64,000 nt of DNA from assembly GCA_026636295.1 (NCBI GenBank), contig CP089450.1, forward strand, positions 1,219,614 through 1,283,613, read 5' to 3'. The DNA is from Medakamo hakoo (lineage: Eukaryota; Chlorophyta; Trebouxiophyceae; Coccomyxaceae). A program made the translations under genes and the position numbers. The notes below the pieces were generated by a model, which did no database searches, was not told the origin of the DNA, and was given only the letters and a program-made list of their open reading frames with translations. Shown here in pieces: positions 1 to 64,000 of the stretch. How positions within the stretch are numbered: the stretch's first letter is position 1; every line of letters starts with the position of its first letter.

Positions 1-1
1 T

Positions 2-1684
2 GGCGACGACGGCGACGGCGGCGACGGCGGCGGCGGCAGCGCGCGCGGCAGCGTGGGCCACGCCAGCGGCTCGGACGAACCGGCGCCCGCGCCCGCCGCC
101 GCCGGGCCCGGCGACGGCCCGCCCCACCCCGCCGCCGCGCCTGCCATCGCGCCGCCCGACCTGACCGGCATCACCGATTCGTCGCCGGCCGCCCACCCGC
201 TGGCCGTCGACGACGACGTGTCCTTCCGCCTGGTCACGCTCACGCGGACTGGCGCGCGCGCGGCCGTCGACGTCGCCCTGGTCGCCCGGGGCGCCGATCG
301 CCGCGAGCTGGGCACGGTCGCCGCCCTGAAGAAGGGGTTTGGCCTGATCAAGTGCGTGGACCGGCCGGGCGACGCCCTGTTCCGGTACGAAAACTTGGAC
401 GGGTGCCGGGTGGTGGACGAGGAGGAGGAAGGCGGCGGCGGCGGCGGCGGCGGCCACAGCGCGGCAGCCGACGCGCCCACCACCCTGCGCAAAGGCGACG
501 ACGTCGAGTTCACGGCCGGCCGCGACGTCCGGGGCCGGTTCGTCGCCCTGGCCGTCCGCCGCGCCCCGCCCGGGTCGGCGGCCGTCGTGACGGTCGACCC
601 GGCCGTGCGTGTGGGCTGGGTCACGGCCCGCCTCGCCAAAAAGGGCAAGGTCACGCACTCCGCGGGCGTGTTGGAGTACGTGCTGACGGCGGGCGACGAA
701 GCGGCGGTGCGGGCGGCCCTGGGCGGCGGGGAGGACGGCCCACCCGCCCTCACCCTCCCGCCGCCCGGCACCCGGGCCCGCCTGGCCTTTGAAGCCGGCG
801 ACCTGGGCGACCCTGCGGCCAACCCGCGCGTCGGCGACGCCGTCATTTTCCGGGCGTCCACGGACGCCCGCGCCGTGCGGGCGGCCGTCGCCGCGGGCGC
901 CCCACCCGCCGTGTGCGTCGCAGCGGGGCGGCGGGCCGTGCGCGTGTCGCCCATCACGGTGACGGGCGCGCGGGTCGCCCTCTTCAAAAACGGGTTTGGC
1001 TTCCTGGACTGGCCCGGTTGGGTGGCCACCATCCAGGCCGCGACGGCGGGCGAGGGTAGCGCGGTCGTGGACGGCAGCGCGCTCCTGTCCGCGGCGGCCG
1101 AGCCGGGCGCTGGCGCGGGCGAGCCGGACGCTGGCGCTGGCGCGGGCGCAGGCGAGCCGCCGGCCGAGGACGACGGCGGGGAGGGGGAGGCGGCGGCCGC
1201 GGCGCCCGCCTCGGCGCCCGCCGCCCGCCCGACCGACCGCCTGTACTTCAAAGCGTCCGAAGTCGAGGGCCTGCCCGCCGGGGCGGCGCCGCTGCGCCGG
1301 GGCGACACCGTCACCTTCACGCTCGCCGAACGCCCGGCCACGCACGAGCCGGTCGCGCACCGCGTCCGCCGCACGGCCGAAGTCGGCGGCGGCGGCGGCG
1401 GCGGCGGCCCCGGCCGCGGCCGCCTGGAGTTTGTGGCGGAGAAAAACCCAAACGCGCCAAAGTTCACGTCCAACCAGGCGGCGGGCGCGCGCGGGTCCAT
1501 GTCCGCCCGCCTGGCCCGGGCGCCCGACGGCCCGGGCGCCAAGGGCTTCACCGCCGCGACGTCGGCGCCCGGGCGCGCGCGCGTGCTGGAGGCGCGCGCG
1601 GCCGCGGCGGCCGCCGCTGCGGCGGCCCTGAACCCGGCCGCGTCCGAGTTTGTCATGCCGGACGCAGCAGCAGTGGGGCAGTGA
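2..1684 (+). CDS. CSDE1/UNR-like cold-shock-domain RNA-binding protein (5' partial)
   Basis: The reading frame is open from base 2 to the TGA at 1682-1684 with no ATG before it, so the gene starts outside the window; about 560 residues are visible. Several cold-shock-type segments can be seen: KKGFGLI (about residue 110), GWVTARLAKKGKVTH (about 205) and LFKNGFGFLDW (about 328, followed by a DRLYFKASE strand). The C-terminus, around PDGPGAKGF (about residue 510), resembles the SUZ-C motif that closes animal UNR/CSDE1. Members of this family bind mRNA and control translation and stability in the cytoplasm. Gly/Ala/Glu-rich linkers separate the domains. The domain order supports UNR rather than a single-CSD Y-box protein. 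I see no introns in the visible part. Confidence 0.7.
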   Translation, partial: GDDGDGGDGGGGSARGSVGHASGSDEPAPAPAAAGPGDGPPHPAAAPAIAPPDLTGITDSSPAAHPLAVDDDVSFRLVTLTRTGARAAVDVALVARGADRRELGTVAALKKGFGLIKCVDRPGDALFRYENLDGCRVVDEEEEGGGGGGGGHSAAADAPTTLRKGDDVEFTAGRDVRGRFVALAVRRAPPGSAAVVTVDPAVRVGWVTARLAKKGKVTHSAGVLEYVLTAGDEAAVRAALGGGEDGPPALTLPPPGTRARLAFEAGDLGDPAANPRVGDAVIFRASTDARAVRAAVAAGAPPAVCVAAGRRAVRVSPITVTGARVALFKNGFGFLDWPGWVATIQAATAGEGSAVVDGSALLSAAAEPGAGAGEPDAGAGAGAGEPPAEDDGGEGEAAAAAPASAPAARPTDRLYFKASEVEGLPAGAAPLRRGDTVTFTLAERPATHEPVAHRVRRTAEVGGGGGGGGPGRGRLEFVAEKNPNAPKFTSNQAAGARGSMSARLARAPDGPGAKGFTAATSAPGRARVLEARAAAAAAAAAALNPAASEFVMPDAAAVGQ

Positions 1685-1956
1685 GAGGGGGGAGCGTGTG
1701 TGCGGGGTCAGAGTGTGCGAGGGCTTTGCGCGTGTGCACGTGTGAGGGCTTTGCGTGTGCGTGTCTGAGGGCTTTGCGTGTGCGCGTGTGTGGGGGAGAG
1801 GCGGGGCGGGGGTGGGCGAGAGCGCAGCGTGCGCGCAGGGTGCAGTATGCAAATTCCTCGGCGCTCGGCGTCGCCGCTTTGCTAAAGCCTCGTCTTTTTT
1901 CCGGTGGGGACACTCGGCGTGCCTCTCCTCTTTTCATAACACCACCCGCACCAGCC

Positions 1957-4662
1957 ATGCGAATGCCGCGGCACGCCCTGCTGGCGCCGTTATTCGGCGT
2001 GGCCGTCTGCGGCCAGGTATTTTTGTTGGGGGAGGGGGGGGGGCTTGTGTGGTGCTTTCGGTTCGACGCGTGTTTGTTCGTGTCGGCCGAGGAATGCGCG
2101 CGCGCGCGCGTGTGGGAGTGGAGGACACGCGCCCTCACTAGCGGGCAGGCGCGGGCCCCATGCTTTCTGCAGGCGCGGTCCAGGTCCTCTGGGCACAGAG
2201 TGGGGTGCTCTGGACGCGGTGATGGGGGCGCGCTGGCCGGGGACGCCGTCCCCCAAAAATTGACGTTCCGCGCGGCATGGGCGGCCGCGCTCTTGGCTCG
2301 TCGGCTTACCTCGTGGCACCGATTTTTTCCGGCCCCGGCGCCCTGCGTTTTCTTCCACACGTCTCTCGTCGAGAGACGTGTGGAAGAAAACACACTGCAG
2401 CAGCGATCCCGCGCACCACGTTCTACTCTCACACCCATGCTCTCCACCTAAAAATACGCGCCCTCTCCCGCAGGCCGCTGCCTCGTCCTCGTCCGCCCCC
2501 GCCGCCGTGGCCAAAACCACCCTGGCCACCAAGCTCTCCCAACTGGACGCCACGGTGACCGACTCCATCCATGACAAAGTCGACGCCCTGTTGGACGCTA
2601 AACACAAGTACGATGACGACACGTTTGATTACGTCGTGGTGGGCGGCGGCCCCGGCGGCATTTCCGTCGCGACCGCCCTGTCGGCCGTGCCCTCCAACCG
2701 CGTGCTGCTCCTTGAGGCGGGCGAGGACCGGGACGCGGACATGCCCATCGCGGATTCGACGTTCGCCTGGATCCTGCCCGTCGAGTACGTGCCCGAGTAC
2801 ATGTGGCAGATGGTCTCCAAGCCCAACGAGTTTGAGTTCGACCCGGACGGCCTGCCGCCCAACCCGGGGCGACGGCGGGCGTTGCTGGAGTACCACCACC
2901 ACCACCACCGCACGCTGCTTTCCCAGCCGTCCAGCCCCCACCCGGGCCGCCATCTGCTGCACGGCGACATGGCCGAGACCGGCGCAGAACAGTACATGGG
3001 CGGCAGGCTGCTGGGTGGTGGCACGTCCATCAATGGCGAACAGGTGGGGACGGGCGGGGAGCCGCAGGGGGCGCGCGCGTCCCGAGAGCCTCCTAGGCCC
3101 CGCCGCCGCTCACTCCCCCCTCCCTCCCTCCCCCAACACACCTTCGCGCACACAATTCCCCCACCCCAGGCCGTCTGGCCGACGGCCCGCCTGCTGACCG
3201 CCATTTCCGACTACCTGGGCGGCGACCCGGCGTGGGCGCCCGACGCGGTCTACGCCCTCCTCCGCAATCTGGAGACGTATTCGGGCAACTCGACCCAGCC
3301 GCGCGGCGCGTCAGGCCCGCTGGACGTCAAACAAGCGCCGTCCAACCCGACGGCGGACGGCCTGGCGAACGACTTTGTGGACGCTTTGGAAGCCGTGTTC
3401 GGCCCGGGCGGGAGCGCCGGCTTCTCCGTCCCGACGGTGGAGGACTACAACGACCCGGACACGCCCCTGTCCATCTTCAGCCAGTGGCAGCTGACGCAGC
3501 AGCCGGGCGGGGACCGCGCGTCGGCGTCGACGGCCCTGCTCACCCCGGCCGTCCGTGCCCGCCCCAACCTGGTGATTCGCACGCGCGCGACGGCCATGCG
3601 CGTGCTGTTCGACACCGAGGGCGGGACCACGCCACGGGCCCGGGGCGTGGAGTACACCCAGTCCGGCACGGGCAAGGTCGCGGTCGCGCGCAGGGAAGTC
3701 ATTGTGTCCGCCGGCCACCGGTCGTCCCTGCTGCTGGAGGCGAGCGGGGTGGGCAACCCGTCCATCATCGGCCCGCTGCTGGGCGCGGTCGGGCGCAAGG
3801 TGGTGGTGCCGCTGCCCGGCGTGGGCGAGAATTTGGGCAACGACGGCATTGTCATGGTCGTGCTGAATGCTACCGGCGCGCCTGGAGCGGTGCGTATTTC
3901 TTCTCTTTTTGTTTTGGGCGTGGTGGTGGGGAGAGGGAGGGAAAGAGGGGCCTCTCTCCATGCCGCGTGCCACGCCACCGCCCCCCCCCCCCGCCCCCCC
4001 CTCACACGCCGCCCCACCACTCCCACCAGTCCGGCGGCGCGTTCGTCCCTTCCAACCTGTACGGCGGCGGCGCCTTCCTGCCGTGGCCCAACCCGGCGTC
4101 GTCGCCCGGCCTCGGCACGTCGGCCCGGTTCACCCAACTCATCGGCGCGCCGGGCATCATGGACGCCGAGTACGGGCTGCCCACCTTCACCATCGCGCCC
4201 ATCCTGCTCAACACGACCTCCCGCGGCTCGGCCCACATCCAGTCCGCCGACCCGCTGTACGAACCCCTGGTCGAGTTGAAGACGTTCAACTCGCTCCAAG
4301 ACCAGGCCAACTGGCTGTATGCCATTAAAAACCAGACGCTGCCGGTGGTGGATGCCATGCTGGGCGCGGGCTACACCCTGCTCAGCCCCGCTCCCGACGT
4401 CCTGGACGGCTCCGACGTCGACGCCACCCTGGACTGGGTGTTCTCGACGTACGTCCCCTCCCACCACTGGTTTGGGACGTGCGCGATGGGCACCGACCCG
4501 GGCGGCGGCGCGGTCGTGGATGGCGCGGGCCGCGTCCACGGCACGCGTGGCTTGCGCGTCGCGGACGCGTCCATCTACCCGTTCAAGTTGGATGGCAACA
4601 CCGGCATGCCCGCGTACGTGGCGGGCGGGGTGGTGGCGCAAGCCATTTTGGACGGGCGGTGA
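1957..4662 (+). CDS. GMC-family FAD-dependent oxidoreductase, secreted (4 exons)
   Basis: Exons 1957-2016, 2474-3043, 3170-3889 and 4030-4662 join in phase 0 through GT-AG introns to give about 660 residues. Exon 1 alone encodes a hydrophobic leader (MRMPRHALLAPLFGVAVCGQ), so the protein is probably secreted. The FAD-binding motif DYVVVGGGPGG lies near residue 72 and the GMC signature GRLLGGGTSIN near residue 200. The C-terminal substrate domain carries HHWFGTCAMG (near 593) and GNTGMPAYVAG (near 640), the usual sites of the catalytic His and Asn. The family oxidises alcohols, sugars or aldehydes. The FAD domain looks most like fungal cellobiose-dehydrogenase or aryl-alcohol-oxidase types, but the substrate cannot be read from sequence. 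Intron 1 holds a 21-bp perfect hairpin at 2347-2391. The gene is convergent with the J-protein gene. Confidence 0.88.
2017..2473 (+). other. Intron 1 of the GMC oxidoreductase gene
   Basis: This is a GT-AG intron (donor GTATTT, acceptor CTCCCGCAG) of 457 bp, the longest intron recognised in the window. It separates the signal-peptide exon from the mature protein and contains the inverted repeat listed separately. A long reading frame runs across it in the same frame as exon 2, but the leader exon and the splice sites make the spliced model better. Confidence 0.7.
2347..2391. repeat. Perfect inverted repeat (21-bp arms, 3-base loop) inside an intron
   Basis: The left arm is 2347-2367, the loop GTC is 2368-2370, and the right arm 2371-2391 is an exact reverse complement. 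One mismatch follows, then further pairing. It lies in intron 1 of the GMC gene, so the pre-mRNA would fold into a stable stem. Confidence 0.95.
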
Positions 4663-4911
4663 AGGAGAAGGGGAGGCGGCGGCGGGGTGGTGGCGAGTTG
4701 GAGGTGGTGGTGGTGGTGGCGGTGTCGGGAAAAAAAAGCTGGTGCCTTCTAAAAACGGGATTTGTCTGCCCCAAAGCAGTGCGCCCTGCCTACAAAACTA
4801 AGGACCTACTGGTACTGTGCGGCTGGGCGCACGGGGTGCGCGCCCGCGGCCGTCGGGCGCGCCGCCCCACACCCACACCCCCTCCCTCCCTCCCCTCCCC
4901 CACCTTCACGC

Positions 4912-5595
4912 TCACCGCTCGCCACGCAACCCCGGCGGCGGCCACCACTTCAGCCGGGGCGCGACCGTGCGCGGCCGGGCCGCCTCCGCCAGGAACGGGT
5001 TGTCGGGCGGGTGGAGCGCGCGCCCCCACCCCCACCCGCCGGCGGCGGGCGCCGGCCGGCCGCTGGCCGCGGCCACGCCCGCCAGGGCCAGGGGCACAGA
5101 CAACACCATGGCCAGGGCCACGTTGCCAAAGGCGGCGGGCGCCGGGCGCCCGCGGGCGCCCGCCGCCGCCGCCGCGGCGGCGGCGGGCGCGGCCGCCCAG
5201 GCGGCGTGGGCGGCGGCGGCGCCGCCCCGCCGCGCGGCCGCGTACGCCGCGGCCAGCGCCTTGAACTCGGCTTCCGCCGCGGCGCGGGCGGGGCCGGGCG
5301 GCGCCACGTCCGGGTGGGTGGCCTTGGCCCGGCGCAGGTAGGCGGCGCGGATCTGGTGTGTGCGTGTGTGTTGTGTGGGGGCGTGGATGCGTGTGGGCGG
5401 CGGTGCGGTGCGCGTGCAGTGCTGGGACGTGAGGAGTGGGGAGAGGGGCGGCGGCCACGTCGCACGTGCGAGGGAGGCGGGCGCGGGCGCGGCGCGGCGC
5501 GTGTGTGCTTTCCCTCCCCTCCCCGCCTCGATTCCGGCACGCACCTCGTCCGCGGTCGCGCCGCGTCGCACGCCCAGGACGGCGTACGGGTCCAT
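4912..5595 (-). CDS. J-domain (DnaJ-like) protein with C-terminal membrane segment (2 exons)
   Basis: Exon 1 is 5545-5595 and exon 2 is 4912-5352. Joined through a 192-bp GT-AG intron they give 163 residues. The protein begins MDPYAVLGVRRGATADE and continues IRAAYLRRAKATHPDV, a complete J-domain start with the HPD tripeptide needed to stimulate Hsp70. After an Ala-rich stretch a hydrophobic segment (NVALAMVLSVPLALAGVAAA) predicts one membrane anchor, followed by a short basic tail. It probably recruits an Hsp70 to an organelle or ER membrane; which membrane is not clear. It is convergent with the GMC gene, with 249 bp between the two stop codons. Confidence 0.8.
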   Translation of the reverse strand: MDPYAVLGVRRGATADEVRAGIEAGRGGKAHTRRAAPAPASLARATWPPPLSPLLTSQHCTRTAPPPTRIHAPTQHTRTHQIRAAYLRRAKATHPDVAPPGPARAAAEAEFKALAAAYAAARRGGAAAAHAAWAAAPAAAAAAAAGARGRPAPAAFGNVALAMVLSVPLALAGVAAASGRPAPAAGGWGWGRALHPPDNPFLAEAARPRTVAPRLKWWPPPGLRGER

Positions 5596-6088
5596 GCGGC
5601 AGGGGAGCCAGGGTGCGGGAACGGCGGCGAGCCAGCCGCGTGCGGTGTGTGCCGCGCCCCGAGCGCGGCGGCAAGACACGCAATGTGAGCGAGGGGAGCG
5701 AGAGCGAGCGGCCCGCCGAGCGGAGCGAGCGGGCCGCACGCGCCCTCTCTCTGCTGCCATCATTGGCCTCGTCGCCTCGCCCCCCCGCCCGCGCACAGCC
5801 TGGCCCTCAACCTTTACCCCCCAAACTTGGCACAGCGCCATCCGACCCCCTCCTCCACCGCCTGGCGGGGTTGGGTAGCGCGGCCGCGGCGCCGGTCATG
5901 CCACCCGGCGGGCCGCCGCGGCGGGCCCCGGCGGCGACCCAGGGCCAACACCGCGCACGACCCGTGTGTTGCAGGGGGTGAGGGTGGGGGGGTGGGGTGG
6001 GGTGGGGGGGTGGGGGTGGAGGGGTGGGTGCGGGCAAGTGGGCGGTGGAGCGCGTGTGTGCGTGGGGCGGTGTTGGAGAGGTGGGAGA

Positions 6089-6112
6089 GGGGGGGGGGGG
6101 GGGGGGGGGGGG
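6089..6112. repeat. Poly-G run of about 24
   Basis: An uninterrupted G homopolymer in the gene-poor region. Confidence 0.95.
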
Positions 6113-8889
6113 CATGGGCCCTGTCTACCGGTAGTGTCATCCCCCCTTCTTTTTTTTTATGGGAGCCCGCCCGCCGAAAGTTGAGATGCAGCAGCAGCGC
6201 GGCCGCGAGCACACACTCACACACACACCGCCAGTTGTGGCCCCCCCGCGCGCGCGCGCCCACCGCCCCGCCCAACCCCCCATGTCGCATCGCCGTCCAA
6301 CCCGGCGCGCTTGGCGCGCGCAGGTGGCCAGGGATTGGGCGTGAGCGTTTGTGCAGGGGGTGCGCGAGCGACCGCGTTTTTTCGGTGCGTGGGGGCCGCG
6401 CGCCCTTGGCACCAGTGCCCGTGTTTTTTTAAACCCCGCCCGCAGCCCAGGGCTTGTGCGCACACGGTAAAAGCTCTGGGCGGCGTGGCGTTGTGCGTGG
6501 GAAGCTGGGAGGGATTTTGCGAGGCCCCGTTGTCCGACGAGCATAGGCCGATCGGCATTGGCTTGTTTTGGGGCCAAGCAAAGGCACGCGGCCTTTAAAC
6601 CAGGCCGCACGCTCAACCAGTCAAGGCGGCGGTGGATGCGCTCTGGAATGGTGCGGGCGGACGCGCAAGTAAATGGCGGCAAGGCGCTGTCAAGGGACGG
6701 CAACAGGGCGGGGGGTGCACGCTCGAGCGCCAAGTCGCGCGCGCGGAGGGGAGCGGCGGCCTCTGCCCCCCACCCAAACGTGATGGCAAAAAAAAAGATG
6801 ACGGACTTTTGCCCCAACTTCTGGGGCCTCACGCCCATCCCCCGCTGCATGGGCGCCTTCCCCCCTCCCGAAAGAAAATGGCCTTCTGCCCGCCTGTCCC
6901 GCCCCCCGCGGCCAGGTTGGCCGCTGTGAGTGTGTGAATTTTTGCCTTTCCTTTCTGTGTGCGCCCGGCCCCCTTGCTCCACCTCAAGCTTGGGGTGCAT
7001 CAACCAGGGCGGCCTGTGGGGTGGTGGAGGGGCAGCAAGCCGTGGCCGGGGCGCTCTCTCGTTTGATGGAGGACATTCGGCCCGCACGTGCTTTTCCTGG
7101 TGCCCCCCCGCCCCCCTCGCCGGTGCAGGCTGTGGCACGCTGGAAAGGAAAAAACTGGGCGGGAACGGGGGCCGGCGGCGGCGGTGGGTTCGGTGGGTGC
7201 CCCCCTAGCGCAAGGCCGCGTGTTGAACCTTTTTTACAAGCAAAAAAACGAGCCTCATCCCACGGCCGTCGCGCAGGGGCGGCGTGGCCACCGCCACCAT
7301 TGGGGGTGGGGGGTGGGGGGTGGGGGCCGTGGGGGTGGGGGGTGGGGGGCAGCAGTTATTAGAGACGCAGGAAACACACAGGGCCGCGTAGGCCGATCGG
7401 GATCGGGCGCGAGGGGAGAAGGGGGGGCGTGAGGCAGAGGCCGACGTCGACCTGCCGAGCCGCACGCCTCATTTTTGCCATTTTTGCCACAGCAGCCGCG
7501 GTCGCCTGAGAGGGTGAGCGCGGGCGCACGCACGCGGCTGAGGGGCGCGGCGACGGGCACACACCCGCCTCTTCATTCCTTGAAAAGCCGCGGTCCTCCG
7601 TGCCTTTTCTTCAGGCCGCCATGCCCCGTGGCCGGTAGCTTGGCGCGCAGGGCACGCCCGCCCGCCAGCGGGCGCCCGCCCGCGTTGCGCCCGCGCGGGG
7701 CGCGTGTGTTCTCTCGAACAAGCGCGACACACTTTGCCGCTGCTCGCGCGCGCGCACCCAGAAGCTACGCGGCATTTCCCGCCATTGCCCACCCCTTCCC
7801 GCCGCCACCCACCGCCACAACTGCGTTGTAAATGGACGTTCACACGCGTTGCCAGCGGTGGATGGAAGCGGGGAAGGGCGCGTGGTGGGCTTGCGGACAG
7901 GGAAAAGAACAGGCATTGGCCCGCGCGGGCCTTGGCCAGCGAGTGTGCCCCTGCTGAGTTGGGCGCGGCCGTCCCAAAAATCTTCAAGGAATCCGTCCCC
8001 GACCCCACCCTGGCCTGGATAGGGTGCTGCAGTATTCAAACGTGTGCGCCGCACCGCGAAATGGCCTAGTCGCGCCGGTGACGTCCATCATCATCATGTG
8101 CGAGCGCGCGCGCGTTTGAGGGCCTAAGCGGACGTGACAAGCGGTCGGCGGCGAGCGTGTGGGGGCGCGACCGCCCCTCACATCTCAAGCTGGCCGCGCC
8201 TCAACCCCGCCATGGCCTGGCGCACATTTTGCACTGTTCAAGCATGTGTGCCCCGTCTTTTGGCGTGGCCTGGTCTGGCGGTGGCGCCCCTTTCCTTTGG
8301 TGAAAGCAAAAGGGATTACGCCACCCTCGTTCGCTTTGCAACACCGCCCGCGCACCGGCCGCCCCGCTTTTTTACCACCAAAACGACCACCACTGCATGG
8401 ATCAGCGTCCATTTTTATGCCGATCCATGTCGAGTGTGGTGCGTTGCATGAAAATTTCTGGGACGGCGATGTCCCCGCTGCATGAGGGTGGGGGTGTTGG
8501 AGGGTGAGAGAACGAAAGACAAGCGCCTCTTGCCCGGGCAGAGAGGCGGCGGCAGAGAGGCGGCCCTCCAAAAAAAGTCTTTCCGCCGCCGACTTTTACC
8601 GTGCCAGACAAGGTACAGGGTTGTGTTTGAGCGGTGAAAAAAATCCTGCGGCGCCGGCGGCGCCCGGCGAGTTGACAGGAGAAGACACGCGGCAATGAAG
8701 TTTTGCCGCCGCCCCAATTTTCCATTTCGCAAGCCACCGCCGCGCCGCTGCGGCTGTGCGCCTGGAATGCATCTACATCTTATGAGAGGCGGCGGTTGGG
8801 CGTGGGAATGGCAGGGCGAAGCTGCAGGCGGCCTGTGTTCTTGCCGCGCTCGCTCTTTTATTGTCTCTTGTCTCTTGATGATGACCAAA

Positions 8890-9060
8890 CACAGAGGGGG
8901 ATTACACTACCCCTTTTTTTTTCACTCTCTCTTGCATCTCTTTTCCATCCCCTCTCTCTTTTCGTCTCCTTGCAATAAAACACAGAGGGATTACACTACC
9001 CCTTTTTTTTCTCTCTCTCTTGCATCTCTCTTCCATCCCCTCTCTGTGTCTCCTTCCTGA
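8890..9060. repeat. Tandem duplication, two diverged ~91-bp units
   Basis: The unit ACAGAGGG(GG)ATTACACTACCCC followed by T-rich and CTCTCTTGCATCTC blocks occurs at about 8891-8980 and again at about 8982-9055, with small differences. The second copy ends about 55 bp before the ATG of the methyltransferase gene, so the pyrimidine-rich unit forms part of its upstream or leader region. Confidence 0.85.
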
Positions 9061-9111
9061 CCCTGCATCTCATTGCCCCTTCCCCCAGACATCAAAATTT
9101 GAACACACACA

Positions 9112-10653
9112 ATGGCCCCGCGCCCGCCCCGCCGGCGGCACGACTTGCGCGCGCTCGCCCGCGTCGGCGCCGCGGCGGCCGCGGCCCTGGCCGCCTTACA
9201 GCTCGTCCGCGTGGCTGTGCGGTCGCCGCAGGCGGTGGCGGCCGCCGCCCGGGCGGGCGGCCTGGCTGGTGCTGTGCCACTCGTTGAGCGCCTGGTGGTG
9301 CCGGACCTGTACGCGGCGCTGGAGGGCGTGCTGCGGGAAGGCGTCAAGCCGGCCGCCAAGGGCAAAAGCGACGGCGTCGCCGTGACAGTCTTAGACTGTG
9401 GCGACGGCCGGTGGGCGGACGTGTGGCCGGGCGCAGCGACGGGGCTGCCGGTGGACAGCATTGTTTGTGTGGATTTTTCGGGCGCGCCCGACGCCGGAGA
9501 TGGCGTGGACGGCGACGCCGCCACAAAGCAGCAACCGCCCAGCGTGCCCTGGTTACACGCCGGGTCGGTCACTCACGTCCAGCACTCGCCGCGCGGCGGG
9601 TCGGGCTCGAGTGCTGGTGGTGGCAAAGATGCGGACGGGGACGCTGCCGCGCCTGGTGGCCGCAAGGCGGCTGGGGGTGGGCCGACACCGCGCCCCGCCC
9701 CGCCAACACCTCCACCACGCACCATCCTGGCCCTCGTCCACCCGGACGGCCAGAACGTGCCCGCGCGGTACGTGCCCTTTGTCGCGTCGGCCATGGCGCT
9801 GGCCGGCACGCGCCTGCTCCTGGTGGATGGCGGCAACACGCCCGCGCCCGGGGATGAGGGCGCCCGCCCGCCCAAGAAACCGCGCGCGCCCGGCTTTCAG
9901 GTGCTGGAAGCGGGCGGCGGCGGCGGTGGTGGCGCCGGCTCCCGGTCCCCCTCCCCGCGCCACCGGTTCTACCAGCTGGCCCTGAACACGGTGCAGCCCA
10001 CGTTCTCCATGGTGTACGAGACCCGGCTGTGGGGCAGCGATGGCGGCGGGTCGGGGACGGGGTCGTCCCTGGCAGCGACGGCCAGCTTGCGCGCGTCCCT
10101 GGCCGACGTCATCGCCAAATACAAAGTCAAATCTTTCTTGGACTCGTCCTGTGGCAGCATGCACTGGATGCCCCTGGTCGCGCGGGCCGCGCATGACGCC
10201 GACCCGGAGTTTCGGTACACGGGCACGGACGCAGTCTGCTCCCTGGTCGAATCCCACCACAGCACGTTTGCCAATGAGAGCGCGTGGATGGATTTCGCGT
10301 GCGTGGACGCCAGCCACGAACCGCTGCCGTCCGGGTATGACCTGGTCTTCAGCCGCGACTCCCTGCAACACCTGCCCATCGCGTCCGCGTACAAGTTTTT
10401 ACACAACGTCCGCGCGTCAGGGGCGAAGTATTTATTGGTCGGCAGCTACCTCACGGGTGGGCAGCGTGTGACGGGCGGCCGCAACACGGACATCAATGTG
10501 GGCGACGTCTACGACATCGACCTGCTGCAACCACCCTTCAATGTCCGCCCGCCACCGCTGGAGATCATCAAGGAAGACAACCCGGAGAAGAAATTCATGC
10601 TGTTGCTGGATGTCGGGCGGCTGGCCTGGGATGAGGACCTGGCGCTGGCATGA
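9112..10653 (+). CDS. Type II membrane protein with SAM-dependent methyltransferase domain
   Basis: A single exon of 513 residues. The ATG at 9112 sits in a CACACACA-ATG context. Residues about 18-45 form an Ala/Leu/Val-rich anchor after a basic N-terminus, as in Golgi type II enzymes. The C-terminal third resembles a class I methyltransferase: FLDSSCGSMHWMPLV (about 343) is the motif-I position, followed by YTGTDAVCSLVE and SGYDLVFSRDSLQHLP. The central region (about 85-260) contains ILALVHPDGQ and may be a second, decayed Rossmann-type unit interrupted by Gly-rich linkers. A sugar methyltransferase of the secretory pathway fits the neighbourhood, but the acceptor is unknown. Confidence 0.68.
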   Translation: MAPRPPRRRHDLRALARVGAAAAAALAALQLVRVAVRSPQAVAAAARAGGLAGAVPLVERLVVPDLYAALEGVLREGVKPAAKGKSDGVAVTVLDCGDGRWADVWPGAATGLPVDSIVCVDFSGAPDAGDGVDGDAATKQQPPSVPWLHAGSVTHVQHSPRGGSGSSAGGGKDADGDAAAPGGRKAAGGGPTPRPAPPTPPPRTILALVHPDGQNVPARYVPFVASAMALAGTRLLLVDGGNTPAPGDEGARPPKKPRAPGFQVLEAGGGGGGGAGSRSPSPRHRFYQLALNTVQPTFSMVYETRLWGSDGGGSGTGSSLAATASLRASLADVIAKYKVKSFLDSSCGSMHWMPLVARAAHDADPEFRYTGTDAVCSLVESHHSTFANESAWMDFACVDASHEPLPSGYDLVFSRDSLQHLPIASAYKFLHNVRASGAKYLLVGSYLTGGQRVTGGRNTDINVGDVYDIDLLQPPFNVRPPPLEIIKEDNPEKKFMLLLDVGRLAWDEDLALA

Positions 10654-10963
10654 GGAGGTGTGGCCTGTGTGTGGGGGGTTGGGTTGGTGATGAACGGCGT
10701 GGGTGTGGGCGTGAGTAGAGCCATTTTCGACGCCTTTTTTCTTTTGACGGGTGCGTGCGGGTGTGCAGGCAGACTGTGGTTCGCTGCGCCCGCGTGGCGG
10801 CTGCATGCCGTCCGGACCATGATGGCAGGGGTTTGTCAGCCTGTTTTTTTTATTTCGCACCATGTCTCACCCCACCATCTCATTGAAACAATCATCAAAA
10901 AGAGAGGCAGAGAGGCAGAGAGGCGGTTGGTGGCCGCGCGCGCCCGGGCCCAGTCGCCCCGCC

Positions 10964-12067
10964 ATGGGTCCAGCAGCCGCACACGTCCTGGCCCTGCTGT
11001 GCCTGTGCTTCACCGCCGCGGCCGCGCGTGCCAACATCACCACCACCACCATCCGGTCGCGCCATGCGGCCGCGGCCCGCTCGCAGCCCGCGCGCCACGA
11101 GGGAGCTGCCGTCGTCATGACAGCGGACGCGGCGGCTGCCGTGGCGCCTGCTGCCGAGGCTGAGCACGTGGCGTCAAGCACAGACCAAGGCGGCACCGCC
11201 ACCAGCACGGCTGCCATCGCGGCGGCGGCCGCGGACGCTGCGTCGGCCGCGGCGTCGGCCGCTGCCGCGGACGCCATCGCCAGTGCGACGGCTGCCACCC
11301 ACATATCCTCCATTCCCTGGTCCCGCTTCAGGGCCGTGACCGTTGTGCATGAACCCTGTTCCACGCTGAGTTTCACGCTGACGAATTTTGCGGGCAACCT
11401 GGGCCCGGACTGGCCCATTCTTGTCATGTACACGCCTCGGGCCAAGGATGCGGTCCTGGACAACAAGGCCGTGCGCTACCTGTCCCGGTACGGCAGCCTG
11501 CACACCCTCCCCCTGTCCGCCCTGTCCATCCCGGACCTGGACGAGCTGACGACCGTGTCCAAGTACTCGCTCCTCCTGGCCCGCCCCGAGTTCTGGCAGG
11601 CCGTCCACGCTGACAAAGCGCTCGTCTTCCAGGTCGACAGCGTGCTGTGTGCCGCTTCACCCTGGACCATTGACGATTTCCTCGCCTACGACTACATCGG
11701 CGCGCCCTGGGTGCACGCGGACCACATTGTGGGCAATGGCGGCTTGTCGTTACGCTCCGTGGACAAGATGCTGTACATCACCCGGCACTCGACTCGTCAC
11801 CCGCACCCGGAGGATGTCTACTTTGTGGAGGGCCTGGCCGCCATGGCGCAAGACGATGTCAACACCGTCGTACGGGCGCCCAGGGCCGTGGCCGAACGCT
11901 TTGCGTTTGAGATGGACAGCCCGCCGGACGCTGTGCCGTTTGGCGTGCACCGCAGCGTCATCGTGCCCGCGGATACGAAAGCGGCCATCATTGCGGGCTG
12001 CCCTGAAGCGGCCGTGGGCGTGTGGGCGTCCTGTGGGCGGGGTGGTGGCACCCCCGCCGGGGGGTGA
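10964..12067 (+). CDS. DUF5672-family putative glycosyltransferase, secreted/luminal
   Basis: I place the start at the ATG at 10964 (GCC-ATG-G context), which gives 367 residues beginning with a clear leader (MGPAAAHVLALLCLCF). The frame extends upstream to 10862, but that part is basic and low complexity. The core matches the pattern of DUF5672 proteins: AVTVVHEP, LLARPEFWQAV, KALVFQVDSVLC (the putative metal-site position), YDYIGAPW, VGNGGLSLRS, PEDVYFVEGL and PFGVHRS. The family is predicted GT-A and is found in fungi, algae and bacteria; donor and acceptor are uncharacterised as far as I know. An Ala-rich linker separates leader and domain. Confidence 0.8.
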   Translation: MGPAAAHVLALLCLCFTAAAARANITTTTIRSRHAAAARSQPARHEGAAVVMTADAAAAVAPAAEAEHVASSTDQGGTATSTAAIAAAAADAASAAASAAAADAIASATAATHISSIPWSRFRAVTVVHEPCSTLSFTLTNFAGNLGPDWPILVMYTPRAKDAVLDNKAVRYLSRYGSLHTLPLSALSIPDLDELTTVSKYSLLLARPEFWQAVHADKALVFQVDSVLCAASPWTIDDFLAYDYIGAPWVHADHIVGNGGLSLRSVDKMLYITRHSTRHPHPEDVYFVEGLAAMAQDDVNTVVRAPRAVAERFAFEMDSPPDAVPFGVHRSVIVPADTKAAIIAGCPEAAVGVWASCGRGGGTPAGG

Positions 12068-12362
12068 GGATGGGGTGGGGAGAGGTGGGGCGTGGTATTG
12101 TTGATGGCGCGAGTAGAACGAGAGGCTTCCTCTTCCGCATGTGTTTGGCTTCAAAAAAAGGCCAGCATGGAGAGATCTCACCCCCAAGGCAATGAAGAAG
12201 AAGGAAGAAGGAAGAAAACAGCAATGCCCCCCCATCTACAAAAAACACACGCCCCGCCCATCCCGACTCACGCCCCACCCCCACTCTCGCCGCTGCCTGC
12301 ATGACTCACGAAAGAAAGACAGAAAAAGGGAAACAAACAAAGAGAAAAAAAAACAATCCTGT

Positions 12363-13384
12363 CTACCTCAGCATGCCGCGCACGACTTGGACCCGCATGA
12401 CCAGGGCGTCTGCGCTCTCGTCTTCCGCCTGCCGCCAGAAGTGGACGGCGTCGCCAGCTGTGAGGGCGTGGTGCTGGTTGAATGGGGTTGGTGTGGGGTG
12501 GGGTGGGGTGGGGTGGGGTGGGGTGGGGTGGGGTGGGGTGGGGTGGGGTGGGGTGGGGTGGGGTGGGGTGGGGTGGGGTGGGGTGGGGTGGGGTGGGGTG
12601 GGGTGGGGTGGGGTGGGGTGGGGTGGGGTGGGGTGGGGGGCGTGTCAGCAAAAACAAGCGTGTGCACACCCGACCCCGACACCCCGTCCGTCATGAAACA
12701 CGATCGCGGGTGACTCGTCTCGCCGCCCCCGCCCTCCAGATATTGACTCACCGACGAAAACGGACGCCATCCATCTGTCAAGCGACGGTGAAACTGTTTC
12801 CCCGTCACGTACGTCCGAAACAGGACGGGCCACGTCCGCCCATCTTGATCGATCAATGTGACTCGGGATGCAAAGACGGGCCTGCCGCCGTGGTTTACAC
12901 GGACAGGCATCTTCTTCCGCCCTGGCCGCTCAATTTGGTAGGCCATGATGTCCGGAATCAGGGCTTCCGCCATCTCGCGCGGGATGTGCAAGAACCGCAT
13001 GTCGGTCGCGGACGAGATCTGGCGGCGATACCGCTGGTTGCACGCGTACAGGCCGCCGTTGGTCGCCGTGGACGTCGACGCCGTCTTCTTACTGTGCGGG
13101 CTGCCGCCGGCCCCGCCCGCCACCGTGCCGGGCGTCGTCCACAGCTGCTGGTGGTGGTGGTACACGGCCGGCGCCGCGCGGTGTTGGACCAGGTGGCGCT
13201 GTTCCTGGTCGTCCGCCGCGGCCGCCACGGTCAGCAGGGCGGCCAGCATGAACCAGGGGTCGGCGGTGGTGGTCGAGCTGTTTGGAGCCGGCTTGTCGAT
13301 GAGTGGGGTGGGCGGACGCAAGGTTGTCATGGCGGCGCCAGCAGCCTTCGACCCGGCCGCAGGCGCAGGACCGACCTCCGCCAT
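12363..13384 (-). CDS. B3-domain putative DNA-binding protein (2 exons)
   Basis: Exon 1 is 12752-13384 and exon 2 is 12363-12473. Joined in phase 0 they give 247 residues. Residues about 120-245 read as a B3 fold: FLHIPREMAEALIP, then VTLIDQDGRTWPVLF, then LTDGWRPFSS across the splice to HHALTAGDAVHFWR and ALVMRVQVVRG. This is the usual GW-F-GD-V-F spacing of plant ARF/RAV-type B3 domains. The correct acceptor is the CAG at 12474-12476; a nearer AG would break the GD motif. The N-terminal half is Ser/Thr/His-rich and unstructured. It is probably a sequence-specific transcription factor. An ATG at 13330 is an alternative start. The 278-bp intron is mostly the pentamer repeat. Confidence 0.7.
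12474..12751 (-). other. Intron of the B3 gene, filled by a pentamer repeat
   Basis: The donor is GTGAGT and the acceptor ATTCAACCAG, both on the minus strand; length 278 bp. About 150 bp of it is (CCCCA)n in the sense orientation, which doubles as a very long pyrimidine-rich tract before the acceptor. Confidence 0.7.
12493..12640. repeat. (GGGGT)n pentanucleotide array, about 29 units
   Basis: Perfect GGGGT units on the plus strand, broken only at the edges. Each unit supplies a four-G run, so the plus strand can form stacked G-quadruplexes and the transcribed RNA is (CCCCA)n. The array lies wholly inside the intron of the B3 gene. Confidence 0.97.
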
Positions 13385-14173
13385 TATTTTTTTTGTGTGT
13401 GTGTGTGCCAGGGACACAGGTGTTGTGAGAAAAGGAGGCGGCACGAAACAAAGGCGCCACTGGCGGCGGCGTGTCCCGAGAGGGGCGGCGCGTGTGTCGA
13501 GGGGTGGGATTTGCTGAAATGAAAGAGGGGAGCGCGTTTTTTTTTGCTGGTGGCTGCTGCATTTTTTCTTCCTGTGCATTCCCCCACCCTCTGGTTCATT
13601 GGAATGCAGTGCCTGCATCACCCAGTGCCTGCATCACCCAGGCGCAACCAAGCAGCCGAGCTCCCGGGCGTGTTGGGACCGGTCGGTGGCTGGGCCGTTT
13701 GGTGTCCTACCCCCATTGTTGCTGGTGTCTCCGCCAGCCAGCCCCGGCCGTCACGTCCTGTGTGCACTTCCTCACAATAGCCTGGGGCCTCGCGTACATG
13801 GACCAGTTGCTTGTAAAAGATAAAAGATGGCGGGCACGGACAATGTCATAAGCAAAAGCATCCACCTGCATCGTGACTGCCGTGCCATCGTCATCCTCCA
13901 GTCGCTGCCACACTCATAAAAAAAAAACGCACACACACGCGTGCGCGCTCTCCCCCCCTCTCTCTGTCACTCACTCTCACTCTCTCCATACGTTCGTCCC
14001 CCCTCTCTGTACGGTTGGCCCTGCGGCACGGGCCGATGGGCCTGCGCGCCCTGCCTCTGTTCTCCCACACGGACGCCTGATTGAGTGGCGGCGTCTCTGT
14101 CTTCCTCTGCCTCTTGCTCGGTGGACGCCCGTGCAAACCTAAAAGCCACACTCAAAGATCTGATTTCGCTGCA
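13385..14173. other. Divergent intergenic region (B3 gene and giant glycosyltransferase gene)
   Basis: 789 bp between two outward-facing start codons, so it should hold both promoters. It contains a CA/GT-rich stretch next to the B3 start, a 17-bp direct duplication (CAGTGCCTGCATCACCC twice, about 13607-13640), and a less GC-rich block around 13790-13920. No TATA box or other motif is convincing. Confidence 0.5.
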
Positions 14174-17100
14174 ATGGAAGGGTGGCGGCGACCGCGCGGC
14201 CGCATCTGCGGCGGCAGCGCTGGCAGGACACGGCCGTGTCTGTCGCCTGCATCCTTGCTGTGGGCGACCCTGCTCATCCTGATGCCCCTCATTGCTTGCC
14301 GTGGCGCAGTCGCGGTTGCTGACGTGCGCAAGGATGTCCACCGCCAGGCCGGCGCGGTTGCTGACGTGCACAGCGGCCACCACCGTGACCATGGTAAGCG
14401 TCACCACCCGCCCGGGCCTGCGGATCCACCAGCCTCGGCACACGCCCGCACCGCCACCTCCACCGCGCACTCCTCCCGCCCGCGCACGCTGCTGTGGATT
14501 CCCGTGCACGTTTCCGAACCCACATCCAACCTGGAAGCCATGGCAGCGTGCATGTTCACGCGTCACGCGCCCAGTTTGACCGGCGAAACGTTCGACATCC
14601 TTATCACCCTGGCCGGCAACGTCTCCGACGGCCGGGAAGCCGACCTGGCCCGGGTCGTGCGCCAGGCGACGGCGCACATCACGCCCTCCCGCCCTACCGT
14701 CCGGGTGGAACACGTCCACGTCGACAAGGATTCCTACGACAAAGACCACAGCAAAGCCCGGCGGTCGTCGTACGCGGGGCCCAACACCGTGTTTTACTCG
14801 GTCATGGCGGGCAGTGGTGGGGGCGAAGGCGCGGACGAAGGTGCACCTCGTCATGACGGCCTCCCACCACCGGACGACGAAGACACCGTCACCGACGGCA
14901 CCAGCAGCGTCTTTGTCCCCGGGCGGCGCAGCGCGGCCGACGCGTTCTTGCCGGCCGCGCCCAATGCGACCGCCCTGCACACCCGCCACATTGCGCCCTA
15001 CACCTACGTCCAAGTCCTGGAAACGGATTGCTGTGCCGTGGCCGGCGGGTGGCTGGACGTGCTGTTGGCGCCCATGCTGGCCAAGCCGGACATTCTCATG
15101 TCCGGGTCGCGCACGCGGGCGTCCTGCTACAGTTCCGGCGATGCGTCTGGCTGCAAAACACGCGTGGCCGCCCACTTGCGCTTGCACATCAACGGCAACG
15201 CCATGTACCGGGTGGGCCCGGCCTTGCGGTCCGTCATCCGGGAAGCCCGGGACGAAATGCTGGACGTCGCGCCCTTTGACCTGGCCATGTACTTTGTGCG
15301 GCGGGGCAACCAGTCGCACGTCCACGACAACCGACGCATGTACAGCGTGGGCGCACCCGTGGATGCGGAGCACTGGGATGATGCCGCGTACTATGGGGTG
15401 GACGAGGAGGTTGTGTGGGTGCACGCACCCAGGCGGCTGCGCCAGGATGGAGTGGCGTCGGTCGTGCACCGGGCGGATGCCGAGTTCCCGGCCGTGGCGG
15501 TGGTGGTGGCACCGGGTGGTGGTGATGACGGGCCTGGACGCGGCGACAGCGCTCCAGGCTCGCCCTCGCCCTCGCCCTCGTCTTCCGTCGCCGTGCCCCT
15601 CTTGCACAACTGCCACAAGTCGCTGGTGGCCACCCAGTCCGGCCGCAACCTGGTGTACGTCGCCCTGACCTGGCCCGCCTTTGTGGAAGCGTCCCGGGTG
15701 GCGCCCTTCCATGTTGTGCTGGCCAATGGGACGGGTGGGCGGGGCGGCGCTGTGAGGGAGCTGTGGGTGGACCCCGCCACCCTGGCCGCCCGGGCCCTGT
15801 CCACGCTCGCCGCCCTGTCCCGGGCAGGCTTGCACACGCTCGTCATCGGCAGCGACGCGGCCATGGTCCGGCCAGATGTCCTGGTGGACCTGGCGGTGCT
15901 GGAGCGGGCGAGGGAGGCCACCGGCGGTGTCGCCGACAGGGCCGGCCGGCCAACGCTGCGCCTGTTGCAGTCGCCCGGTGGGGCGGCGCCCCTGGCGACG
16001 CACCTACCTGCGCCGTCTACCGCCCGCCCTGTTTTAAACGTGGGCATGATGCAAGTGCCGGCGGGTGATGCGGCCGCGGCGTTCCTAGAGCACTGGGCGG
16101 AGCAGCGGGCCAAGGAAGGCAACACCGCTGGTTCTTCTGCCTGGTCGCGCGCGTCCACCCTCGTCGCCGCCCCCTCCACTTGCAAAGTCCGGCGGTGGAC
16201 CGACTGCGGGTGGCGGGGCGAAAATTTGACGGTGGACTGGCTGCCGGCCGAAGCGTACGCCGCGGGAGCCAGCTACTGGGGCCCGCTGTGGACTACCGCC
16301 GCGCGGAAGCAGGCGGCCTTTGTCGTCGCGGCTGGGATTGGTGGTGGGGCCGGCACGGCACCTCCGGAATTCCGGCTGCGCCAGGCCGGGCTGTGGCATG
16401 GAAGCCCGGCGCCTGCGTGCGCCAACTACTCGGCTGTGGCCCGGCTGCCCGTCCCACTCGGCCGGGACGTGGTCAGCGTGCACCGCGCCCTGGCTCGGCA
16501 CGCCGCGTTTTTAGAGCAGGTGGCCAGGCGCCGCATTGCGTGTGCCATCCTGCCCGGGTTCAGGCTGGCTTCCACCGGTAATGTCGTTCCGTACGACGCC
16601 GTGCTGCGGGCCGATGTCGTGGGCGCCCTGGCCAGGAGGGGCGACGGTGGTGGCGGTGGTGGTGGTGGTGGAGGTCCTCGCTTCTTTCCGAGTGCGGCTG
16701 CCCTGAACGCGCCGTACGACAGCTTTGTCGACGTGGTGGGTGTGGCGGGCGGGCGCCGGCGGCAGCGCCGCAGGCGGAGGACCGGTAGCGTTGCCGGCCA
16801 CAGCGCCGCCGCGCCTGCTGCGTCCGCGTCAGGCAAGGCGGCGGCACCGGCGTCAAAGGCAGCAGCGCCTCCACACAGGTCGCTGCTGGCAGTGGCGGCG
16901 GCTGGGTCCCGGCCGCCGTCGCCTGCTCGACAGAGCACCTCGAACACCACCACCGCCGGCGCCTGCGCTGTGTTTGGGCTGCACCACACATCCTGCTTCG
17001 CGCCAGACGTGGCGGCCGCCATCGTCGCGGCTGCGGCTGGGTTGCCGCCACGGTTTTGGTGCGTGGCCGACCCTGGGCGCAGCCCGGCTGAGGCTGCGGT

Positions 17101-18157
17101 CCTGGCGCTGGAAGGGCGGCTGCACAAAGTGGACGCCGTGGTGCGGCAGGTGGTGGGTGATGGCAGTGATGCCACGCCAATCCTACTCACTGGCCCGGCC
17201 TGGCGCGCCACCGCCGCTGCACGGACAGCAGGCGACACAACCGCGCACATCCTTACCCTGGCCGACCTGCCAGGTTTGCCCTCATCCGACCCGGTCGCCG
17301 CACTGGTCCGGCCGGACACGCCCGTGTCGCCAACTTCGGCTGGCGGATCACCATTCGCCGACATCATCGAGTACGCCCTGTGCCAGTCATCCGCAGGCGT
17401 GCGCTTCCTGCCAGCCACCGGCGTGCCAGGCTTGCTCCTACCCCACAACACGCCGCCCTCCACCCTGTTACCCCGCCTGGCCGCCCGCATTCCGCCCAGC
17501 CTGTTGCACGAAGACCTGGACGCTCTGGACGCCTGGCTGGCCCGGCCCGACCGGCCTGGCCTGGGCGGGCGGTGGGTGCGGACACGGTGGGCGCGGCAGG
17601 CGAATGGCACGTCACCCCAAGGACTCAGCCCCGCCCAGGGCGCGGATATGGTCACCGCCACGGTCCGGGACATCCACGCCTTGGGCGCGCCCCTGGGCTG
17701 TGTACCCGGCCTGCCCCAGGCCAGCCCGTGCACCACCACGGTTCACTGCCAGCCCACCGCCTGGTCGACCGCTTTTGGCCCGGCCGTCCTGCGCGAAATG
17801 TACGCCTCCACGCACAGCCAGCTGTTGCCGCCTGCCGCGGCTGTGCTCATGCTGCCCGATGCGGCAGCCCTGGACGTGTTCCGCGGGGATGGGTTGCCCC
17901 TGGTTGTAGGCGGGCCCGGCTTTCTAGCGTCGGCCGGCCAGGTCGCGGACGAGGTGCGGCATGCCCGGACCGCGGCTGTGGTGCGGCGCGTCCTGGATGG
18001 CAGGGCTGGAGGGAGCGGCCTGCCGGGGTCTCGCCGCCCACACCGCTTCCCACCACCGCCCATGTGGATGGACGGGGCCCTGGAAGCCGACCGCCTGGCC
18101 CGGCTCAGACACTTTGTGGACGAGGGCGGCGTGGTGGTGTTGGACCACGTGATGTGA
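14174..18157 (+). CDS. Giant multi-module putative glycosyltransferase, paralog A
   Basis: A single exon of 1327 residues from the ATG at 14174. The frame runs further upstream only through non-ATG codons. A hydrophobic anchor (LLWATLLILMPLIAC) follows a basic N-terminus. Module 1 (about 100-480) begins LLWIPVHVSEP and carries QVLETDCCAVAGGWLD, a likely GT-A metal site, then HINGNAMYRVG and HDNRRMYSVGAPVD. Module 2 (about 510-900) resembles the nucleotide-diphospho-sugar transferase fold of GT77: LVIGSDAAMVRPD, NVGMMQVPAGD, and WLPAEAYAAGASYWGP. Module 3 (about 950-1327) is unassigned. It is full-length paralogous to the gene at 24005-27007, which lies in opposite orientation. Both probably act in the Golgi; sugars are unknown. 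Confidence 0.68.
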   Translation: MEGWRRPRGRICGGSAGRTRPCLSPASLLWATLLILMPLIACRGAVAVADVRKDVHRQAGAVADVHSGHHRDHGKRHHPPGPADPPASAHARTATSTAHSSRPRTLLWIPVHVSEPTSNLEAMAACMFTRHAPSLTGETFDILITLAGNVSDGREADLARVVRQATAHITPSRPTVRVEHVHVDKDSYDKDHSKARRSSYAGPNTVFYSVMAGSGGGEGADEGAPRHDGLPPPDDEDTVTDGTSSVFVPGRRSAADAFLPAAPNATALHTRHIAPYTYVQVLETDCCAVAGGWLDVLLAPMLAKPDILMSGSRTRASCYSSGDASGCKTRVAAHLRLHINGNAMYRVGPALRSVIREARDEMLDVAPFDLAMYFVRRGNQSHVHDNRRMYSVGAPVDAEHWDDAAYYGVDEEVVWVHAPRRLRQDGVASVVHRADAEFPAVAVVVAPGGGDDGPGRGDSAPGSPSPSPSSSVAVPLLHNCHKSLVATQSGRNLVYVALTWPAFVEASRVAPFHVVLANGTGGRGGAVRELWVDPATLAARALSTLAALSRAGLHTLVIGSDAAMVRPDVLVDLAVLERAREATGGVADRAGRPTLRLLQSPGGAAPLATHLPAPSTARPVLNVGMMQVPAGDAAAAFLEHWAEQRAKEGNTAGSSAWSRASTLVAAPSTCKVRRWTDCGWRGENLTVDWLPAEAYAAGASYWGPLWTTAARKQAAFVVAAGIGGGAGTAPPEFRLRQAGLWHGSPAPACANYSAVARLPVPLGRDVVSVHRALARHAAFLEQVARRRIACAILPGFRLASTGNVVPYDAVLRADVVGALARRGDGGGGGGGGGGPRFFPSAAALNAPYDSFVDVVGVAGGRRRQRRRRRTGSVAGHSAAAPAASASGKAAAPASKAAAPPHRSLLAVAAAGSRPPSPARQSTSNTTTAGACAVFGLHHTSCFAPDVAAAIVAAAAGLPPRFWCVADPGRSPAEAAVLALEGRLHKVDAVVRQVVGDGSDATPILLTGPAWRATAAARTAGDTTAHILTLADLPGLPSSDPVAALVRPDTPVSPTSAGGSPFADIIEYALCQSSAGVRFLPATGVPGLLLPHNTPPSTLLPRLAARIPPSLLHEDLDALDAWLARPDRPGLGGRWVRTRWARQANGTSPQGLSPAQGADMVTATVRDIHALGAPLGCVPGLPQASPCTTTVHCQPTAWSTAFGPAVLREMYASTHSQLLPPAAAVLMLPDAAALDVFRGDGLPLVVGGPGFLASAGQVADEVRHARTAAVVRRVLDGRAGGSGLPGSRRPHRFPPPPMWMDGALEADRLARLRHFVDEGGVVVLDHVM

Positions 18158-18779
18158 CAGAGCGGGAGTGGGTGGCAGGCAGCGTGCCAGCGATCAGACG
18201 ACGGGAAACCAAATGCCCGTAGCAAAACAAAATGAGACTGATTTTTCTTTTGCCTTGTGTGCGATCTAGACAGGGTGATGGGTGGCGCGGGCGGAGGGGC
18301 GGGAGACGAGGCAAAAGGAGGGACTCAGTGAGCGCCCAGGGCAGGGCCGCAATATTGCTCCAGTTTGGTTGTCACCGTATATTAGTACTGCACTCTCTCT
18401 CTACATTCTGTCGTGTGACGCTTGAAAACCATGGGTTGATCCAAGGGCCCACGCACAGGCGTCCCCTTCCGGCAACCGCACACAAGACACACACAAACAC
18501 AAATGCACACCACCCCCCGCCCCCTCCCTTCTCTAATGCAGACAAAAAAAACATGGGAGCTCACATGTGCCCTCTCCCGACAACGCGACAAGGCGGTGGA
18601 CGGGAAAACAGGAAAGACAAGCTAAAAGATGAAAAAAATGGAAATGTTTTTGTTTGATGTGAGTGGTGGGGCGCGGTCCGCGTCAAAAGCAGTGCGCGAG
18701 GCAACAGTTGTGCCCGCGCTGGTGGTTGCGGCCGACCACTTTCGCGTGAGCGCCACTCCTCCTCCCCTGTTTCCTTTCA
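18158..18779. other. Convergent intergenic region
   Basis: 622 bp between the 3' ends of giant glycosyltransferase A and the second B3 gene. It is less GC-rich than the genes and contains A-rich runs (about 18540-18560, 18625-18640) compatible with 3' UTRs and poly(A) sites. I see no gene or element here. Confidence 0.5.
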
Positions 18780-19853
18780 TCACCCTTCCCCTGCCCATTT
18801 CTTGTCAATGGTCACCGTCAGGTGCCCGGCCACCTTGCCACGCGCAAAGGTGACCGTGTCGCCCACCTGCACGCCCGCGGCCGCACAAAACTCGCGCCAC
18901 CCGGCCGAAAAGCGGCGGTGGGCGTGGCCTTTGAACGTGCTGGTCGTCATGGTGACGGGGAAGGGGCGGGCGTGACAGGAGGACGCGCCGCCCGACACCG
19001 CCGCGGCGGTCATGTGAATGATGCACGCGTTGGCCCGCCGGCCCGGCAGCGGGCGGGGGTGTATGGTGTCCAATCCCAGGGCGCGGTGCATGCCCTTGGT
19101 GATGTATAGCAGGCGCAGCGCGGTCGGGCTGCTGACGGTGCGCCGCAGTTTTTTCGGCGCCTTGCGCGGGCGGGCGATGGGCGTGGCGACGCGGTGGCGG
19201 GTTTGGGTCGTGGTCGTGGTGGTGGTGCTTGCGGTGGTGGAGGGTGGTGGCGGTGGTGCCTTGCGGGCGGCGGGCAAGGCAGCCGCCGTCGCCGCCGCCG
19301 CCGCAGCAGTAGGGATGTCCGCTGCTGAGGCAGTGTCGCTCCCAGGCTCAGTCACGGCCAGGCAGGATGGGACGTCGTCATCGGTGTGCGTGACGCTGGC
19401 TGGTGGTGACGCACACACACCCGCACCCACGCCCACACCCACGCCCGCACCCACGCGACACCCGATGTCCGCCCACGCGTCGACGATGTCTCGGCCGCCA
19501 CCACCAATGCCGAGGTCGTCACCCCACACGCCGCCGCTGCCTGGCTTGGCCAGGCCGTCGATGCAGGCCAGGCCGCGCCAGTCGTGTGCGGGGGTGCACA
19601 TCGGCGGTTCCAGGCCTCCGCTGACGACGCACGCGAAAACAGTGTCGCCACAGCACAGGTCATGGTGCGCGGACGCGCCGCTGGGGCAGGTGGTGGTGGA
19701 CTTGGTCGTGGTTGTCGTGGCCACGGTCGCGGCGGCAGCTGCTATGTCGGCCAGGATGTCATCGGGCGGCAGCCAATCGACTGTCGGGTCTGCGCCGTCG
19801 CCGCGACCGGACGCCGGCGTGGTGGTGGTGTGCAAGCAGGCGGTCGCGTGCAT
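18780..19853 (-). CDS. Second B3-domain putative DNA-binding protein
   Basis: A single exon of 357 residues from the ATG at 19853; an in-frame ATG at 19952 would add 33. The last ~110 residues fit a B3 domain well: LLYITKGMHRALGL opens it, followed by a basic strand and FSAGWREFCAAAGVQVGDTV leading to TFARGKVAGHLTVTI, with the typical GW-F-GD-V-F layout. A basic KAPKKLRR stretch just before it could be a nuclear signal. The N-terminal part is Thr/Ala/Gly low complexity. It is not a close copy of the first B3 protein. Two B3 factors embedded among sugar genes might regulate them, but that is inference. Confidence 0.72.
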   Translation of the reverse strand: MHATACLHTTTTPASGRGDGADPTVDWLPPDDILADIAAAAATVATTTTTKSTTTCPSGASAHHDLCCGDTVFACVVSGGLEPPMCTPAHDWRGLACIDGLAKPGSGGVWGDDLGIGGGGRDIVDAWADIGCRVGAGVGVGVGAGVCASPPASVTHTDDDVPSCLAVTEPGSDTASAADIPTAAAAAATAAALPAARKAPPPPPSTTASTTTTTTTQTRHRVATPIARPRKAPKKLRRTVSSPTALRLLYITKGMHRALGLDTIHPRPLPGRRANACIIHMTAAAVSGGASSCHARPFPVTMTTSTFKGHAHRRFSAGWREFCAAAGVQVGDTVTFARGKVAGHLTVTIDKKWAGEG

Positions 19854-20496
19854 GATTACAAGGGAGGGTGGTGAGGAGACCGGGACTGACCGACCGACTC
19901 GCCGGTCGACCCAGGAATTACAGGAATGGAGAGAGAGAGGAGAGATGTGCACAATAAAAAGGCGGGCGACCTCTTTTTTGTGTTTCTCTCTCAGATCCCT
20001 CCCTCAACTTCAACTCACCCTCCGTTTTTATTGTTTTTTTTTTCAGAAAAAGGACACCGTCACAAAGAGGCAACACGGCGTCTCTTTTTTATCGTCTTGC
20101 ATCTTCCATTCCCACCCTCTGCACCCGACCACGCCCAAACTTGCACTAGGAAACACTATGGGTGTGTGTGTGTGTGTGTGAGTGGCAACATGCAGACGCT
20201 TCCGCGCGTGTTCCGTCCACCGCCTCCCGTCTGTGCCGCGCAGGTGCACAGCGGGGAAGTTTCGTTTGGGTCGGTGTTTGATTATTGGAGTTTTGTCTCT
20301 CTTTTTTGTTCTCTCTTTTCGGTAAATGGAATGGGGGGAAAAGTGACGTGGGAAAAAAGACGTGGCGTCGTCGGCCGTGCACAAGGAGGGCGGCGCGCAC
20401 CCGTGCGAAACACACTCGAGGCGGAAACGGCTTGCGTGGAAGTTGGGTCGCACATGGCGAGACCCACCCACCTCCTCTCTCGTCCTTCTCACTCGC
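19854..20496. other. Intergenic region, promoter side of the second B3 gene
   Basis: 643 bp between the start of the second B3 gene and the 3' end of the Cys-rich gene, both on the minus strand. It contains T-rich and A-rich blocks (20030-20060, 20290-20360) and a short (GT)n at 20162-20180. Nothing recognisable as a gene. Confidence 0.5.
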
Positions 20497-21884
20497 TTAC
20501 GGCGGCGGGGTCACGCAGTCGGTCGACGACGACGCGGTCGGCGTCGTCGTGTTGGTGCCGGACGGGCAGGCGATGCGGTCCGTCGCCAGCGAGCGCTGGA
20601 CACCGCCCACGCAGTAGAAGGCGTAGCCGCACTGCTCGCACGGGCCGTACACATTGTCGGCCGCGTAGTAGCCAGGCGTGCATTCGATCAAGCACTGGCT
20701 GCGGGAGGAGGCCGTCGTCAAGCCGTCGGTCGTCGTCCCAGCCGGGCACGCAATCCTGCTGGGGTCCGCCAACGTTTGGAAGCCGCCAGGGCAGTAGTAG
20801 TCAATCCCGCACGGTTTGCATTGGGAAGCCTGCTGCAGCAGGGCGCGGCGGTGCGCCGCAGCCGTGGAGTAACCGGGCGAGCAGTAGTATTTCCCAGTAA
20901 TCTTGGACACCTTGTCGTACTTCAAGGTATCAGCTTGTTCAACTTGAAGGCGCGGCGCGCGGGCGTGTGTGTGTGTGTGTGTGTGTGTGTGGGAGGTGGG
21001 CGAGTATGAGCGGGTGGGAAGACGTCGCGGGGTTGTGTGAGGCGGACAACGAAAAAAAAAGCGGTGCATCGAGGGCGACCTCCTCACCTTTGTCGCCCAC
21101 AATGTTGACGCCCTCGCTGACCAGCTCGGTCTTCTTGGACACGACCGCGTCCAGGGCGGCCTCCGTCTTGTTGGTGATGGCCTGCTCAATCTTGGCGGTT
21201 TCCTGGATGTTTTGGGGAGGGGAGGATGGGGAGGGAGGAGGTGTGGGAGGATGAGAGCGAGGAAGAGAGACAGATGGAGGCAGTGGCACTGCCGCCCCCT
21301 ACTCAGGGGGGTGACGAATTTTGCCAACGGCAAAATGCGAGGCCTCATGTCATGCCTGTCTGTGAAGAGACACACAAAACCCTGTGCACCCGTTGCACAG
21401 GGTTTTGTGCAACAACACACAACCTCTCGGCCCCGCGCGCAGTGGACTCCGACCAACGCACCGCCTTGAGCTTGGCAATAAAGTCCATGGGGCCAGCCTG
21501 GTTGTGTGTGCGTGATTGAGGGGATGCAGGAGCGGTGAGGGGCGGGCGGGCGGGCCGTTGAAGGGGGTGTGTGTGCCTGATCGAGCACACATCATTCAAA
21601 AATACGGCGGCGGTGCACGAGCTGGCGACGCGCGGGTCAGCCACCAGCGCCCCCGCTGTGCCACCCACACGGCGCGCAGCTGCACGAGCGTGCGGGCAAC
21701 TCAAAGGGAGTGCCACCGGTGCGTGCTCCGGGCAAAAGAAATTCAAATCAATGCGGAATGACAGGTCAGTCGCAACGCAGGGCCCGCACGCAAGCGCACC
21801 GCCCGCCCCACCCCCCTTGCCCCGCCGCACCTGGACAGACTGGGCGAGGGCCAGGCCCGCGACGGCGAGGAAGGCGATGCGCAT
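20497..21884 (-). CDS. Secreted Cys-rich protein with ephrin-receptor-like (GCC) repeats (4 exons)
   Basis: Exons 21831-21884, 21462-21497, 21088-21202 and 20497-20942 splice in frame to about 216 residues. Exon 1 encodes an 18-residue leader (MRIAFLAVAGLALAQSVQ). The 36-bp exon 2 adds AGPMDFIAKLKA. Exon 3 encodes a Lys/Glu/Val-rich probable helix. Exon 4 holds three Cys-rich repeats with C-x-P-G-x-Y/F patterns: YYCSPGYS, YYCPGGFQ-ACPAGT, and CTPGYYA-YCVGGVQ-ACPSGT. These resemble the GCC2/GCC3 or ephrin-receptor-like modules common in secreted protist proteins. It is probably extracellular, but I do not recognise a specific function. Intron 2 carries a 16-bp perfect hairpin. Confidence 0.75.
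21373..21409. repeat. Perfect inverted repeat (16-bp arms, 5-base loop) inside an intron
   Basis: The left arm 21373-21388 and right arm 21394-21409 are exact reverse complements around the loop CCCGT. It lies in the intron between exons 2 and 3 of the Cys-rich gene. A second small palindrome, ATTTTGCC-AAC-GGCAAAAT, lies about 50 bp away at about 21315-21334. Confidence 0.95.
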
Positions 21885-22217
21885 GGTGTGTTGCGGTGGA
21901 GAGGGCCGGAGGAGGGGAGGGCACTCGAGGTATAGGGGGGATGGAAATGTGAACAGAGAGAGGCTCCACAGCCAGGGTCGTTTATGAATTTTGCCAAAGG
22001 AATGGAGTGGGCTGACGATTTTTGCCACGACCCCTCTCAAGGCTGTTTTTTGTGTGGACCGGCGGCTGGAGGCGGCCGCTGGCTTTTGTGTGTGCCTCAG
22101 CATCACGTGTCCGCCACCCAACGGTTGCGGTCGTACACTATGCCGCCCACGCCGCGCCGGTGTCCAGTGACCGCTGCTCTAAGCTATCTGGCTCCTGTTT
22201 TTTTGCCTAAATTGTGC
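21885..22217. other. Intergenic region between Cys-rich gene and GT90 gene
   Basis: 333 bp, promoter side of the Cys-rich gene and 3' side of the GT90 gene. It contains ATTTTGCCAAAGG and ATTTTTGCCACG near 21987-22030, echoing the small palindrome in the intron. Nothing else is recognised. Confidence 0.45.
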
Positions 22218-23686
22218 CTACTCCACGCTATACAGCTCACCCCCACGCTCCCGCACCGCCGCCCGCGCCACTGCTCGGCCGAGCCCATTGTTCAGCGCGG
22301 CGTCCATAAATCCGTGCCCGTCCATGTACGCGCGTCCAGCGATGCCGATGCGCTCACATGCACCCGCGTTTTGCTCTGCCTCACACCAATCCACCGCGGC
22401 CGTCAGATTGCTAAAGTCATGCGCGACTGGGACGTAATGCACCCAGGCTACTAACCGGTCCTCCATCAGCCAGGAACACATGGTGGGGGGGGGCATGATG
22501 ACGGCGGAGCGCGACCACAGTGCCCATTTCAGATTCGTGGCTACATCGTAACCTTCCGCCGAGATCAGGTACCGGTAGCGCAGCATCACTTCTCGCGGCA
22601 CGCTGGGCTTGGTCGTGGCGTGCAGCATCGCGTCTTTGGTCGCGTTTCCCGTCGAAGCTGGCAACATTGTCATGCCCACGTCCACGTGTGCGTCGTCGGA
22701 CCCAGCCCACTTTGTGAGCAGATGGAACCGGGACGACTGCGTTTTTTCTTTAATCGCGCCTGTCGCAGCACCCCGCCAAAACGCGACCGGCAGCTTGTCT
22801 GCCCAGGGCACGTCGTGTGCGTCGTTGGAGGCCTGTGAGTTTTTTTTTTTTTTTTGAGGGTGGATGGAGATGATGTCGGCAATCGTGTGTTGAGTGCAGA
22901 CGCTGCGAGTGCAGCGATCACGCCCCCTTCTCGTCCCCTGCCTGCCCGTCTCTCTCGCGTCGGGCCAAAAAAATGTGACGCGCTCCAGACTCCTGCGGAC
23001 GCGCCTCCCTGACGGTGCACAAAAGCAAACGGCCGCACGACTCTGTGCCACCCACCCTCCCAACCATCCCAACCTTTTTTTACCTTGTCGAACTCAAAGT
23101 GGCGGGCCCGGTTCAAGTCGAGTAGAACTGTCGACCGACACCCGCACGGCCGGGCTTTGGCAAAGACGACGCGAGAAAAGCAGGTGGTCACATCGCCGAC
23201 CACGTAGCCGGCTGTGGTGGGTGGGGCGAGTGCGCACGCGTCGGCGATGTAGGTCGGCAAAGCGCCCTGGCGGGCGACGGGCGAGTCCGGGCCTAAACCC
23301 TGGCGGGTCAGCTCGGCGGAGAGCGTGGCGGGATCTGCGGCACACACGGACGCGTTGAGCATGACCAGTCGCCCCTTGGCGTGGGCGGCGTTTGCAGACG
23401 ACCTTCCACGCCCAGCCACCGGCGCGCTTGTTGCGACATGCAATGCTGCAGCCGCCCGGGATGGCTCAGCCGACGCATCTGCATCTCCCGGCCCGTGCAC
23501 ATAGTACTGCAGGCGGGCGCTGTGGTGGAGGTGGTGGGGTGGTGGCCGCGATGCAGGGCGAGCTGGCGCGCTCAGTCCATTCCAACGCCCACCCACCTGC
23601 CGCGTCGCCAGGCCGGCGCAAGCAGCAGCAACGGCAAGCAACAGGCACACGCCCACGCGCCTGCTGGGCAGCTGGCAGGCGTGCAT
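22218..23686 (-). CDS. GT90 (CAP10-like) glycosyltransferase (2 exons)
   Basis: Exon 1 is 23084-23686 and exon 2 is 22218-22832. Joined in phase 0 across a 251-bp intron they give 405 residues. A basic-then-hydrophobic N-terminus (RRVGVCLLLAVAAACAGL) predicts a type II anchor. Exon 2 carries the family core: PWADKLPVAFWRGAATG, a region ending in DVGM, then RYRYLISAEGYDVATNLKWA with SRSAVIMPP and EDRLVAWVHYVPV (about residues 285-345). This matches the CAP10/GT90 family, whose members include capsule xylosyltransferases of Cryptococcus and protein O-glucosyltransferases. The acceptor here is unknown. The acceptor splice site is preceded by a T-rich tract. Confidence 0.82.
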
Positions 23687-24004
23687 GTGGGGAGGGCAGC
23701 CCCTGCGTGGGTGGCTGATGAAGGATTTGCGTGTGCACAGTGCGATGAGGAGGAAAGGAGAAAAACGAGGCGGTCTACAAGACTTTATGAGGACAAAAAA
23801 ACAGGGCCCGCCCTTGTGCATGACGGCAAGGCGCCCCCTGGGGGCGCCGCTGCCCTACTTCTGTTGCGAGGCGCCAGCACCAACTTTGTATTTTTTTGTG
23901 AAAAAAAAAAGCTTGGCCCAGCAGGAAGGGCAGGCACGCACACCTGCCTGCTGGTAAGTTGGTTGCCGCGCAGCGTCGCTGATTGTGGTCAGTCGCACTG
24001 TGTT
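23687..24004. other. Intergenic region between GT90 gene and giant paralog B
   Basis: 318 bp, promoter side of GT90 and 3' side of giant glycosyltransferase B. It has an A-rich run at about 23898-23910 and otherwise no recognisable feature. Confidence 0.45.
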
Positions 24005-27000
24005 TCAAAAAGAGAATACTTCGGCCCGGGCGCCATCGGCAAAATGCTTGAGCCGGGCGTGCTGGGCAGGGGTGGCGGCGGCGGGCAAGTGGATGGTGGG
24101 TGGTTGCATGTCTCCTACCGCCGCTGCCCACGCCTCGGCCAGCGCGCGTACGGCGGTGGCGTGTTCTGCCGCGCGCCACACGTCGGCGGACGCGGGGTGG
24201 GCGCGCGTGTTTGCGCCATGACTGTGGTCACTTCCACCATCTAGCAGCCACCCCACACTGGCCGGCAGCAGGCCTGGGTTGTCGGCGTGCACCGCGGCCA
24301 GGGCTGTGCCACCGATGACGGCCGACCATGGTTTGTGGGCTGGTGGGCGCGACAGGGTGACAAGCTCAGCGCCACCGGCCTCGCCCAAGCCCAGGGCCGG
24401 GGCCAGGACGGCGTCGTGGAAGTCGGCCGCGGTGATGGGGGGCGAGGTCGGCGGCAGGATGAGCGTGGCGCGTTTGGCAGACGTCAAGTCGGCGGGACGG
24501 TCCGGGCGAGCCAGCCAGCGGGTGAGCGTGGTCAAGTCTTCGGCCAGCACGGCGGGCGGGATGTGGACGGCCAGTCGGTCGAGCGTGGCGGGCGGGATTG
24601 TCGTGCCGTTGAGCTTGTGGATGGCTGCCGCGCGTTGGCAGGCCGCAAATTCAACCACGTCCGCCCAGGGCGAGGAGGCCAGGGTGGAAGGTGGGGTGGG
24701 CGTGCGTCGGACCAGGCGTGCCAGCGGGTCGGTGGACGGGGCGGGCACGTCAGCCAGCGTGACGATCTTTGTTGACCCCGGCCACGCGCCGACACGCCGC
24801 CACGCGCCCGTTAGGAGTACGGGCGAGTTGGGTGGTGTGAGTGTTAGGATGGCAGCAGCAGCCGCGTCCAGGCTGCCATGGTCCAAAGCCACCATGCTCA
24901 CGTCCCTGCTGGACCGGCGCCCGTCCACCACACAATGGTAAGCAGGCGGCAGGGCGGCGACCGCCGCGTCGATGAGGGTGGCCAAAGGCGAGGTGAAGGA
25001 CGGCGACAGCGCGGCGTCCAGCTCGTCTCTGTGCGTCGGCGCGCCGTCAAACGGGACGACTTGGCCGACGTGCCCACCCGTCGCGGCTTGCAAGGCAGCC
25101 AGGCTGGGGAAGGCGACGACGGCGGCGTTTGACTTGAGCACCGCTGCCGCCGGCACGGTCGTGCCGGTTGCGCCCACCTTGAAACCGGGCAGCACTGCGC
25201 ACGCAATGTGATGCTGGCGCACAAACCGCTCGAATGCCGCGTGCAGGGCCAGGGCACGGCTAATGGACGCAAAGGAAGACAGGCGTAGAGGGGTTGCGGC
25301 CAGAACGGCATGGTTGGCGCAGGCGAATGGTTTGACGCCCGTCTGGGCGGGCGACCACAAGCCGACGGCCGCCAGGGCGGCGGGAGTGGTGGGACTGGTG
25401 TCGTACGTCACAACAGCCGCAACATTGGCTCTCGCGGACTCTGTCCACAGCGGGCCCGTGAAACTGGAGGCGGGCGGGAACAGGTCGGGTGGCAGAGGTG
25501 TGGGCTGTTGTCGTTGATTCCCGGCCGGTGGCGTCTCCAGCCAGGCCGTGGCTTTGGCAGGCACCAGCAGCGGGCCTTGCGCGGCGGACCCACCACTCAC
25601 GGCATGTGGCCGCTCCTCCGCCAAAGTCAGCAGATGCTGCGAATACGGCCGCAGGATGACGGACCCCAAGCTTAATGTAAAGGTCGAGAAGCCTTCACGG
25701 GCGAGCGCACGCAGCGTGTGGATGGTGCGGGCTTCGACCGTCAGCTTGCCCTCGCCCGCCAGCAGCGCCCTCAGCGGCGCCAGGCGCGAAACCACTGCAT
25801 ACCCGGCTTCGTCCATGGCCAGGAAGGCGGCGTTGCGCAGTTCGCCCGCTTTCATCAGTCCCGCGTGCAAGTGCGCCAATAACGCTTCATCACCCGCGGT
25901 CAACCCAGCAGGCGCCACGACCACACTCACGACTTTGCCCACATCCAGCCGGCGCACGACAGCGTCCAGCCCTGACGCCCGGAGCCGACGAGGCACGTGC
26001 ACAAATGCAATGTCAGGGTTGCCATAGTACGCCGGGCTGGAAAAACGTGTCGTGTCCACGGGCACGGCCATGGCGGAATAGGACCGTGGGTTGTCATACG
26101 CGCGGTCGCCCGCACCCGTGAGATGGAGCGCCACGTCAAAGGGCACGCGCGCGCCGTGCTTGGCTCTCGCTGCGTTGATGAGCTCACGCAACTCCGGCCC
26201 CAGCCTGTAAAGTGCGTTGCCATTGACGTGGTCGCGCAAATGGGCGTGCGGGCTGGCACGGTTGACCGTCAGCTTGCAGCCACCGTGTTCCGCGCCCGTC
26301 CAGCAGGCGCCGCGCCCACGCGACCCGCTGATGAGGAGATGGGGGTGTTGGAGCATGGGCTGCAGCAGCGCGTCCAGCCAGCCGTGGGTGGCCGCGCAAC
26401 AGTCGGTCTCCATGAGGTGGACAAACGAGTAGGATGGAAGAGCCATGGAGACGACGATGCCTGGGTTGGTCGTCGCAGCGCCGACCGCCGCCGGGGACGT
26501 CGATACCTCCGGCCGCAGGCTGCCGTCAAGCAAACCCGTCATGACGTGGTAAAACACGGCGTTGGGGCCTTCATACGAGCTGAATCTGCCGCGGGCTTCG
26601 TCGATGTCGTAAATGTCCGCTGCCAAGACGACCGGATGTGCCATGACCCGGGGGCGGGGGCTGATGTGGGCTGTGCTGGCCGCGACGGCGGCCGTGATGC
26701 CGGCGATGCGGGCGTGGAGACTGTCCGCCGATTTTGAGTCGCCCGCCAGCGTAACCAGCACATCAAAGGCCTGGTTTGTCAGGGACGGCGTCCAGTTGCG
26801 GAACAGGCATGTCAGTGCGGCGCGGAGATAAGCGTCCGGCTCGGAGACGTGGACGGGCAGCCACAGGAGCAGTGCCGGCGTCGTGGGTGGTGGTGGTGCG
26901 TTGTCATGCACAGCTGCCGCAGCAGCCGTCCCCACGGCGAGCAGCGCGGCCAGTGCACACTTCCAGTGACGGGGACCGCCGCCGCCGACGCGGCGGCGGC

Positions 27001-27007
27001 GGGGCAT
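24005..27007 (-). CDS. Giant multi-module putative glycosyltransferase, paralog B
   Basis: A single exon of 1000 residues from the ATG at 27007. A hydrophobic leader follows the Arg-rich N-terminus. Module 1 aligns with paralog A throughout: LLWLPVHVSEP, SSYEGPNAVFYHVM, HLMETDCCAATHGWLD (putative metal site ETD), HVNGNALYRLGPEL, and YDNPRSYSAMAVPVD. Module 2 corresponds to the GT77-like part of paralog A but is shorter. At the expected acidic site it reads TLSLGSVILRPYS where A has VIGSDAAMVRPD, so that module may be inactive. Module 3 ends PAQHARLKHFADGARAEVFSF. It lies in inverted orientation to paralog A, about 5.8 kb away, which suggests an inverted duplication followed by divergence. Confidence 0.68.
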   Translation of the reverse strand: MPRRRRVGGGGPRHWKCALAALLAVGTAAAAAVHDNAPPPPTTPALLLWLPVHVSEPDAYLRAALTCLFRNWTPSLTNQAFDVLVTLAGDSKSADSLHARIAGITAAVAASTAHISPRPRVMAHPVVLAADIYDIDEARGRFSSYEGPNAVFYHVMTGLLDGSLRPEVSTSPAAVGAATTNPGIVVSMALPSYSFVHLMETDCCAATHGWLDALLQPMLQHPHLLISGSRGRGACWTGAEHGGCKLTVNRASPHAHLRDHVNGNALYRLGPELRELINAARAKHGARVPFDVALHLTGAGDRAYDNPRSYSAMAVPVDTTRFSSPAYYGNPDIAFVHVPRRLRASGLDAVVRRLDVGKVVSVVVAPAGLTAGDEALLAHLHAGLMKAGELRNAAFLAMDEAGYAVVSRLAPLRALLAGEGKLTVEARTIHTLRALAREGFSTFTLSLGSVILRPYSQHLLTLAEERPHAVSGGSAAQGPLLVPAKATAWLETPPAGNQRQQPTPLPPDLFPPASSFTGPLWTESARANVAAVVTYDTSPTTPAALAAVGLWSPAQTGVKPFACANHAVLAATPLRLSSFASISRALALHAAFERFVRQHHIACAVLPGFKVGATGTTVPAAAVLKSNAAVVAFPSLAALQAATGGHVGQVVPFDGAPTHRDELDAALSPSFTSPLATLIDAAVAALPPAYHCVVDGRRSSRDVSMVALDHGSLDAAAAAILTLTPPNSPVLLTGAWRRVGAWPGSTKIVTLADVPAPSTDPLARLVRRTPTPPSTLASSPWADVVEFAACQRAAAIHKLNGTTIPPATLDRLAVHIPPAVLAEDLTTLTRWLARPDRPADLTSAKRATLILPPTSPPITAADFHDAVLAPALGLGEAGGAELVTLSRPPAHKPWSAVIGGTALAAVHADNPGLLPASVGWLLDGGSDHSHGANTRAHPASADVWRAAEHATAVRALAEAWAAAVGDMQPPTIHLPAAATPAQHARLKHFADGARAEVFSF

Positions 27008-27198
27008 GCGTGTGCGTGCGTGGTTTCAGATGCGGGGCGGCGCGTCACTCGACTTGTGAGGGCGGAGCCATGACGGGTTGATGTGAATGTGGAGAGTGCG
27101 TATTACACATGCACGGCACAAAAAGAGAGAGGGAGGCAATCCCTGTCATGGCTCTCATGTAGGGAAACAAAAGAGAGAGACGGACCCCCCCCGACCCA

Positions 27199-27243
<45 letters not shown>

Positions 27244-27331
27244 AAAACAGCCCCACCCACGGCGCCAGGGAACACACAAAACCAAACGCCGTGTCCAAGG
27301 AGGCACGCGTGGCGATGTCAGAGTCCTTTCT
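27008..27331. other. Intergenic region with a 30-base poly-C run
   Basis: 324 bp between giant paralog B (its start side) and the dehydrogenase gene (its 3' side). It contains an uninterrupted run of about 30 C at 27200-27229 followed by (CA)n to about 27244. No gene is seen. Confidence 0.6.
27200..27229. repeat. Poly-C run of about 30
   Basis: A 30-base C homopolymer followed by (CA)n, upstream of giant glycosyltransferase B. Confidence 0.95.
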
Positions 27332-28648
27332 TCACGATTGCACGGCCGACACCTGGATCTTGATGGGCGAGCCTTCAGCTGCGGCGGTGGCTTTGTCTGC
27401 GACGGCCGCCGGCGCGGCCGCCGACGCGGCGGGCGCCAGGCCGGGCGCGGCCTGGACTTCGGCGACGGACGTTGGTGCGGCGGTCTGCCCAGCGACAGGG
27501 GCGCACAGCCATTCGACGACCGGGGTGGGGGATGCCTTCAATACCCCGAAATCCACGCCCGCCTGGGGCATGGCAATGCAGATCAGGTCGAATTTTTCCG
27601 CTAGAGTCGGCGCGGTCCAGTCCGCGTCCGCCAGCACGGCCATGCCGTCGATGTCGGCTTTGCCAGCCCCGGCCAGCGGGTCGTGGATGGTCACGTTTTT
27701 GCCCAGACGGCGCAACGCTTGCGCCAGCTCCAGGCCCGGCGAGTGAATCATCAGCGCCTGCCCCGGTTTAAAACCAACACCGCTGACCAGGATGCGGGAC
27801 GCAGACGGGTGCTTGGCGACCAGGGCGGCCGCCCGTGCGGCCGGCCGGGCCGCGTTTGTCTTCATTGCGCTCTCCAACAGGGGCAACTCGTTATTGACTA
27901 AAAGGTAATGCGGGTTGACGGGGATGCACGGCCCACCCGCGCCCAGCCCCGGCGTGAAAGGCATGTACCCATACGGTTTGGTCGCACACGCCGTCACCAT
28001 CTCATAAGGGTCAATGCCGTGCGCGCCGCACGCGTCGGCAATCTCGTTGGCGTACGCGATGTTGATCAGGCGGAAACAGTTTTCAAACAGCTTGCTCATT
28101 TCCGCGGTTTCCAGGGTGGAGACGGGGACGACGGCGTCAAAGACGGCGCCGTACAGGGACTGGAGACGTTCCATGGACGGCTCGTCGATGGCGGCCAGGA
28201 CTTTGGGGACGGCGTACGCGGGCGGGTCGACCCGGCCCGGGTCCACACGCTCAGGCGAGAAACCAATGAACAGGCCACGCTCACGTAAAGGGGCCAGGAC
28301 GCGGCGCGTCGTGCCCACCGCGACGGAGCTTTCAACAACGACAGCCGCGCCGGGCTTGGCCAGGCCCGCCACCGTCGCAACAGCCGCGTCTAAATACGTC
28401 AGGTCAATGCCCCCCGCCCCACCATCCCGGATCGGCGTCGGCACCGCAATGCAAAACAGGTCGGCGACCCCGGCTTTTTCGGGGGACGTCGCAAACTCCA
28501 GATTCGGGTGGGCGCCGTGCACGCGTTTGAGGTGTTCGACCCGCGCCGCGGAGACGTCGTAGCCCAACACTTTAAACTTGCGGGCAAAGACAGACACCAG
28601 GTGTTCACCCACAAAGCCGACGCCCACCACGCAGACCTGGGGAGCCAT
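27332..28648 (-). CDS. UDP-glucose/GDP-mannose dehydrogenase-family nucleotide-sugar dehydrogenase (WecC/WbpA-like)
   Basis: 438 residues from the ATG at 28648 (GCC-ATG-G). The frame extends far upstream but without similarity. It begins with a Rossmann NAD site (VCVVGVGFVGEHL). A middle domain follows with ETAEMSKLFENCFRLINIA and ANEIADACGAHGID, and the catalytic Cys lies in GAGGPCIPVNPHYL (about residue 240), then a C-terminal nucleotide-sugar domain with GVGFKPGQAL and VTIHDPLA. The PCIPVNPHYL form is typical of UDP-N-acetyl-hexosamine 6-dehydrogenases of bacterial surface polysaccharide loci more than of ordinary UDP-glucose dehydrogenase, so a UDP-HexNAc-uronate is a plausible product. 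There is no leader, so it is cytosolic. The last ~60 residues are an Ala-rich extension. Confidence 0.85.
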   Translation of the reverse strand: MAPQVCVVGVGFVGEHLVSVFARKFKVLGYDVSAARVEHLKRVHGAHPNLEFATSPEKAGVADLFCIAVPTPIRDGGAGGIDLTYLDAAVATVAGLAKPGAAVVVESSVAVGTTRRVLAPLRERGLFIGFSPERVDPGRVDPPAYAVPKVLAAIDEPSMERLQSLYGAVFDAVVPVSTLETAEMSKLFENCFRLINIAYANEIADACGAHGIDPYEMVTACATKPYGYMPFTPGLGAGGPCIPVNPHYLLVNNELPLLESAMKTNAARPAARAAALVAKHPSASRILVSGVGFKPGQALMIHSPGLELAQALRRLGKNVTIHDPLAGAGKADIDGMAVLADADWTAPTLAEKFDLICIAMPQAGVDFGVLKASPTPVVEWLCAPVAGQTAAPTSVAEVQAAPGLAPAASAAAPAAVADKATAAAEGSPIKIQVSAVQS

Positions 28649-29565
28649 GGCTGTTTTTTTGTTTTGTTTTGGGCAGGAGAAGGCGGGAGGTAATGCCGCC
28701 CGGGAAACTGCACGTCTGCGCGTCGCAGAGTGTGTCGGCGACCGGGTGACGCAACGCACAGAAATGTAAGTTTGAAAAGGATGTGTGGCTTTGCTTTTCG
28801 ATGAAACAAAAAGTGAGATGCGCCCCTCACACACGTGCGTGTGTTCCTGGGCTTCTCCGCCCCGCCTGGATACGTTGCGCCTTGACACGCCTTGCAACTC
28901 CGACCATACACTCCAGCCCTTTGCCCCCCGCCCCCGGTGTGCGTGCGCGTGCCGGCAAACAAACGACGGCGCACCACTCTTGCATGACATTCCTCCTCGA
29001 GCAACGCCCTGGCCCGGCCACGGCACAGCCCGTCTCATGATGATGCGCCGCATCATGATGCCCAGGTCACTGTTTGCGCCGACAGCAGATGGACCAGGCT
29101 CGACAGACCCGGGGAACGCGGGCCCGGGCGCTGACGACGTTGACGACGCGACCACCAGCGGCGCCAGGCCGTCGACCGCCACCACACCAGACGGGTGTGT
29201 GTGGGCGGCCTCAACTCGGTACACCAGCCGTGGAGGCGCGCGGCTGTGGCATTTTTTACTTTCCTCGTCCCCCAAGACGGACGCAGTCTCTCTTCCTTTT
29301 TTTTTGTAAGCAAGCCACAATGAATGAGAGTTTCTTTAGCTTCATACTCAAAGGGCCCCACACACTCTCTTTTACAGGGGCGAGTGGGTTCCTGGCGGCG
29401 CAAGCACATCAGCTCCGCTCGGGCGGCTTGCAACCCACGCGTCAGAGTCTCTCCCTCTGCCACAGGTCCTCTGCTGCTGTGTGCTGGTGCACGTCCTGCG
29501 CTCATCCCACACCACTCGCCCGGCCTCCCACCCCGCCGGCGGCGTGAGGTGCCCCACCACGCGCC
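28649..29565. other. Divergent intergenic region (dehydrogenase and transporter 1)
   Basis: 917 bp between outward-facing starts, so both promoters should be here. It includes a T-rich stretch directly upstream of the dehydrogenase ATG and a T-rich stretch at about 29295-29308. A long open frame on the minus strand runs into the dehydrogenase but is not protein-like. Nothing else is recognised. Confidence 0.5.
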
Positions 29566-30919
29566 ATGGGTGCGCACGTCGGCCACCACCGCCATCTCGC
29601 GGCTGCGGTGGCGGCCAAAACCGCTCTTGCGGCTGATGCTCAGGACGGCGGACGCACACCGGCCACCACCATCCCCACAAAAATCCACGTCGTCCACGTG
29701 AAAGCCGCCGAGCGCGCCCACCTGGCCCGCGTCGCGGGCCTGGCGTATTATGCTTTTGCGAGCATGGGCGCCCAATACTTTGTCAAGGTAGCGATGTGGA
29801 TGGGCGGGGACTGCCTCGCTTCTTTCCATCCGCTTCAAAAAACTCCTCCCGCCCGGTGCCAAGACCGACCACCTGACCGCGCCCGCCCTCGCACCAATGA
29901 ACAGTTCCTTTTCACAGGCTACGGCTTCACCTTCCCCCTCACCGTGGCTGTGTTGCAAGTGTTGTGCACGGTGCCAGCCGCGTACGTGACCATGCCGCAT
30001 GGGTTGGACTGGACAACGGCCGTGACGTGCCTCCCTCTAGCCGTCGTGCACACGCTCAACATGACGGCCGCCCTGGCGGGTGAGTGCGTGGACCGGGTGG
30101 GTGGTGGTGTCCTGCGTGTGCGTGGCTCTAAATGCTCGACTCGTCCCTCACCCGCACCCCCGCACCCTCCCCACCCCACCCCAAAACCCCACAGGCACGT
30201 GCGGGCTGAGCCTGCCCATGTTCATCGCCCTGCGCCGGTGCTGCATGCTGTTCACAATTGGCCTGGAACGGTGCTTGCTAGGCCGGGTGCACAAGACCGC
30301 GGCCGTCGGCTCAACCGGCCTCATGATCATTGGCGCCCTGCTCGCCGCGGCGACCGACCTCAACTTCAACCCGGCTGGCTACGCCGCCATCGGCGCCAAC
30401 AACCTGATGACCGCCCTGTACCTGGTCATGATGAAGCAGCCCCGCTTGGCGGCCGTGGACAGCAAAGCCATGCTGTTTTACAGTGCGGCGCTGTCGGTGC
30501 CTTTACTAGGGTTGGCGGCGCTGGTTGTGGGCGAACCCGCCAAAGTCGCGGCTTTTCCTGGTGCGGCTGCCCCTGGCTTTGCAGTCGTCCTGGCCTTGGC
30601 TGGCAGCATGGGAGTGTTCATCAACCACGCGACCATGGTGTGCACTCGAGCAAACGGTCCTCTCACCACCAGCGTCGTCGGCTCGGCGAAGAACATTGTC
30701 ATGACCGCCATCGGCATGCTGGCGTTTGGCGATTTCGTGTACGCGCCCTGGAACATGGCCGGGCTGGTGGTGAGTGCGGGCGGCACGGTGTGGTATGCTG
30801 TGTCGGAGTACAAAGGTTTGCGCCGCCGGGCGGCGGCCGAAGCGGCACGAGAGGATGAGGTTGGTGGCGGTCGTGGTGGTGGTGGTAATGGAAGCAGCGC
30901 CAAGCAGCCGCTGCTTTGA
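29566..30919 (+). CDS. Nucleotide-sugar / triose-phosphate transporter-family protein (3 exons)
   Basis: Exons 29566-29787, 29905-30079 and 30195-30919 join to 373 residues. For intron 1 the acceptor at 29904 (AATGAACAG) keeps the frame and gives FLFTGYGFTFPLTV; the next AG would shift the frame. The second junction splits a Gly codon. Multiple hydrophobic helices follow, with NNLMTALYLVMMKQP and SVVGSAKNIVMTAIGMLAFG, which are typical of the SLC35/TPT drug-metabolite transporters that exchange GDP- or UDP-sugars for nucleoside monophosphates in the Golgi. The tail AKQPLL is hydrophilic to neutral. The last codons and 3' UTR have an inverted copy at 39040-39285. Confidence 0.82.
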
Positions 30920-31160
30920 GACCACGAAGAACGTGTGAGGGGAGACGTCAGGGGAGAGCCTGGGCGGGCTGCGTGCGTGCGTGCGTGTGTGATTTTTTAT
31001 TACAGTTTTTGCATACAGGTGTCGGGCGTCAGCCGTGAGTGAAGCTGAGAGAGGGGGGATGGTGTTGATTTTTGCCATGAGAGATGACGGCTTTTTGCCA
31101 CCGCCCCCAATGACTCAAAAAACAGCCCTTTTTCAAAATCGCAATAATCAAAGCACACAC
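30894..31160 (+). repeat. Source copy of inverted segmental duplication (transporter 3' end and 3' UTR)
   Basis: From GCAGCGCCAAGCAGCC, through the TGA stop at 30917-30919 and the downstream ATTTTTTATTACAGTTTTTGC block, to the CTTTTTCAAAATCGCAAT and (CA)n stretch, this segment matches the reverse complement of 39040-39285. The match is clear apart from scattered substitutions and one ~50-bp stretch (about 31028-31080) missing from the other copy. Confidence 0.92.
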
Positions 31161-31393
31161 ACGCACAGACACACAAAAGCCGGCCGGTCTCGGGGCAACG
31201 GGGGCACCGCCCCGCATGGCCGTCGACCACCCCTGTCTGTGACGCCCCGCTCGTTTCGTGCCGGCGGCGGCACAAAGCCCTGTCTCTGCAGGTGGCGGGT
31301 GTTTGCCTCCCCCCCCCCCCCCCACCATCATTGCCGCAGCGTCCCCCCCCCTCCCTCCCTCCCTGCCCCCCTCGCCCCCTTCCCCACACACCG
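31161..31393. other. Remainder of intergenic region upstream of the GT2 gene
   Basis: Pyrimidine-rich sequence with a run of C at about 31309-31322 followed by further C-rich blocks leading to the GT2 start at 31394. With the 3' UTR before it, the whole gap between transporter 1 and GT2 is 474 bp. No gene is seen. Confidence 0.45.
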
Positions 31394-32959
31394 ATGTGGA
31401 CAAGACCGCCGTCGTCTTCGTCGTCATCACGGCGATTGGCTGGCATTTTGCGCGCCATATCATCGCTGTGCGTGCTCGTGGCATTGGCCGGCCCTGCACG
31501 CTTCGCCACAGCTGCGCACGTCATGGAGTGGCACTCCGCCCTGCGCACCGTCACCTCGTCCGTCCAAGTCGACGGCGGCGTGGACGTCGACCATAAAGTG
31601 GCCACGTTGCTGGAATCGCTGCCGCCCAAACTCCTGCACACAGCTGCCGTGGTGTGGGCCAATGTGGCTGCCATAAACGATGATTGGGCGTCGTGGACCC
31701 GGCATGTCAACGCGTTCCTGGCACATTACAACACGTCGCCCATCCGCATCGACGACACCTCGTTTTTCAACCCACGGACGCTGGGCATGAAGGCTGGTGG
31801 TGGAGGCGACGGCGTCGACACCGACGACGGCGACGTCGACGAAAACCCGGAAGCCAGCCGGGCCGGCGACTTCATGAGCTGCCTGGCGTCTGCCGTCCCC
31901 GTCCAGGACGTGCCCTGCGGCCCCCTCATCTCCGTCATCATGGTCGCCCACGATGCCGCGTCGACGATCATCCCCGCGGTCGCGTCCATCATGGACCAGA
32001 CGTGGCGGCATTTGGAGTTGGTCATCGTCGATGACGCCAGCATTGACAACACGTGGTCCATCTTGAACAGGCTGCAAACGGCGGACGGGCGGATTCGGCT
32101 GTTGAGGAATCGGGTGCGCGTCGGACCGTACGTCTCCCGCAACCGGGCCCTGCAACAAGCCGTGCGTGGGTCCTACATCACCGGCCACGACGCCGACGAC
32201 TGGGCGCACCCGTCCCGCCTGGAATCCCAGGTCCGCGTCCTGTTGGAGTCCGGTGGCAAAGTCCGGGCCAATGTGGCCTACATGCTGCGCGTCAAGCCCG
32301 ACGGCCGCATCGCGACCAGTGGCCTGTCCTGGTTTAGCCCCGACGGCGCCGCCAAAATCGCGATGGTCTCCGCCATGTTTGAGCGCCGCCTGCTGCTGGA
32401 TGAACTGGGCCACTGGGATGGCGTGCACTATGGCGCGGACGCGGAAATGATTGGACGGGCAAAGACCCTCCTGGGCGACGGGTTTGTCGAAGTCCCCATC
32501 ATCAGCATGCTGTGCCGGGACCGGGCGACAGGCTTGGGTAAATCCGGGTACAACGCCCCCGCCGCTGCCGGCGCCTCACCCAGCAACGGCGGCATCCGCC
32601 AGGTCCCCATCTCCTGGGCCAAATCCAACCGGGCGCGGTACAGGGAAGCTTTTGAGCGGTGGCACGCCGGCGTGCGGGCGACGGGCGACGCGTACCTGCC
32701 CTTTGTGCATGAGGACCGCCGCTTCCCCGCGCCGGAAGGCATGCCGATTGACATCCGCAAAGTCCGGCTGCTGGTCATGAGCTCGCGTAAAGTGCTGAGG
32801 CGTGGGGATCACCCCGCTGGCCTGACGCACACTGTCGCTGATGCGGGGTGCAACACGCTGTCCGGCGCCGGGTCGGCCAATGTGGCTGCGGCCGCGGCAG
32901 CAGAGGCAAGGCGTGGTGGTGCTGGTGGTCGTGGTGGGATGGCCGCGTCTGCCACTTGA
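31394..32959 (+). CDS. GT2-family glycosyltransferase, type II membrane protein
   Basis: 521 residues from the ATG at 31394; the frame continues upstream only through Pro-rich sequence without ATG. A hydrophobic segment (ISSLCVLVALAGPARFA) follows an Arg/Ser-rich start. The catalytic domain opens with LISVIMVAHDAASTI (about residue 178), continues LELVIVDDASIDNTW and YVSRNRALQQAVRGSYITGH, and has the metal site DADDW followed by HPSRLESQV. These are the classical GT2 (GT-A fold) signatures. The combination VSRNRAL and DADDWAHPSRLE is also common in bacterial capsule transferases. The C-terminal ~60 residues are Ala/Gly-rich. Donor and linkage are unknown. Confidence 0.85.
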   Translation: MWTRPPSSSSSSRRLAGILRAISSLCVLVALAGPARFATAAHVMEWHSALRTVTSSVQVDGGVDVDHKVATLLESLPPKLLHTAAVVWANVAAINDDWASWTRHVNAFLAHYNTSPIRIDDTSFFNPRTLGMKAGGGGDGVDTDDGDVDENPEASRAGDFMSCLASAVPVQDVPCGPLISVIMVAHDAASTIIPAVASIMDQTWRHLELVIVDDASIDNTWSILNRLQTADGRIRLLRNRVRVGPYVSRNRALQQAVRGSYITGHDADDWAHPSRLESQVRVLLESGGKVRANVAYMLRVKPDGRIATSGLSWFSPDGAAKIAMVSAMFERRLLLDELGHWDGVHYGADAEMIGRAKTLLGDGFVEVPIISMLCRDRATGLGKSGYNAPAAAGASPSNGGIRQVPISWAKSNRARYREAFERWHAGVRATGDAYLPFVHEDRRFPAPEGMPIDIRKVRLLVMSSRKVLRRGDHPAGLTHTVADAGCNTLSGAGSANVAAAAAAEARRGGAGGRGGMAASAT

Positions 32960-33521
32960 CACAGTAGGAAGGGTGCCGGGGCGGCGCCACCTCGCCTCCT
33001 TGGCAAAAAAATGCCCTCACGGCGCTTTCCTTCTGCCAGAAGTGGTGTCGGGACACGAAGTAGCGCGTCGTACGCTGTTATGTTTACACAACGAGGCGGA
33101 CAAGCGGGGCGCCCCACACATGCCTGCCTGTGTGGGGCCACCCGGGTGAAGAAAGGTTGGGATTGGGGCGGGGTGGGGGGTAGGCGTGTGAGCGTGTCGG
33201 GTCCTGTCAAACTGCGCGTGTAGGCGCAGCCTGTTTTTTTTGTTGTCGCTGCCGTGCACGAGAGTCAGCAGCGAATTTGCACACAGGCACCATGATTCAT
33301 TTGTTCTCCATTTTTCCAGCCCAGCACTGAACAGCCTCCTCTCACACACACAGGCGCCACTCTGAGGTCTGGCGCCGCCGCCTGACACGGGCCCGGCCCC
33401 GCCGCCGGCCACACCCTCTGCACCCATTACTCCCTGCGACACCGGCCAGGCGGCATCTGGTCACCCCAAGAGGACCGACCCCCCACCCCCCACCCCCCCA
33501 CCTCCCACCTCCCACCCGCGG
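32960..33521. other. Intergenic region upstream of the O-fucosyltransferase-like gene
   Basis: 562 bp between two plus-strand genes. It contains a T run at 33232-33242 and a strongly C-rich CCCACC tract (33480-33515) just before the next ATG, probably a leader. No other feature is recognised. Confidence 0.45.
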
Positions 33522-35006
33522 ATGGCGACCATACCACTGCGACCGCACCGGCCCAAGCCGGCACCAGCGCGCCTGGCCCTGTGCGGCGCGGTGGCCCTGG
33601 TGCTGACAGTCGTGTGCAGGTCGTGGGCGGGTCGAGACGCTCGCCTTGCTGTGCACGCGGTCGATCGCTCGCGGGCATGGCGTGCTGGCGGCAGCGATGG
33701 CGGTGGGGTAACGGCCACCCCCGCCGCCACGCCGCCACCCGTCATCGCCCCCCTGCTGTGCAACGGCCCGTCCAACCAGATCTACCAGGCCAAACTGGCG
33801 GTGTGGACGCTGCGGCACGACAGCACGGGCGCCACCCTGGTCTTGCCGCCCATCCTGCCCCATTTCACGCGGCGGCACAGCGCGGACAAGCCCGAGCCGC
33901 TGTCCTCGTACTTCGAGGTGGGAGGGGGTCGAGGTGGCGCGCCGTCGTCCGAGCGTCACCACTTTCCACCCTTGGTCGAAGAACTGGACGTGTGGGGCGG
34001 CACCGCCCCGGACGCAGTCACCGCCGCTGCGGCCGTGACCGCCACCTCAGGAAACGAAACCTGCCCCGTGTTCATCGGCGACCCGTCCCGCCTGGACCGG
34101 TGCAAAAAGTACGCGGCGTGGTGGGCGGAGCGGGCGGCGGGGCGGGCGTGTGCGGGCGGGTTCACGTACCCGACCTATGCGGGCGACCTCGCGTCCCTGG
34201 CCGCCGACCTGGCCAGCAATGTCGGCCCCGCTGCCGACGCGGCCAAGCGGGGCACAGGCGGACGCGATGCCACAGCCGGCATCGTCTTGGCCTGCTACCT
34301 GGAAGCCTACCTGAACCCGGCCATCCTGTTTGCGGCGGGCGACGCGCCCGGCGGCGGGTACGCCCTGCGCAATGCGGGCGCGGGGTCGCTGCCGGCCAAC
34401 GACACGGCTGTTGAGGGTGACGCCTGGATAGACGCGGCGGCCGCGCTCAAGATTCGAGGGGGTCCGTCCGATGATGCTCCGTCCGCTCCCAACACCCTGC
34501 TCGCCCTGCAACTGCGGGCGCCCGACTACGACGTCATCGCTGTAAACAGGTCGACGCCCCCGGACGTGTACTGCCTGGCGGGCGCCCAAAAGTGCGACCC
34601 GGCCAAACACTTGCGGGTGCCACGGCAGGCTTTACTGGAGTTCATTGCGGGCGCCGTCGATGGCAGCCGGCCTGCCTTGGAGCGGGCACGGCGGGCGGCG
34701 CTTGGTGGTGACGAAACCACCACTCCGCCCGCCTTTACGCACGTCCACGTGCTGACCAACGACGCCGCCCTGGGTGCCGACGTGACGGCAACATTGCAGT
34801 CCCGCGGCTTGACTGTCACCTCTTCCCCGGACCGCAGCCTGGCGTCGCTGATGCAGGATTATGCGGCAGCAGTCAGTGCCGCCGTCTTTTGGGGCACGCG
34901 CGGCTCGTCCATCTCGGCCAACATCGTACACGCCCGCATGGCGGCCGGGCTGTCCACGCGGACGACAGTGTACTGGGAGGATGTGAGGGCGTTTTTTGCG
35001 GAATGA
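33522..35006 (+). CDS. O-fucosyltransferase-like glycosyltransferase, type II membrane protein
   Basis: 494 residues from the ATG at 33522. An N-terminal anchor (LALCGAVALVLTVVC) is followed by CNGPSNQIYQAKLAVWTLRH and ATLVLPPILPHF, the pattern of the N-terminal half of GDP-fucose protein O-fucosyltransferases and related GT65/68/106 enzymes (N-Q/R-x-x-A then LVLPP). The C-terminus has FTHVHVLTND, then VFWGTRGSSISANIVHARM, corresponding to the GDP-fucose-binding end of that fold. Several Cys residues (for example NETCP, CKKY) suggest a disulfide-bonded luminal domain. No splice sites are needed. The exact family is a fold-level guess. Confidence 0.6.
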   Translation: MATIPLRPHRPKPAPARLALCGAVALVLTVVCRSWAGRDARLAVHAVDRSRAWRAGGSDGGGVTATPAATPPPVIAPLLCNGPSNQIYQAKLAVWTLRHDSTGATLVLPPILPHFTRRHSADKPEPLSSYFEVGGGRGGAPSSERHHFPPLVEELDVWGGTAPDAVTAAAAVTATSGNETCPVFIGDPSRLDRCKKYAAWWAERAAGRACAGGFTYPTYAGDLASLAADLASNVGPAADAAKRGTGGRDATAGIVLACYLEAYLNPAILFAAGDAPGGGYALRNAGAGSLPANDTAVEGDAWIDAAAALKIRGGPSDDAPSAPNTLLALQLRAPDYDVIAVNRSTPPDVYCLAGAQKCDPAKHLRVPRQALLEFIAGAVDGSRPALERARRAALGGDETTTPPAFTHVHVLTNDAALGADVTATLQSRGLTVTSSPDRSLASLMQDYAAAVSAAVFWGTRGSSISANIVHARMAAGLSTRTTVYWEDVRAFFAE

Positions 35007-35176
35007 AGAAGGGGGTTTCGCGGCACGCGCTGCTGCGTGGACGTGGACGGAGGAGCGCGGGTGGCTGGGGGCGGGGAGCCCGACGCGCAGGACGTTTTTT
35101 TTTTTGGTAGAGGCACCAAACACCTTTCATGACCTGGCACTGCTGCATCTCACTTCAAAAAAAAAAGAAACACACA

Positions 35177-36031
35177 ATGCCGTCGTCCGCGGTGGTCCAA
35201 CCCACCGCCACCGCGGTGCTGCCACCACATGCCCCTGCATCCCCTTCCACCGACGCCCGGTTTTGGAATGCGTACTACGCGGCCGCCAGCGCGGGTGACA
35301 ACCCGCTGACTGACGCGCCGTCCACCTTTATTCAGTTTTGCTCTCCCCACGTCCGCCCGGGCGGCAAAGTCGTCGAGTTTGGGTGTGGCAATGGGCGTGA
35401 CGCGCGCTGGTTTGCGGGGCTAGGGTGCACGTACATCGGCCTGGACGCGTCGACCGCCGCGGTGGACAGGTGCTGGGCGACGATGGTCGGCGCATCGCCT
35501 GCCAAACGGCGGTCATTTCGGACCGGGGATTTCGCGGACCCAGAGCTGTTGACGGCCGACTCCGGCACCGCCGACGTTGTCTACTCTCGCTTCACCCTGC
35601 ACTCCGTGACGGATGAACAAGAGACGGTGGCGGTGGCCAATGCGTTTCGCCTGCTCAAACCGGGCGGTCGGTTCATGCTGGAAGCCCGGTCCACGCGCGA
35701 CCCGCGGTGTGGGGTCGGGGAATGTGTCGCACGGAACGCGTACATCGACACGCATTACCGCCGTTTCTTGGAGTTGGACAGCATCATCAGCAAATGCGAG
35801 GCTGCTGGGTTTGAGGTGGGCGTCGCCTGTGAAGAGGCGCGGGCCGCCAATTTCATGGGCGACAAAGCGGTCGTCGTGCGTATCATTGCGACCAAACCGG
35901 CGCTGACTGCGCGTGGGCAGGCGGCGGCGGCGCCGGCGGGTGTGCTCTGCCATGGTGGCGGCGAGGGCGCGGGCCGCGGTGGTGGTGGTGGCGGTGGTGG
36001 TTACGGCGCCGAAAACACGGCGCCCCTGTGA
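35177..36031 (+). CDS. Class I SAM-dependent methyltransferase, apparently soluble
   Basis: 284 residues from the ATG at 35177 (CACACA-ATG); an in-frame ATG at 35129 would only add a low-quality extension. Motif I is VVEFGCGNGRDARWFAGLG (about residue 57), then YIGLDASTAAVD, and GTADVVYSRFTLHSV with the post-motif strand LLKPGGRFMLEARS (about 165). This is the Methyltransf_11/25 type. Unlike its neighbours it has no N-terminal anchor, so it may act in the cytosol on a nucleotide sugar or small molecule. A Gly/Ala-rich tail closes it. It follows the O-fucosyltransferase-like gene by 170 bp on the same strand. Confidence 0.85.
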   Translation: MPSSAVVQPTATAVLPPHAPASPSTDARFWNAYYAAASAGDNPLTDAPSTFIQFCSPHVRPGGKVVEFGCGNGRDARWFAGLGCTYIGLDASTAAVDRCWATMVGASPAKRRSFRTGDFADPELLTADSGTADVVYSRFTLHSVTDEQETVAVANAFRLLKPGGRFMLEARSTRDPRCGVGECVARNAYIDTHYRRFLELDSIISKCEAAGFEVGVACEEARAANFMGDKAVVVRIIATKPALTARGQAAAAPAGVLCHGGGEGAGRGGGGGGGGYGAENTAPL

Positions 36032-36266
36032 TGGGACGGGGTGGGCCAGGGTCATTGCAAGAGCGCGCTCTCACGACGAAATTTTTTTGGCCGTCGATGC
36101 AGTGCATGTCGTCCATGCTATGACTGTGGTCCTATTTGTTTGGGATGGCGTTGCCACGGCGGCACATGCCTGCGCTGTGTCGTGTGCCCTGTGTCTTGCA
36201 TCCCGTCCAAGCCGCGACCTGCATGTTGGTTGTTGTCGCTGCTGCTGCTGCTGGACAAAAAATCAT

Positions 36267-37331
36267 CTACACACTTTCCTGCGCCCGGCACGCCGCTCTC
36301 ACCCCCTCCACCCGGCGCGCCCAGTACAACGTCGACACCAGATGGCTGCGCGGGGGGTGGTATTTTCTTTCCAACAGCTCTGGCCGGTCCAGGAACGCCA
36401 GCATGTCGTCCGTGTCGTTCACGTACACCATGTCCGGCCCAAACAGCGGGCCGTAAGTATCTCGATCAATGTTGGCGACGGGCACCGCGCCCAGGGCGAT
36501 GGCTTCCCAGTGCCGGTACGTGTCCGGCCGGTCCCCACGCGGCGAAATCAGAAACTTGGCCTGGCTCAGCCGGGCGTAGTAGTCGGGCGCGCCAATGCGT
36601 TCGTTCCGGGCCCGTGCAGCCCGCCGCGCGATGAGGCGTTTCCTGGACGGGTGCGTGGGCGTCATGTGCGGGTGTTCCAGGGTCAGATTTTTCGTGGGGC
36701 CTTCCATTCCTCTTCGTCCATGGTACGCCAGCATGGATTTGGCCAGCACATGCAGCAGCGTCGTGCGAATGCCGTACGGAAATGGGCTATACCGGTCGTC
36801 CGCCGGGTAGATCGGGTTTTGGGCAAACCAGTGGAAGATGTTGCCGTTGGCGCGGACGGCGTCACTGGCGTTGGACCGCAGCACCTGGGGCAAGCGCCAC
36901 CGGTGCGTAAACAGGATGACGCGCGACGGCAGCGTCGGCAGGATGTCGGCTTCAAACCGCTTGAAAGCCGCCGCATCCACGCACACGACGTCGCACGCCT
37001 GGATGGTGGCGGAGCTGTTGGCGTCCAAACCATGGATCACAATGGTGGTGCGCGGGTTGTGCTCGCCAAAGCCATCGTCCTCGCCGCCGACGTGGCGGTC
37101 ACACAGCAGGTAGGGCGTGTACGGGTTGACGAGGACGGGCATGAAGCTGTCCGCAACGTCGATGCGCTGGCGCAGCTGGAGCATGGACAGTAGGTCAGCC
37201 AAGTCACGGGCGTTGTTGTTCGTGGTGGCATCATCGTCGAAACCGCTGCTGGTGGTGGACAGCAGCGCCCAGGCCAGCAGCAGTGTCAGTAACAGGCTCC
37301 GGCATGCCGCGGCGGCGGTCCGCGGCGGCAT
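36267..37331 (-). CDS. Exostosin/GT47-like glycosyltransferase
   Basis: 354 residues from the ATG at 37331, with an N-terminal hydrophobic segment (SLLLTLLLAWALLS). The C-terminal half carries LSQAKFLISPRGDRPDTYRH followed by WEAIALGAVPVANIDRDTYGP (about 265-305). This matches the exostosin-family donor-binding motif of the form KF-L-P-G-x6-R-x2-EAI-GC-PV. The N-terminal half has Asn-linked glycosylation-type sites (NASD, NLT) and FTHRWRLP. The family adds sugars such as GlcA, GlcNAc, Gal, Xyl or Ara; this one's donor is unknown. It is convergent with the soluble methyltransferase. A 26-bp perfect palindrome ends 9 bases before the ATG. Confidence 0.65.
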   Translation of the reverse strand: MPPRTAAAACRSLLLTLLLAWALLSTTSSGFDDDATTNNNARDLADLLSMLQLRQRIDVADSFMPVLVNPYTPYLLCDRHVGGEDDGFGEHNPRTTIVIHGLDANSSATIQACDVVCVDAAAFKRFEADILPTLPSRVILFTHRWRLPQVLRSNASDAVRANGNIFHWFAQNPIYPADDRYSPFPYGIRTTLLHVLAKSMLAYHGRRGMEGPTKNLTLEHPHMTPTHPSRKRLIARRAARARNERIGAPDYYARLSQAKFLISPRGDRPDTYRHWEAIALGAVPVANIDRDTYGPLFGPDMVYVNDTDDMLAFLDRPELLERKYHPPRSHLVSTLYWARRVEGVRAACRAQESV

Positions 37332-37340
37332 GCCAATTCG

Positions 37341-37366
37341 GCTTTGCCAGTGCGCACTGGCAAAGC
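37341..37366. repeat. Perfect 26-bp palindrome next to a start codon
   Basis: This sequence equals its own reverse complement over 26 bases. It lies 9 bp upstream of the ATG (37331, minus strand) of the exostosin-like gene, so it is likely in the 5' UTR and could fold into an 11-13 bp stem in the mRNA, or act as a dimer-binding site in DNA. Confidence 0.95.
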
Positions 37367-37439
37367 ACCACTACCCCACCACCCACGCGACAAGCAAATG
37401 CAATGGGGTGTGAGGCGCGACTTGTATCCTCAAATGCTT

Positions 37440-37545
37440 ACATAAAGAGCATGTCTCCCCCCCCCCCCCCCCCACCCCCCCCCCCACCACCACCACCACC
37501 ACCACCGCCCACCCCCCACCCCACCCCACCCCCCCTCCTCTCCCT
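37440..37545. repeat. Poly-C / CCA low-complexity tract
   Basis: About 90 bp of C-runs, (CCA)n and CACCCC repeats in the 245-bp gap between the 3' end of the FkbM gene and the start of the exostosin-like gene. Confidence 0.9.
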
Positions 37546-37576
37546 CTCCCTCACCCCCACCACCAACGCACCACCC

Positions 37577-38830
37577 TCACCCCTTCCAGCCCGCCAAGCG
37601 CGCCGCGGCGGCCGCCCACGCACCATCATCGCGCCGCACGCACAGCACATTGCTCCACTGGAAGAACTCGTATGCGCCAGTCCAGCAGGTTGAAGTCAGG
37701 TGGATGAGCGTGTCATGGAACTGCAAGTAGCAGTCGAGCCCGGCATCGTCCAATTTGTTGACCACTTCCTCCAACCTCACCTGGCCCGGCTTGGGGCCCC
37801 ACTTGCCGACACGGTGGTATTCAAACTCTATCGCCCGGACCGCGTCGATGGCAGACCCAGGCCCGGTCGTCGCATTCATGATGATGGCGCCGTCGTAGCC
37901 CTCCGCATCAATTTTCAGGAGGATGGACCTGGGCCCGCGGTCAACAGCCGCCAGCCCGTGCTCGTCGAAGAAAGAGTCGAGCGTCCACCCTGTGACCGGC
38001 GTCAGGCCCGGGCCCAGGGGCGCCATCTGGCAGCTTTCCAGGCCGACCGCCGTACACTTTTCCAGGTCAAAGCCCAGCTGGGCGTCCGGGTCGGGTCCGA
38101 CCGCGCCCGGGTGGATGAAGACGCGGGCTGGTGGGGAGGCGGCGGGACGTGCAGCCACCTTTTGCGCCAGCCGCTTCAACAGGGGCACGTTGACGGGTAA
38201 AGGTTCGACAGCATGCACGGTCAGGGCGGGCAGGCTTGTTGCCGCAGCCGGCTGCGGCACGGTCTCTGTCCCGTCGCCGCACGCGCCCCGGAGCTTGGCC
38301 TGCACTGCGTCCGGATAGGCGGCTGTCAAGTCGTCGTACACGGACGCGGGGTTGACGCCCAGGTCGGGCCGCCACAGGGCCGCAACCTCGGCGATGCCGT
38401 ACCCTTTGTTGGCGCCCACGTTGACGAGGGTCAGGGCGCCGGCAGCCGTTGGATCCGCGGTTTGCAGGGCCGCCAGGATGGAGGCGGACGGGCAGGCGGA
38501 AGCCCTGTACGTCGGCTTGGACGACGATGCATCCGCCGGGGTTGTGGCTGCCACAAAGGCGGCGGCCTGGGCGTCGCGCTGGGCCGGGGTGCAGCCTGTG
38601 GAAGGCCGAGGCGGTAATGGTGTCGGTGGTGGCAGTCGACGGCTGTGCACGGTGGCGAGCGCGCGGGCGGCATCCACGCCCGCCCCTCGAAACGCGGCCA
38701 CACACGCGCACGCCGCCATCCCAATGGCAAGCAACAGGACATGGGCGGGAGGCGTGCGCTGTCGCGGCACCTGGGCGGGGCGGCGCATCCCGAGCCCCCG
38801 CGGGCTGGCCCCGGTCTTGGCGCCAAGCAT
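37577..38830 (-). CDS. FkbM-family methyltransferase, type II membrane protein
   Basis: 417 residues from the ATG at 38830; an in-frame ATG at 38788 (MRRPAQ) is an alternative. The anchor is VLLLAIGMAACACVAAF. The methyltransferase domain starts at LTLVNVGANKGYGIAEVAAL (about 137), has HAVEPLPVNVPLLKRL, and closes with TGWTLDSFFDEH, SILLKIDAEGYDGAIIM and AIEFEYHRVG. These are the hallmarks of FkbM-type O-methyltransferases, which in bacteria methylate sugars or polyketides and in algae occur as large families. The end region YLQFHDTLIHLTSTCW contains the usual C-terminal strand. It is probably a Golgi sugar O-methyltransferase. Confidence 0.85.
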   Translation of the reverse strand: MLGAKTGASPRGLGMRRPAQVPRQRTPPAHVLLLAIGMAACACVAAFRGAGVDAARALATVHSRRLPPPTPLPPRPSTGCTPAQRDAQAAAFVAATTPADASSSKPTYRASACPSASILAALQTADPTAAGALTLVNVGANKGYGIAEVAALWRPDLGVNPASVYDDLTAAYPDAVQAKLRGACGDGTETVPQPAAATSLPALTVHAVEPLPVNVPLLKRLAQKVAARPAASPPARVFIHPGAVGPDPDAQLGFDLEKCTAVGLESCQMAPLGPGLTPVTGWTLDSFFDEHGLAAVDRGPRSILLKIDAEGYDGAIIMNATTGPGSAIDAVRAIEFEYHRVGKWGPKPGQVRLEEVVNKLDDAGLDCYLQFHDTLIHLTSTCWTGAYEFFQWSNVLCVRRDDGAWAAAAARLAGWKG

Positions 38831-38958
38831 GTGTGGGGGTAGGGTGGGTGGGGGTGGGCTGTGGGCTTGGGCGGGGCGTCAAGAGCGCGGTTGAGCTGTG
38901 TGCCACAGGCTTTGACAGCGTACACACAGATTCTTCCTCCGGCCGGGGGAAGGAAAAC

Positions 38959-38962
<4 letters not shown>

Positions 38963-39048
<86 letters not shown>
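38963..39048. repeat. (GT)43 microsatellite
   Basis: An uninterrupted 86-bp (GT)n array. It corresponds in position to the short (CA)n of the source copy near 31150-31165, so it appears to have expanded after the duplication. Confidence 0.98.
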
Positions 39049-39051
<3 letters not shown>

Positions 39052-39285
39052 GATTGCGAGTTTGAAAAAGGGTGGCTTTTGTTGATTATGGGAGCGGTGG
39101 CAAAAAGCCGCCAGACACCTTTATGCAAAAACTGCACTAAAAAATCACACACGGACGCACGCACGCGCGCGCGGACGCACGCACGCAGTGCGCCCAGACT
39201 CTCCCTGACGTCTCCCTGACATCTCCCTGGTCTCTTCTCCTCAAACCCTCTTCGTGGTCTCAAAGCAGCGGCTGCTTGGCGCTGC
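39040..39285 (-). repeat. Inverted copy of transporter-1 3' end (last codons and 3' UTR)
   Basis: Read on the minus strand this starts GCAGCGCCAAGCAGCC, encodes the transporter's final AKQPLL and stop, then repeats GAGACCACGAAGA, the GCGTGCGTGC block, GTGATTTTTTA, GCAGTTTTTGCAT and the poly-T/CAAACTCGCAAT end. It carries substitutions and one deletion relative to 30894-31160. Its orientation matches the fucosyltransferase gene just upstream on the minus strand, so it may supply that gene's 3' UTR and poly(A) region. Confidence 0.92.
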
Positions 39286-39329
39286 ACCAGCACCTTTTTT
39301 TCATATCGCCCTCCTTCACCCCTTCCTAT

Positions 39330-40574
39330 TCAACCTCCCGGCACGACGGGCGCAACCACGCCGGCCAGGAAGCCCACATCCACCCAGGCCGGCAGGGCGT
39401 CGCCCGCAAACCAGGGTTGCGCCAGTTTCAACCTGTACGCCGTGTCATTCCGGTCCAGGCGCGCGACCTCGGCCACGAGGTCGTCAGCAGACAAGCTGGC
39501 CGCGTCAATGTAGCTGGCCGGGTTGAAGGCGTGCGCGGCGCTGGGCGGGCCGTAATAAATGGGAATGGCGGCCGCCAGCATGGGGTTGACTAGCTTTTCC
39601 GTGGTGTACCCATCCAACAGCGTCGACTCGCCCGCAATGACAAACTTGCAGGCCCGGTACCGGTCGACGGCCGCGTCGTTGAACGTGAGCGTCGCGTTGG
39701 CGAGGCGCCTGTCTAGGACTGGCGCCGGCATCCAGGCCTGGCGCCGGTCTTGCTTGGCGGCGCCCAGTGGGGTGACGGCCTTGTACCGGTCGGTGAGGAG
39801 GTCAAACAGCGCGTCTCGCGCCGGCGATGCGTGGCTGTACATGAAGCACGCAAAGTGCGACTTGGACTTCATTGTCTGAGTAATGGTCTTGGGCGTTTTG
39901 CGGCCGACCAGGTCGGCCGGGCCCGCGCTGTGCCGTGAGCCTAGCAAGCTCATGGCCCAGGCCGGATAGTACCGCACAGCCGGCAGGACGGCGTGCGTTG
40001 CCACCGTTGACAGGACCAGGACAGGGCGGCCGCGGACCGCGGCTGCCGCCGCAAACGCCGCGACGCGGGCCGTGTCCGTCCGCGGCTCGGCCGCGCAGCC
40101 CAAAACGGCGGCGGTGCCGTAGTCGACCGCCAGGTCAGCGGGCGTCGCAGTGTCTACCGACATGATGACCAGGTCATACGGCGGTGCGAGGGCTGTGTCG
40201 TCGTCGGCGTCGTCCCGACCGACCCGAACCGGCCGGGGGTGCACGGCGTGCTCGATGGCCGGTTCCAGGAAACGAAAATAGTGGCCCTTGCCCACGTACA
40301 AGACATGGAGCGGGTCAATGGTGCGGGGTGGCCGTGCATCGACAGAGGCCTGCAGGAGAGTGGCGTGGTTGTGTCGTGCGGCCGGTCGCGCGTGGTGGCT
40401 GGCCCACCGCCTGCCATAGCGTGAGGCGCCCGCGGCGGTGGTGGGCGGCGGCCGTGATGCGGCGGTGGTGGCGTCCGGCCGCGCCGGCTGGTGGCGATGC
40501 GGCCCACACAGGGCCACCACAGCGGCCACGGCCACTGCAGCAGCAGCGGCAACGACCAACCACCGCCGCACCAT
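39330..40574 (-). CDS. GT10 alpha-fucosyltransferase-like enzyme
   Basis: 414 residues from the ATG at 40574; the open frame extends much further upstream but reads as low complexity. The N-terminal anchor is WLVVAAAAAVAVAAVVALC. The C-terminal half has the GT10 core: FACFMYSHASPARDALFDLL, then YRACKFVIAGESTLLDGYTT, running into EKLVNPMLAAAIPIYYGPP (about 320-345). The pattern F-x-E-N/T-x6-DYxTEKLxxxxxAxxVPVxxG is typical; here Gly-Tyr replaces Asp-Tyr before TTEK. These enzymes transfer L-fucose from GDP-fucose to GlcNAc or Glc in the Golgi, by inversion. A nearby nucleotide-sugar transporter could supply GDP-fucose. Its 3' flank is a copied transporter end. Confidence 0.82.
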   Translation of the reverse strand: MVRRWLVVAAAAAVAVAAVVALCGPHRHQPARPDATTAASRPPPTTAAGASRYGRRWASHHARPAARHNHATLLQASVDARPPRTIDPLHVLYVGKGHYFRFLEPAIEHAVHPRPVRVGRDDADDDTALAPPYDLVIMSVDTATPADLAVDYGTAAVLGCAAEPRTDTARVAAFAAAAAVRGRPVLVLSTVATHAVLPAVRYYPAWAMSLLGSRHSAGPADLVGRKTPKTITQTMKSKSHFACFMYSHASPARDALFDLLTDRYKAVTPLGAAKQDRRQAWMPAPVLDRRLANATLTFNDAAVDRYRACKFVIAGESTLLDGYTTEKLVNPMLAAAIPIYYGPPSAAHAFNPASYIDAASLSADDLVAEVARLDRNDTAYRLKLAQPWFAGDALPAWVDVGFLAGVVAPVVPGG

Positions 40575-41100
40575 GCGTTCAAAAAACGAGACGGCGGGGC
40601 GGTGGCGGCGCGCCACCCATGCAAGTGTGACGCACAAAACTAGCGCTGACTCGAGGCCTTCAGGTGCGCGGCCACGCCACAAAGCCGAGCGGTGCGTGCG
40701 TGTGGGTGGGGGTGGGTGGGTCGGTGAGTGGGTGGGTGGGTGCGGAATCGACGGTTGGACGATCGACGGAATCGGCGGTCTGTGTTGGCTTTGGGCGACA
40801 ACGCAGACGTCCAAGTGCACAGCCGTGGTGGTTGCATCGTCATCATGACGAGTCTGCTCCTCCGTCCTCACACCTGCGCACTTTTTCCCCCTCCTCCACA
40901 CAGCCTCTCTCCGGATTTCTGTGCTTCCTCCTCTTCGACCCTCTCCATCTCTGCGCCGCAGGACCTGTCCCACCCGCTCTGTGTCTGGTTCCGTGCCCGC
41001 ACCCTCCTGTGCGCGCGCCGCGCCGTCTGACTGTCGCGCACACAGCACGCACCACGCACCGGGCGCACGCAGGCCTCCCCCCAAAAGCCAACACACCCAC
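40575..41100. other. Divergent intergenic region (GT10 and FkbM-like gene)
   Basis: 526 bp between outward-facing starts. It contains GGGTGGGTGGG repeats at about 40705-40740 and pyrimidine-rich sequence at 40855-41000. Open frames here are low complexity. No motif is recognised. Confidence 0.45.
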
Positions 41101-42186
41101 ATGCCCGCCACCGACCGCCGGCAACACGGCCGGGTGGCGGCGGGCGCTGCCCTGGCAGCAGCCTGCGCCCTTGGCCTGCTGCACACGGCCTGGCGCCACG
41201 GGTCCACCACGCCCGGCTTCGCCACCCGCGTCCACACTGGGCGCTTGTGGACGGGCCTGGCTCGCCTCCACGCCACACCACGTGCAAGCACATCGCGTAC
41301 ACGCCCAGCGACTGGGAGGCCGAGTGGGTGGCCCAGGCCGACGACCTGGCGCAGCGCAACGCCATCTGCCCGACCATGATCGCCCAAAAGGCGAGTGTAG
41401 ACGCATGGCTAAGCGGCGTGGCCGCGTGCAAAGCAGACAGAGCTGGGTGTTGGTCGGGCTTGCCTGGGCGCGTGTTTTCCACCTTTGTCAAGGAGTGTGG
41501 TGATGGAAGTGGGGCGTCCGGCATGGTCGAGGAACGCATCGAACCCCTGGCCGGCCACATGCGCCACCCGCGCACGCCCGAAGCGTGCTTGCCGCCCGGG
41601 TCACCGGCTGTGAGTGTGGAACGACCGGTCGTATCTGTTACTGGGCGGCATGAGCCCTGCCGACCTGCGCGCCCGGTACCCTGGCCGTGCCATCCTGGTG
41701 GATGCCGGCACAAACAAGTATGCGACATCGCTGGGTTATTTAATTCCGGCGTACGCAGCCCTGGGCATCCATTTCGACGCCATCTACGCCTGGGAAGCCG
41801 CGGACGTGGACGCCAAGCAATACTGGGTTTCCGTCCCGGACGACGTCAAGCCCCGCCTCCATTTTTACAATGCGCCCATTTCGGCGGAACCCGGGTCGGG
41901 CATGAACCCCGTGGACTGGATTAAAGCCTTGCACAAGGCGGGCGATTTCATCGTGTTTAAACTTGACGTGGACAATGAAGCCATCGAGCGCGCGCTGGTC
42001 GACCAGATTGCGGCGCTGGACGACCCGGGCGCCCTCATCGCCGAAATGTTTTACGAAAAGCATTACGACACGCCCGACATGAACCTGTATTTTGCGGCCT
42101 ATCACTTTGACACCACGTACGCGGCCGCCATCAAGCTCATGCAGAAAATGAGGCAGGTGGGCGTGCGCATGCACTACTGGCCTTGA
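41101..42186 (+). CDS. FkbM-like methyltransferase-family protein with two apparent frame changes
   Basis: The N-terminus (from the ATG at 41101, anchor AAGAALAAACALGLLHTAW) is in one frame. The middle (about 41260-41610: CKHIAYTPSDWEAEWVAQA, AICPTMIAQK, FSTFVKECGD, IEPLAGHMRHP) is in another. The C-terminal part (from about 41615: WNDRSYLLLGGM, AILVDAGTNKYATSLGYL, FDAIYAWEA, FKLDVDNEAIE, ending VRMHYWP) returns to the first. The two shifts compensate. The C-terminal part resembles algal FkbM-like methyltransferases with the HYWP end. Explanations: very short unusual introns, small indels making a pseudogene, or assembly error. About 360 residues if intact. Confidence 0.55.
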
Positions 42187-42397
42187 GGATGGAAATGGGT
42201 TGGGTGGGTGGATGGGATGGGTGGAGATGTTGACGAGAACAAAGCAAAAGCACTTGGCTGTGTTTTTGGAAAGCACGCACACACACAACACACAGAAACT
42301 ACGGGTCCGGGGACGACGACAACCTCGCCACCCCAACGCAGCATCCACCGACGGCGGCGGCTTTGACCCACCACCCTACCTCTTGCATCAAAACCCC

Positions 42398-43417
42398 ATG
42401 CCTCCCCAGCCCGCCCAGCAGCGCCGGTGGACGGCGGTGGCGGGCGTGGCCCTGGCCGTGACGCTGGTCGTGTACGTGCTGCGCACGGGCGGTGGAACAG
42501 GGGGCGGCGGCGTGCCCACCGCGCCGGGCGGCCGCCGGGCGGGCGCGCACGTGACGGAGGCGGTGGCGGCGGTGGCGGCCATGCCGGCCAAGGGTGCCCA
42601 ACCGCCATCCCCTCGCGACTTCATTTCCATCAAGCCCACGTTTGCCGCGTCGGGAACGGACAAGCTGCCCCGGCATGGCTATCACCGCTTTTACGATCAG
42701 TTTTTACAGCCGCTGTACGGCAAGGCTGTGCGCATGGTCGAGATTGGCGTGTTGAACGGGGAGTCCCTGCACGCGTGGCAGACGGTGTTTGAACCCGCCA
42801 AATCCACCATTTTTGGCGTGTCCTGGCCCGAAACGCAGCAAGTCAAGACCAAGCTGGACTCCAACGTGCACGTCCTCTTCCGGGACCAGTCCAATTGCGC
42901 GCACTTGGATGATGTTGCGGCGACCGCGGGCGCGGAACCGTTGGACTTGGTCATCGACGACGGCTCCCACGAGCCGGGCCACCAACTCAAGACGCTGGTC
43001 AAGCTCTTCCCGCGCGTCGCGCCGGGCGGTTTCTACGTCATCGAAGACATCGAGACCAGTTATTGGGACGGGCCGGGCGCGGCCATTTATGGGTACCCGC
43101 TCGTCAATGTGGGCGTCGACACGACCGGCTCCATCATGCCGGCCATGCGCCTTCTTGTCGAAGTCCTGCACCAGCGGTACGCGGTGCCCTCGTCATCCTA
43201 CGACCGGACCTTCCACGTTATCGACGCGGGCGTCGACCCGGACGTGGCCTGGGTCATGTTTGCGCAAAACATGGTGGTCATCCGCAAGAAAGACGCGGAC
43301 GACCGGGCGTATGAGGTGCCGATTACCAACATTGCCAGCGGGGCGAGCTGGAAGGCGTACTGGCAGACTCAGCGCGTGCGCGGGATTGTGGAGCAAGCCC
43401 AGGCGTGGAAGTGTTGA
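42398..43417 (+). CDS. Sugar O-methyltransferase-like protein, type II membrane
   Basis: 339 residues from the ATG at 42398. The anchor WTAVAGVALAVTLVVYVL follows a basic start. The domain begins GTDKLPRHGYHRFYDQFLQP (about 88), then MVEIGVLNGESLHAW (motif I), IFGVSW, LDLVIDDGSHEPGHQLK (about 190) and PGGFYVIEDIETSYW. The DDGSH plus ED-ET-YW arrangement is that of metal-dependent sugar O-methyltransferases such as the rhamnose or mycinose methyltransferases of bacterial natural-product pathways. A Golgi glycan methyltransferase is the simplest reading. It follows the FkbM-like gene by 211 bp on the same strand. Confidence 0.8.
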   Translation: MPPQPAQQRRWTAVAGVALAVTLVVYVLRTGGGTGGGGVPTAPGGRRAGAHVTEAVAAVAAMPAKGAQPPSPRDFISIKPTFAASGTDKLPRHGYHRFYDQFLQPLYGKAVRMVEIGVLNGESLHAWQTVFEPAKSTIFGVSWPETQQVKTKLDSNVHVLFRDQSNCAHLDDVAATAGAEPLDLVIDDGSHEPGHQLKTLVKLFPRVAPGGFYVIEDIETSYWDGPGAAIYGYPLVNVGVDTTGSIMPAMRLLVEVLHQRYAVPSSSYDRTFHVIDAGVDPDVAWVMFAQNMVVIRKKDADDRAYEVPITNIASGASWKAYWQTQRVRGIVEQAQAWKC

Positions 43418-43749
43418 CAGGAGGAGGGGTGGGAGGTGCCACCTCCGGTCTCGCCACGAGTCAGTGGTGGGGATGGGGGTAGGTGGCCTGGTGGCCCGGA
43501 TGCGTGTTGCCCCAGCCCGACAAATTTTGCTCAGCCCCCTCACCCAATGCACCGAGCCTCTCCCATGGCCATATAGGCCTACACCGCCGCTCTCTACACC
43601 CCACTCTAGCTTGATTCGCGGCCGACGGCACCACAGGCGACGCGGCGCCGTCGCCAGTTTTTTGACTATGCTGCCTGCAAACGCCGGGCGCCGCCAGTGG
43701 AAAAACAGTCTGTCCCCCCTCCCCCACACACGCCCCCCCTAACACCCCT
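43418..43749. other. Convergent intergenic region
   Basis: 332 bp between the 3' ends of the sugar methyltransferase (+) and the LicD-like gene (-). There are C-rich blocks near 43720-43745 and no recognisable feature. Confidence 0.45.
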
Positions 43750-44826
43750 CTAAACCTCGCCGTGCAGCGTCTGCCGCACCGTCCGCCAGTCGCCATACAG
43801 CTTGGTCAGCAGCCGTTCCGGGTGGGATGGAAACGGTAAGGTCATGGCGGCAATTGTTTTGTTTTTTAAAGGAAACACGTCGGCGTGGTCGAACGATTTC
43901 AGGGCGACCTTGTACAAGCGCCGACGCCGGGTGCTGCCACGCACTGGTTTGCCCACCCTGGGCTGCATGAGGTACACGTCCACATACCGGTGCGTGTCAT
44001 AGTACGGCGGCGGGTCGGTGGTTCGTGCCTTTTGGAGGTCGGGGTGCAGGCCGCCCGCAAAATGTTGGCCAATGCACGCCCGGACCATGGTCGGCATGTC
44101 CTTGACGACGTGATAGCCTTGGGCGTGCAGAGCGTGCACAAAGGGCGACGCCGTCGTGGCCGTGTATTCTTCAAACCAGGCCGCGTCCACGGCAAAGTCG
44201 ACGTCCATGTGGACGGGGTTGGGGGAGAGAGACTACGTTGGGGTGGGGTGGGGGGTGGGGTGGGGTGTGGGGGTTGCCTGTTCAGGACGGAATGATGGCA
44301 GCACTCTGCGCCGTCCTCCCCACCCACCACCACGCCTATGGTCTCCTACCTGGTTCCGCACCAGCCCCAACAGTGTGCCGTACACGGGCAGCCACGTCGC
44401 GTGCGTGCAGGCCAGGGCCCGCATGACGGCCTTGGCCAGGGCGTAGTGTGCATGTGTGCACGTGTCTGGGTCGGGGCACGCGTACCGCATGCACCCGGCC
44501 CATGTCTGTGGCAGCAGCCGGGCAAGCTGGTGGGGACGGAGCGGCAGGACCTTGGACGGAGGCCTGGGCCTTGCCGTGGTGTTGCCGCCCTCGTCATCCA
44601 TGGCGCATGCCCACATGGGATCCACAAAATGCGGCGGCGCGCTTGGCGCGGCGGGGGTTGGCGCAGCGGCGGTCGGCGCAGTGGCGGTAGGCAACGTGGC
44701 GTCGGCCGGCAGGGCGGCGGCGGCGGCGGCGGCCTGGGTCATGAGCAGCAGGCCAAGCGTGATGCAGGCAGGGACGATCGGCAGGCGCCACGGCCCGGCC
44801 GTGCCGGCGTGGGCGTGGCGGAGCAT
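43750..44826 (-). CDS. LicD/fukutin-like protein, third member (2 exons)
   Basis: Exon 1 is 44350-44826 and exon 2 is 43750-44232. Joined in phase 0 they give 319 residues. The junction reads YGTLLGLVRNQ then SLSPNPVHMDVDFAVDAAWF, which restores the LicD/fukutin motif: a YGTLLG-x-R strand followed shortly by an acidic cluster (here DVDF). An N-terminal anchor (ITLGLLLMTQAAAAAAAL) and an Ala/Pro linker precede it. Later YVDVYLMQP and FPLKNKTIAAMTLPFPSHPE match the family's C-terminal half. LicD proteins transfer phosphocholine or another phosphodiester group, and fukutin and FKRP transfer ribitol-5-phosphate. The acidic cluster is shorter than in the two other copies nearby. Confidence 0.72.
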
Positions 44827-45063
44827 GAAAAGACGCCTCTGCCAGCTGTGGCAGTCGTCAAGGCAAGGCACGGCAGTCCCGCACGGTCCCAGACCAGCCG
44901 CCGGTCATGCAGCAGTTTTGTCGGACTGCGGAGGCACTGCGGGAGCCTGCCCGCCCGCACGCGCACGCACACACACGTGCGCCGCGTGGGGTTTGTTTGG
45001 TTGTTTGCCGTGCGGGAGATGACGTGTGTGTTGGCCTGTTTCTCCTTTCTTTTTCGTGAACCC

Positions 45064-45960
45064 TCAACATTGCCTGACATCCTCACCCCCCGCCCTCCGC
45101 CCATCCAGCACTGCCCGCAAGTAAAACCAGCCGCTACCGTACCCCGGCCGGGGCCCCACCACACACGCCAGGCGAAGGTGCGCCCGCACCACCTGCGTCA
45201 TCGTCGTCTGGTCGTCGCCCACAAACTCGCCCTTGGCGTGCCTTGCCAGCAATGCCTCGTAAAAAGTGCGGTTCCAGGCGCGCCATGCCTCGACATCACC
45301 CGCCATGGCGCCGCCGCCAATGGCCTTGGCCGGGTTGGTGTGCAGAGTGCTGGTGTTTAACAACAGCAGCCGGCCTGGGTGCAGGCACGCGGGTGTTGGC
45401 GCCCACGGTGGGTCGGCGCTGTCCCTGAAATATCCATAGTCGACCCAGGCGAAATAGCTCGACCCAAACGGATTCACGCGCGTGGCTTCCATGACAAAAC
45501 TCGTCTTCTCTAACCACACACGAAACAAGTGAACGCTGTGGATAAACTGCTCCGGGTCGATGGCCAGCTGGGCGCCCCAGTCGATGCCCAGGTTGGACAC
45601 GTAAAAATCGTCGGGGTGTTTGAAGATGACGTGCGTGTTGGTTTGTGGCCGGGCGCGTGCAGCAGCAGGCATGGAGGCAGTGTCATCGGTGAAAAAGACG
45701 ACAGGCGCCCGCATGCGCATGAAGTTGGCGCCCCACTGCGCATAGTCCGACCTGGAATGCTTGGCCGGGCCAGGGTAGTAGGCCGACACGATGGTGAGTG
45801 GGTGGGGTTGGTGTTGCCACGGTGTCAGCTGGGCACCATCGCGGCGCCGGTGCCGCGCCGGGCGGACGGGGAGCGGACTGTGACTTGGGCTGGTGTGAGC
45901 GTGTGCGCACGACGACGCACAAAGCACAATGACGATGAAGAACAACACAGCCGCCTTCAT
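45064..45960 (-). CDS. YibB/HtrL-family (WlaTC-like) putative glycosyltransferase
   Basis: 298 residues with a strong cleavable leader (MKAAVLFFIVIVLCASSCAHA). The rest resembles the bacterial HtrL/YibB family: TIVSAYYPGPAKHSRSDYAQ, WGANFMRMRAPVVFFTDD, RVWLEKTSFVMEATRVNPF, YFAWVDYGYFRD and FVGDDQTTMTQVV. In that family the YxW-NFM-x-VFFTDD strand and a later WVDxG motif are conserved, and lipopolysaccharide loci carry it. The putative metal site would be TDD or WVDYG. Luminal targeting by the leader places it with the other glycan enzymes. The acceptor is unknown. Confidence 0.72.
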   Translation of the reverse strand: MKAAVLFFIVIVLCASSCAHAHTSPSHSPLPVRPARHRRRDGAQLTPWQHQPHPLTIVSAYYPGPAKHSRSDYAQWGANFMRMRAPVVFFTDDTASMPAAARARPQTNTHVIFKHPDDFYVSNLGIDWGAQLAIDPEQFIHSVHLFRVWLEKTSFVMEATRVNPFGSSYFAWVDYGYFRDSADPPWAPTPACLHPGRLLLLNTSTLHTNPAKAIGGGAMAGDVEAWRAWNRTFYEALLARHAKGEFVGDDQTTMTQVVRAHLRLACVVGPRPGYGSGWFYLRAVLDGRRAGGEDVRQC

Positions 45961-46154
45961 TTATTCCGTGTGGACAGCGTCACATGGGTTTGTGTCTGGC
46001 TGCGTGCGAGGTTGTTGGCAGCACACGTCAAACCAGAGGCCGCGTCCCACAGCGGAACCGATGTCCAGTCGCCTGCCTAAAAATTTGGGGGTGGGAAGAC
46101 TGTGCTGGACCGACAGAAGTCTGCTGGAAGGAGCAAAAAAAAGACAGACAAAAT

Positions 46155-47357
46155 CTACACTGAGCGCTGCTGCTCGCCAAGGCCGCTCCCTCCTGCCGCT
46201 GCCACCGCCCCTTGCAACAGGCTAGGCAGCAACGCACGCACACCGCCACCATCACCCGCCCCCACCACTTCCTCCCCTACCACAAACGGCACGTGCCGGG
46301 CAGCCGCACAGCAGTTGATGCGCATGTTGGCCCTGTCCAGGCGGACGGGTTTTTCGGTGCGGTGGTTGTACCCGCCAGTCACGCACGCCCGCCACTTGTA
46401 CCCGAGTGACGCGTACTCGGGCGCCGGCCCGGGCAACGCCAAACCGCCAAAGTAGTACACCCGCGCCGGCAGGACAGACTCCACGGGAAACGACCGCCCC
46501 CTGCCAGACAGGTCGCCACTGATGGCACTCTCCTCCCAGGACGTTTGCGTCGTCCGCGACAGGAAAATGTCAGCAAACGGCCAGCGCCAGGGGTAGGACG
46601 AAGAGTTTAGAGAAATGAGGGTAGACGGATCGCAGGCAGACGCTGTGCCACGGCCGCACCGGTCTTGAACGTGCAGCTTGATGTACCCACCATACAGCGG
46701 GTTGGACACGCAGTGCACGGTCAAGTCTGGGTGAAAGGCGTGGGTCATGGCTGCGCACTGATTCATGTACGCGGCATACGCTTGGTACGGCATGGCCAAG
46801 TCGACGTCGTCATCCCACGGAATGGGGCCGCCATGCCGCAGCGCGCCTATGAAAGAGCCGGCGTACAACATGACGGTCGTGCCGGCGTGGGACGCTATAG
46901 CGGACGCGATTTTAATTGTGCACACCATGTACGCGGCCTGGACGGTCGTCACAACGGGCACCTCGCCGTGGGCTTGTGCAAAGTAGGGAAATGCCTGGAA
47001 GTGGGTGACAACCTCAGGGCAGGCGGCCGCCATCCAGGGCGGAAAGGTCGGGGCTTGGGTGTCGGGCGCTGTCAGCGGCTTGAACAACGCGGCTGTCGCA
47101 CTGGCCGACGGATGGCAATCGTACGGAAAAGACGCATTGGCTGCCACCGCCTTGTACATATGCGGCTGGAGTGGCGCCACGCTGGTGCGGGCCGGACGGT
47201 GTGCGGGTCGAGCCGTGGTGTCATGGTGGGCCGCAGGCGCGCCGCCAGCGTTAGCAATAAAGTCCAACCACACGACCGCAGCCATCAGGGCGACGGGGAC
47301 GCGGGCGTCCCTGCGAAAGGGCAACCAAAGCGAGCGACGCGCCGAGCAGCCCCGCAT
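46155..47357 (-). CDS. LicD-family protein, divergent pair member A
   Basis: 400 residues from the ATG at 47357; the frame extends upstream through microsatellite sequence that is not protein-like. A hydrophobic segment (VALMAAVVWLDFIANAGGA) gives the leader. The LicD motif is complete: GSFIGALRHGGPIPWDDDVD (about 168-188), preceded by a long conserved region (SFPYDCHPSA, FPPWMAAACPEVVTHFQAFP). C-terminal features are WRWPFADIFLSRT and YYFGGLALPGP. It is a close paralog of the gene at 47672-48832, transcribed away from it. It probably transfers a phosphodiester group onto a glycan in the Golgi lumen. Confidence 0.82.
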   Translation of the reverse strand: MRGCSARRSLWLPFRRDARVPVALMAAVVWLDFIANAGGAPAAHHDTTARPAHRPARTSVAPLQPHMYKAVAANASFPYDCHPSASATAALFKPLTAPDTQAPTFPPWMAAACPEVVTHFQAFPYFAQAHGEVPVVTTVQAAYMVCTIKIASAIASHAGTTVMLYAGSFIGALRHGGPIPWDDDVDLAMPYQAYAAYMNQCAAMTHAFHPDLTVHCVSNPLYGGYIKLHVQDRCGRGTASACDPSTLISLNSSSYPWRWPFADIFLSRTTQTSWEESAISGDLSGRGRSFPVESVLPARVYYFGGLALPGPAPEYASLGYKWRACVTGGYNHRTEKPVRLDRANMRINCCAAARHVPFVVGEEVVGAGDGGGVRALLPSLLQGAVAAAGGSGLGEQQRSV

Positions 47358-47671
<314 letters not shown>

Positions 47672-48832
47672 ATGCCCGCCAGGCGCGGCAGCGGCGCGGC
47701 CTGCCTGGCGGTCGTGGCGGGCGTGCTGTACGCCCTGGCCGCGACTGTGCGCGGTTATTCGTCAGCCGGCGTGCGTGCCATGGCGAGGCGCCGTGGTGGT
47801 CGTGGCAGTGGGGCCGTGCACTCAGCAGTCGGTGCGATGTTCCCGTACGACTGCTCACCCCCCGCTGCCAACACGTCGGCTTTGCTGGTCCCGCTCACAG
47901 CGGGGATGGACGACGAGTGCATCGGCTTTCCTGCGTGGATGCACGCCGTCTGTCCGGAAGTCGTCGCCCATTTCACGGCTTTCCCCTACTTCACCTCAAC
48001 CCACGCCACCATCCCCGTCATAACGACTGTCCAAGCCGCCCACATCGTGTGCACCGTGAAAATCATCTCCGAAATCGGTGCTGCTGTGGGAGCCGACATC
48101 ATGCTGTACCACGGCTCCCTCATCGGCGCCCTGCGCCACGGCGGGCCCATCCCATGGGACGACGACGCGGACCTGGCCATGAGCTTTGCGAGTGGGATTG
48201 CATTTTTGGAGGCGTGCAAGGCCATGGAGAGCGCGTTCCACCCGGACATCAGCGTCCACTGCCAGCGCCATTCCGTGTTTGTCAAAGTCTACGTCCAAGA
48301 CAGGTGTCCGGATGGTGGCGCGTCAACGGACTGCACCACCGTCTCCTCCGCCACGCCAAAGACCTGGCGGTGGCCGTACGCCGACATTTTCTTGTACCGG
48401 ACGACGGCGTCGCAATGGCAGGAGAGCGGGCATGATGGAAGCCGGTCTCCACGCGACCATGCTTTCCCTCTAGCCACCGTCTTTCCTGTGGATCGGTATT
48501 ATTTCGGTGGCCTGACCCTGCCAGGCCCTCGACCGTTGTACGCGGACGCGGCGTACAAAACTTGGAAGGCCTGCCGTACCAGCACTTTTGACCACCGGAC
48601 TGAAGCCTGGGTGCACGGTGATGTGGCCAATACGCAGCTCAATTGTTGCGAGGCAGCCCGGCACCTGCCGTTTGTGGTGCAAGGTAATGATGGTGAACGG
48701 GAGTTGGTGGGCGGGCGTGGAGCAGCGCCGTGTCAGATTGGACGCGCTGCTGGTCGCTGCGGGGGCGAGCGAGCGAAGTTCAGGCAGGAGAGAAAAAAGT
48801 CGAGAGAGAGCTGGCGCGCCATCACGTGTTAG
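47672..48832 (+). CDS. LicD-family protein, divergent pair member B
   Basis: 386 residues from the ATG at 47672. The N-terminal leader is CLAVVAGVLYALAATV. It shares with member A the blocks MFPYDCSPPA, FPAWMHAVCPEVVAHFTAFP, TTVQAAHIVCTVKIISEIG and the catalytic GSLIGALRHGGPIPWDDDAD (about 150-170), then WRWPYADIFLYRT and YYFGGLTLPGPRP. Both therefore arose from one gene and are arranged head to head. The last ~50 residues are basic and differ from A, possibly a new C-terminus read into 3' flank. Like A it is a predicted phosphodiester transferase acting on glycans. Confidence 0.82.
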   Translation: MPARRGSGAACLAVVAGVLYALAATVRGYSSAGVRAMARRRGGRGSGAVHSAVGAMFPYDCSPPAANTSALLVPLTAGMDDECIGFPAWMHAVCPEVVAHFTAFPYFTSTHATIPVITTVQAAHIVCTVKIISEIGAAVGADIMLYHGSLIGALRHGGPIPWDDDADLAMSFASGIAFLEACKAMESAFHPDISVHCQRHSVFVKVYVQDRCPDGGASTDCTTVSSATPKTWRWPYADIFLYRTTASQWQESGHDGSRSPRDHAFPLATVFPVDRYYFGGLTLPGPRPLYADAAYKTWKACRTSTFDHRTEAWVHGDVANTQLNCCEAARHLPFVVQGNDGERELVGGRGAAPCQIGRAAGRCGGERAKFRQERKKSRESWRAITC

Positions 48833-48920
48833 AACTGCATTTGTGTGTCTGTGTTTGTCCACGCACACATGGCGAGGTAGCAAACGTAGCGCACATACCC
48901 GTCAGCGGCAGGCACCACCA

Positions 48921-50000
48921 ATGGCACCGCCACGCGGCCTGGCCATCACGGCGGGCCAGGTTGCGGCCATTGCGTGCCTTGGGTGTTCGACGTCGCTGCT
49001 GACGACGCTGTCAAAAAGGCATGCTAGTGCAGCAGACGCGGCGTACGCTTACTGGCCGCCTGTGGTTGTCGTGACGGCCGAGGCGTGCAAAGCTCTCATG
49101 TCGCTGGGGTTGTTGAAGGTGACGAATGAGAAAGGCGCCAACAAGGAAGGGCCGTCACCCAACACCTGGCCACCGGCATCTGACCTCCCACACGTAGCCG
49201 GCCTGGCGATTTTATACGCCCTGCAGAACAATCTCCTCTTTGCGGCCATGCGCGTCGTCAACCTTGCCACCTACCAAGTCCTGATCAGCCTGCGCATCCC
49301 TGTCACGGCGGGGCTGATGTGGGCGTTGCTAGGGCGGAGGTTTACGAGGCGGCAGTGTGCTGCTATTGCATTACTCGTCACCGGCGTTGTGCTGTCGCAG
49401 GTTGACGTGGGCCAGCTGCTGACGGGTGATGACGCGATGACCGCCTTTGCCCTGACCTCCATTGGCTTCATTTACATGGCGACGACTGTGGCGTGTGCAA
49501 GCCTGGCATCCGTCCTCAATGAAACCATGCTGAAGAACGAAGCCCGCGGGAGTCTGCACGCCCAAAACTGCGTGTTGTACGCGTGCGGGTGCGGCGTGAA
49601 TGCGGCGTTGCTAGGGAGGCATGGAGTGAGACTGGTCGTCAACGGCGGCATCCCCGCCTTGTTCACGGGCTTCAGCGCATACACCTGGGCCCTGGTTGCA
49701 TCGTTGACCTTCCTGGGCTTGGCCACCGCCGCCATCTTAAAACACGCCGACAACATGATTCGTTCCCTGGGCTACGTCGGGTCTATTATTCTGGCGTCGG
49801 CTGTGTCGGCACTGTGGCTGGGCACACCCCTCAACCCGACTTTTACGGTCGGAGCCGCCGCCGCGTGCGCTGGCATCGTGGCCTACATGTCTGCCGGTGG
49901 CGGTGGGCAAAAGGCTGCCGCGCCTGGCTTGCCGACCGCACAGGCCAGCCGGCCGGCGGGTGCTGTTGCGGGCAAAACGGCCCTGCTGCTGCAGCGTTGA
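48921..50000 (+). CDS. UDP-galactose / CMP-sialic-acid-type nucleotide-sugar transporter (SLC35A-like)
   Basis: 359 residues from the ATG at 48921; upstream codons in frame belong to the tail of LicD B in another frame. About ten hydrophobic helices are visible. Diagnostic segments are YALQNNLLFAAMRVVNLATY followed by QVLISLRIPVTAGLMW (about 100-135), as in SLC35A transporters, and LKHADNMIRSLGYVGSIILA near the C-terminus, which fits the K-x-ADNIxKxF-type motif. It would exchange a UDP- or CMP-sugar for the monophosphate across the Golgi membrane. It is a different subfamily from transporter 1, so two sugar nucleotides may be imported. Only 88 bp separate it from LicD B. Confidence 0.88.
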   Translation: MAPPRGLAITAGQVAAIACLGCSTSLLTTLSKRHASAADAAYAYWPPVVVVTAEACKALMSLGLLKVTNEKGANKEGPSPNTWPPASDLPHVAGLAILYALQNNLLFAAMRVVNLATYQVLISLRIPVTAGLMWALLGRRFTRRQCAAIALLVTGVVLSQVDVGQLLTGDDAMTAFALTSIGFIYMATTVACASLASVLNETMLKNEARGSLHAQNCVLYACGCGVNAALLGRHGVRLVVNGGIPALFTGFSAYTWALVASLTFLGLATAAILKHADNMIRSLGYVGSIILASAVSALWLGTPLNPTFTVGAAAACAGIVAYMSAGGGGQKAAAPGLPTAQASRPAGAVAGKTALLLQR

Positions 50001-50214
50001 CATTATGGCTTGACAGCCATGCGACATATTGCGTTAGAATGGGAAGGCCAGCCGTGCGGGGTGGGGTGTGGCAGGCAGCGGGAAGCGCGTGGGCTATACC
50101 GCCCACAAGCACGGAGGCGGCCGGCGTTTGTTGATGCAGCCCAGTTTTTCTCCATCCCCACCACATCCAAACCCTCACTCCTGCGTTTTCAGTTTTTTGG
50201 GGTTTCAAAACACA

Positions 50215-51234
50215 ATGTTCCCGCGCCAGGCCATGCTCAAGTCCCCCACTCACAAGGCCGGCCCGTCCTCCCGGCAGTGGGCTGTCGTCGCCATCGTGGC
50301 CACGGCCTGCATGCTGGCCGTCGCGGGAGTGCGCCGGGCTGATGCCGTGTCCCCCACGGCCGCTGCTGCGTCCCTGCATGCAACGACGCTTCCCGCAACC
50401 GCCGCCGCCACGCAGCAGCAGCCATGCGCCCACCTGACAGCGACGCAAGCCATCACCGCCCCGCCGTCTGCCGCCGCCGTCGCGGCGTACGCCCGCCAGC
50501 GGAAGGCGGCCGAACATTTGGTGACCAAGATGCGGGGCGCCCCCGACAACTGGATTCGGGGCTCCTTCCACACCAGTGCGGGCGCCCTGTGGGTCGACCC
50601 GTTCCGCGACTTCTACCGGTGCTCGGGCGTCGTGGAGAAAATGGGCAAAATGGGGGATGGCGGCAAGTGGGTGTGCGGGGTTGATGCCTTACTCCAACGC
50701 CCGGGCTGCGTCGTCTACTCGTTCGGGTCCAATGGTGATGCCTCGTTCGAAAAGGCCATCCTGGAACACACGGCCTGCTCGGTGTGGACGTTTGATCCGA
50801 CCTTGAATGAAGCTGCGACGGAGCGTGTCCGGGCTGTTCCGGGGCTGAATTTCACGGCCGTCGGCCTGTCGGACAAGGATGGCAACCTCGAGCTGCGCGG
50901 TGAACTCCGCCCCGTACGCACGCTGCGCACGCTGATGAAGGAGCGTGGCCACGCCTGGATCGACGTCCTCAAGATGGACATCGAGGGCGCGGAATGGCCG
51001 GTGTTGAACGCGTTCATCGAGTCCAACACCCCCATCCCGGCCACGCAAGCCCAGATCGAGTTCCACTTGCGCAAGCCCGGCGACGCGGTGGAGACCATGG
51101 TCGGCCTGGACAAGCTGGGCATGCGCGTGTTCCATGTGGAGGAAAACAACTACTGCAAGACGTGCCCGGGCCGGGCGTACGAGCTGGCGTTTGGGCACGT
51201 GGACGAGCGGGGCGCGCTGGTGACGGGGGCGTGA
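50215..51234 (+). CDS. METTL24/FkbM-like methyltransferase, type II membrane protein
   Basis: 339 residues from the ATG at 50215 (CACA-ATG). The anchor is WAVVAIVATACMLAVAGV. The conserved part begins MGKMGDGGKWVCGVDALL (about 145), then CVVYSFGSNGDASFEKAIL (motif I), VWTFDPTL, LRTLMKERGHAWIDVLKMDI with the EGAEW that follows, and IEFHLRK. The DGGKWVC opening is typical of the METTL24-type methyltransferase family, and DVLKMDIEGAEW is the FkbM-like catalytic end. All conserved blocks are present, so the enzyme looks functional. Presumed to methylate a glycan in the Golgi lumen. Confidence 0.85.
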   Translation: MFPRQAMLKSPTHKAGPSSRQWAVVAIVATACMLAVAGVRRADAVSPTAAAASLHATTLPATAAATQQQPCAHLTATQAITAPPSAAAVAAYARQRKAAEHLVTKMRGAPDNWIRGSFHTSAGALWVDPFRDFYRCSGVVEKMGKMGDGGKWVCGVDALLQRPGCVVYSFGSNGDASFEKAILEHTACSVWTFDPTLNEAATERVRAVPGLNFTAVGLSDKDGNLELRGELRPVRTLRTLMKERGHAWIDVLKMDIEGAEWPVLNAFIESNTPIPATQAQIEFHLRKPGDAVETMVGLDKLGMRVFHVEENNYCKTCPGRAYELAFGHVDERGALVTGA

Positions 51235-51419
51235 GATTGGAAAAAAAGGACACAGGCCAAAAATCCCCCCCCCTTCACACCACACACTCACGCCTGTGGT
51301 GTGTGCGTTGAGCCCACCCTCCCGGGTGATGGCGGCCGCGTGATCGGCCCCTCCCCCCTCTTTCCCCGTCTCCCCGGGCCTTGTGTGGCTGTGAGCTCCC
51401 TGTCGCCGCCCCCACCCCC

Positions 51420-52625
51420 ATGCCAGCAGCCAGGGCGCGGCCGGCCCTGACCAGCCTGGCCGTCGCGCTGGCCTGCGTGCTGCTGGCGGGGCTGCCTCTT
51501 GACAGCCAGGCACGTCTGGTAGACGGGCGCGTACCCGCGGCCGCCTGGCGCCGGACCCGCAGGCCAGGCCTGGCCCTGGCGAGGGTGGCGGGCGACGAGT
51601 CAGTCAGTGACGGGCAGGTCCGTGCCCGCCGTGCCGCCGCCGCGGGGCCTGGACGCGCGCGGCCGCGGCTGCGGGTGCGCGGCATGCCCGATCAAGAGGC
51701 GGTGGAAGTGGAGGAGGTGAAGGAGGAGGAGGAGGAGGAGGCGAGTGAAGGTGGCGGAGGCAATGACGGTGGCGCCGTCGCGGACGAGCCCACCGCGACC
51801 GCGGCGGTCTGGCGTGCGCTGCCGCCATCACCCCCGCCACCATCAATACACACGTCTCCGTCACGACCAGACTGCCCGCCACGGCTGTACACCTCCCCTT
51901 CATCCGACCGCACATTCATGGCGACCGTGCTCGGCTTGGCGGCCGGGGCAGAGGTGTACGGGCCCAACAGTACGCGCCTGCCGGATTTCATGGCCGCCTG
52001 GACCCGGGCCTGGCCGGGACTGCACATCGAACACCAGCCCACGTTTGCCAACCACCCAGACTTGCGCGGCTACGGCGTGGCGGCCGGGTACTATGTGGGC
52101 TTGGTCCGGTCGATGGCGTATTTGAGGGACCGCAACGCGACCTGTGACTACCACCTCATGTTTGAGGACGACGGCCTGCCTTTCAATGGCACGACCTGGC
52201 CTGGCACAGGCGACGGCAGCGCAACTCCCAACGACCTGGACGCCCGGCTCGACGCGTTGGAAGCCGTGCACGGCGCGGCCCTGGCCTTGGGCGGCCACCG
52301 TTTTGTCAACGTCAGCCGGGCCGACGCCGCCCAGGCTGCGGCACGCCCGCGCGGCGGCATCGTGTCGGCCGGCAGGGCAGATGGCGCGTACGCGCTGGTC
52401 ATCGCGTGCGCCGCCCTGCCGGGCGTGGCGGCGCACCTGCACGCCCACCTCCGCCAGGCCACGTCCCGCTTTTATTTCGAGCAGGCGTTGTGGAGTGCGT
52501 TGAAGGGCACGGGCACGGGGCCGTACGTGAGCGTGCCGCTGTTGGTCGACCACGCCCACGGCTTTTCCGCGACGTGGAACCGGACGGTGGACCGCGCCTT
52601 TGAAGGCAACGCGACGTTTTGGTGA
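51420..52625 (+). CDS. Putative GT-A glycosyltransferase, unassigned family, type II membrane
   Basis: 401 residues from the ATG at 51420; earlier codons in frame are non-ATG. The anchor is LTSLAVALACVLLAGLPL. A long Arg/Ala stem and an acidic Glu-rich stretch (EVEEVKEEEEEE, about 98-110) precede the domain. The catalytic-looking part has YTSPSSDRTFMATVLGL, GYYVGLVRSMAYL, and CDYHLMFEDDGLPFNG (about 245), where EDD is a likely metal site, then RFYFEQALWSALKG and VSVPLLVDHAHGF. I do not recognise the family; the layout recalls GT25-type or similar luminal transferases. Confidence is fair that it is a glycosyltransferase, low for any sugar. Confidence 0.6.
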   Translation: MPAARARPALTSLAVALACVLLAGLPLDSQARLVDGRVPAAAWRRTRRPGLALARVAGDESVSDGQVRARRAAAAGPGRARPRLRVRGMPDQEAVEVEEVKEEEEEEASEGGGGNDGGAVADEPTATAAVWRALPPSPPPPSIHTSPSRPDCPPRLYTSPSSDRTFMATVLGLAAGAEVYGPNSTRLPDFMAAWTRAWPGLHIEHQPTFANHPDLRGYGVAAGYYVGLVRSMAYLRDRNATCDYHLMFEDDGLPFNGTTWPGTGDGSATPNDLDARLDALEAVHGAALALGGHRFVNVSRADAAQAAARPRGGIVSAGRADGAYALVIACAALPGVAAHLHAHLRQATSRFYFEQALWSALKGTGTGPYVSVPLLVDHAHGFSATWNRTVDRAFEGNATFW

Positions 52626-52852
52626 GGAAAAGGCACGGACATTTTTGGACGCTCCCACCGGTGTTGCTGGACGTGCCCCGGTGACGGCAAAGGTGCCGGA
52701 GGAGGTGGGTGATCTTTGTTTTCCGGACGTCCATCCTCCAGACGCCTTGCACGCCATGCGATAGGCCCTAGCCGTGTCAAAAAAGTAGGGCGCACAACAC
52801 CACATGTCTACTCTAGATCTGTTCACCCCCCCCCCCCCTTTGATTCTGTGTT

Positions 52853-54754
52853 TCAACCCGCCTCACCCTCCAACCCACGCGGCATCGGAAATGCAGCCAG
52901 CATGCGACTAGTGTCCACGTCGGCTGGGCGTGGCTGCCAGTGCCCGTCGATCCGCGCTTGCAAGGCGTCCAAGGACAGGCCGTCCAAGCCTTCCAACGCC
53001 ACCCGCCCACCAAACTCCCAATGGCCCAGCGAAAAGTAATGGTCTTGAAACTTCCAGTCGCCACCAATGACGTTGTCCGTCACTCGCACCGGCAGCACAG
53101 GAATGCCGTAGGCATGCGCAAAAATGACGGCGTGCAGAGAGGAGGCAATGATGCCAGCACCCGACCACAAGTCGGCGACGGCGGCTGTGAAATTGTTGAC
53201 ATTGGAGACGGTGGCGATGCGGGATGGGTGGGTGGAGGCGAGGGTGCGGTACAATGCCGACGCCTTGAAGGCGTCGACGTCCACAGTGTGCAGGGCAAAA
53301 ACGATGTCGTAAGTTTTCAGTTTCCCACCACAGCACGGCAGGAGTCCAGGCACCAGCAATGCCGGGTCTTTGATCACCGGCGTGTGCACGCCGTGCCGGG
53401 CCAGCAACAGCGCCCGGGACAGCGGCCCGCGCACGCCCCTCCACACGATCGGCCCGCGGTCGACGTGAGCGTCGTGGCGCGGGTCGGCGCCGATGTAGCC
53501 GGACCCCCACACGATCTTGGTGCCTGGGCGTTGTGTGCCCACAGCTAAGACGCTGCCGACGGCGGTCATGTACGGCGTGGGCGTGGCTCGGCCGCGCGAG
53601 GTGATGGCCACGCCCGGAGGGTCGGGCGGTGGCCAGCGTGTAAAATCCTGGTCGACGCCCATCCGCACGGCCAGGGCGCGGCGGACAGCAAACACGGCCG
53701 ACATGTCCCCAAAATTGTCCGTGAATGCCGGGTCGGACGGCGAAAAGTGGGCGCCGCCCCAAAACCAGACGGAAATGGAATGGTGGGTGGTGGCATGATC
53801 GGTGGTGGTGTTGGAGTCCGGCGCGTACGTCTCCTCGATCAACTCGTCTTCCCGTGGGTGGCGGGTTGGAGCCACGTGCCGATCCAGCAGCGCGTTCAGG
53901 TTGCGCATGGCCGCGGCAGGGTTGAATGGCGGTAAGAGTGGGGTGGGCGGTGGGGCGCACGGCGGCGCGGCGGTGTCGGCGGCGGCGCCGTGGGTGCCGC
54001 CACGCCGACTGGCGGCGCGGCGGTGGACTGCGGTCGGCGCGGGCCCGCCTCGATCCGCCGACCCCACAACCACCACCTCGTACACGGCCTGGACGTCGTA
54101 CCCTACAAGTTGACTCAAAGCGGCGGCGTGGTGTGCCCACAGGATGGGCGTGGACAGCGAGAGGACGGCCTCGAAGAAGCAGGCGTCGTCATTGCCGGCG
54201 CAGGCCGTGAACAGCGTGGGCGGCGACCACGGGTGCTGGTGAGTCCCGCCGGCGGCGTGCGTTGAGTCCGTGTGGCCGCCGTCGAGCGTGCACAGCCGCT
54301 GCGCCTGCGGTCTGCCGTCCGCCCCGCGGTCGACTGATTTCACAGCGGGCCGGCCCTGCCACCAGGGCAACTCATCGCCGCGTTCCACGGCGGCGGCCCA
54401 GGGTGCCAAACAGGGCTGCACCGCCCGCGGGTGGAGCAGGATGGGTGCGGTGGTGATGGTGGAAGTCGCGCCCGGCGTCGCCGGGCTCGTCCTATCTTTG
54501 TCCAGGTCCGTGACCAAGCCTCCTCCGCCACCACCTGCATGCAAGGCGTGCAGCCAGGCCCGCGTCGACGCCGGGCATGCCCCTGGTGCGCTGCTCACGA
54601 CACGCAGCCGTTCCGTGATGGACGGCGCACCGTACGGCCGGCCTGCCGCGACCGCCCAGCCCAGCAGGGCAGTGGCAATGCAGGCCACGGTGGCACGCAG
54701 GCAGTGCTGCGTTGACAACTGCGTCTTCGCTCCAGCCCGCGTGGCGGGTGGCAT
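52853..54754 (-). CDS. Polysaccharide pyruvyl transferase-family protein
   Basis: 633 residues from the ATG at 54754. The frame continues upstream but there it only reads the (CA)n array as His-Thr repeats. An anchor (ATVACIATALLGWAVAA) and a long Ala/Pro/His-rich stem come first. The PF04230-type domain spans about 330-600: DNFGDMSAVFAVRRALAVRM, KIVWGSGYIGADP, WRGVRGPLSRALLLARHGV, then VIKDPALLVPGLLPCC, and GIIASSLHAVIFAHAYGIPV. These match bacterial ExoV/CsaB-type enzymes, which attach ketal-linked pyruvate from phosphoenolpyruvate to sugars, and the yeast Pvg1 family. It lies tail-to-head downstream of the acyltransferase. Confidence 0.85.
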   Translation of the reverse strand: MPPATRAGAKTQLSTQHCLRATVACIATALLGWAVAAGRPYGAPSITERLRVVSSAPGACPASTRAWLHALHAGGGGGGLVTDLDKDRTSPATPGATSTITTAPILLHPRAVQPCLAPWAAAVERGDELPWWQGRPAVKSVDRGADGRPQAQRLCTLDGGHTDSTHAAGGTHQHPWSPPTLFTACAGNDDACFFEAVLSLSTPILWAHHAAALSQLVGYDVQAVYEVVVVGSADRGGPAPTAVHRRAASRRGGTHGAAADTAAPPCAPPPTPLLPPFNPAAAMRNLNALLDRHVAPTRHPREDELIEETYAPDSNTTTDHATTHHSISVWFWGGAHFSPSDPAFTDNFGDMSAVFAVRRALAVRMGVDQDFTRWPPPDPPGVAITSRGRATPTPYMTAVGSVLAVGTQRPGTKIVWGSGYIGADPRHDAHVDRGPIVWRGVRGPLSRALLLARHGVHTPVIKDPALLVPGLLPCCGGKLKTYDIVFALHTVDVDAFKASALYRTLASTHPSRIATVSNVNNFTAAVADLWSGAGIIASSLHAVIFAHAYGIPVLPVRVTDNVIGGDWKFQDHYFSLGHWEFGGRVALEGLDGLSLDALQARIDGHWQPRPADVDTSRMLAAFPMPRGLEGEAG

Positions 54755-55244
<490 letters not shown>

Positions 55245-57731
55245 TCACCTCCCTAGGTGCGGCGCTTTTTCCAGCAGTTTATCATGCAGCGCCCCAGCCA
55301 GCGACTCCGCCGCCGGCCGGACCAGGTGGTGCTTGTCGCCGTACATGACAACATTGCCCAGCGCGGGCGGGCAGGTGTCGCCCGGGCACAGGATGTCGTC
55401 AAAAGACAGGCGGCGCATCATGGGGTACAGTCGCGCGGCAATATCGATGACGCCGTCGCGCAGCCCTTCTTCACGTGACACCGAACACGCCGACAGGTCC
55501 GTCCCCGCCGGGTCGCGCTTGGCTTCCTGGACAAGGCAGTTGTAGATGAACTTGCCCATGACGGGCGTCGACTTGATGTACAGGACGGGGATGTTGGCGG
55601 CCACCAGTTTTTCGGCCAGTTCCACGATGCCGGCCGCGACTGTGGTCGCGTTGCCGTGCGGGTCGAGCGGCGTGGATTTTTTGTACGCGACGAGGACGAC
55701 CGCTTCGGGCTTCATGCTCAGTGCATGGTGAAGGGCGTCGGTATTGTAAACTTGGCACACATTCCCCACCACCGTCGGGTCTGGCCGGGTTCTCAGCGGC
55801 GTGAGCGTGGGCGCGCACCCGCTCTTGGACAGGTTGGTGATGTTGAGGCCCAGGCGGCGGGCGACCATGAGGAAAGGCGGGTTCCACCGCCTGCCGTGCG
55901 AGTCGCCCATGATGACCACGTTGCGCAGGGTGGCCGGCGGGGTGGCCGGCAGCCCTGCCGCGATGCGGACCGGGTTGATGGCGTCGGGGTAGTAGTTGCC
56001 CTTGACAATGCCGTGCGGGTGGGTGCCGGCTGCGAGGTCGACCAATTCCTGGATGGGCAGGCTGTTGATGGTGGTGCACCGCTCAATGACGGCTTCCGCG
56101 CCTGGGTACGGGCGCGTGGCGTTGGGCCCGAAAAAGGCCGCGCACTCGGGTGAGGGTGGCAAGGTGGGGCGGGTTGATGCGGTCCTGTTTGGTGCGGCCA
56201 CCACCCCCGGTGTGTCCCCCGCCTCCTCCACGCCCGCCAGCACTGCGTTGTCATTGCCCTGGACGTAGACGGCGGGCGCGAGCTTGTGCAAGGCCAAGGA
56301 CGCGGTCAGCGTGGCAGTGACCATGAGCAGCGTCATGATGAGAGCGCCCAGGTTGGGGGTGACGGATGCGCAGCAGCGGCGGGTGGTGGGTGGGGTGGGG
56401 GTGCCTGGTCCAGCGAGGCCCGCCGTGCCGCCACCGCCAGCCGCGACGAGCACCTGCTTGGATTGGTCAGGCGCGCCGCTACCAGCAGTTCTGAACCGGT
56501 CTTCCCAGCACCGCTTGCACGCGTGGGCCAGGGCGAAGGAGATGACGCAGACGAGGACGCCGTCGGCGAGCACGCCTTCCACGACTCGTCCCGTCGCAAA
56601 CGGGTAAATCACCACCACGGGCCAGTGCGCTAGGTACAGCGAATAAGACACGTCGCCGATGTACTGCAGCCAGGCGTGCGACATTGGGGCCGTGAGGGCG
56701 TGGGCGTGGGCGTCGCCGGTCGTTTCGCCTGCCCACAACAACGCAGTCGCACCCAGCGTGGGCGCCAGGGCGGCTGCGCCAGGAAACGTCGTCCGAGCTG
56801 TAAATAAAGCAGCACTGGTGCCGATGGCGGCCACGCCGGCCACAGCCACCGCCGTCCGCAGCCAGTAGGCGGTCATGCTCGTGCCAGCGTCGTCGCTGCT
56901 CAGATACGTCACAGCCGGGTGTGCCGGCCGCGCCAGACCGCCTCCTGCCCCCAGCACCGCCAACAGGCCGCCCATGCCCAACTCATACAGCCGGGTGTGT
57001 GTGGTGAAGTAGCCGGCCTCGGGCCTGGCGTGCGCGTAAAACAGGGCGGTGGCGAGGGAGGCGATGCAGGCGGTCGCCATGGGGACGGCGTACCAGGCCC
57101 GGTGCGGTGGGGGTGGGGAGGGTGTGGGCGGCACCGCCATCTCTACAGCCGCCGGTGGTGACGACGACGACGGCTGCAGGGCCGCAAACGCGACCGCGTC
57201 ACCGCCTTTGGAAACGCTGCCAGCCAAACGCCTCCCACTCCATTTCCTCCACGCCGCCGCCACGCCGGCCACAAGCAGCGGCCACCCCAAGTAAAACTGT
57301 TCTTCGACCGCCAGCGACCAGAAATGCTGCAGCGGGCTAGGGGTCTCGTTTTGGGCTTGGTAGTCGACCGCCCGGCGCACCAGCATCCAGTTTTCGGCGT
57401 AGCCCGTGCTGGCGGCAATGTCGGCGGCGGTGGTCGCCCACGTCCATGAGGGCATGAAAAGGTAGGACGCGACGCCCACAACGACCAGGGTCAGGCTGGC
57501 AGCAGGCAACAGCCGCCGTGCCCGGCGGGCGTAAAAGCCCCGCAGGTCGACGCGCCCGCTGCTCGCGACTTCGCGCACCAAATGCCCCGTGATGAGGTAG
57601 CCCGAAATGACGAAAAACACGTCGACGCCCACGTAGCCGCCATGGACGTGCGCCGGCCAGACATGGAAGGCCACGACCAGCAGCACAGCAACAGCTCGCA
57701 GGGCCTGGATGTCCGGCCGGAAGGCCGCCAT
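55245..57731 (-). CDS. OafA/YrhL-type membrane acyltransferase with C-terminal SGNH domain
   Basis: 828 residues from the ATG at 57731. The N-terminal half is an acyltransferase-3 membrane domain of about ten helices: RPDIQALRAVAVLLVVAFHV contains the catalytic His, then YVGVDVFFVISGYLITGHLV, YARRARRLLPAASLTL, FWSLAVEEQFYLGWPLL and VSYSLYLAHWPVVV. The C-terminal half is an SGNH-type domain: NVVIMGDSHGRRW (about 604) has the Ser block and YGDKHHLVRPAAESLA (about 798) the Asp-x-x-His block. This architecture is very common in bacteria, where it O-acetylates lipopolysaccharide or capsule. A intron-free gene and bacterial architecture suggest lateral transfer, although some eukaryotes have similar genes. 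Confidence 0.9.
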   Translation of the reverse strand: MAAFRPDIQALRAVAVLLVVAFHVWPAHVHGGYVGVDVFFVISGYLITGHLVREVASSGRVDLRGFYARRARRLLPAASLTLVVVGVASYLFMPSWTWATTAADIAASTGYAENWMLVRRAVDYQAQNETPSPLQHFWSLAVEEQFYLGWPLLVAGVAAAWRKWSGRRLAGSVSKGGDAVAFAALQPSSSSPPAAVEMAVPPTPSPPPPHRAWYAVPMATACIASLATALFYAHARPEAGYFTTHTRLYELGMGGLLAVLGAGGGLARPAHPAVTYLSSDDAGTSMTAYWLRTAVAVAGVAAIGTSAALFTARTTFPGAAALAPTLGATALLWAGETTGDAHAHALTAPMSHAWLQYIGDVSYSLYLAHWPVVVIYPFATGRVVEGVLADGVLVCVISFALAHACKRCWEDRFRTAGSGAPDQSKQVLVAAGGGGTAGLAGPGTPTPPTTRRCCASVTPNLGALIMTLLMVTATLTASLALHKLAPAVYVQGNDNAVLAGVEEAGDTPGVVAAPNRTASTRPTLPPSPECAAFFGPNATRPYPGAEAVIERCTTINSLPIQELVDLAAGTHPHGIVKGNYYPDAINPVRIAAGLPATPPATLRNVVIMGDSHGRRWNPPFLMVARRLGLNITNLSKSGCAPTLTPLRTRPDPTVVGNVCQVYNTDALHHALSMKPEAVVLVAYKKSTPLDPHGNATTVAAGIVELAEKLVAANIPVLYIKSTPVMGKFIYNCLVQEAKRDPAGTDLSACSVSREEGLRDGVIDIAARLYPMMRRLSFDDILCPGDTCPPALGNVVMYGDKHHLVRPAAESLAGALHDKLLEKAPHLGR

Positions 57732-58700
57732 TGTGCGTGCGTGTGTGTGTGTGTGTGTGTGTGTGTAATGGGCGCACGGCGGATGTGCGGTGTGGCGCGC
57801 GTAGCGAACAAAAGCAGGGCTGCGGGCCCAAGGAATGCAAGAGTGGCGGGAGGTGTGACAGATGATGATGATGTGCACCGGAATACGGGGGTTTACAAAC
57901 ACCACGCCGCCGTCACGCATGTGCTGTTCAAGGCAAGTGTCCGGCCGACCGACTCTCCTCGAGCCCGGCACGTTCCCTCAGATTGCCTTTCGTGCTGGAT
58001 GACGTTGGAAGACGGATGTCAGGCTGGTTGCATTAAACGCCAATGGCACCGCGTGTCTCACTGTAGACAGTGTGTGGTCGATGACATTGACGCATGAAGA
58101 AAACGAGGGCGGCGCACGCAAATTATGATTACAGCAAATGTCCGCCCCCCCTATTTCCAAAAAAAATGTTTCGTAGTGAACGTGATGTCGAAGGGGGTGT
58201 GTATAGGGAAGCTGCCGGGCTGCCAGTGGGAGATGGACGAAAAGTTTGTTTTAGAAAGGTAGGAGAAATCAGACAAAAAGTGGAGAATGGCGCCACGTCG
58301 GTGCAGGTATAAGACGACGAGGAGGGTGGTGGGCGGGGTGGGATGGGGGGTGGGGGGTAGCGAAGTACACGAGTACAGTGGTAATAGAGAGAGAGGTGGG
58401 ACGAGAGACAAAAATAATGATAAATGGGGGGACAAGGTTACGTCATTTTTTTTGGAGCGCACGCCAAAAAAAATAAGGGGGGGGAGCGGGAGCCGCCGAC
58501 CACCGCAGAAAAAAAACACGCCACCGACTTGTCTTGCGGCTTTCAATGTAAAGCCCTGCTGTGACTGGGCGACGCGGCTTGTGCAGGGGTTGCGGCATAT
58601 GTGGAATAATTCATACAAAACAGTGCATGCATGCATGCAATCCATGCGACTGCCTGGCCTGCTTAAGGGCCGTCAGTGTGGCGTTCGCCCCGCATTTTCA
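57732..58700. other. Intergenic region
   Basis: 969 bp between the acyltransferase start and the small secreted-protein stop (both minus). It begins with (CA)n next to the acyltransferase ATG and includes a GGGTGGGG stretch at about 58325-58355 and TGCATGCATGCATGC near 58623-58637. It is less GC-rich than the genes. Open frames here are low complexity. Confidence 0.5.
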
Positions 58701-59171
58701 TCAGGGACACACATTTTGCACCCGAATGGTAAACCCGGCCGACGGTGGAAAGCCGGCCGGTAGATAGAATGTGCACAAGCAGCTGCCACTACCCGGCACA
58801 ACACGAGTCGTGACAAGTTCTTGCGCGAGAACGGGCACATTGAAGTCGCCGTTGCCACAGCCACACCCCGTGGGCGCGGCGCCGCCAGGGCACCCGCCCC
58901 CCGCAATGTACGTCTTGGCCTGGTTGGGTTGGAAGGCTTCGCCCGGCCACGTCCACACGGTGGTGGCATTGGTGCATTCCGGGATGTCGGCAGTTTTGGG
59001 GGAGGCCATGGATGACGTGGTGGGCGTGACGGCGACGAGCAGCTGGCCGGCGCCCGCGTCGGACGGGATGGAGACGGCTGACGGGGCATCGTCGTTTACG
59101 GCGTGTGTGGGTGGGGCCAGGGCGGCTGTAGTGGCCAGGAGGAGGAGGACGGTGCGCAAGGATGGCGGCAT
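58701..59171 (-). CDS. Small secreted Cys-containing protein, unknown function
   Basis: 156 residues from the ATG at 59171. A good leader (TVLLLLATTAALAPPTHA) is followed by an acidic Ser/Ala stretch and a domain with paired cysteines: PECTNATTVWTWPGEAF, GGGCPGGAAPTGCGCGNGDF, SCLCTFYLPAGFPPSAG and a final VQNVCP. Seven Cys residues are visible, so it is probably disulfide-bonded and extracellular. I do not recognise a family. There is no intron. The TWPGEAFQP and GDFNVPVLAQE strands look like a small beta domain rather than a coil. Confidence 0.6.
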   Translation of the reverse strand: MPPSLRTVLLLLATTAALAPPTHAVNDDAPSAVSIPSDAGAGQLLVAVTPTTSSMASPKTADIPECTNATTVWTWPGEAFQPNQAKTYIAGGGCPGGAAPTGCGCGNGDFNVPVLAQELVTTRVVPGSGSCLCTFYLPAGFPPSAGFTIRVQNVCP

Positions 59172-59907
59172 TGTGTGTGTTAATTTTTTTTTGGTTGCGG
59201 ATTTGTTGGATTGTTTACATGTGTGAAAAGCAGCGCAGAACTTTAATTGGAATTTGGCGCCCGAAATGTTGGGCAAGGCTTTTTGTCCTTTGGCGGAAAA
59301 CAAAGGCGGAAGGCGGAAAGGCGGAAGACACAAGTCTTGGTATTGCTGCCACTTCCACCATACGATGGTGGATGTCGAAGGGGTGGTGGGGCTGTTGGAG
59401 TCGGCGTGGGTGGAGGGCGGTCGCGGGAGGGCGTTTGCGTCGGGCGGGCGGCTAGAAATGTAGGAGCGAGGGTGTTGCACCGGGAATAGTCGAACGGTTT
59501 GTTTTCGGGGGGTCGGCCTGGCCCCCGTCTGATTTGAGCTCAAGACGACTTCTCATGCAGAGCGTGACGCGGCGAAGGGGGAGGGGGGGGCGGGAGGGGG
59601 GGACGTGGAGGCGAGGGCTGGTGGCGGGGTGTGGAGGCCGCGGCGTCCACCAAAACACTCCGGAGTGTGGAGGTGGGAGGAGGAGGAATGTGTACTGTGG
59701 GCTGCGCCCGCTCGCTGGGCTGGACGCCTGCTTTGATGTCTGCCTTTTCTTTTCACTTAGCTGGGGTCGGTAGGCATCAAACAGCGGGCCTGGGGTGGTG
59801 GGGTGTGATGGGAGGGGTGGCTTGGCCGACCGCCCGCGCGGGACGGGGGTGGTTGCTTGGCAGCGGCGCGGCGATGGCAAAGATGGCCAGGGTTGGGGTT
59901 GTGGTGG

Positions 59908-59938
<31 letters not shown>

Positions 59939-60507
59939 CGTTTTTTTCACGACCGGCTCCTTTCAGAAGCGTTTCGTTTTCACAACGGCTTGCGTGAGGT
60001 GATCAAGCATTGATGCAGTGAGGCGTGCGTCGGAAAGACGGGGGCCTGGCCCGCGGGCGGCGGTGACGGAGGTGTGTGAGAGCGCAGGCGCGCGCACGCT
60101 ATTGGTAAGCCCACCGCTGTGCAGCGTCAAGCGTTGTTTTGCCACGGCGCTTGTACGGGACAAGCAGGGTATTACGGTAGGTTGGCGTCGTAGCCGCGTC
60201 GACGAGAGTTTTTTGGGGGTGGGTATGCGTGCGGCGGGAGTTGTTGTTTCTCTGTCTGGCCACACGCACGCTCTCCCCTCTTTTCTTCTCCCCATGCCCT
60301 CCGCCCGTCCCGGACCCTCACCCCATCCGAACGTTTTCTATTGCCGCGGTTGACATGGAAGGTGGGCTTTGTTTTTACATGTCGCATGTTGCCGTCTTTT
60401 TCCCCCACGACAACCATCACGAAATACCTGATGTTCCATGTTACTTGAGCATTGCGGCCCGGCCCCCGCCACTGTTGCACTCACCTTCCTGTGTTTCGCG
60501 CAGACAC
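59172..60507. other. Long intergenic region, no recognisable gene
   Basis: 1336 bp between the small secreted-protein start and the GT92-like start (divergent). It contains G-rich stretches (59575-59640) and a short (GT)n at 59907-59938. Base composition is less GC-biased than near the left end. Open frames are low complexity. Confidence 0.5.
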
Positions 60508-61575
60508 ATGGCCCCGCCTGCACTGCTCCGGACACTCTCCCGGACCCCAGGCCGCGCCAAGCTTGCGGGCGTTGTGGCGGTCGTCCTGGTCTGTGCCGCC
60601 GCACAAGGAGGCCTGAGGCGGCCCGACCTGAGGCGAGCCCCCGGACTCGCCTCGCCTTCCCCCTCCCCGCCGGCTTCTGCCGCCGTGTGCGCCGTCATCA
60701 AAGACGATGCAGGCTATGTGACGGAGTGGGTGGAGTATCATTTATGGCTGGGCGTGGACCGGCTGTATGTGTGTGACGACGGGTCGCCGGTGGCGTTGGA
60801 GCAGGCGTTGAGGCCGTTTGTTGACGAAGGCCGGGTCGTCATGATGCCGCTGCCCTCGGACTTGAACCGCACGTCGTACGCGGACTCGCCGCAGGGATAC
60901 GCGTACAATGCGTGCATCAGGCAGGCGTGCAGCGGGCATGACTAAATGGCGTTCATCGACAGCGACGAGTTCATCACGGTCGACGCTGGCGCTGAGGACG
61001 GTGCGCGCGCTGAAGGGCTGGCACCTCGGCCTTTCCTGCGGGCCACGCACGACCGCACCTCCACCGGCTCCACCCGGCTTGGCACCTTTTTGGCTCGTAG
61101 CTTCAACCTCTCCTCCACCACCGGCATCCTGCTTGATTGGGTCGTGTTGGCGGGTGGGCATGCCCACCGCCTGCCTGGCGGCATCCTGCGCAATTACGTG
61201 GCCTGCTTACCACCGGCCCACCCAAAATCGCACGCCGTCAAATCCATCGCCAACTGTGCGTACTTGACCGCATCGACCAACCCGCACACGTTCCAATACG
61301 GCCGTGCACCTGCACATGCTCACGAAGTCGATGAGTGGGGTCAGCCAGTCTCCCACGATGGCACGTACACCCACACCGCCTCCCATGCCCACCTCTACCT
61401 CCACCACTACATGTTCAAGTCAGCCGACGACGCGACGGTCAAGCTGCGCAACGGAGCCGGGTCCGGGCAGAAGAAAAGCCAGCAGTACTACCGTGGAATA
61501 CTGCGGGATGCGACCGAGACGTGTAGGGCAGCAGTCGGCCTGGCCGATGTTTGTTGCCCGTCAACGGCCGTGTGA
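60508..61575 (+). pseudogene. GT92/DUF23-like glycosyltransferase split by one in-frame stop
   Basis: From the ATG at 60508 the frame gives an anchor (AKLAGVVAVVLVCAAAQ), then AVCAVIKDDAGYVTEWVEYH, LGVDRLYVCDDGSPV and YAYNACIRQACSGHD. A TAA at 60943-60945 (codon 146) follows, and the same frame continues without any gap as MAFIDSDEFITVDAG (the DxD metal site), RNYVACLPPAHP, TYTHTASHAHLYLHHYMFKS and YYRGILRDATETC. In intact GT92 and related enzymes the corresponding stretch runs straight into W-x-x-FIDxDEF, so only one codon separates this from an intact gene. It is probably a recent pseudogene; stop-codon readthrough is possible but unproven. Confidence 0.75.
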
Positions 61576-61975
61576 GGCTGCTTGCAGTGTTTGTTGCTGA
61601 CGTCAGCCTAGCACGGGTGATGCTTTTTTTGTGGCATTTTCGACATCCCTTAGGGTTTTAGATTAAAGTTCGGCGCTAGGGCCGGGTTAGGTTGGGATTA
61701 GGGCGATAGGGGGCTGTGCCTGCAAACAATGGAACGTGAAGGGTGGCTTGCATGTTGACAACACGGGGAGCGTGAAGTAATGTCAGGTGCTGGTAGGGTT
61801 GCACAACCCTAAGAATAAACTGCAACGCACCAATGCCCTCCCTCCCCCCCTCCGCCCTCTCCCCCAGTCCTCTGCTCTCCCTCTTCCCGCGTGCATGCAA
61901 CGCGCCGCCGATACCCCAACACTGCTTGACGCACTCGCACATTACTCCGCCCACTTCCGTCTTTTGAGTGACATC
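61576..61975. other. Intergenic region with degenerate telomere-like motifs
   Basis: 400 bp. TTAGGG-like motifs occur at about 61650-61655, 61684-61690 and 61698-61703 in a G-rich stretch, and a small palindrome of the telomere motif lies at 61794-61811. The rest is pyrimidine-rich leader before the next gene. Confidence 0.7.
61650..61711. repeat. Degenerate interstitial telomere-like sequence
   Basis: Contains TTAGGG, GGGTTAGG and ATTAGGG with intervening substitutions, about 2.1 kb inside the terminal array and in the same orientation. Confidence 0.55.
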
Positions 61976-63070
61976 ATGCCCCATCGTTCAAGCGGCATGA
62001 CGCGCCGCTCAGTCGCGACATGCGTCGCCGGTGTGGTGGTGCTTGCCTGCCTAGCGTGGCGTACCACTCCTGGCGTCGTTCGCAGGCGAGCCCTGTCGCT
62101 GCCCTCCACCAGCACTCAACACAGTCGCATCGCTCCGCCCACCATCTTCATGAGGCCCCACTTCTTTGGTGCGAAAGGCGACAGGGCGGACTACACATTT
62201 GTTCCTCTCGTCATTCGCTCCGTCCTGCACAACAATCCATCCGCCCAAGTCTTTATGCTGCATAATGACCCGGAATTTTCGTTACCGGGCGAAGCCCGCT
62301 TTCACGGCCTCTTGATGGATGATTTTGAAACTGCAGACCTCCGCCAGCTCAAGGCGACGTACCAGCACATGTCGACCAATCCCGCATTGTACGAGTTTTA
62401 CTCCATGGCTGCCTATTTTTACGTGGCCAGCTTGATGGACGCCATGGGGTTGGAGAACGTTGTTGTCGTTGAGACAGATGTGCTTGTTTTCTGTGACATG
62501 TGGCAAACACTGTCCACCCACTGGGACCTGCCTAACCTGGACGCCGTCCTCACGAAGCGGCGCGTCATGGCCGCGTCGTATGTGACGCGAGTCTACATCG
62601 AAACTTTTGTCAATGTCGCGCTCGCTTTCTATTCCGAACCTGCTGTCACTGAAGCACTGCGCGTGTCTGTTCTACACACGAAATGGGGCGGCGTCAGCGA
62701 CATGACCGTCAATGCCTGGCTGGCCAAGCCTGGTTTTGTGAACCGCAATGCTGGGAATCATTCTGTTCGGCTCGCGGAGCTGTCTGAACTGAAAGGCGAC
62801 GACGGGCAACACACCTTGGCATACATCGACTCCAACATTCGGACTGCCAACTACAGCTTTGGCGCCTTTGACGTTGACACCAGCCACGCCGAGGTGGGCC
62901 CCATCAAGAAGTTGTACGACCCCGCCAAGCCGGGCGGCCCTCCACGCGCCCGCCTCCAACCTCGCAGCCGCTATGTCGACATGTGGGCCCTGCACTTTCA
63001 GGGGGGGACCAAAGCCCTCATCCCGAGTGTGTGCGCCAAGTTTATGCAGGTGCAACAACCCTTACTCTAG
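61976..63070 (+). CDS. Putative GT-A glycosyltransferase, type II membrane protein
   Basis: 364 residues from the ATG at 61976; an in-frame ATG at 61894 would add 27. The anchor SVATCVAGVVVLACLAW follows a basic start. The domain has FVPLVIRSVLHNNPSAQVFM, YEFYSMAAYFYVASLMDAMG, and NVVVVETDVLVFCDMW (about 160), where ETDV is the likely metal site, then RYVDMWALHFQGGTKALI at the C-terminus. This fits a small GT-A enzyme with the motif order IRSVLxxNPxA then D-x-D. Codons use noticeably more A/T at third positions than genes further left. It is the last complete gene before the chromosome end. Confidence 0.68.
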   Translation: MPHRSSGMTRRSVATCVAGVVVLACLAWRTTPGVVRRRALSLPSTSTQHSRIAPPTIFMRPHFFGAKGDRADYTFVPLVIRSVLHNNPSAQVFMLHNDPEFSLPGEARFHGLLMDDFETADLRQLKATYQHMSTNPALYEFYSMAAYFYVASLMDAMGLENVVVVETDVLVFCDMWQTLSTHWDLPNLDAVLTKRRVMAASYVTRVYIETFVNVALAFYSEPAVTEALRVSVLHTKWGGVSDMTVNAWLAKPGFVNRNAGNHSVRLAELSELKGDDGQHTLAYIDSNIRTANYSFGAFDVDTSHAEVGPIKKLYDPAKPGGPPRARLQPRSRYVDMWALHFQGGTKALIPSVCAKFMQVQQPLL

Positions 63071-63135
63071 AGCTTTGTAGTTGCACTTTTGCGTGCTGCA
63101 ACACACGCCATTTAAAAAATAAAAATTGCACACTT

Positions 63136-63789
63136 ATGCCCCTGACACGGCGCGTTGCGCCCGCCCTGCGTGCGGGGGCACGCACGGCGGCCATTGCCCT
63201 GCTGGCCATCGTGGCCGCGGCGGGCGTGGACGCGACGGCCGACCGCAACACGCTGCTGGGCGACCTCGTCCACGGCGTCAAGGCCGACCTGCACGAGGCT
63301 GCAGGCGGCAGTGGCGCAGCCAAGCCGGCGCACACCAACAGGCCGGCCTCCAACTGGATGCACGACCGGGTCGCCGCTTATCAGGCGGCCGCCGCGGTGC
63401 GCTTGGGCGTGTCTACGCCCGGCAAATCAACCGGCCGCATAGTGGGCGGCACGCCCGTGGGCCAGACCTCCCCCATGAACGTCTTCCAGGCCACGCTGGT
63501 CAACGCCGACGTGGCCAACGATTACGACGCCTTCTTTTGTGGGGGGTCACTGTTCCGGAACCGGTACATTGTGACGGCCGCCCATTGCACCGACTTCATC
63601 ACGTCCCCGGCCAGTGTTGCCGTCCTGGTCGGCAACCGGACGCTGAGCACGACGGGCAAAGGTCCGCGCATCAAAGTGACGGCCCTGAAGATTCACCCGG
63701 CCTGGGACACCAACACCATGATTGCGGACGTCGCCGTGTGGACGCTGGCCCAAAACGTGACGTCCGTCAGGTCGGTGCAGCTGACTTAG
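63136..63789 (+). pseudogene. Trypsin-like serine protease gene truncated by the telomere
   Basis: From the ATG at 63136 (AACACTT-ATG) a leader (TAAIALLAIVAAAGVDATA) and pro-region lead to the mature start GRIVGGTPVG (about 101). CGGSLFRNRYIVTAAHC (about 136-152) holds the catalytic His and NTMIADVAVWTLA (about 198) the catalytic Asp. The protein then stops after SVRSVQLT. The TAG stop (63787-63789) lies inside the first TTAGGG unit, so everything after it, including the GDSGGP catalytic Ser block and the C-terminal half, is missing. The remaining 217 residues cannot be an active protease. It is the distal gene remnant of the chromosome. Confidence 0.88.
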
Positions 63790-64000
63790 GGTTTAGGTTT
63801 AGGTTTAGGTTTAGGGGGTAGGGTCAGGTTAGGGTTAGGGTTAGGGTTAGGGTTAGGGTTAGGGTTAGGGTTAGGGTTAGGGTTAGGGTTAGGGTTAGGG
63901 TTAGGGTTAGGGTTAGGGTTAGGGTTAGGGTTAGGGTTAGGGTTAGGGTTAGGGTTAGGGTTAGGGTTAGGGTTAGGGTTAGGGTTAGGGTTAGGGTTAG
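63786..64000 (+). repeat. Telomere: degenerate start, then pure (TTAGGG)n
   Basis: The first ~43 bp are mixed (TTTAGG, TTTAGGGGG, TAGGGTCAGG). From about 63829 to the end the sequence is uninterrupted TTAGGG, about 28-29 units. The G-rich strand runs 5' to 3' toward position 64000, so the right edge of the window is a chromosome end. Confidence 0.99.

What the first reader, a model, noticed from the sequence alone, without database searches (positions are those of the whole stretch)
9112..63070. A capsule-like glycan-assembly island in a eukaryotic subtelomere
About 26 of 31 genes over 54 kb up to the telomere encode sugar-nucleotide synthesis, nucleotide-sugar transport, glycosyl transfer, or glycan decoration (methyl, phosphodiester, pyruvate, acyl). 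Eukaryotes usually scatter such genes. Here the complement matches a bacterial capsule or O-antigen locus: WecC-like dehydrogenase, GT2, YibB/HtrL-like, LicD, FkbM, pyruvyl transferase and OafA-type acyltransferase. Most enzymes have type II signal anchors, so they could work in one Golgi pathway. The mix suggests a variable surface glycan or scale coat. The gene content is seen directly; a common pathway is inference.
Basis: partly seen in the sequence, partly recalled or inferred. Interest (0 to 1): 0.87.

Follow-up and report, generated by a model that had tools for sequence, protein, structure and literature searches.

The report
Subtelomeric glycan-gene islands in Medakamo
One chromosome end of a tiny freshwater green alga is packed with sugar-building and sugar-decorating genes, and two other chromosome ends carry reshuffled copies of some of them, which looks like a reservoir for varying the cell-surface sugar coat.

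Summary
The glycan-gene island is real. Of about 31 loci (hand count), 16 pass curated Pfam cut-offs for sugar-nucleotide, transport, glycosyl-transfer or decoration families; 3 more are sub-threshold. "26 of 31" is not borne out. GC is 65%, against 72.7% genome-wide.

Two other ends carry similar islands: C3 left (57% GC over 60 kb) and the last 68 kb of C15 (60% over the 50 kb read). C15 is a rearranged twin: 46% of the window island matches it at 68-94% identity, collinear over 24 kb, then scrambled. Recently shared genes (dS 0.13-0.30) lie among old ones (dS about 1), and dN/dS is 0.10-0.55. The first 10 kb of the 15 other left ends lack this enrichment.

Best reading: a recombining low-GC subtelomeric compartment making a decorated Golgi/surface glycan. 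It works like the small outlier chromosome of Ostreococcus, but is subtelomeric and in another algal class. "Capsule-like" is analogy only: genes lie on both strands, no Wzx/Wzy/export gene was seen in 38 window ORFs, and WecB is undetected. One pathway, strain variability and virus defence are inferred.

The parts
8500..63785 (.). Low-GC glycan-gene island (65.1% GC; 71.9% in the 8.5 kb proximal to it)
   Evidence: genome GC 72.7% from PMC9871001
9103..10650 (+). Anchored methyltransferase (Methyltransf_25, 26.0 against cut-off 27); C3-left copy passes, 92% DNA identity, dS 0.25
10823..12064 (+). DUF5672 protein; copies on C15 (93%) and C3 left (80%)
14081..18154 (+). Large anchored protein without Pfam hit, paralog (41% in alignment) of 24008-27025; C15 copy 68-70%
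24008..27025 (-). Large anchored protein without Pfam hit, inside the 5.1-kb tract 94% identical to C15
27335..29335 (-). NDP-sugar dehydrogenase, UDP-ManNAc-dehydrogenase-like, no N-terminal anchor
29645..30916 (+). TPT-family (nucleotide-sugar type) transporter; C15 copy 91%, dS 0.30
31148..32956 (+). GT2 glycosyltransferase; C15 copy 77%, dS 1.13
33366..35003 (+). O-FucT-like protein (very weak, 13.2 against 31.5 bits; C15 copy 16.6); several C15 paralogs
35111..36028 (+). Methyltransferase (Methyltransf_23), no anchor; two identical C15 copies
36270..37370 (-). RXYLT1/exostosin (GT47)-like, sub-threshold (23.8 against 27)
37580..38878 (-). FkbM methyltransferase (Methyltransf_21), narrowly over cut-off; related DNA in the interior of C10 (68%)
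39333..41408 (-). GT10 fucosyltransferase-family gene; C15 copy 91%, dS 0.22
42152..43414 (+). Methyltransf_24 protein; C15 copy 85%
45067..45960 (-). HtrL/YibB-like protein, narrowly over cut-off; C15 copy 74%
46155..47858 (-). LicD-family gene (first)
47582..48829 (+). LicD-family gene (second)
48516..49997 (+). Nucleotide-sugar transporter (PF04142); C15 copy
50038..51231 (+). Methyltransf_22/FkbM-type methyltransferase; copies on C15 and C3 left
51330..52622 (+). Anchored protein with a conserved FEDD/LEDD motif, no Pfam hit over cut-off; copies on C15 and C3 left
52856..55147 (-). Polysaccharide pyruvyl transferase family; C15 copy 77%
55248..57977 (-). AT3-SGNH (OafA-like) O-acyltransferase; one copy on C15, two on C3 left
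60181..61572 (+). GT2_4/GT92-like gene with an interrupted frame (probable intron)
61781..63067 (+). Anchored protein of unknown family; C15 copy 94% DNA identity, dS 0.13
63786..64000 (+). Telomere repeat TTAGGG

Best explanation
One of three related low-GC subtelomeric islands (C3 right = window, C3 left, C15 right) in the green alga Medakamo hakoo, holding enzymes that make, carry into the Golgi, assemble and decorate a secreted or cell-surface glycan. Proposed working: a cytosolic prokaryote-type sugar-nucleotide dehydrogenase supplies an acidic sugar nucleotide; TPT and PF04142 transporters carry sugar nucleotides into the Golgi; anchored transferases (GT2, GT10, GT92-like and others) build the glycan; methyltransferases, LicD proteins, a pyruvyl transferase and an AT3-SGNH acyltransferase decorate it. 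Ectopic recombination or gene conversion between these ends reshuffles and partly homogenises the genes while selection keeps the enzymes intact, so the glycan repertoire can change. Shown: gene families, anchors by a simple rule, low GC, paralogous islands, mosaic divergence, purifying selection. Inferred: one shared pathway, the glycan, variation between strains. Guess: escape from viruses, predators or bacteria as the driver.
For: Families over cut-off; 18 of 21 chosen ORFs with an N-terminal hydrophobic stretch; low GC; two more islands; C15 twin matching 25,471 of 54,785 island bases in 21 tallied segments; mosaic identity 68-94% with a 5.1-kb tract at 94% spanning genes and the space between (with 45); dS 0.13-1.13 and dN/dS 0.10-0.55; perfect 1,158-bp duplication on C15; enrichment 14 of 28 against 0 of 86 and the ORF control.
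Against: No expression, glycan or strain data. Twelve or so of about 31 loci have no glycan family; the O-FucT assignment is very weak. UDP-GlcNAc 2-epimerase is not detected, so the dehydrogenase's route is open. Nine of 13 GT2 (PF00535) hits lie outside the islands. Only C3 and C15 ends are shown to share it. The two structure models were too poor to use.
Confidence: 0.65

Rival explanations
1. Ordinary cell-wall/exopolysaccharide genes that pile up at some chromosome ends because subtelomeres tolerate duplicates; no dedicated pathway and no role for variation.
For: Subtelomeric duplication is common; Botryococcus, the published relative, makes exopolysaccharide with uronic acid, fucose and O-methylated sugars (passages of PMC8750022); no strain data here.
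Against: The first 10 kb of the 15 other left ends lack these families among the 25 of 41 families displayed; whole glycan-gene sets, not single families, recur on three ends.
Confidence: 0.25
2. Remnant of a giant-virus or other foreign insertion later duplicated between ends.
For: Lower GC than the host; long intron-poor ORFs; bacterial-type AT3-SGNH and dehydrogenase; collagen-like and lysozyme-domain genes.
Against: No viral core gene among the families reported for the ORFs scanned one by one; no capsid hit genome-wide, though that search had no positive control; N-terminal anchors and Golgi-type families.
Confidence: 0.07
3. A mating-type or life-stage region whose glycan genes differ between sexes or stages.
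For: Low GC and gene shuffling; B3-domain ORFs (5 of 119 island ORFs) could be regulators.
Against: Several copies within one genome; nothing here tests sex or stage.
Confidence: 0.03

Closest known systems
Small outlier chromosome (SOC) of Mamiellales, e.g. Ostreococcus tauri chromosome 19 (PMC5082852 and PMC3491373, passages)
   Same: Low GC for the genome; rich in glycosyltransferases, methyltransferases (FkbM included) and sugar transporters; recent modular copies of GTs and triose-phosphate transporters.
   Different: Subtelomeric islands on two chromosomes, not a separate chromosome; a freshwater trebouxiophyte; paralogous twin islands in one genome; AT3-SGNH, pyruvyl transferase and WecC-like enzymes here; no virus or expression data.
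Subtelomeric UDP-glycosyltransferase families of trypanosomatids (PMC5853035, passages)
   Same: Glycan genes at chromosome ends, spreading by exchange between ends.
   Different: One GT family there; here supply, transport, transfer and decoration genes together.
Bacterial capsule/O-antigen loci
   Same: Similar list of functions: NDP-sugar dehydrogenase, GT2, LicD, pyruvyl and acyl transferases.
   Different: Genes on both strands, N-terminal anchors, no flippase/polymerase/export gene seen in 38 ORFs.
AT3-SGNH acyltransferases (OafA/OafB, OatA; PMC9558356, passages)
   Same: AT3 then C-terminal SGNH, several hydrophobic segments, similarity along residues 81-904 to bacterial proteins.
   Different: Eukaryotic host; four nearly full-length copies, in the islands only; substrate unknown.

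Membership tests
Small outlier chromosome (SOC) | GC clearly below the rest of the genome | tested here: met
   65.1%, 57.2% and 60.0% against 72.7% (published value)
Small outlier chromosome (SOC) | Dominated by glycosyltransferases, methyltransferases and sugar transporters | tested here: met
Small outlier chromosome (SOC) | A separate small chromosome | tested here: not met
   Ends of C3 (1.28 Mb) and C15 (0.55 Mb)
Small outlier chromosome (SOC) | Mamiellales lineage | tested here: not met
   Genome matches Medakamo hakoo, Trebouxiophyceae
Small outlier chromosome (SOC) | Little synteny with related species or strains | not testable with these tools
   No relative genome held
Small outlier chromosome (SOC) | Expression shift in virus-resistant lines | not testable with these tools
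   No expression or infection data
Bacterial capsule/O-antigen locus | Flippase, polymerase and export genes | tested here: not met
   None hit in 38 island ORFs of the window scanned one by one
Bacterial capsule/O-antigen locus | Genes mostly co-directional, operon-like | tested here: not met
   Both strands interleaved
WecC (UDP-ManNAc dehydrogenase) | Score over the family's curated cut-off | tested here: not met
   119.5 against 459 and 127.3 against 750 bits; the broader subfamily is passed, 230.5 against 189.8
WecC (UDP-ManNAc dehydrogenase) | UDP-GlcNAc 2-epimerase to supply UDP-ManNAc | tested here: not met
   PF02350 has 0 hits in this genome; control rings in 11 of 14 genomes; exon-wise search could miss a split gene
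AT3-SGNH O-acyltransferase | AT3 membrane domain fused to a C-terminal SGNH domain | tested here: met
   AT3 89.2 against 31 bits, SGNH 77.9 against 27 bits

The most novel reading that the evidence does not exclude
A trebouxiophyte alga has evolved, independently of the Mamiellales outlier chromosome, a subtelomeric recombining gene reservoir that diversifies its surface glycan, in effect a eukaryotic form of capsule-type switching under attack by viruses or predators, fed partly by bacterial-type enzymes.
Probability: 0.35. Interest if true: 0.8.

Novelty: new variant of a known kind. Interest (0 to 1): 0.62.

Why it matters
Low-GC, glycan-rich, fast-reshuffling compartments are known as outlier chromosomes of marine Mamiellales, where one is tied to virus resistance. 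The same functional make-up at chromosome ends of a distant freshwater alga with a near-complete genome suggests that such compartments arise repeatedly, and gives a small system in which to test whether they vary between strains and protect the cell. It also names candidate enzymes for methylated, pyruvylated, acylated and acidic algal polysaccharides.

Tried and rejected
No result: structure models of two unassigned proteins had mean pLDDT 40.3 and 42.0; their fold searches had no match at E <= 0.001, and I draw nothing from them. PDB sequence searches of 33366-35003, 61781-63067 and 41614-42183 gave no match or only chance-level ones. The NCLDV capsid search had no hit but also no positive control. 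The viral-contig scan with AT3-SGNH kept 80 of 357 relatives (26-60% identity in the best segment); their nature was not examined, so it says nothing about viral origin. The Methyltransf_22 scan confirmed none of 38 pattern matches. A paper search on endogenous giant viruses with these gene types found none.

Rejected: a literal bacterial capsule locus; a general property of all chromosome ends (15 other left ends lack it in 10 kb). A codon model trained on C3 left alone locked onto a collagen-like repeat and was replaced. In one search one of 17 ORFs was read in the wrong frame; corrected (mean GC3 0.777 to 0.781).
Full report
Identity. The window is G000:C3:1219614-1283613, the right end of a contig of 1,283,613 bases. 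The genome has 16 contigs and 15,638,232 bases. C1 (1,473,234) and C6 (1,246,908) equal the maximum and N50 contig lengths published for Medakamo hakoo, which has 16 TTAGGG-flanked nuclear contigs and 72.7% GC (outline and passages of PMC9871001). It is a trebouxiophyte placed near Botryococcus. 'Glycos' has 0 occurrences in that paper's main text and 'glycosyl' 0 in PMC12868012. Nine papers name Medakamo; I saw passages of three and listings of the rest.

Content. A codon model and Pfam scans give about 31 loci by hand count between 9.1 kb and the telomere, some of doubtful coding status. Sixteen pass curated cut-offs for glycan-linked families: DUF5672, NDP-sugar dehydrogenase, TPT, GT2, Methyltransf_23, FkbM, GT10, Methyltransf_24, HtrL/YibB, two LicD, nucleotide-sugar transporter, Methyltransf_22, pyruvyl transferase, AT3-SGNH, and a GT2_4/GT92-like gene (over the cut-off, with a stop inside that suggests an intron). 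FkbM (23.7 against 22.7) and HtrL (24.3 against 24.1) pass narrowly. Three are below: Methyltransf_25 (26.0 against 27), RXYLT1/GT47-like (23.8 against 27) and, very weakly, O-FucT (13.2 against 31.5). Counting DUF5672, HtrL and generic methyltransferases as glycan-linked rests on recalled context. Eighteen of 21 chosen ORFs have a Met followed within 50 residues by a hydrophobic stretch; the dehydrogenase, one methyltransferase and the GT10 ORF do not, the last perhaps because its first exon is missing.

Dehydrogenase. It scores 230.5 bits against the nucleotide-sugar dehydrogenase subfamily (cut-off 189.8) but far below every equivalog, the best being UDP-ManNAc dehydrogenases. Its best solved relatives are a hypothetical UDP-ManNAcA dehydrogenase (4r16) and Cap5O; several UDP-glucose dehydrogenases score lower. 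The genome has three hits: a strong one inside C3 and the two island copies. UDP-GlcNAc 2-epimerase is not detected, while the control rings in 11 of 14 genomes, so the substrate is open.

Other ends. C3 left (60 kb read) has 57.2% GC and C15 right (50 kb read) 60.0%. The window island has 65.1% and the proximal 8.5 kb 71.9%. The first 10 kb of the 15 other left ends have 67-76%. C3 left holds two AT3-SGNH genes, GT64, two galactosyltransferase-family genes, GT10, FUT8- and xyloglucan-FucT-like ORFs (both sub-threshold), GT2-type genes, a DegT-type aminotransferase, TPT and methyltransferases. C15 right holds TPT, GT2, an O-FucT-like ORF (sub-threshold), pyruvyl transferase, GT10, Methyltransf_24 and _22, AT3-SGNH, TylF, sulfatase/DUF229, lysozyme and trypsin domains and a nucleotide-sugar transporter. 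Single hits 11-43 kb from the right ends of C2, C16 and C9 were not followed.

Controls. By one rule, the longest largely non-overlapping ORFs of 150 aa or more were taken from 15 left ends (116 ORFs, 47,627 aa) and from the three islands (119 ORFs, 46,681 aa). The control shows dynein, p450, nitrite/sulphite reductase and the like, with epimerase/GDP-mannose-dehydratase-type and GH31 hits in one ORF each, and no glycosyltransferase among the 25 of 41 families displayed. The islands show methyl-, acyl- and glycosyltransferase, LicD, pyruvyl and transporter families, plus B3 in five ORFs and trypsin in two, among 25 of 39 displayed. Genome-wide, hits in islands (window included) are 4 of 6 for PF13704, 5 of 7 for PF05050, 4 of 13 for PF00535, 5 of 5 for PF19040 (one a sub-threshold fragment) and 2 of 3 for PF03721. 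Without the window, 14 of 28 lie in the other two islands, where 0.23 are expected; RRM has 0 of 86. Some hits share a gene (C15:506 kb in two families; two stretches of one C3-left ORF), so the p-values overstate independence, and the families were chosen after seeing the window. Nine of 13 PF00535 hits lie elsewhere, so GT2 genes as such are not confined to islands.

Twin islands and exchange. DNA of W 8.0-63.7 kb searched against the genome has C15:486-552 kb as its main relative. In 21 C15 segments that I tallied (68-94% identity; shorter, secondary and duplicate ones left out), 25,471 of 54,785 island bases match. From W 11.2 to 35.0 kb the order is kept (C15:490.8-509.2 kb), with identity 93, 68, 70, 71, 94 (5.1 kb, one gene, most of the next and the space between), 91, 77 and 70%. 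Farther out, order and strand are scrambled. C3 left matches 4,771 bases, one gene at 92%. Between copies on C3 right and C15 right, dS ranges from 0.13 (61781-63067), 0.22 (GT10) and 0.30 (transporter) to 0.97 (O-FucT-like) and 1.13 (GT2); dN/dS is 0.10-0.55 over all pairs with a finite dS, some of them near saturation. Differences in protein constraint alone are unlikely to give an eightfold range of dS, so I infer exchange at different times. C15 right also has a perfect 1,158-bp duplication.

How it most likely works. Supply (dehydrogenase), transport (TPT, PF04142), assembly (anchored GTs) and decoration (methyl, phospho, pyruvyl, acyl) are all coded here, so a surface or secreted glycan is the simplest product. 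Botryococcus, the published relative, makes exopolysaccharide with uronic acid and fucose, and O-methylated fucose and rhamnose are reported from it (passages of PMC8750022, citing older work). That the genes serve one glycan is inference.

Comparison. Closest is the small outlier chromosome of Mamiellales: low GC, rich in GTs and methyltransferases, with modular copies of GTs and triose-phosphate transporters, and in Ostreococcus tauri linked to virus resistance (passages of PMC5082852, and PMC3491373). The islands meet its compositional features, but not the separate chromosome or the lineage. Trypanosomatid subtelomeric UDP-glycosyltransferases are a looser parallel (passages of PMC5853035). 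Bacterial AT3-SGNH proteins align along residues 81-904 of the island protein; eukaryotes could not be searched, and AT3 proteins are said to occur in all domains of life (passages of PMC9558356), so no direction of transfer is claimed. Searches for print on such islands in other green algae were made, in an open-access library; they listed Mamiellales papers and others not on this topic. Chloropicon papers have 0 occurrences of 'glycosyltransferase'.

Verdict. Real and non-random, and more interesting than first stated because of the mosaic twins; a new variant of a known kind. A role in virus defence is a guess by analogy.

Noticed in passing
L029:6587-9850 (-), C3 left end: A 1,088-aa ORF with a 678-residue uninterrupted Gly-X-Y (collagen-like) run and a hydrophobic N-terminal stretch.
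   Followed up: partly
L025:2876-4033 and 6389-7546, C15 right end: Perfect 1,158-bp direct duplication carrying a methyltransferase on either side of a sulfatase/DUF229 ORF.
   Followed up: partly
window 12368-13621 and 18783-20003; L030:4224-5045: B3 DNA-binding-like ORFs, all below the Pfam cut-off where scores were shown, recur in the islands (5 of 119 ORFs); possible regulators. Related DNA lies 0.3-1.1 kb from the right end of C13.
   Followed up: no
G000 C16:307677, C9:882399, C2:1339186: FkbM or GT2-type hits 11-43 kb from three other right ends; possibly smaller islands.
   Followed up: no
window 12483-12638 and 54893-55088: Long simple repeats: (TGGGG)31 and a GT array of about 200 bases.
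   Followed up: no
L024:3741-5195 (-), L027:3684-5117 (+), L025:4146-6113 (-): Phage-lysozyme-type, BNR-repeat (sialidase-like) and sulfatase/DUF229 domains in the sister islands.
   Followed up: no
window 62878-63786 (+): Trypsin-like ORF beside the telomere; a trypsin-like ORF also lies on C15 right.
   Followed up: no
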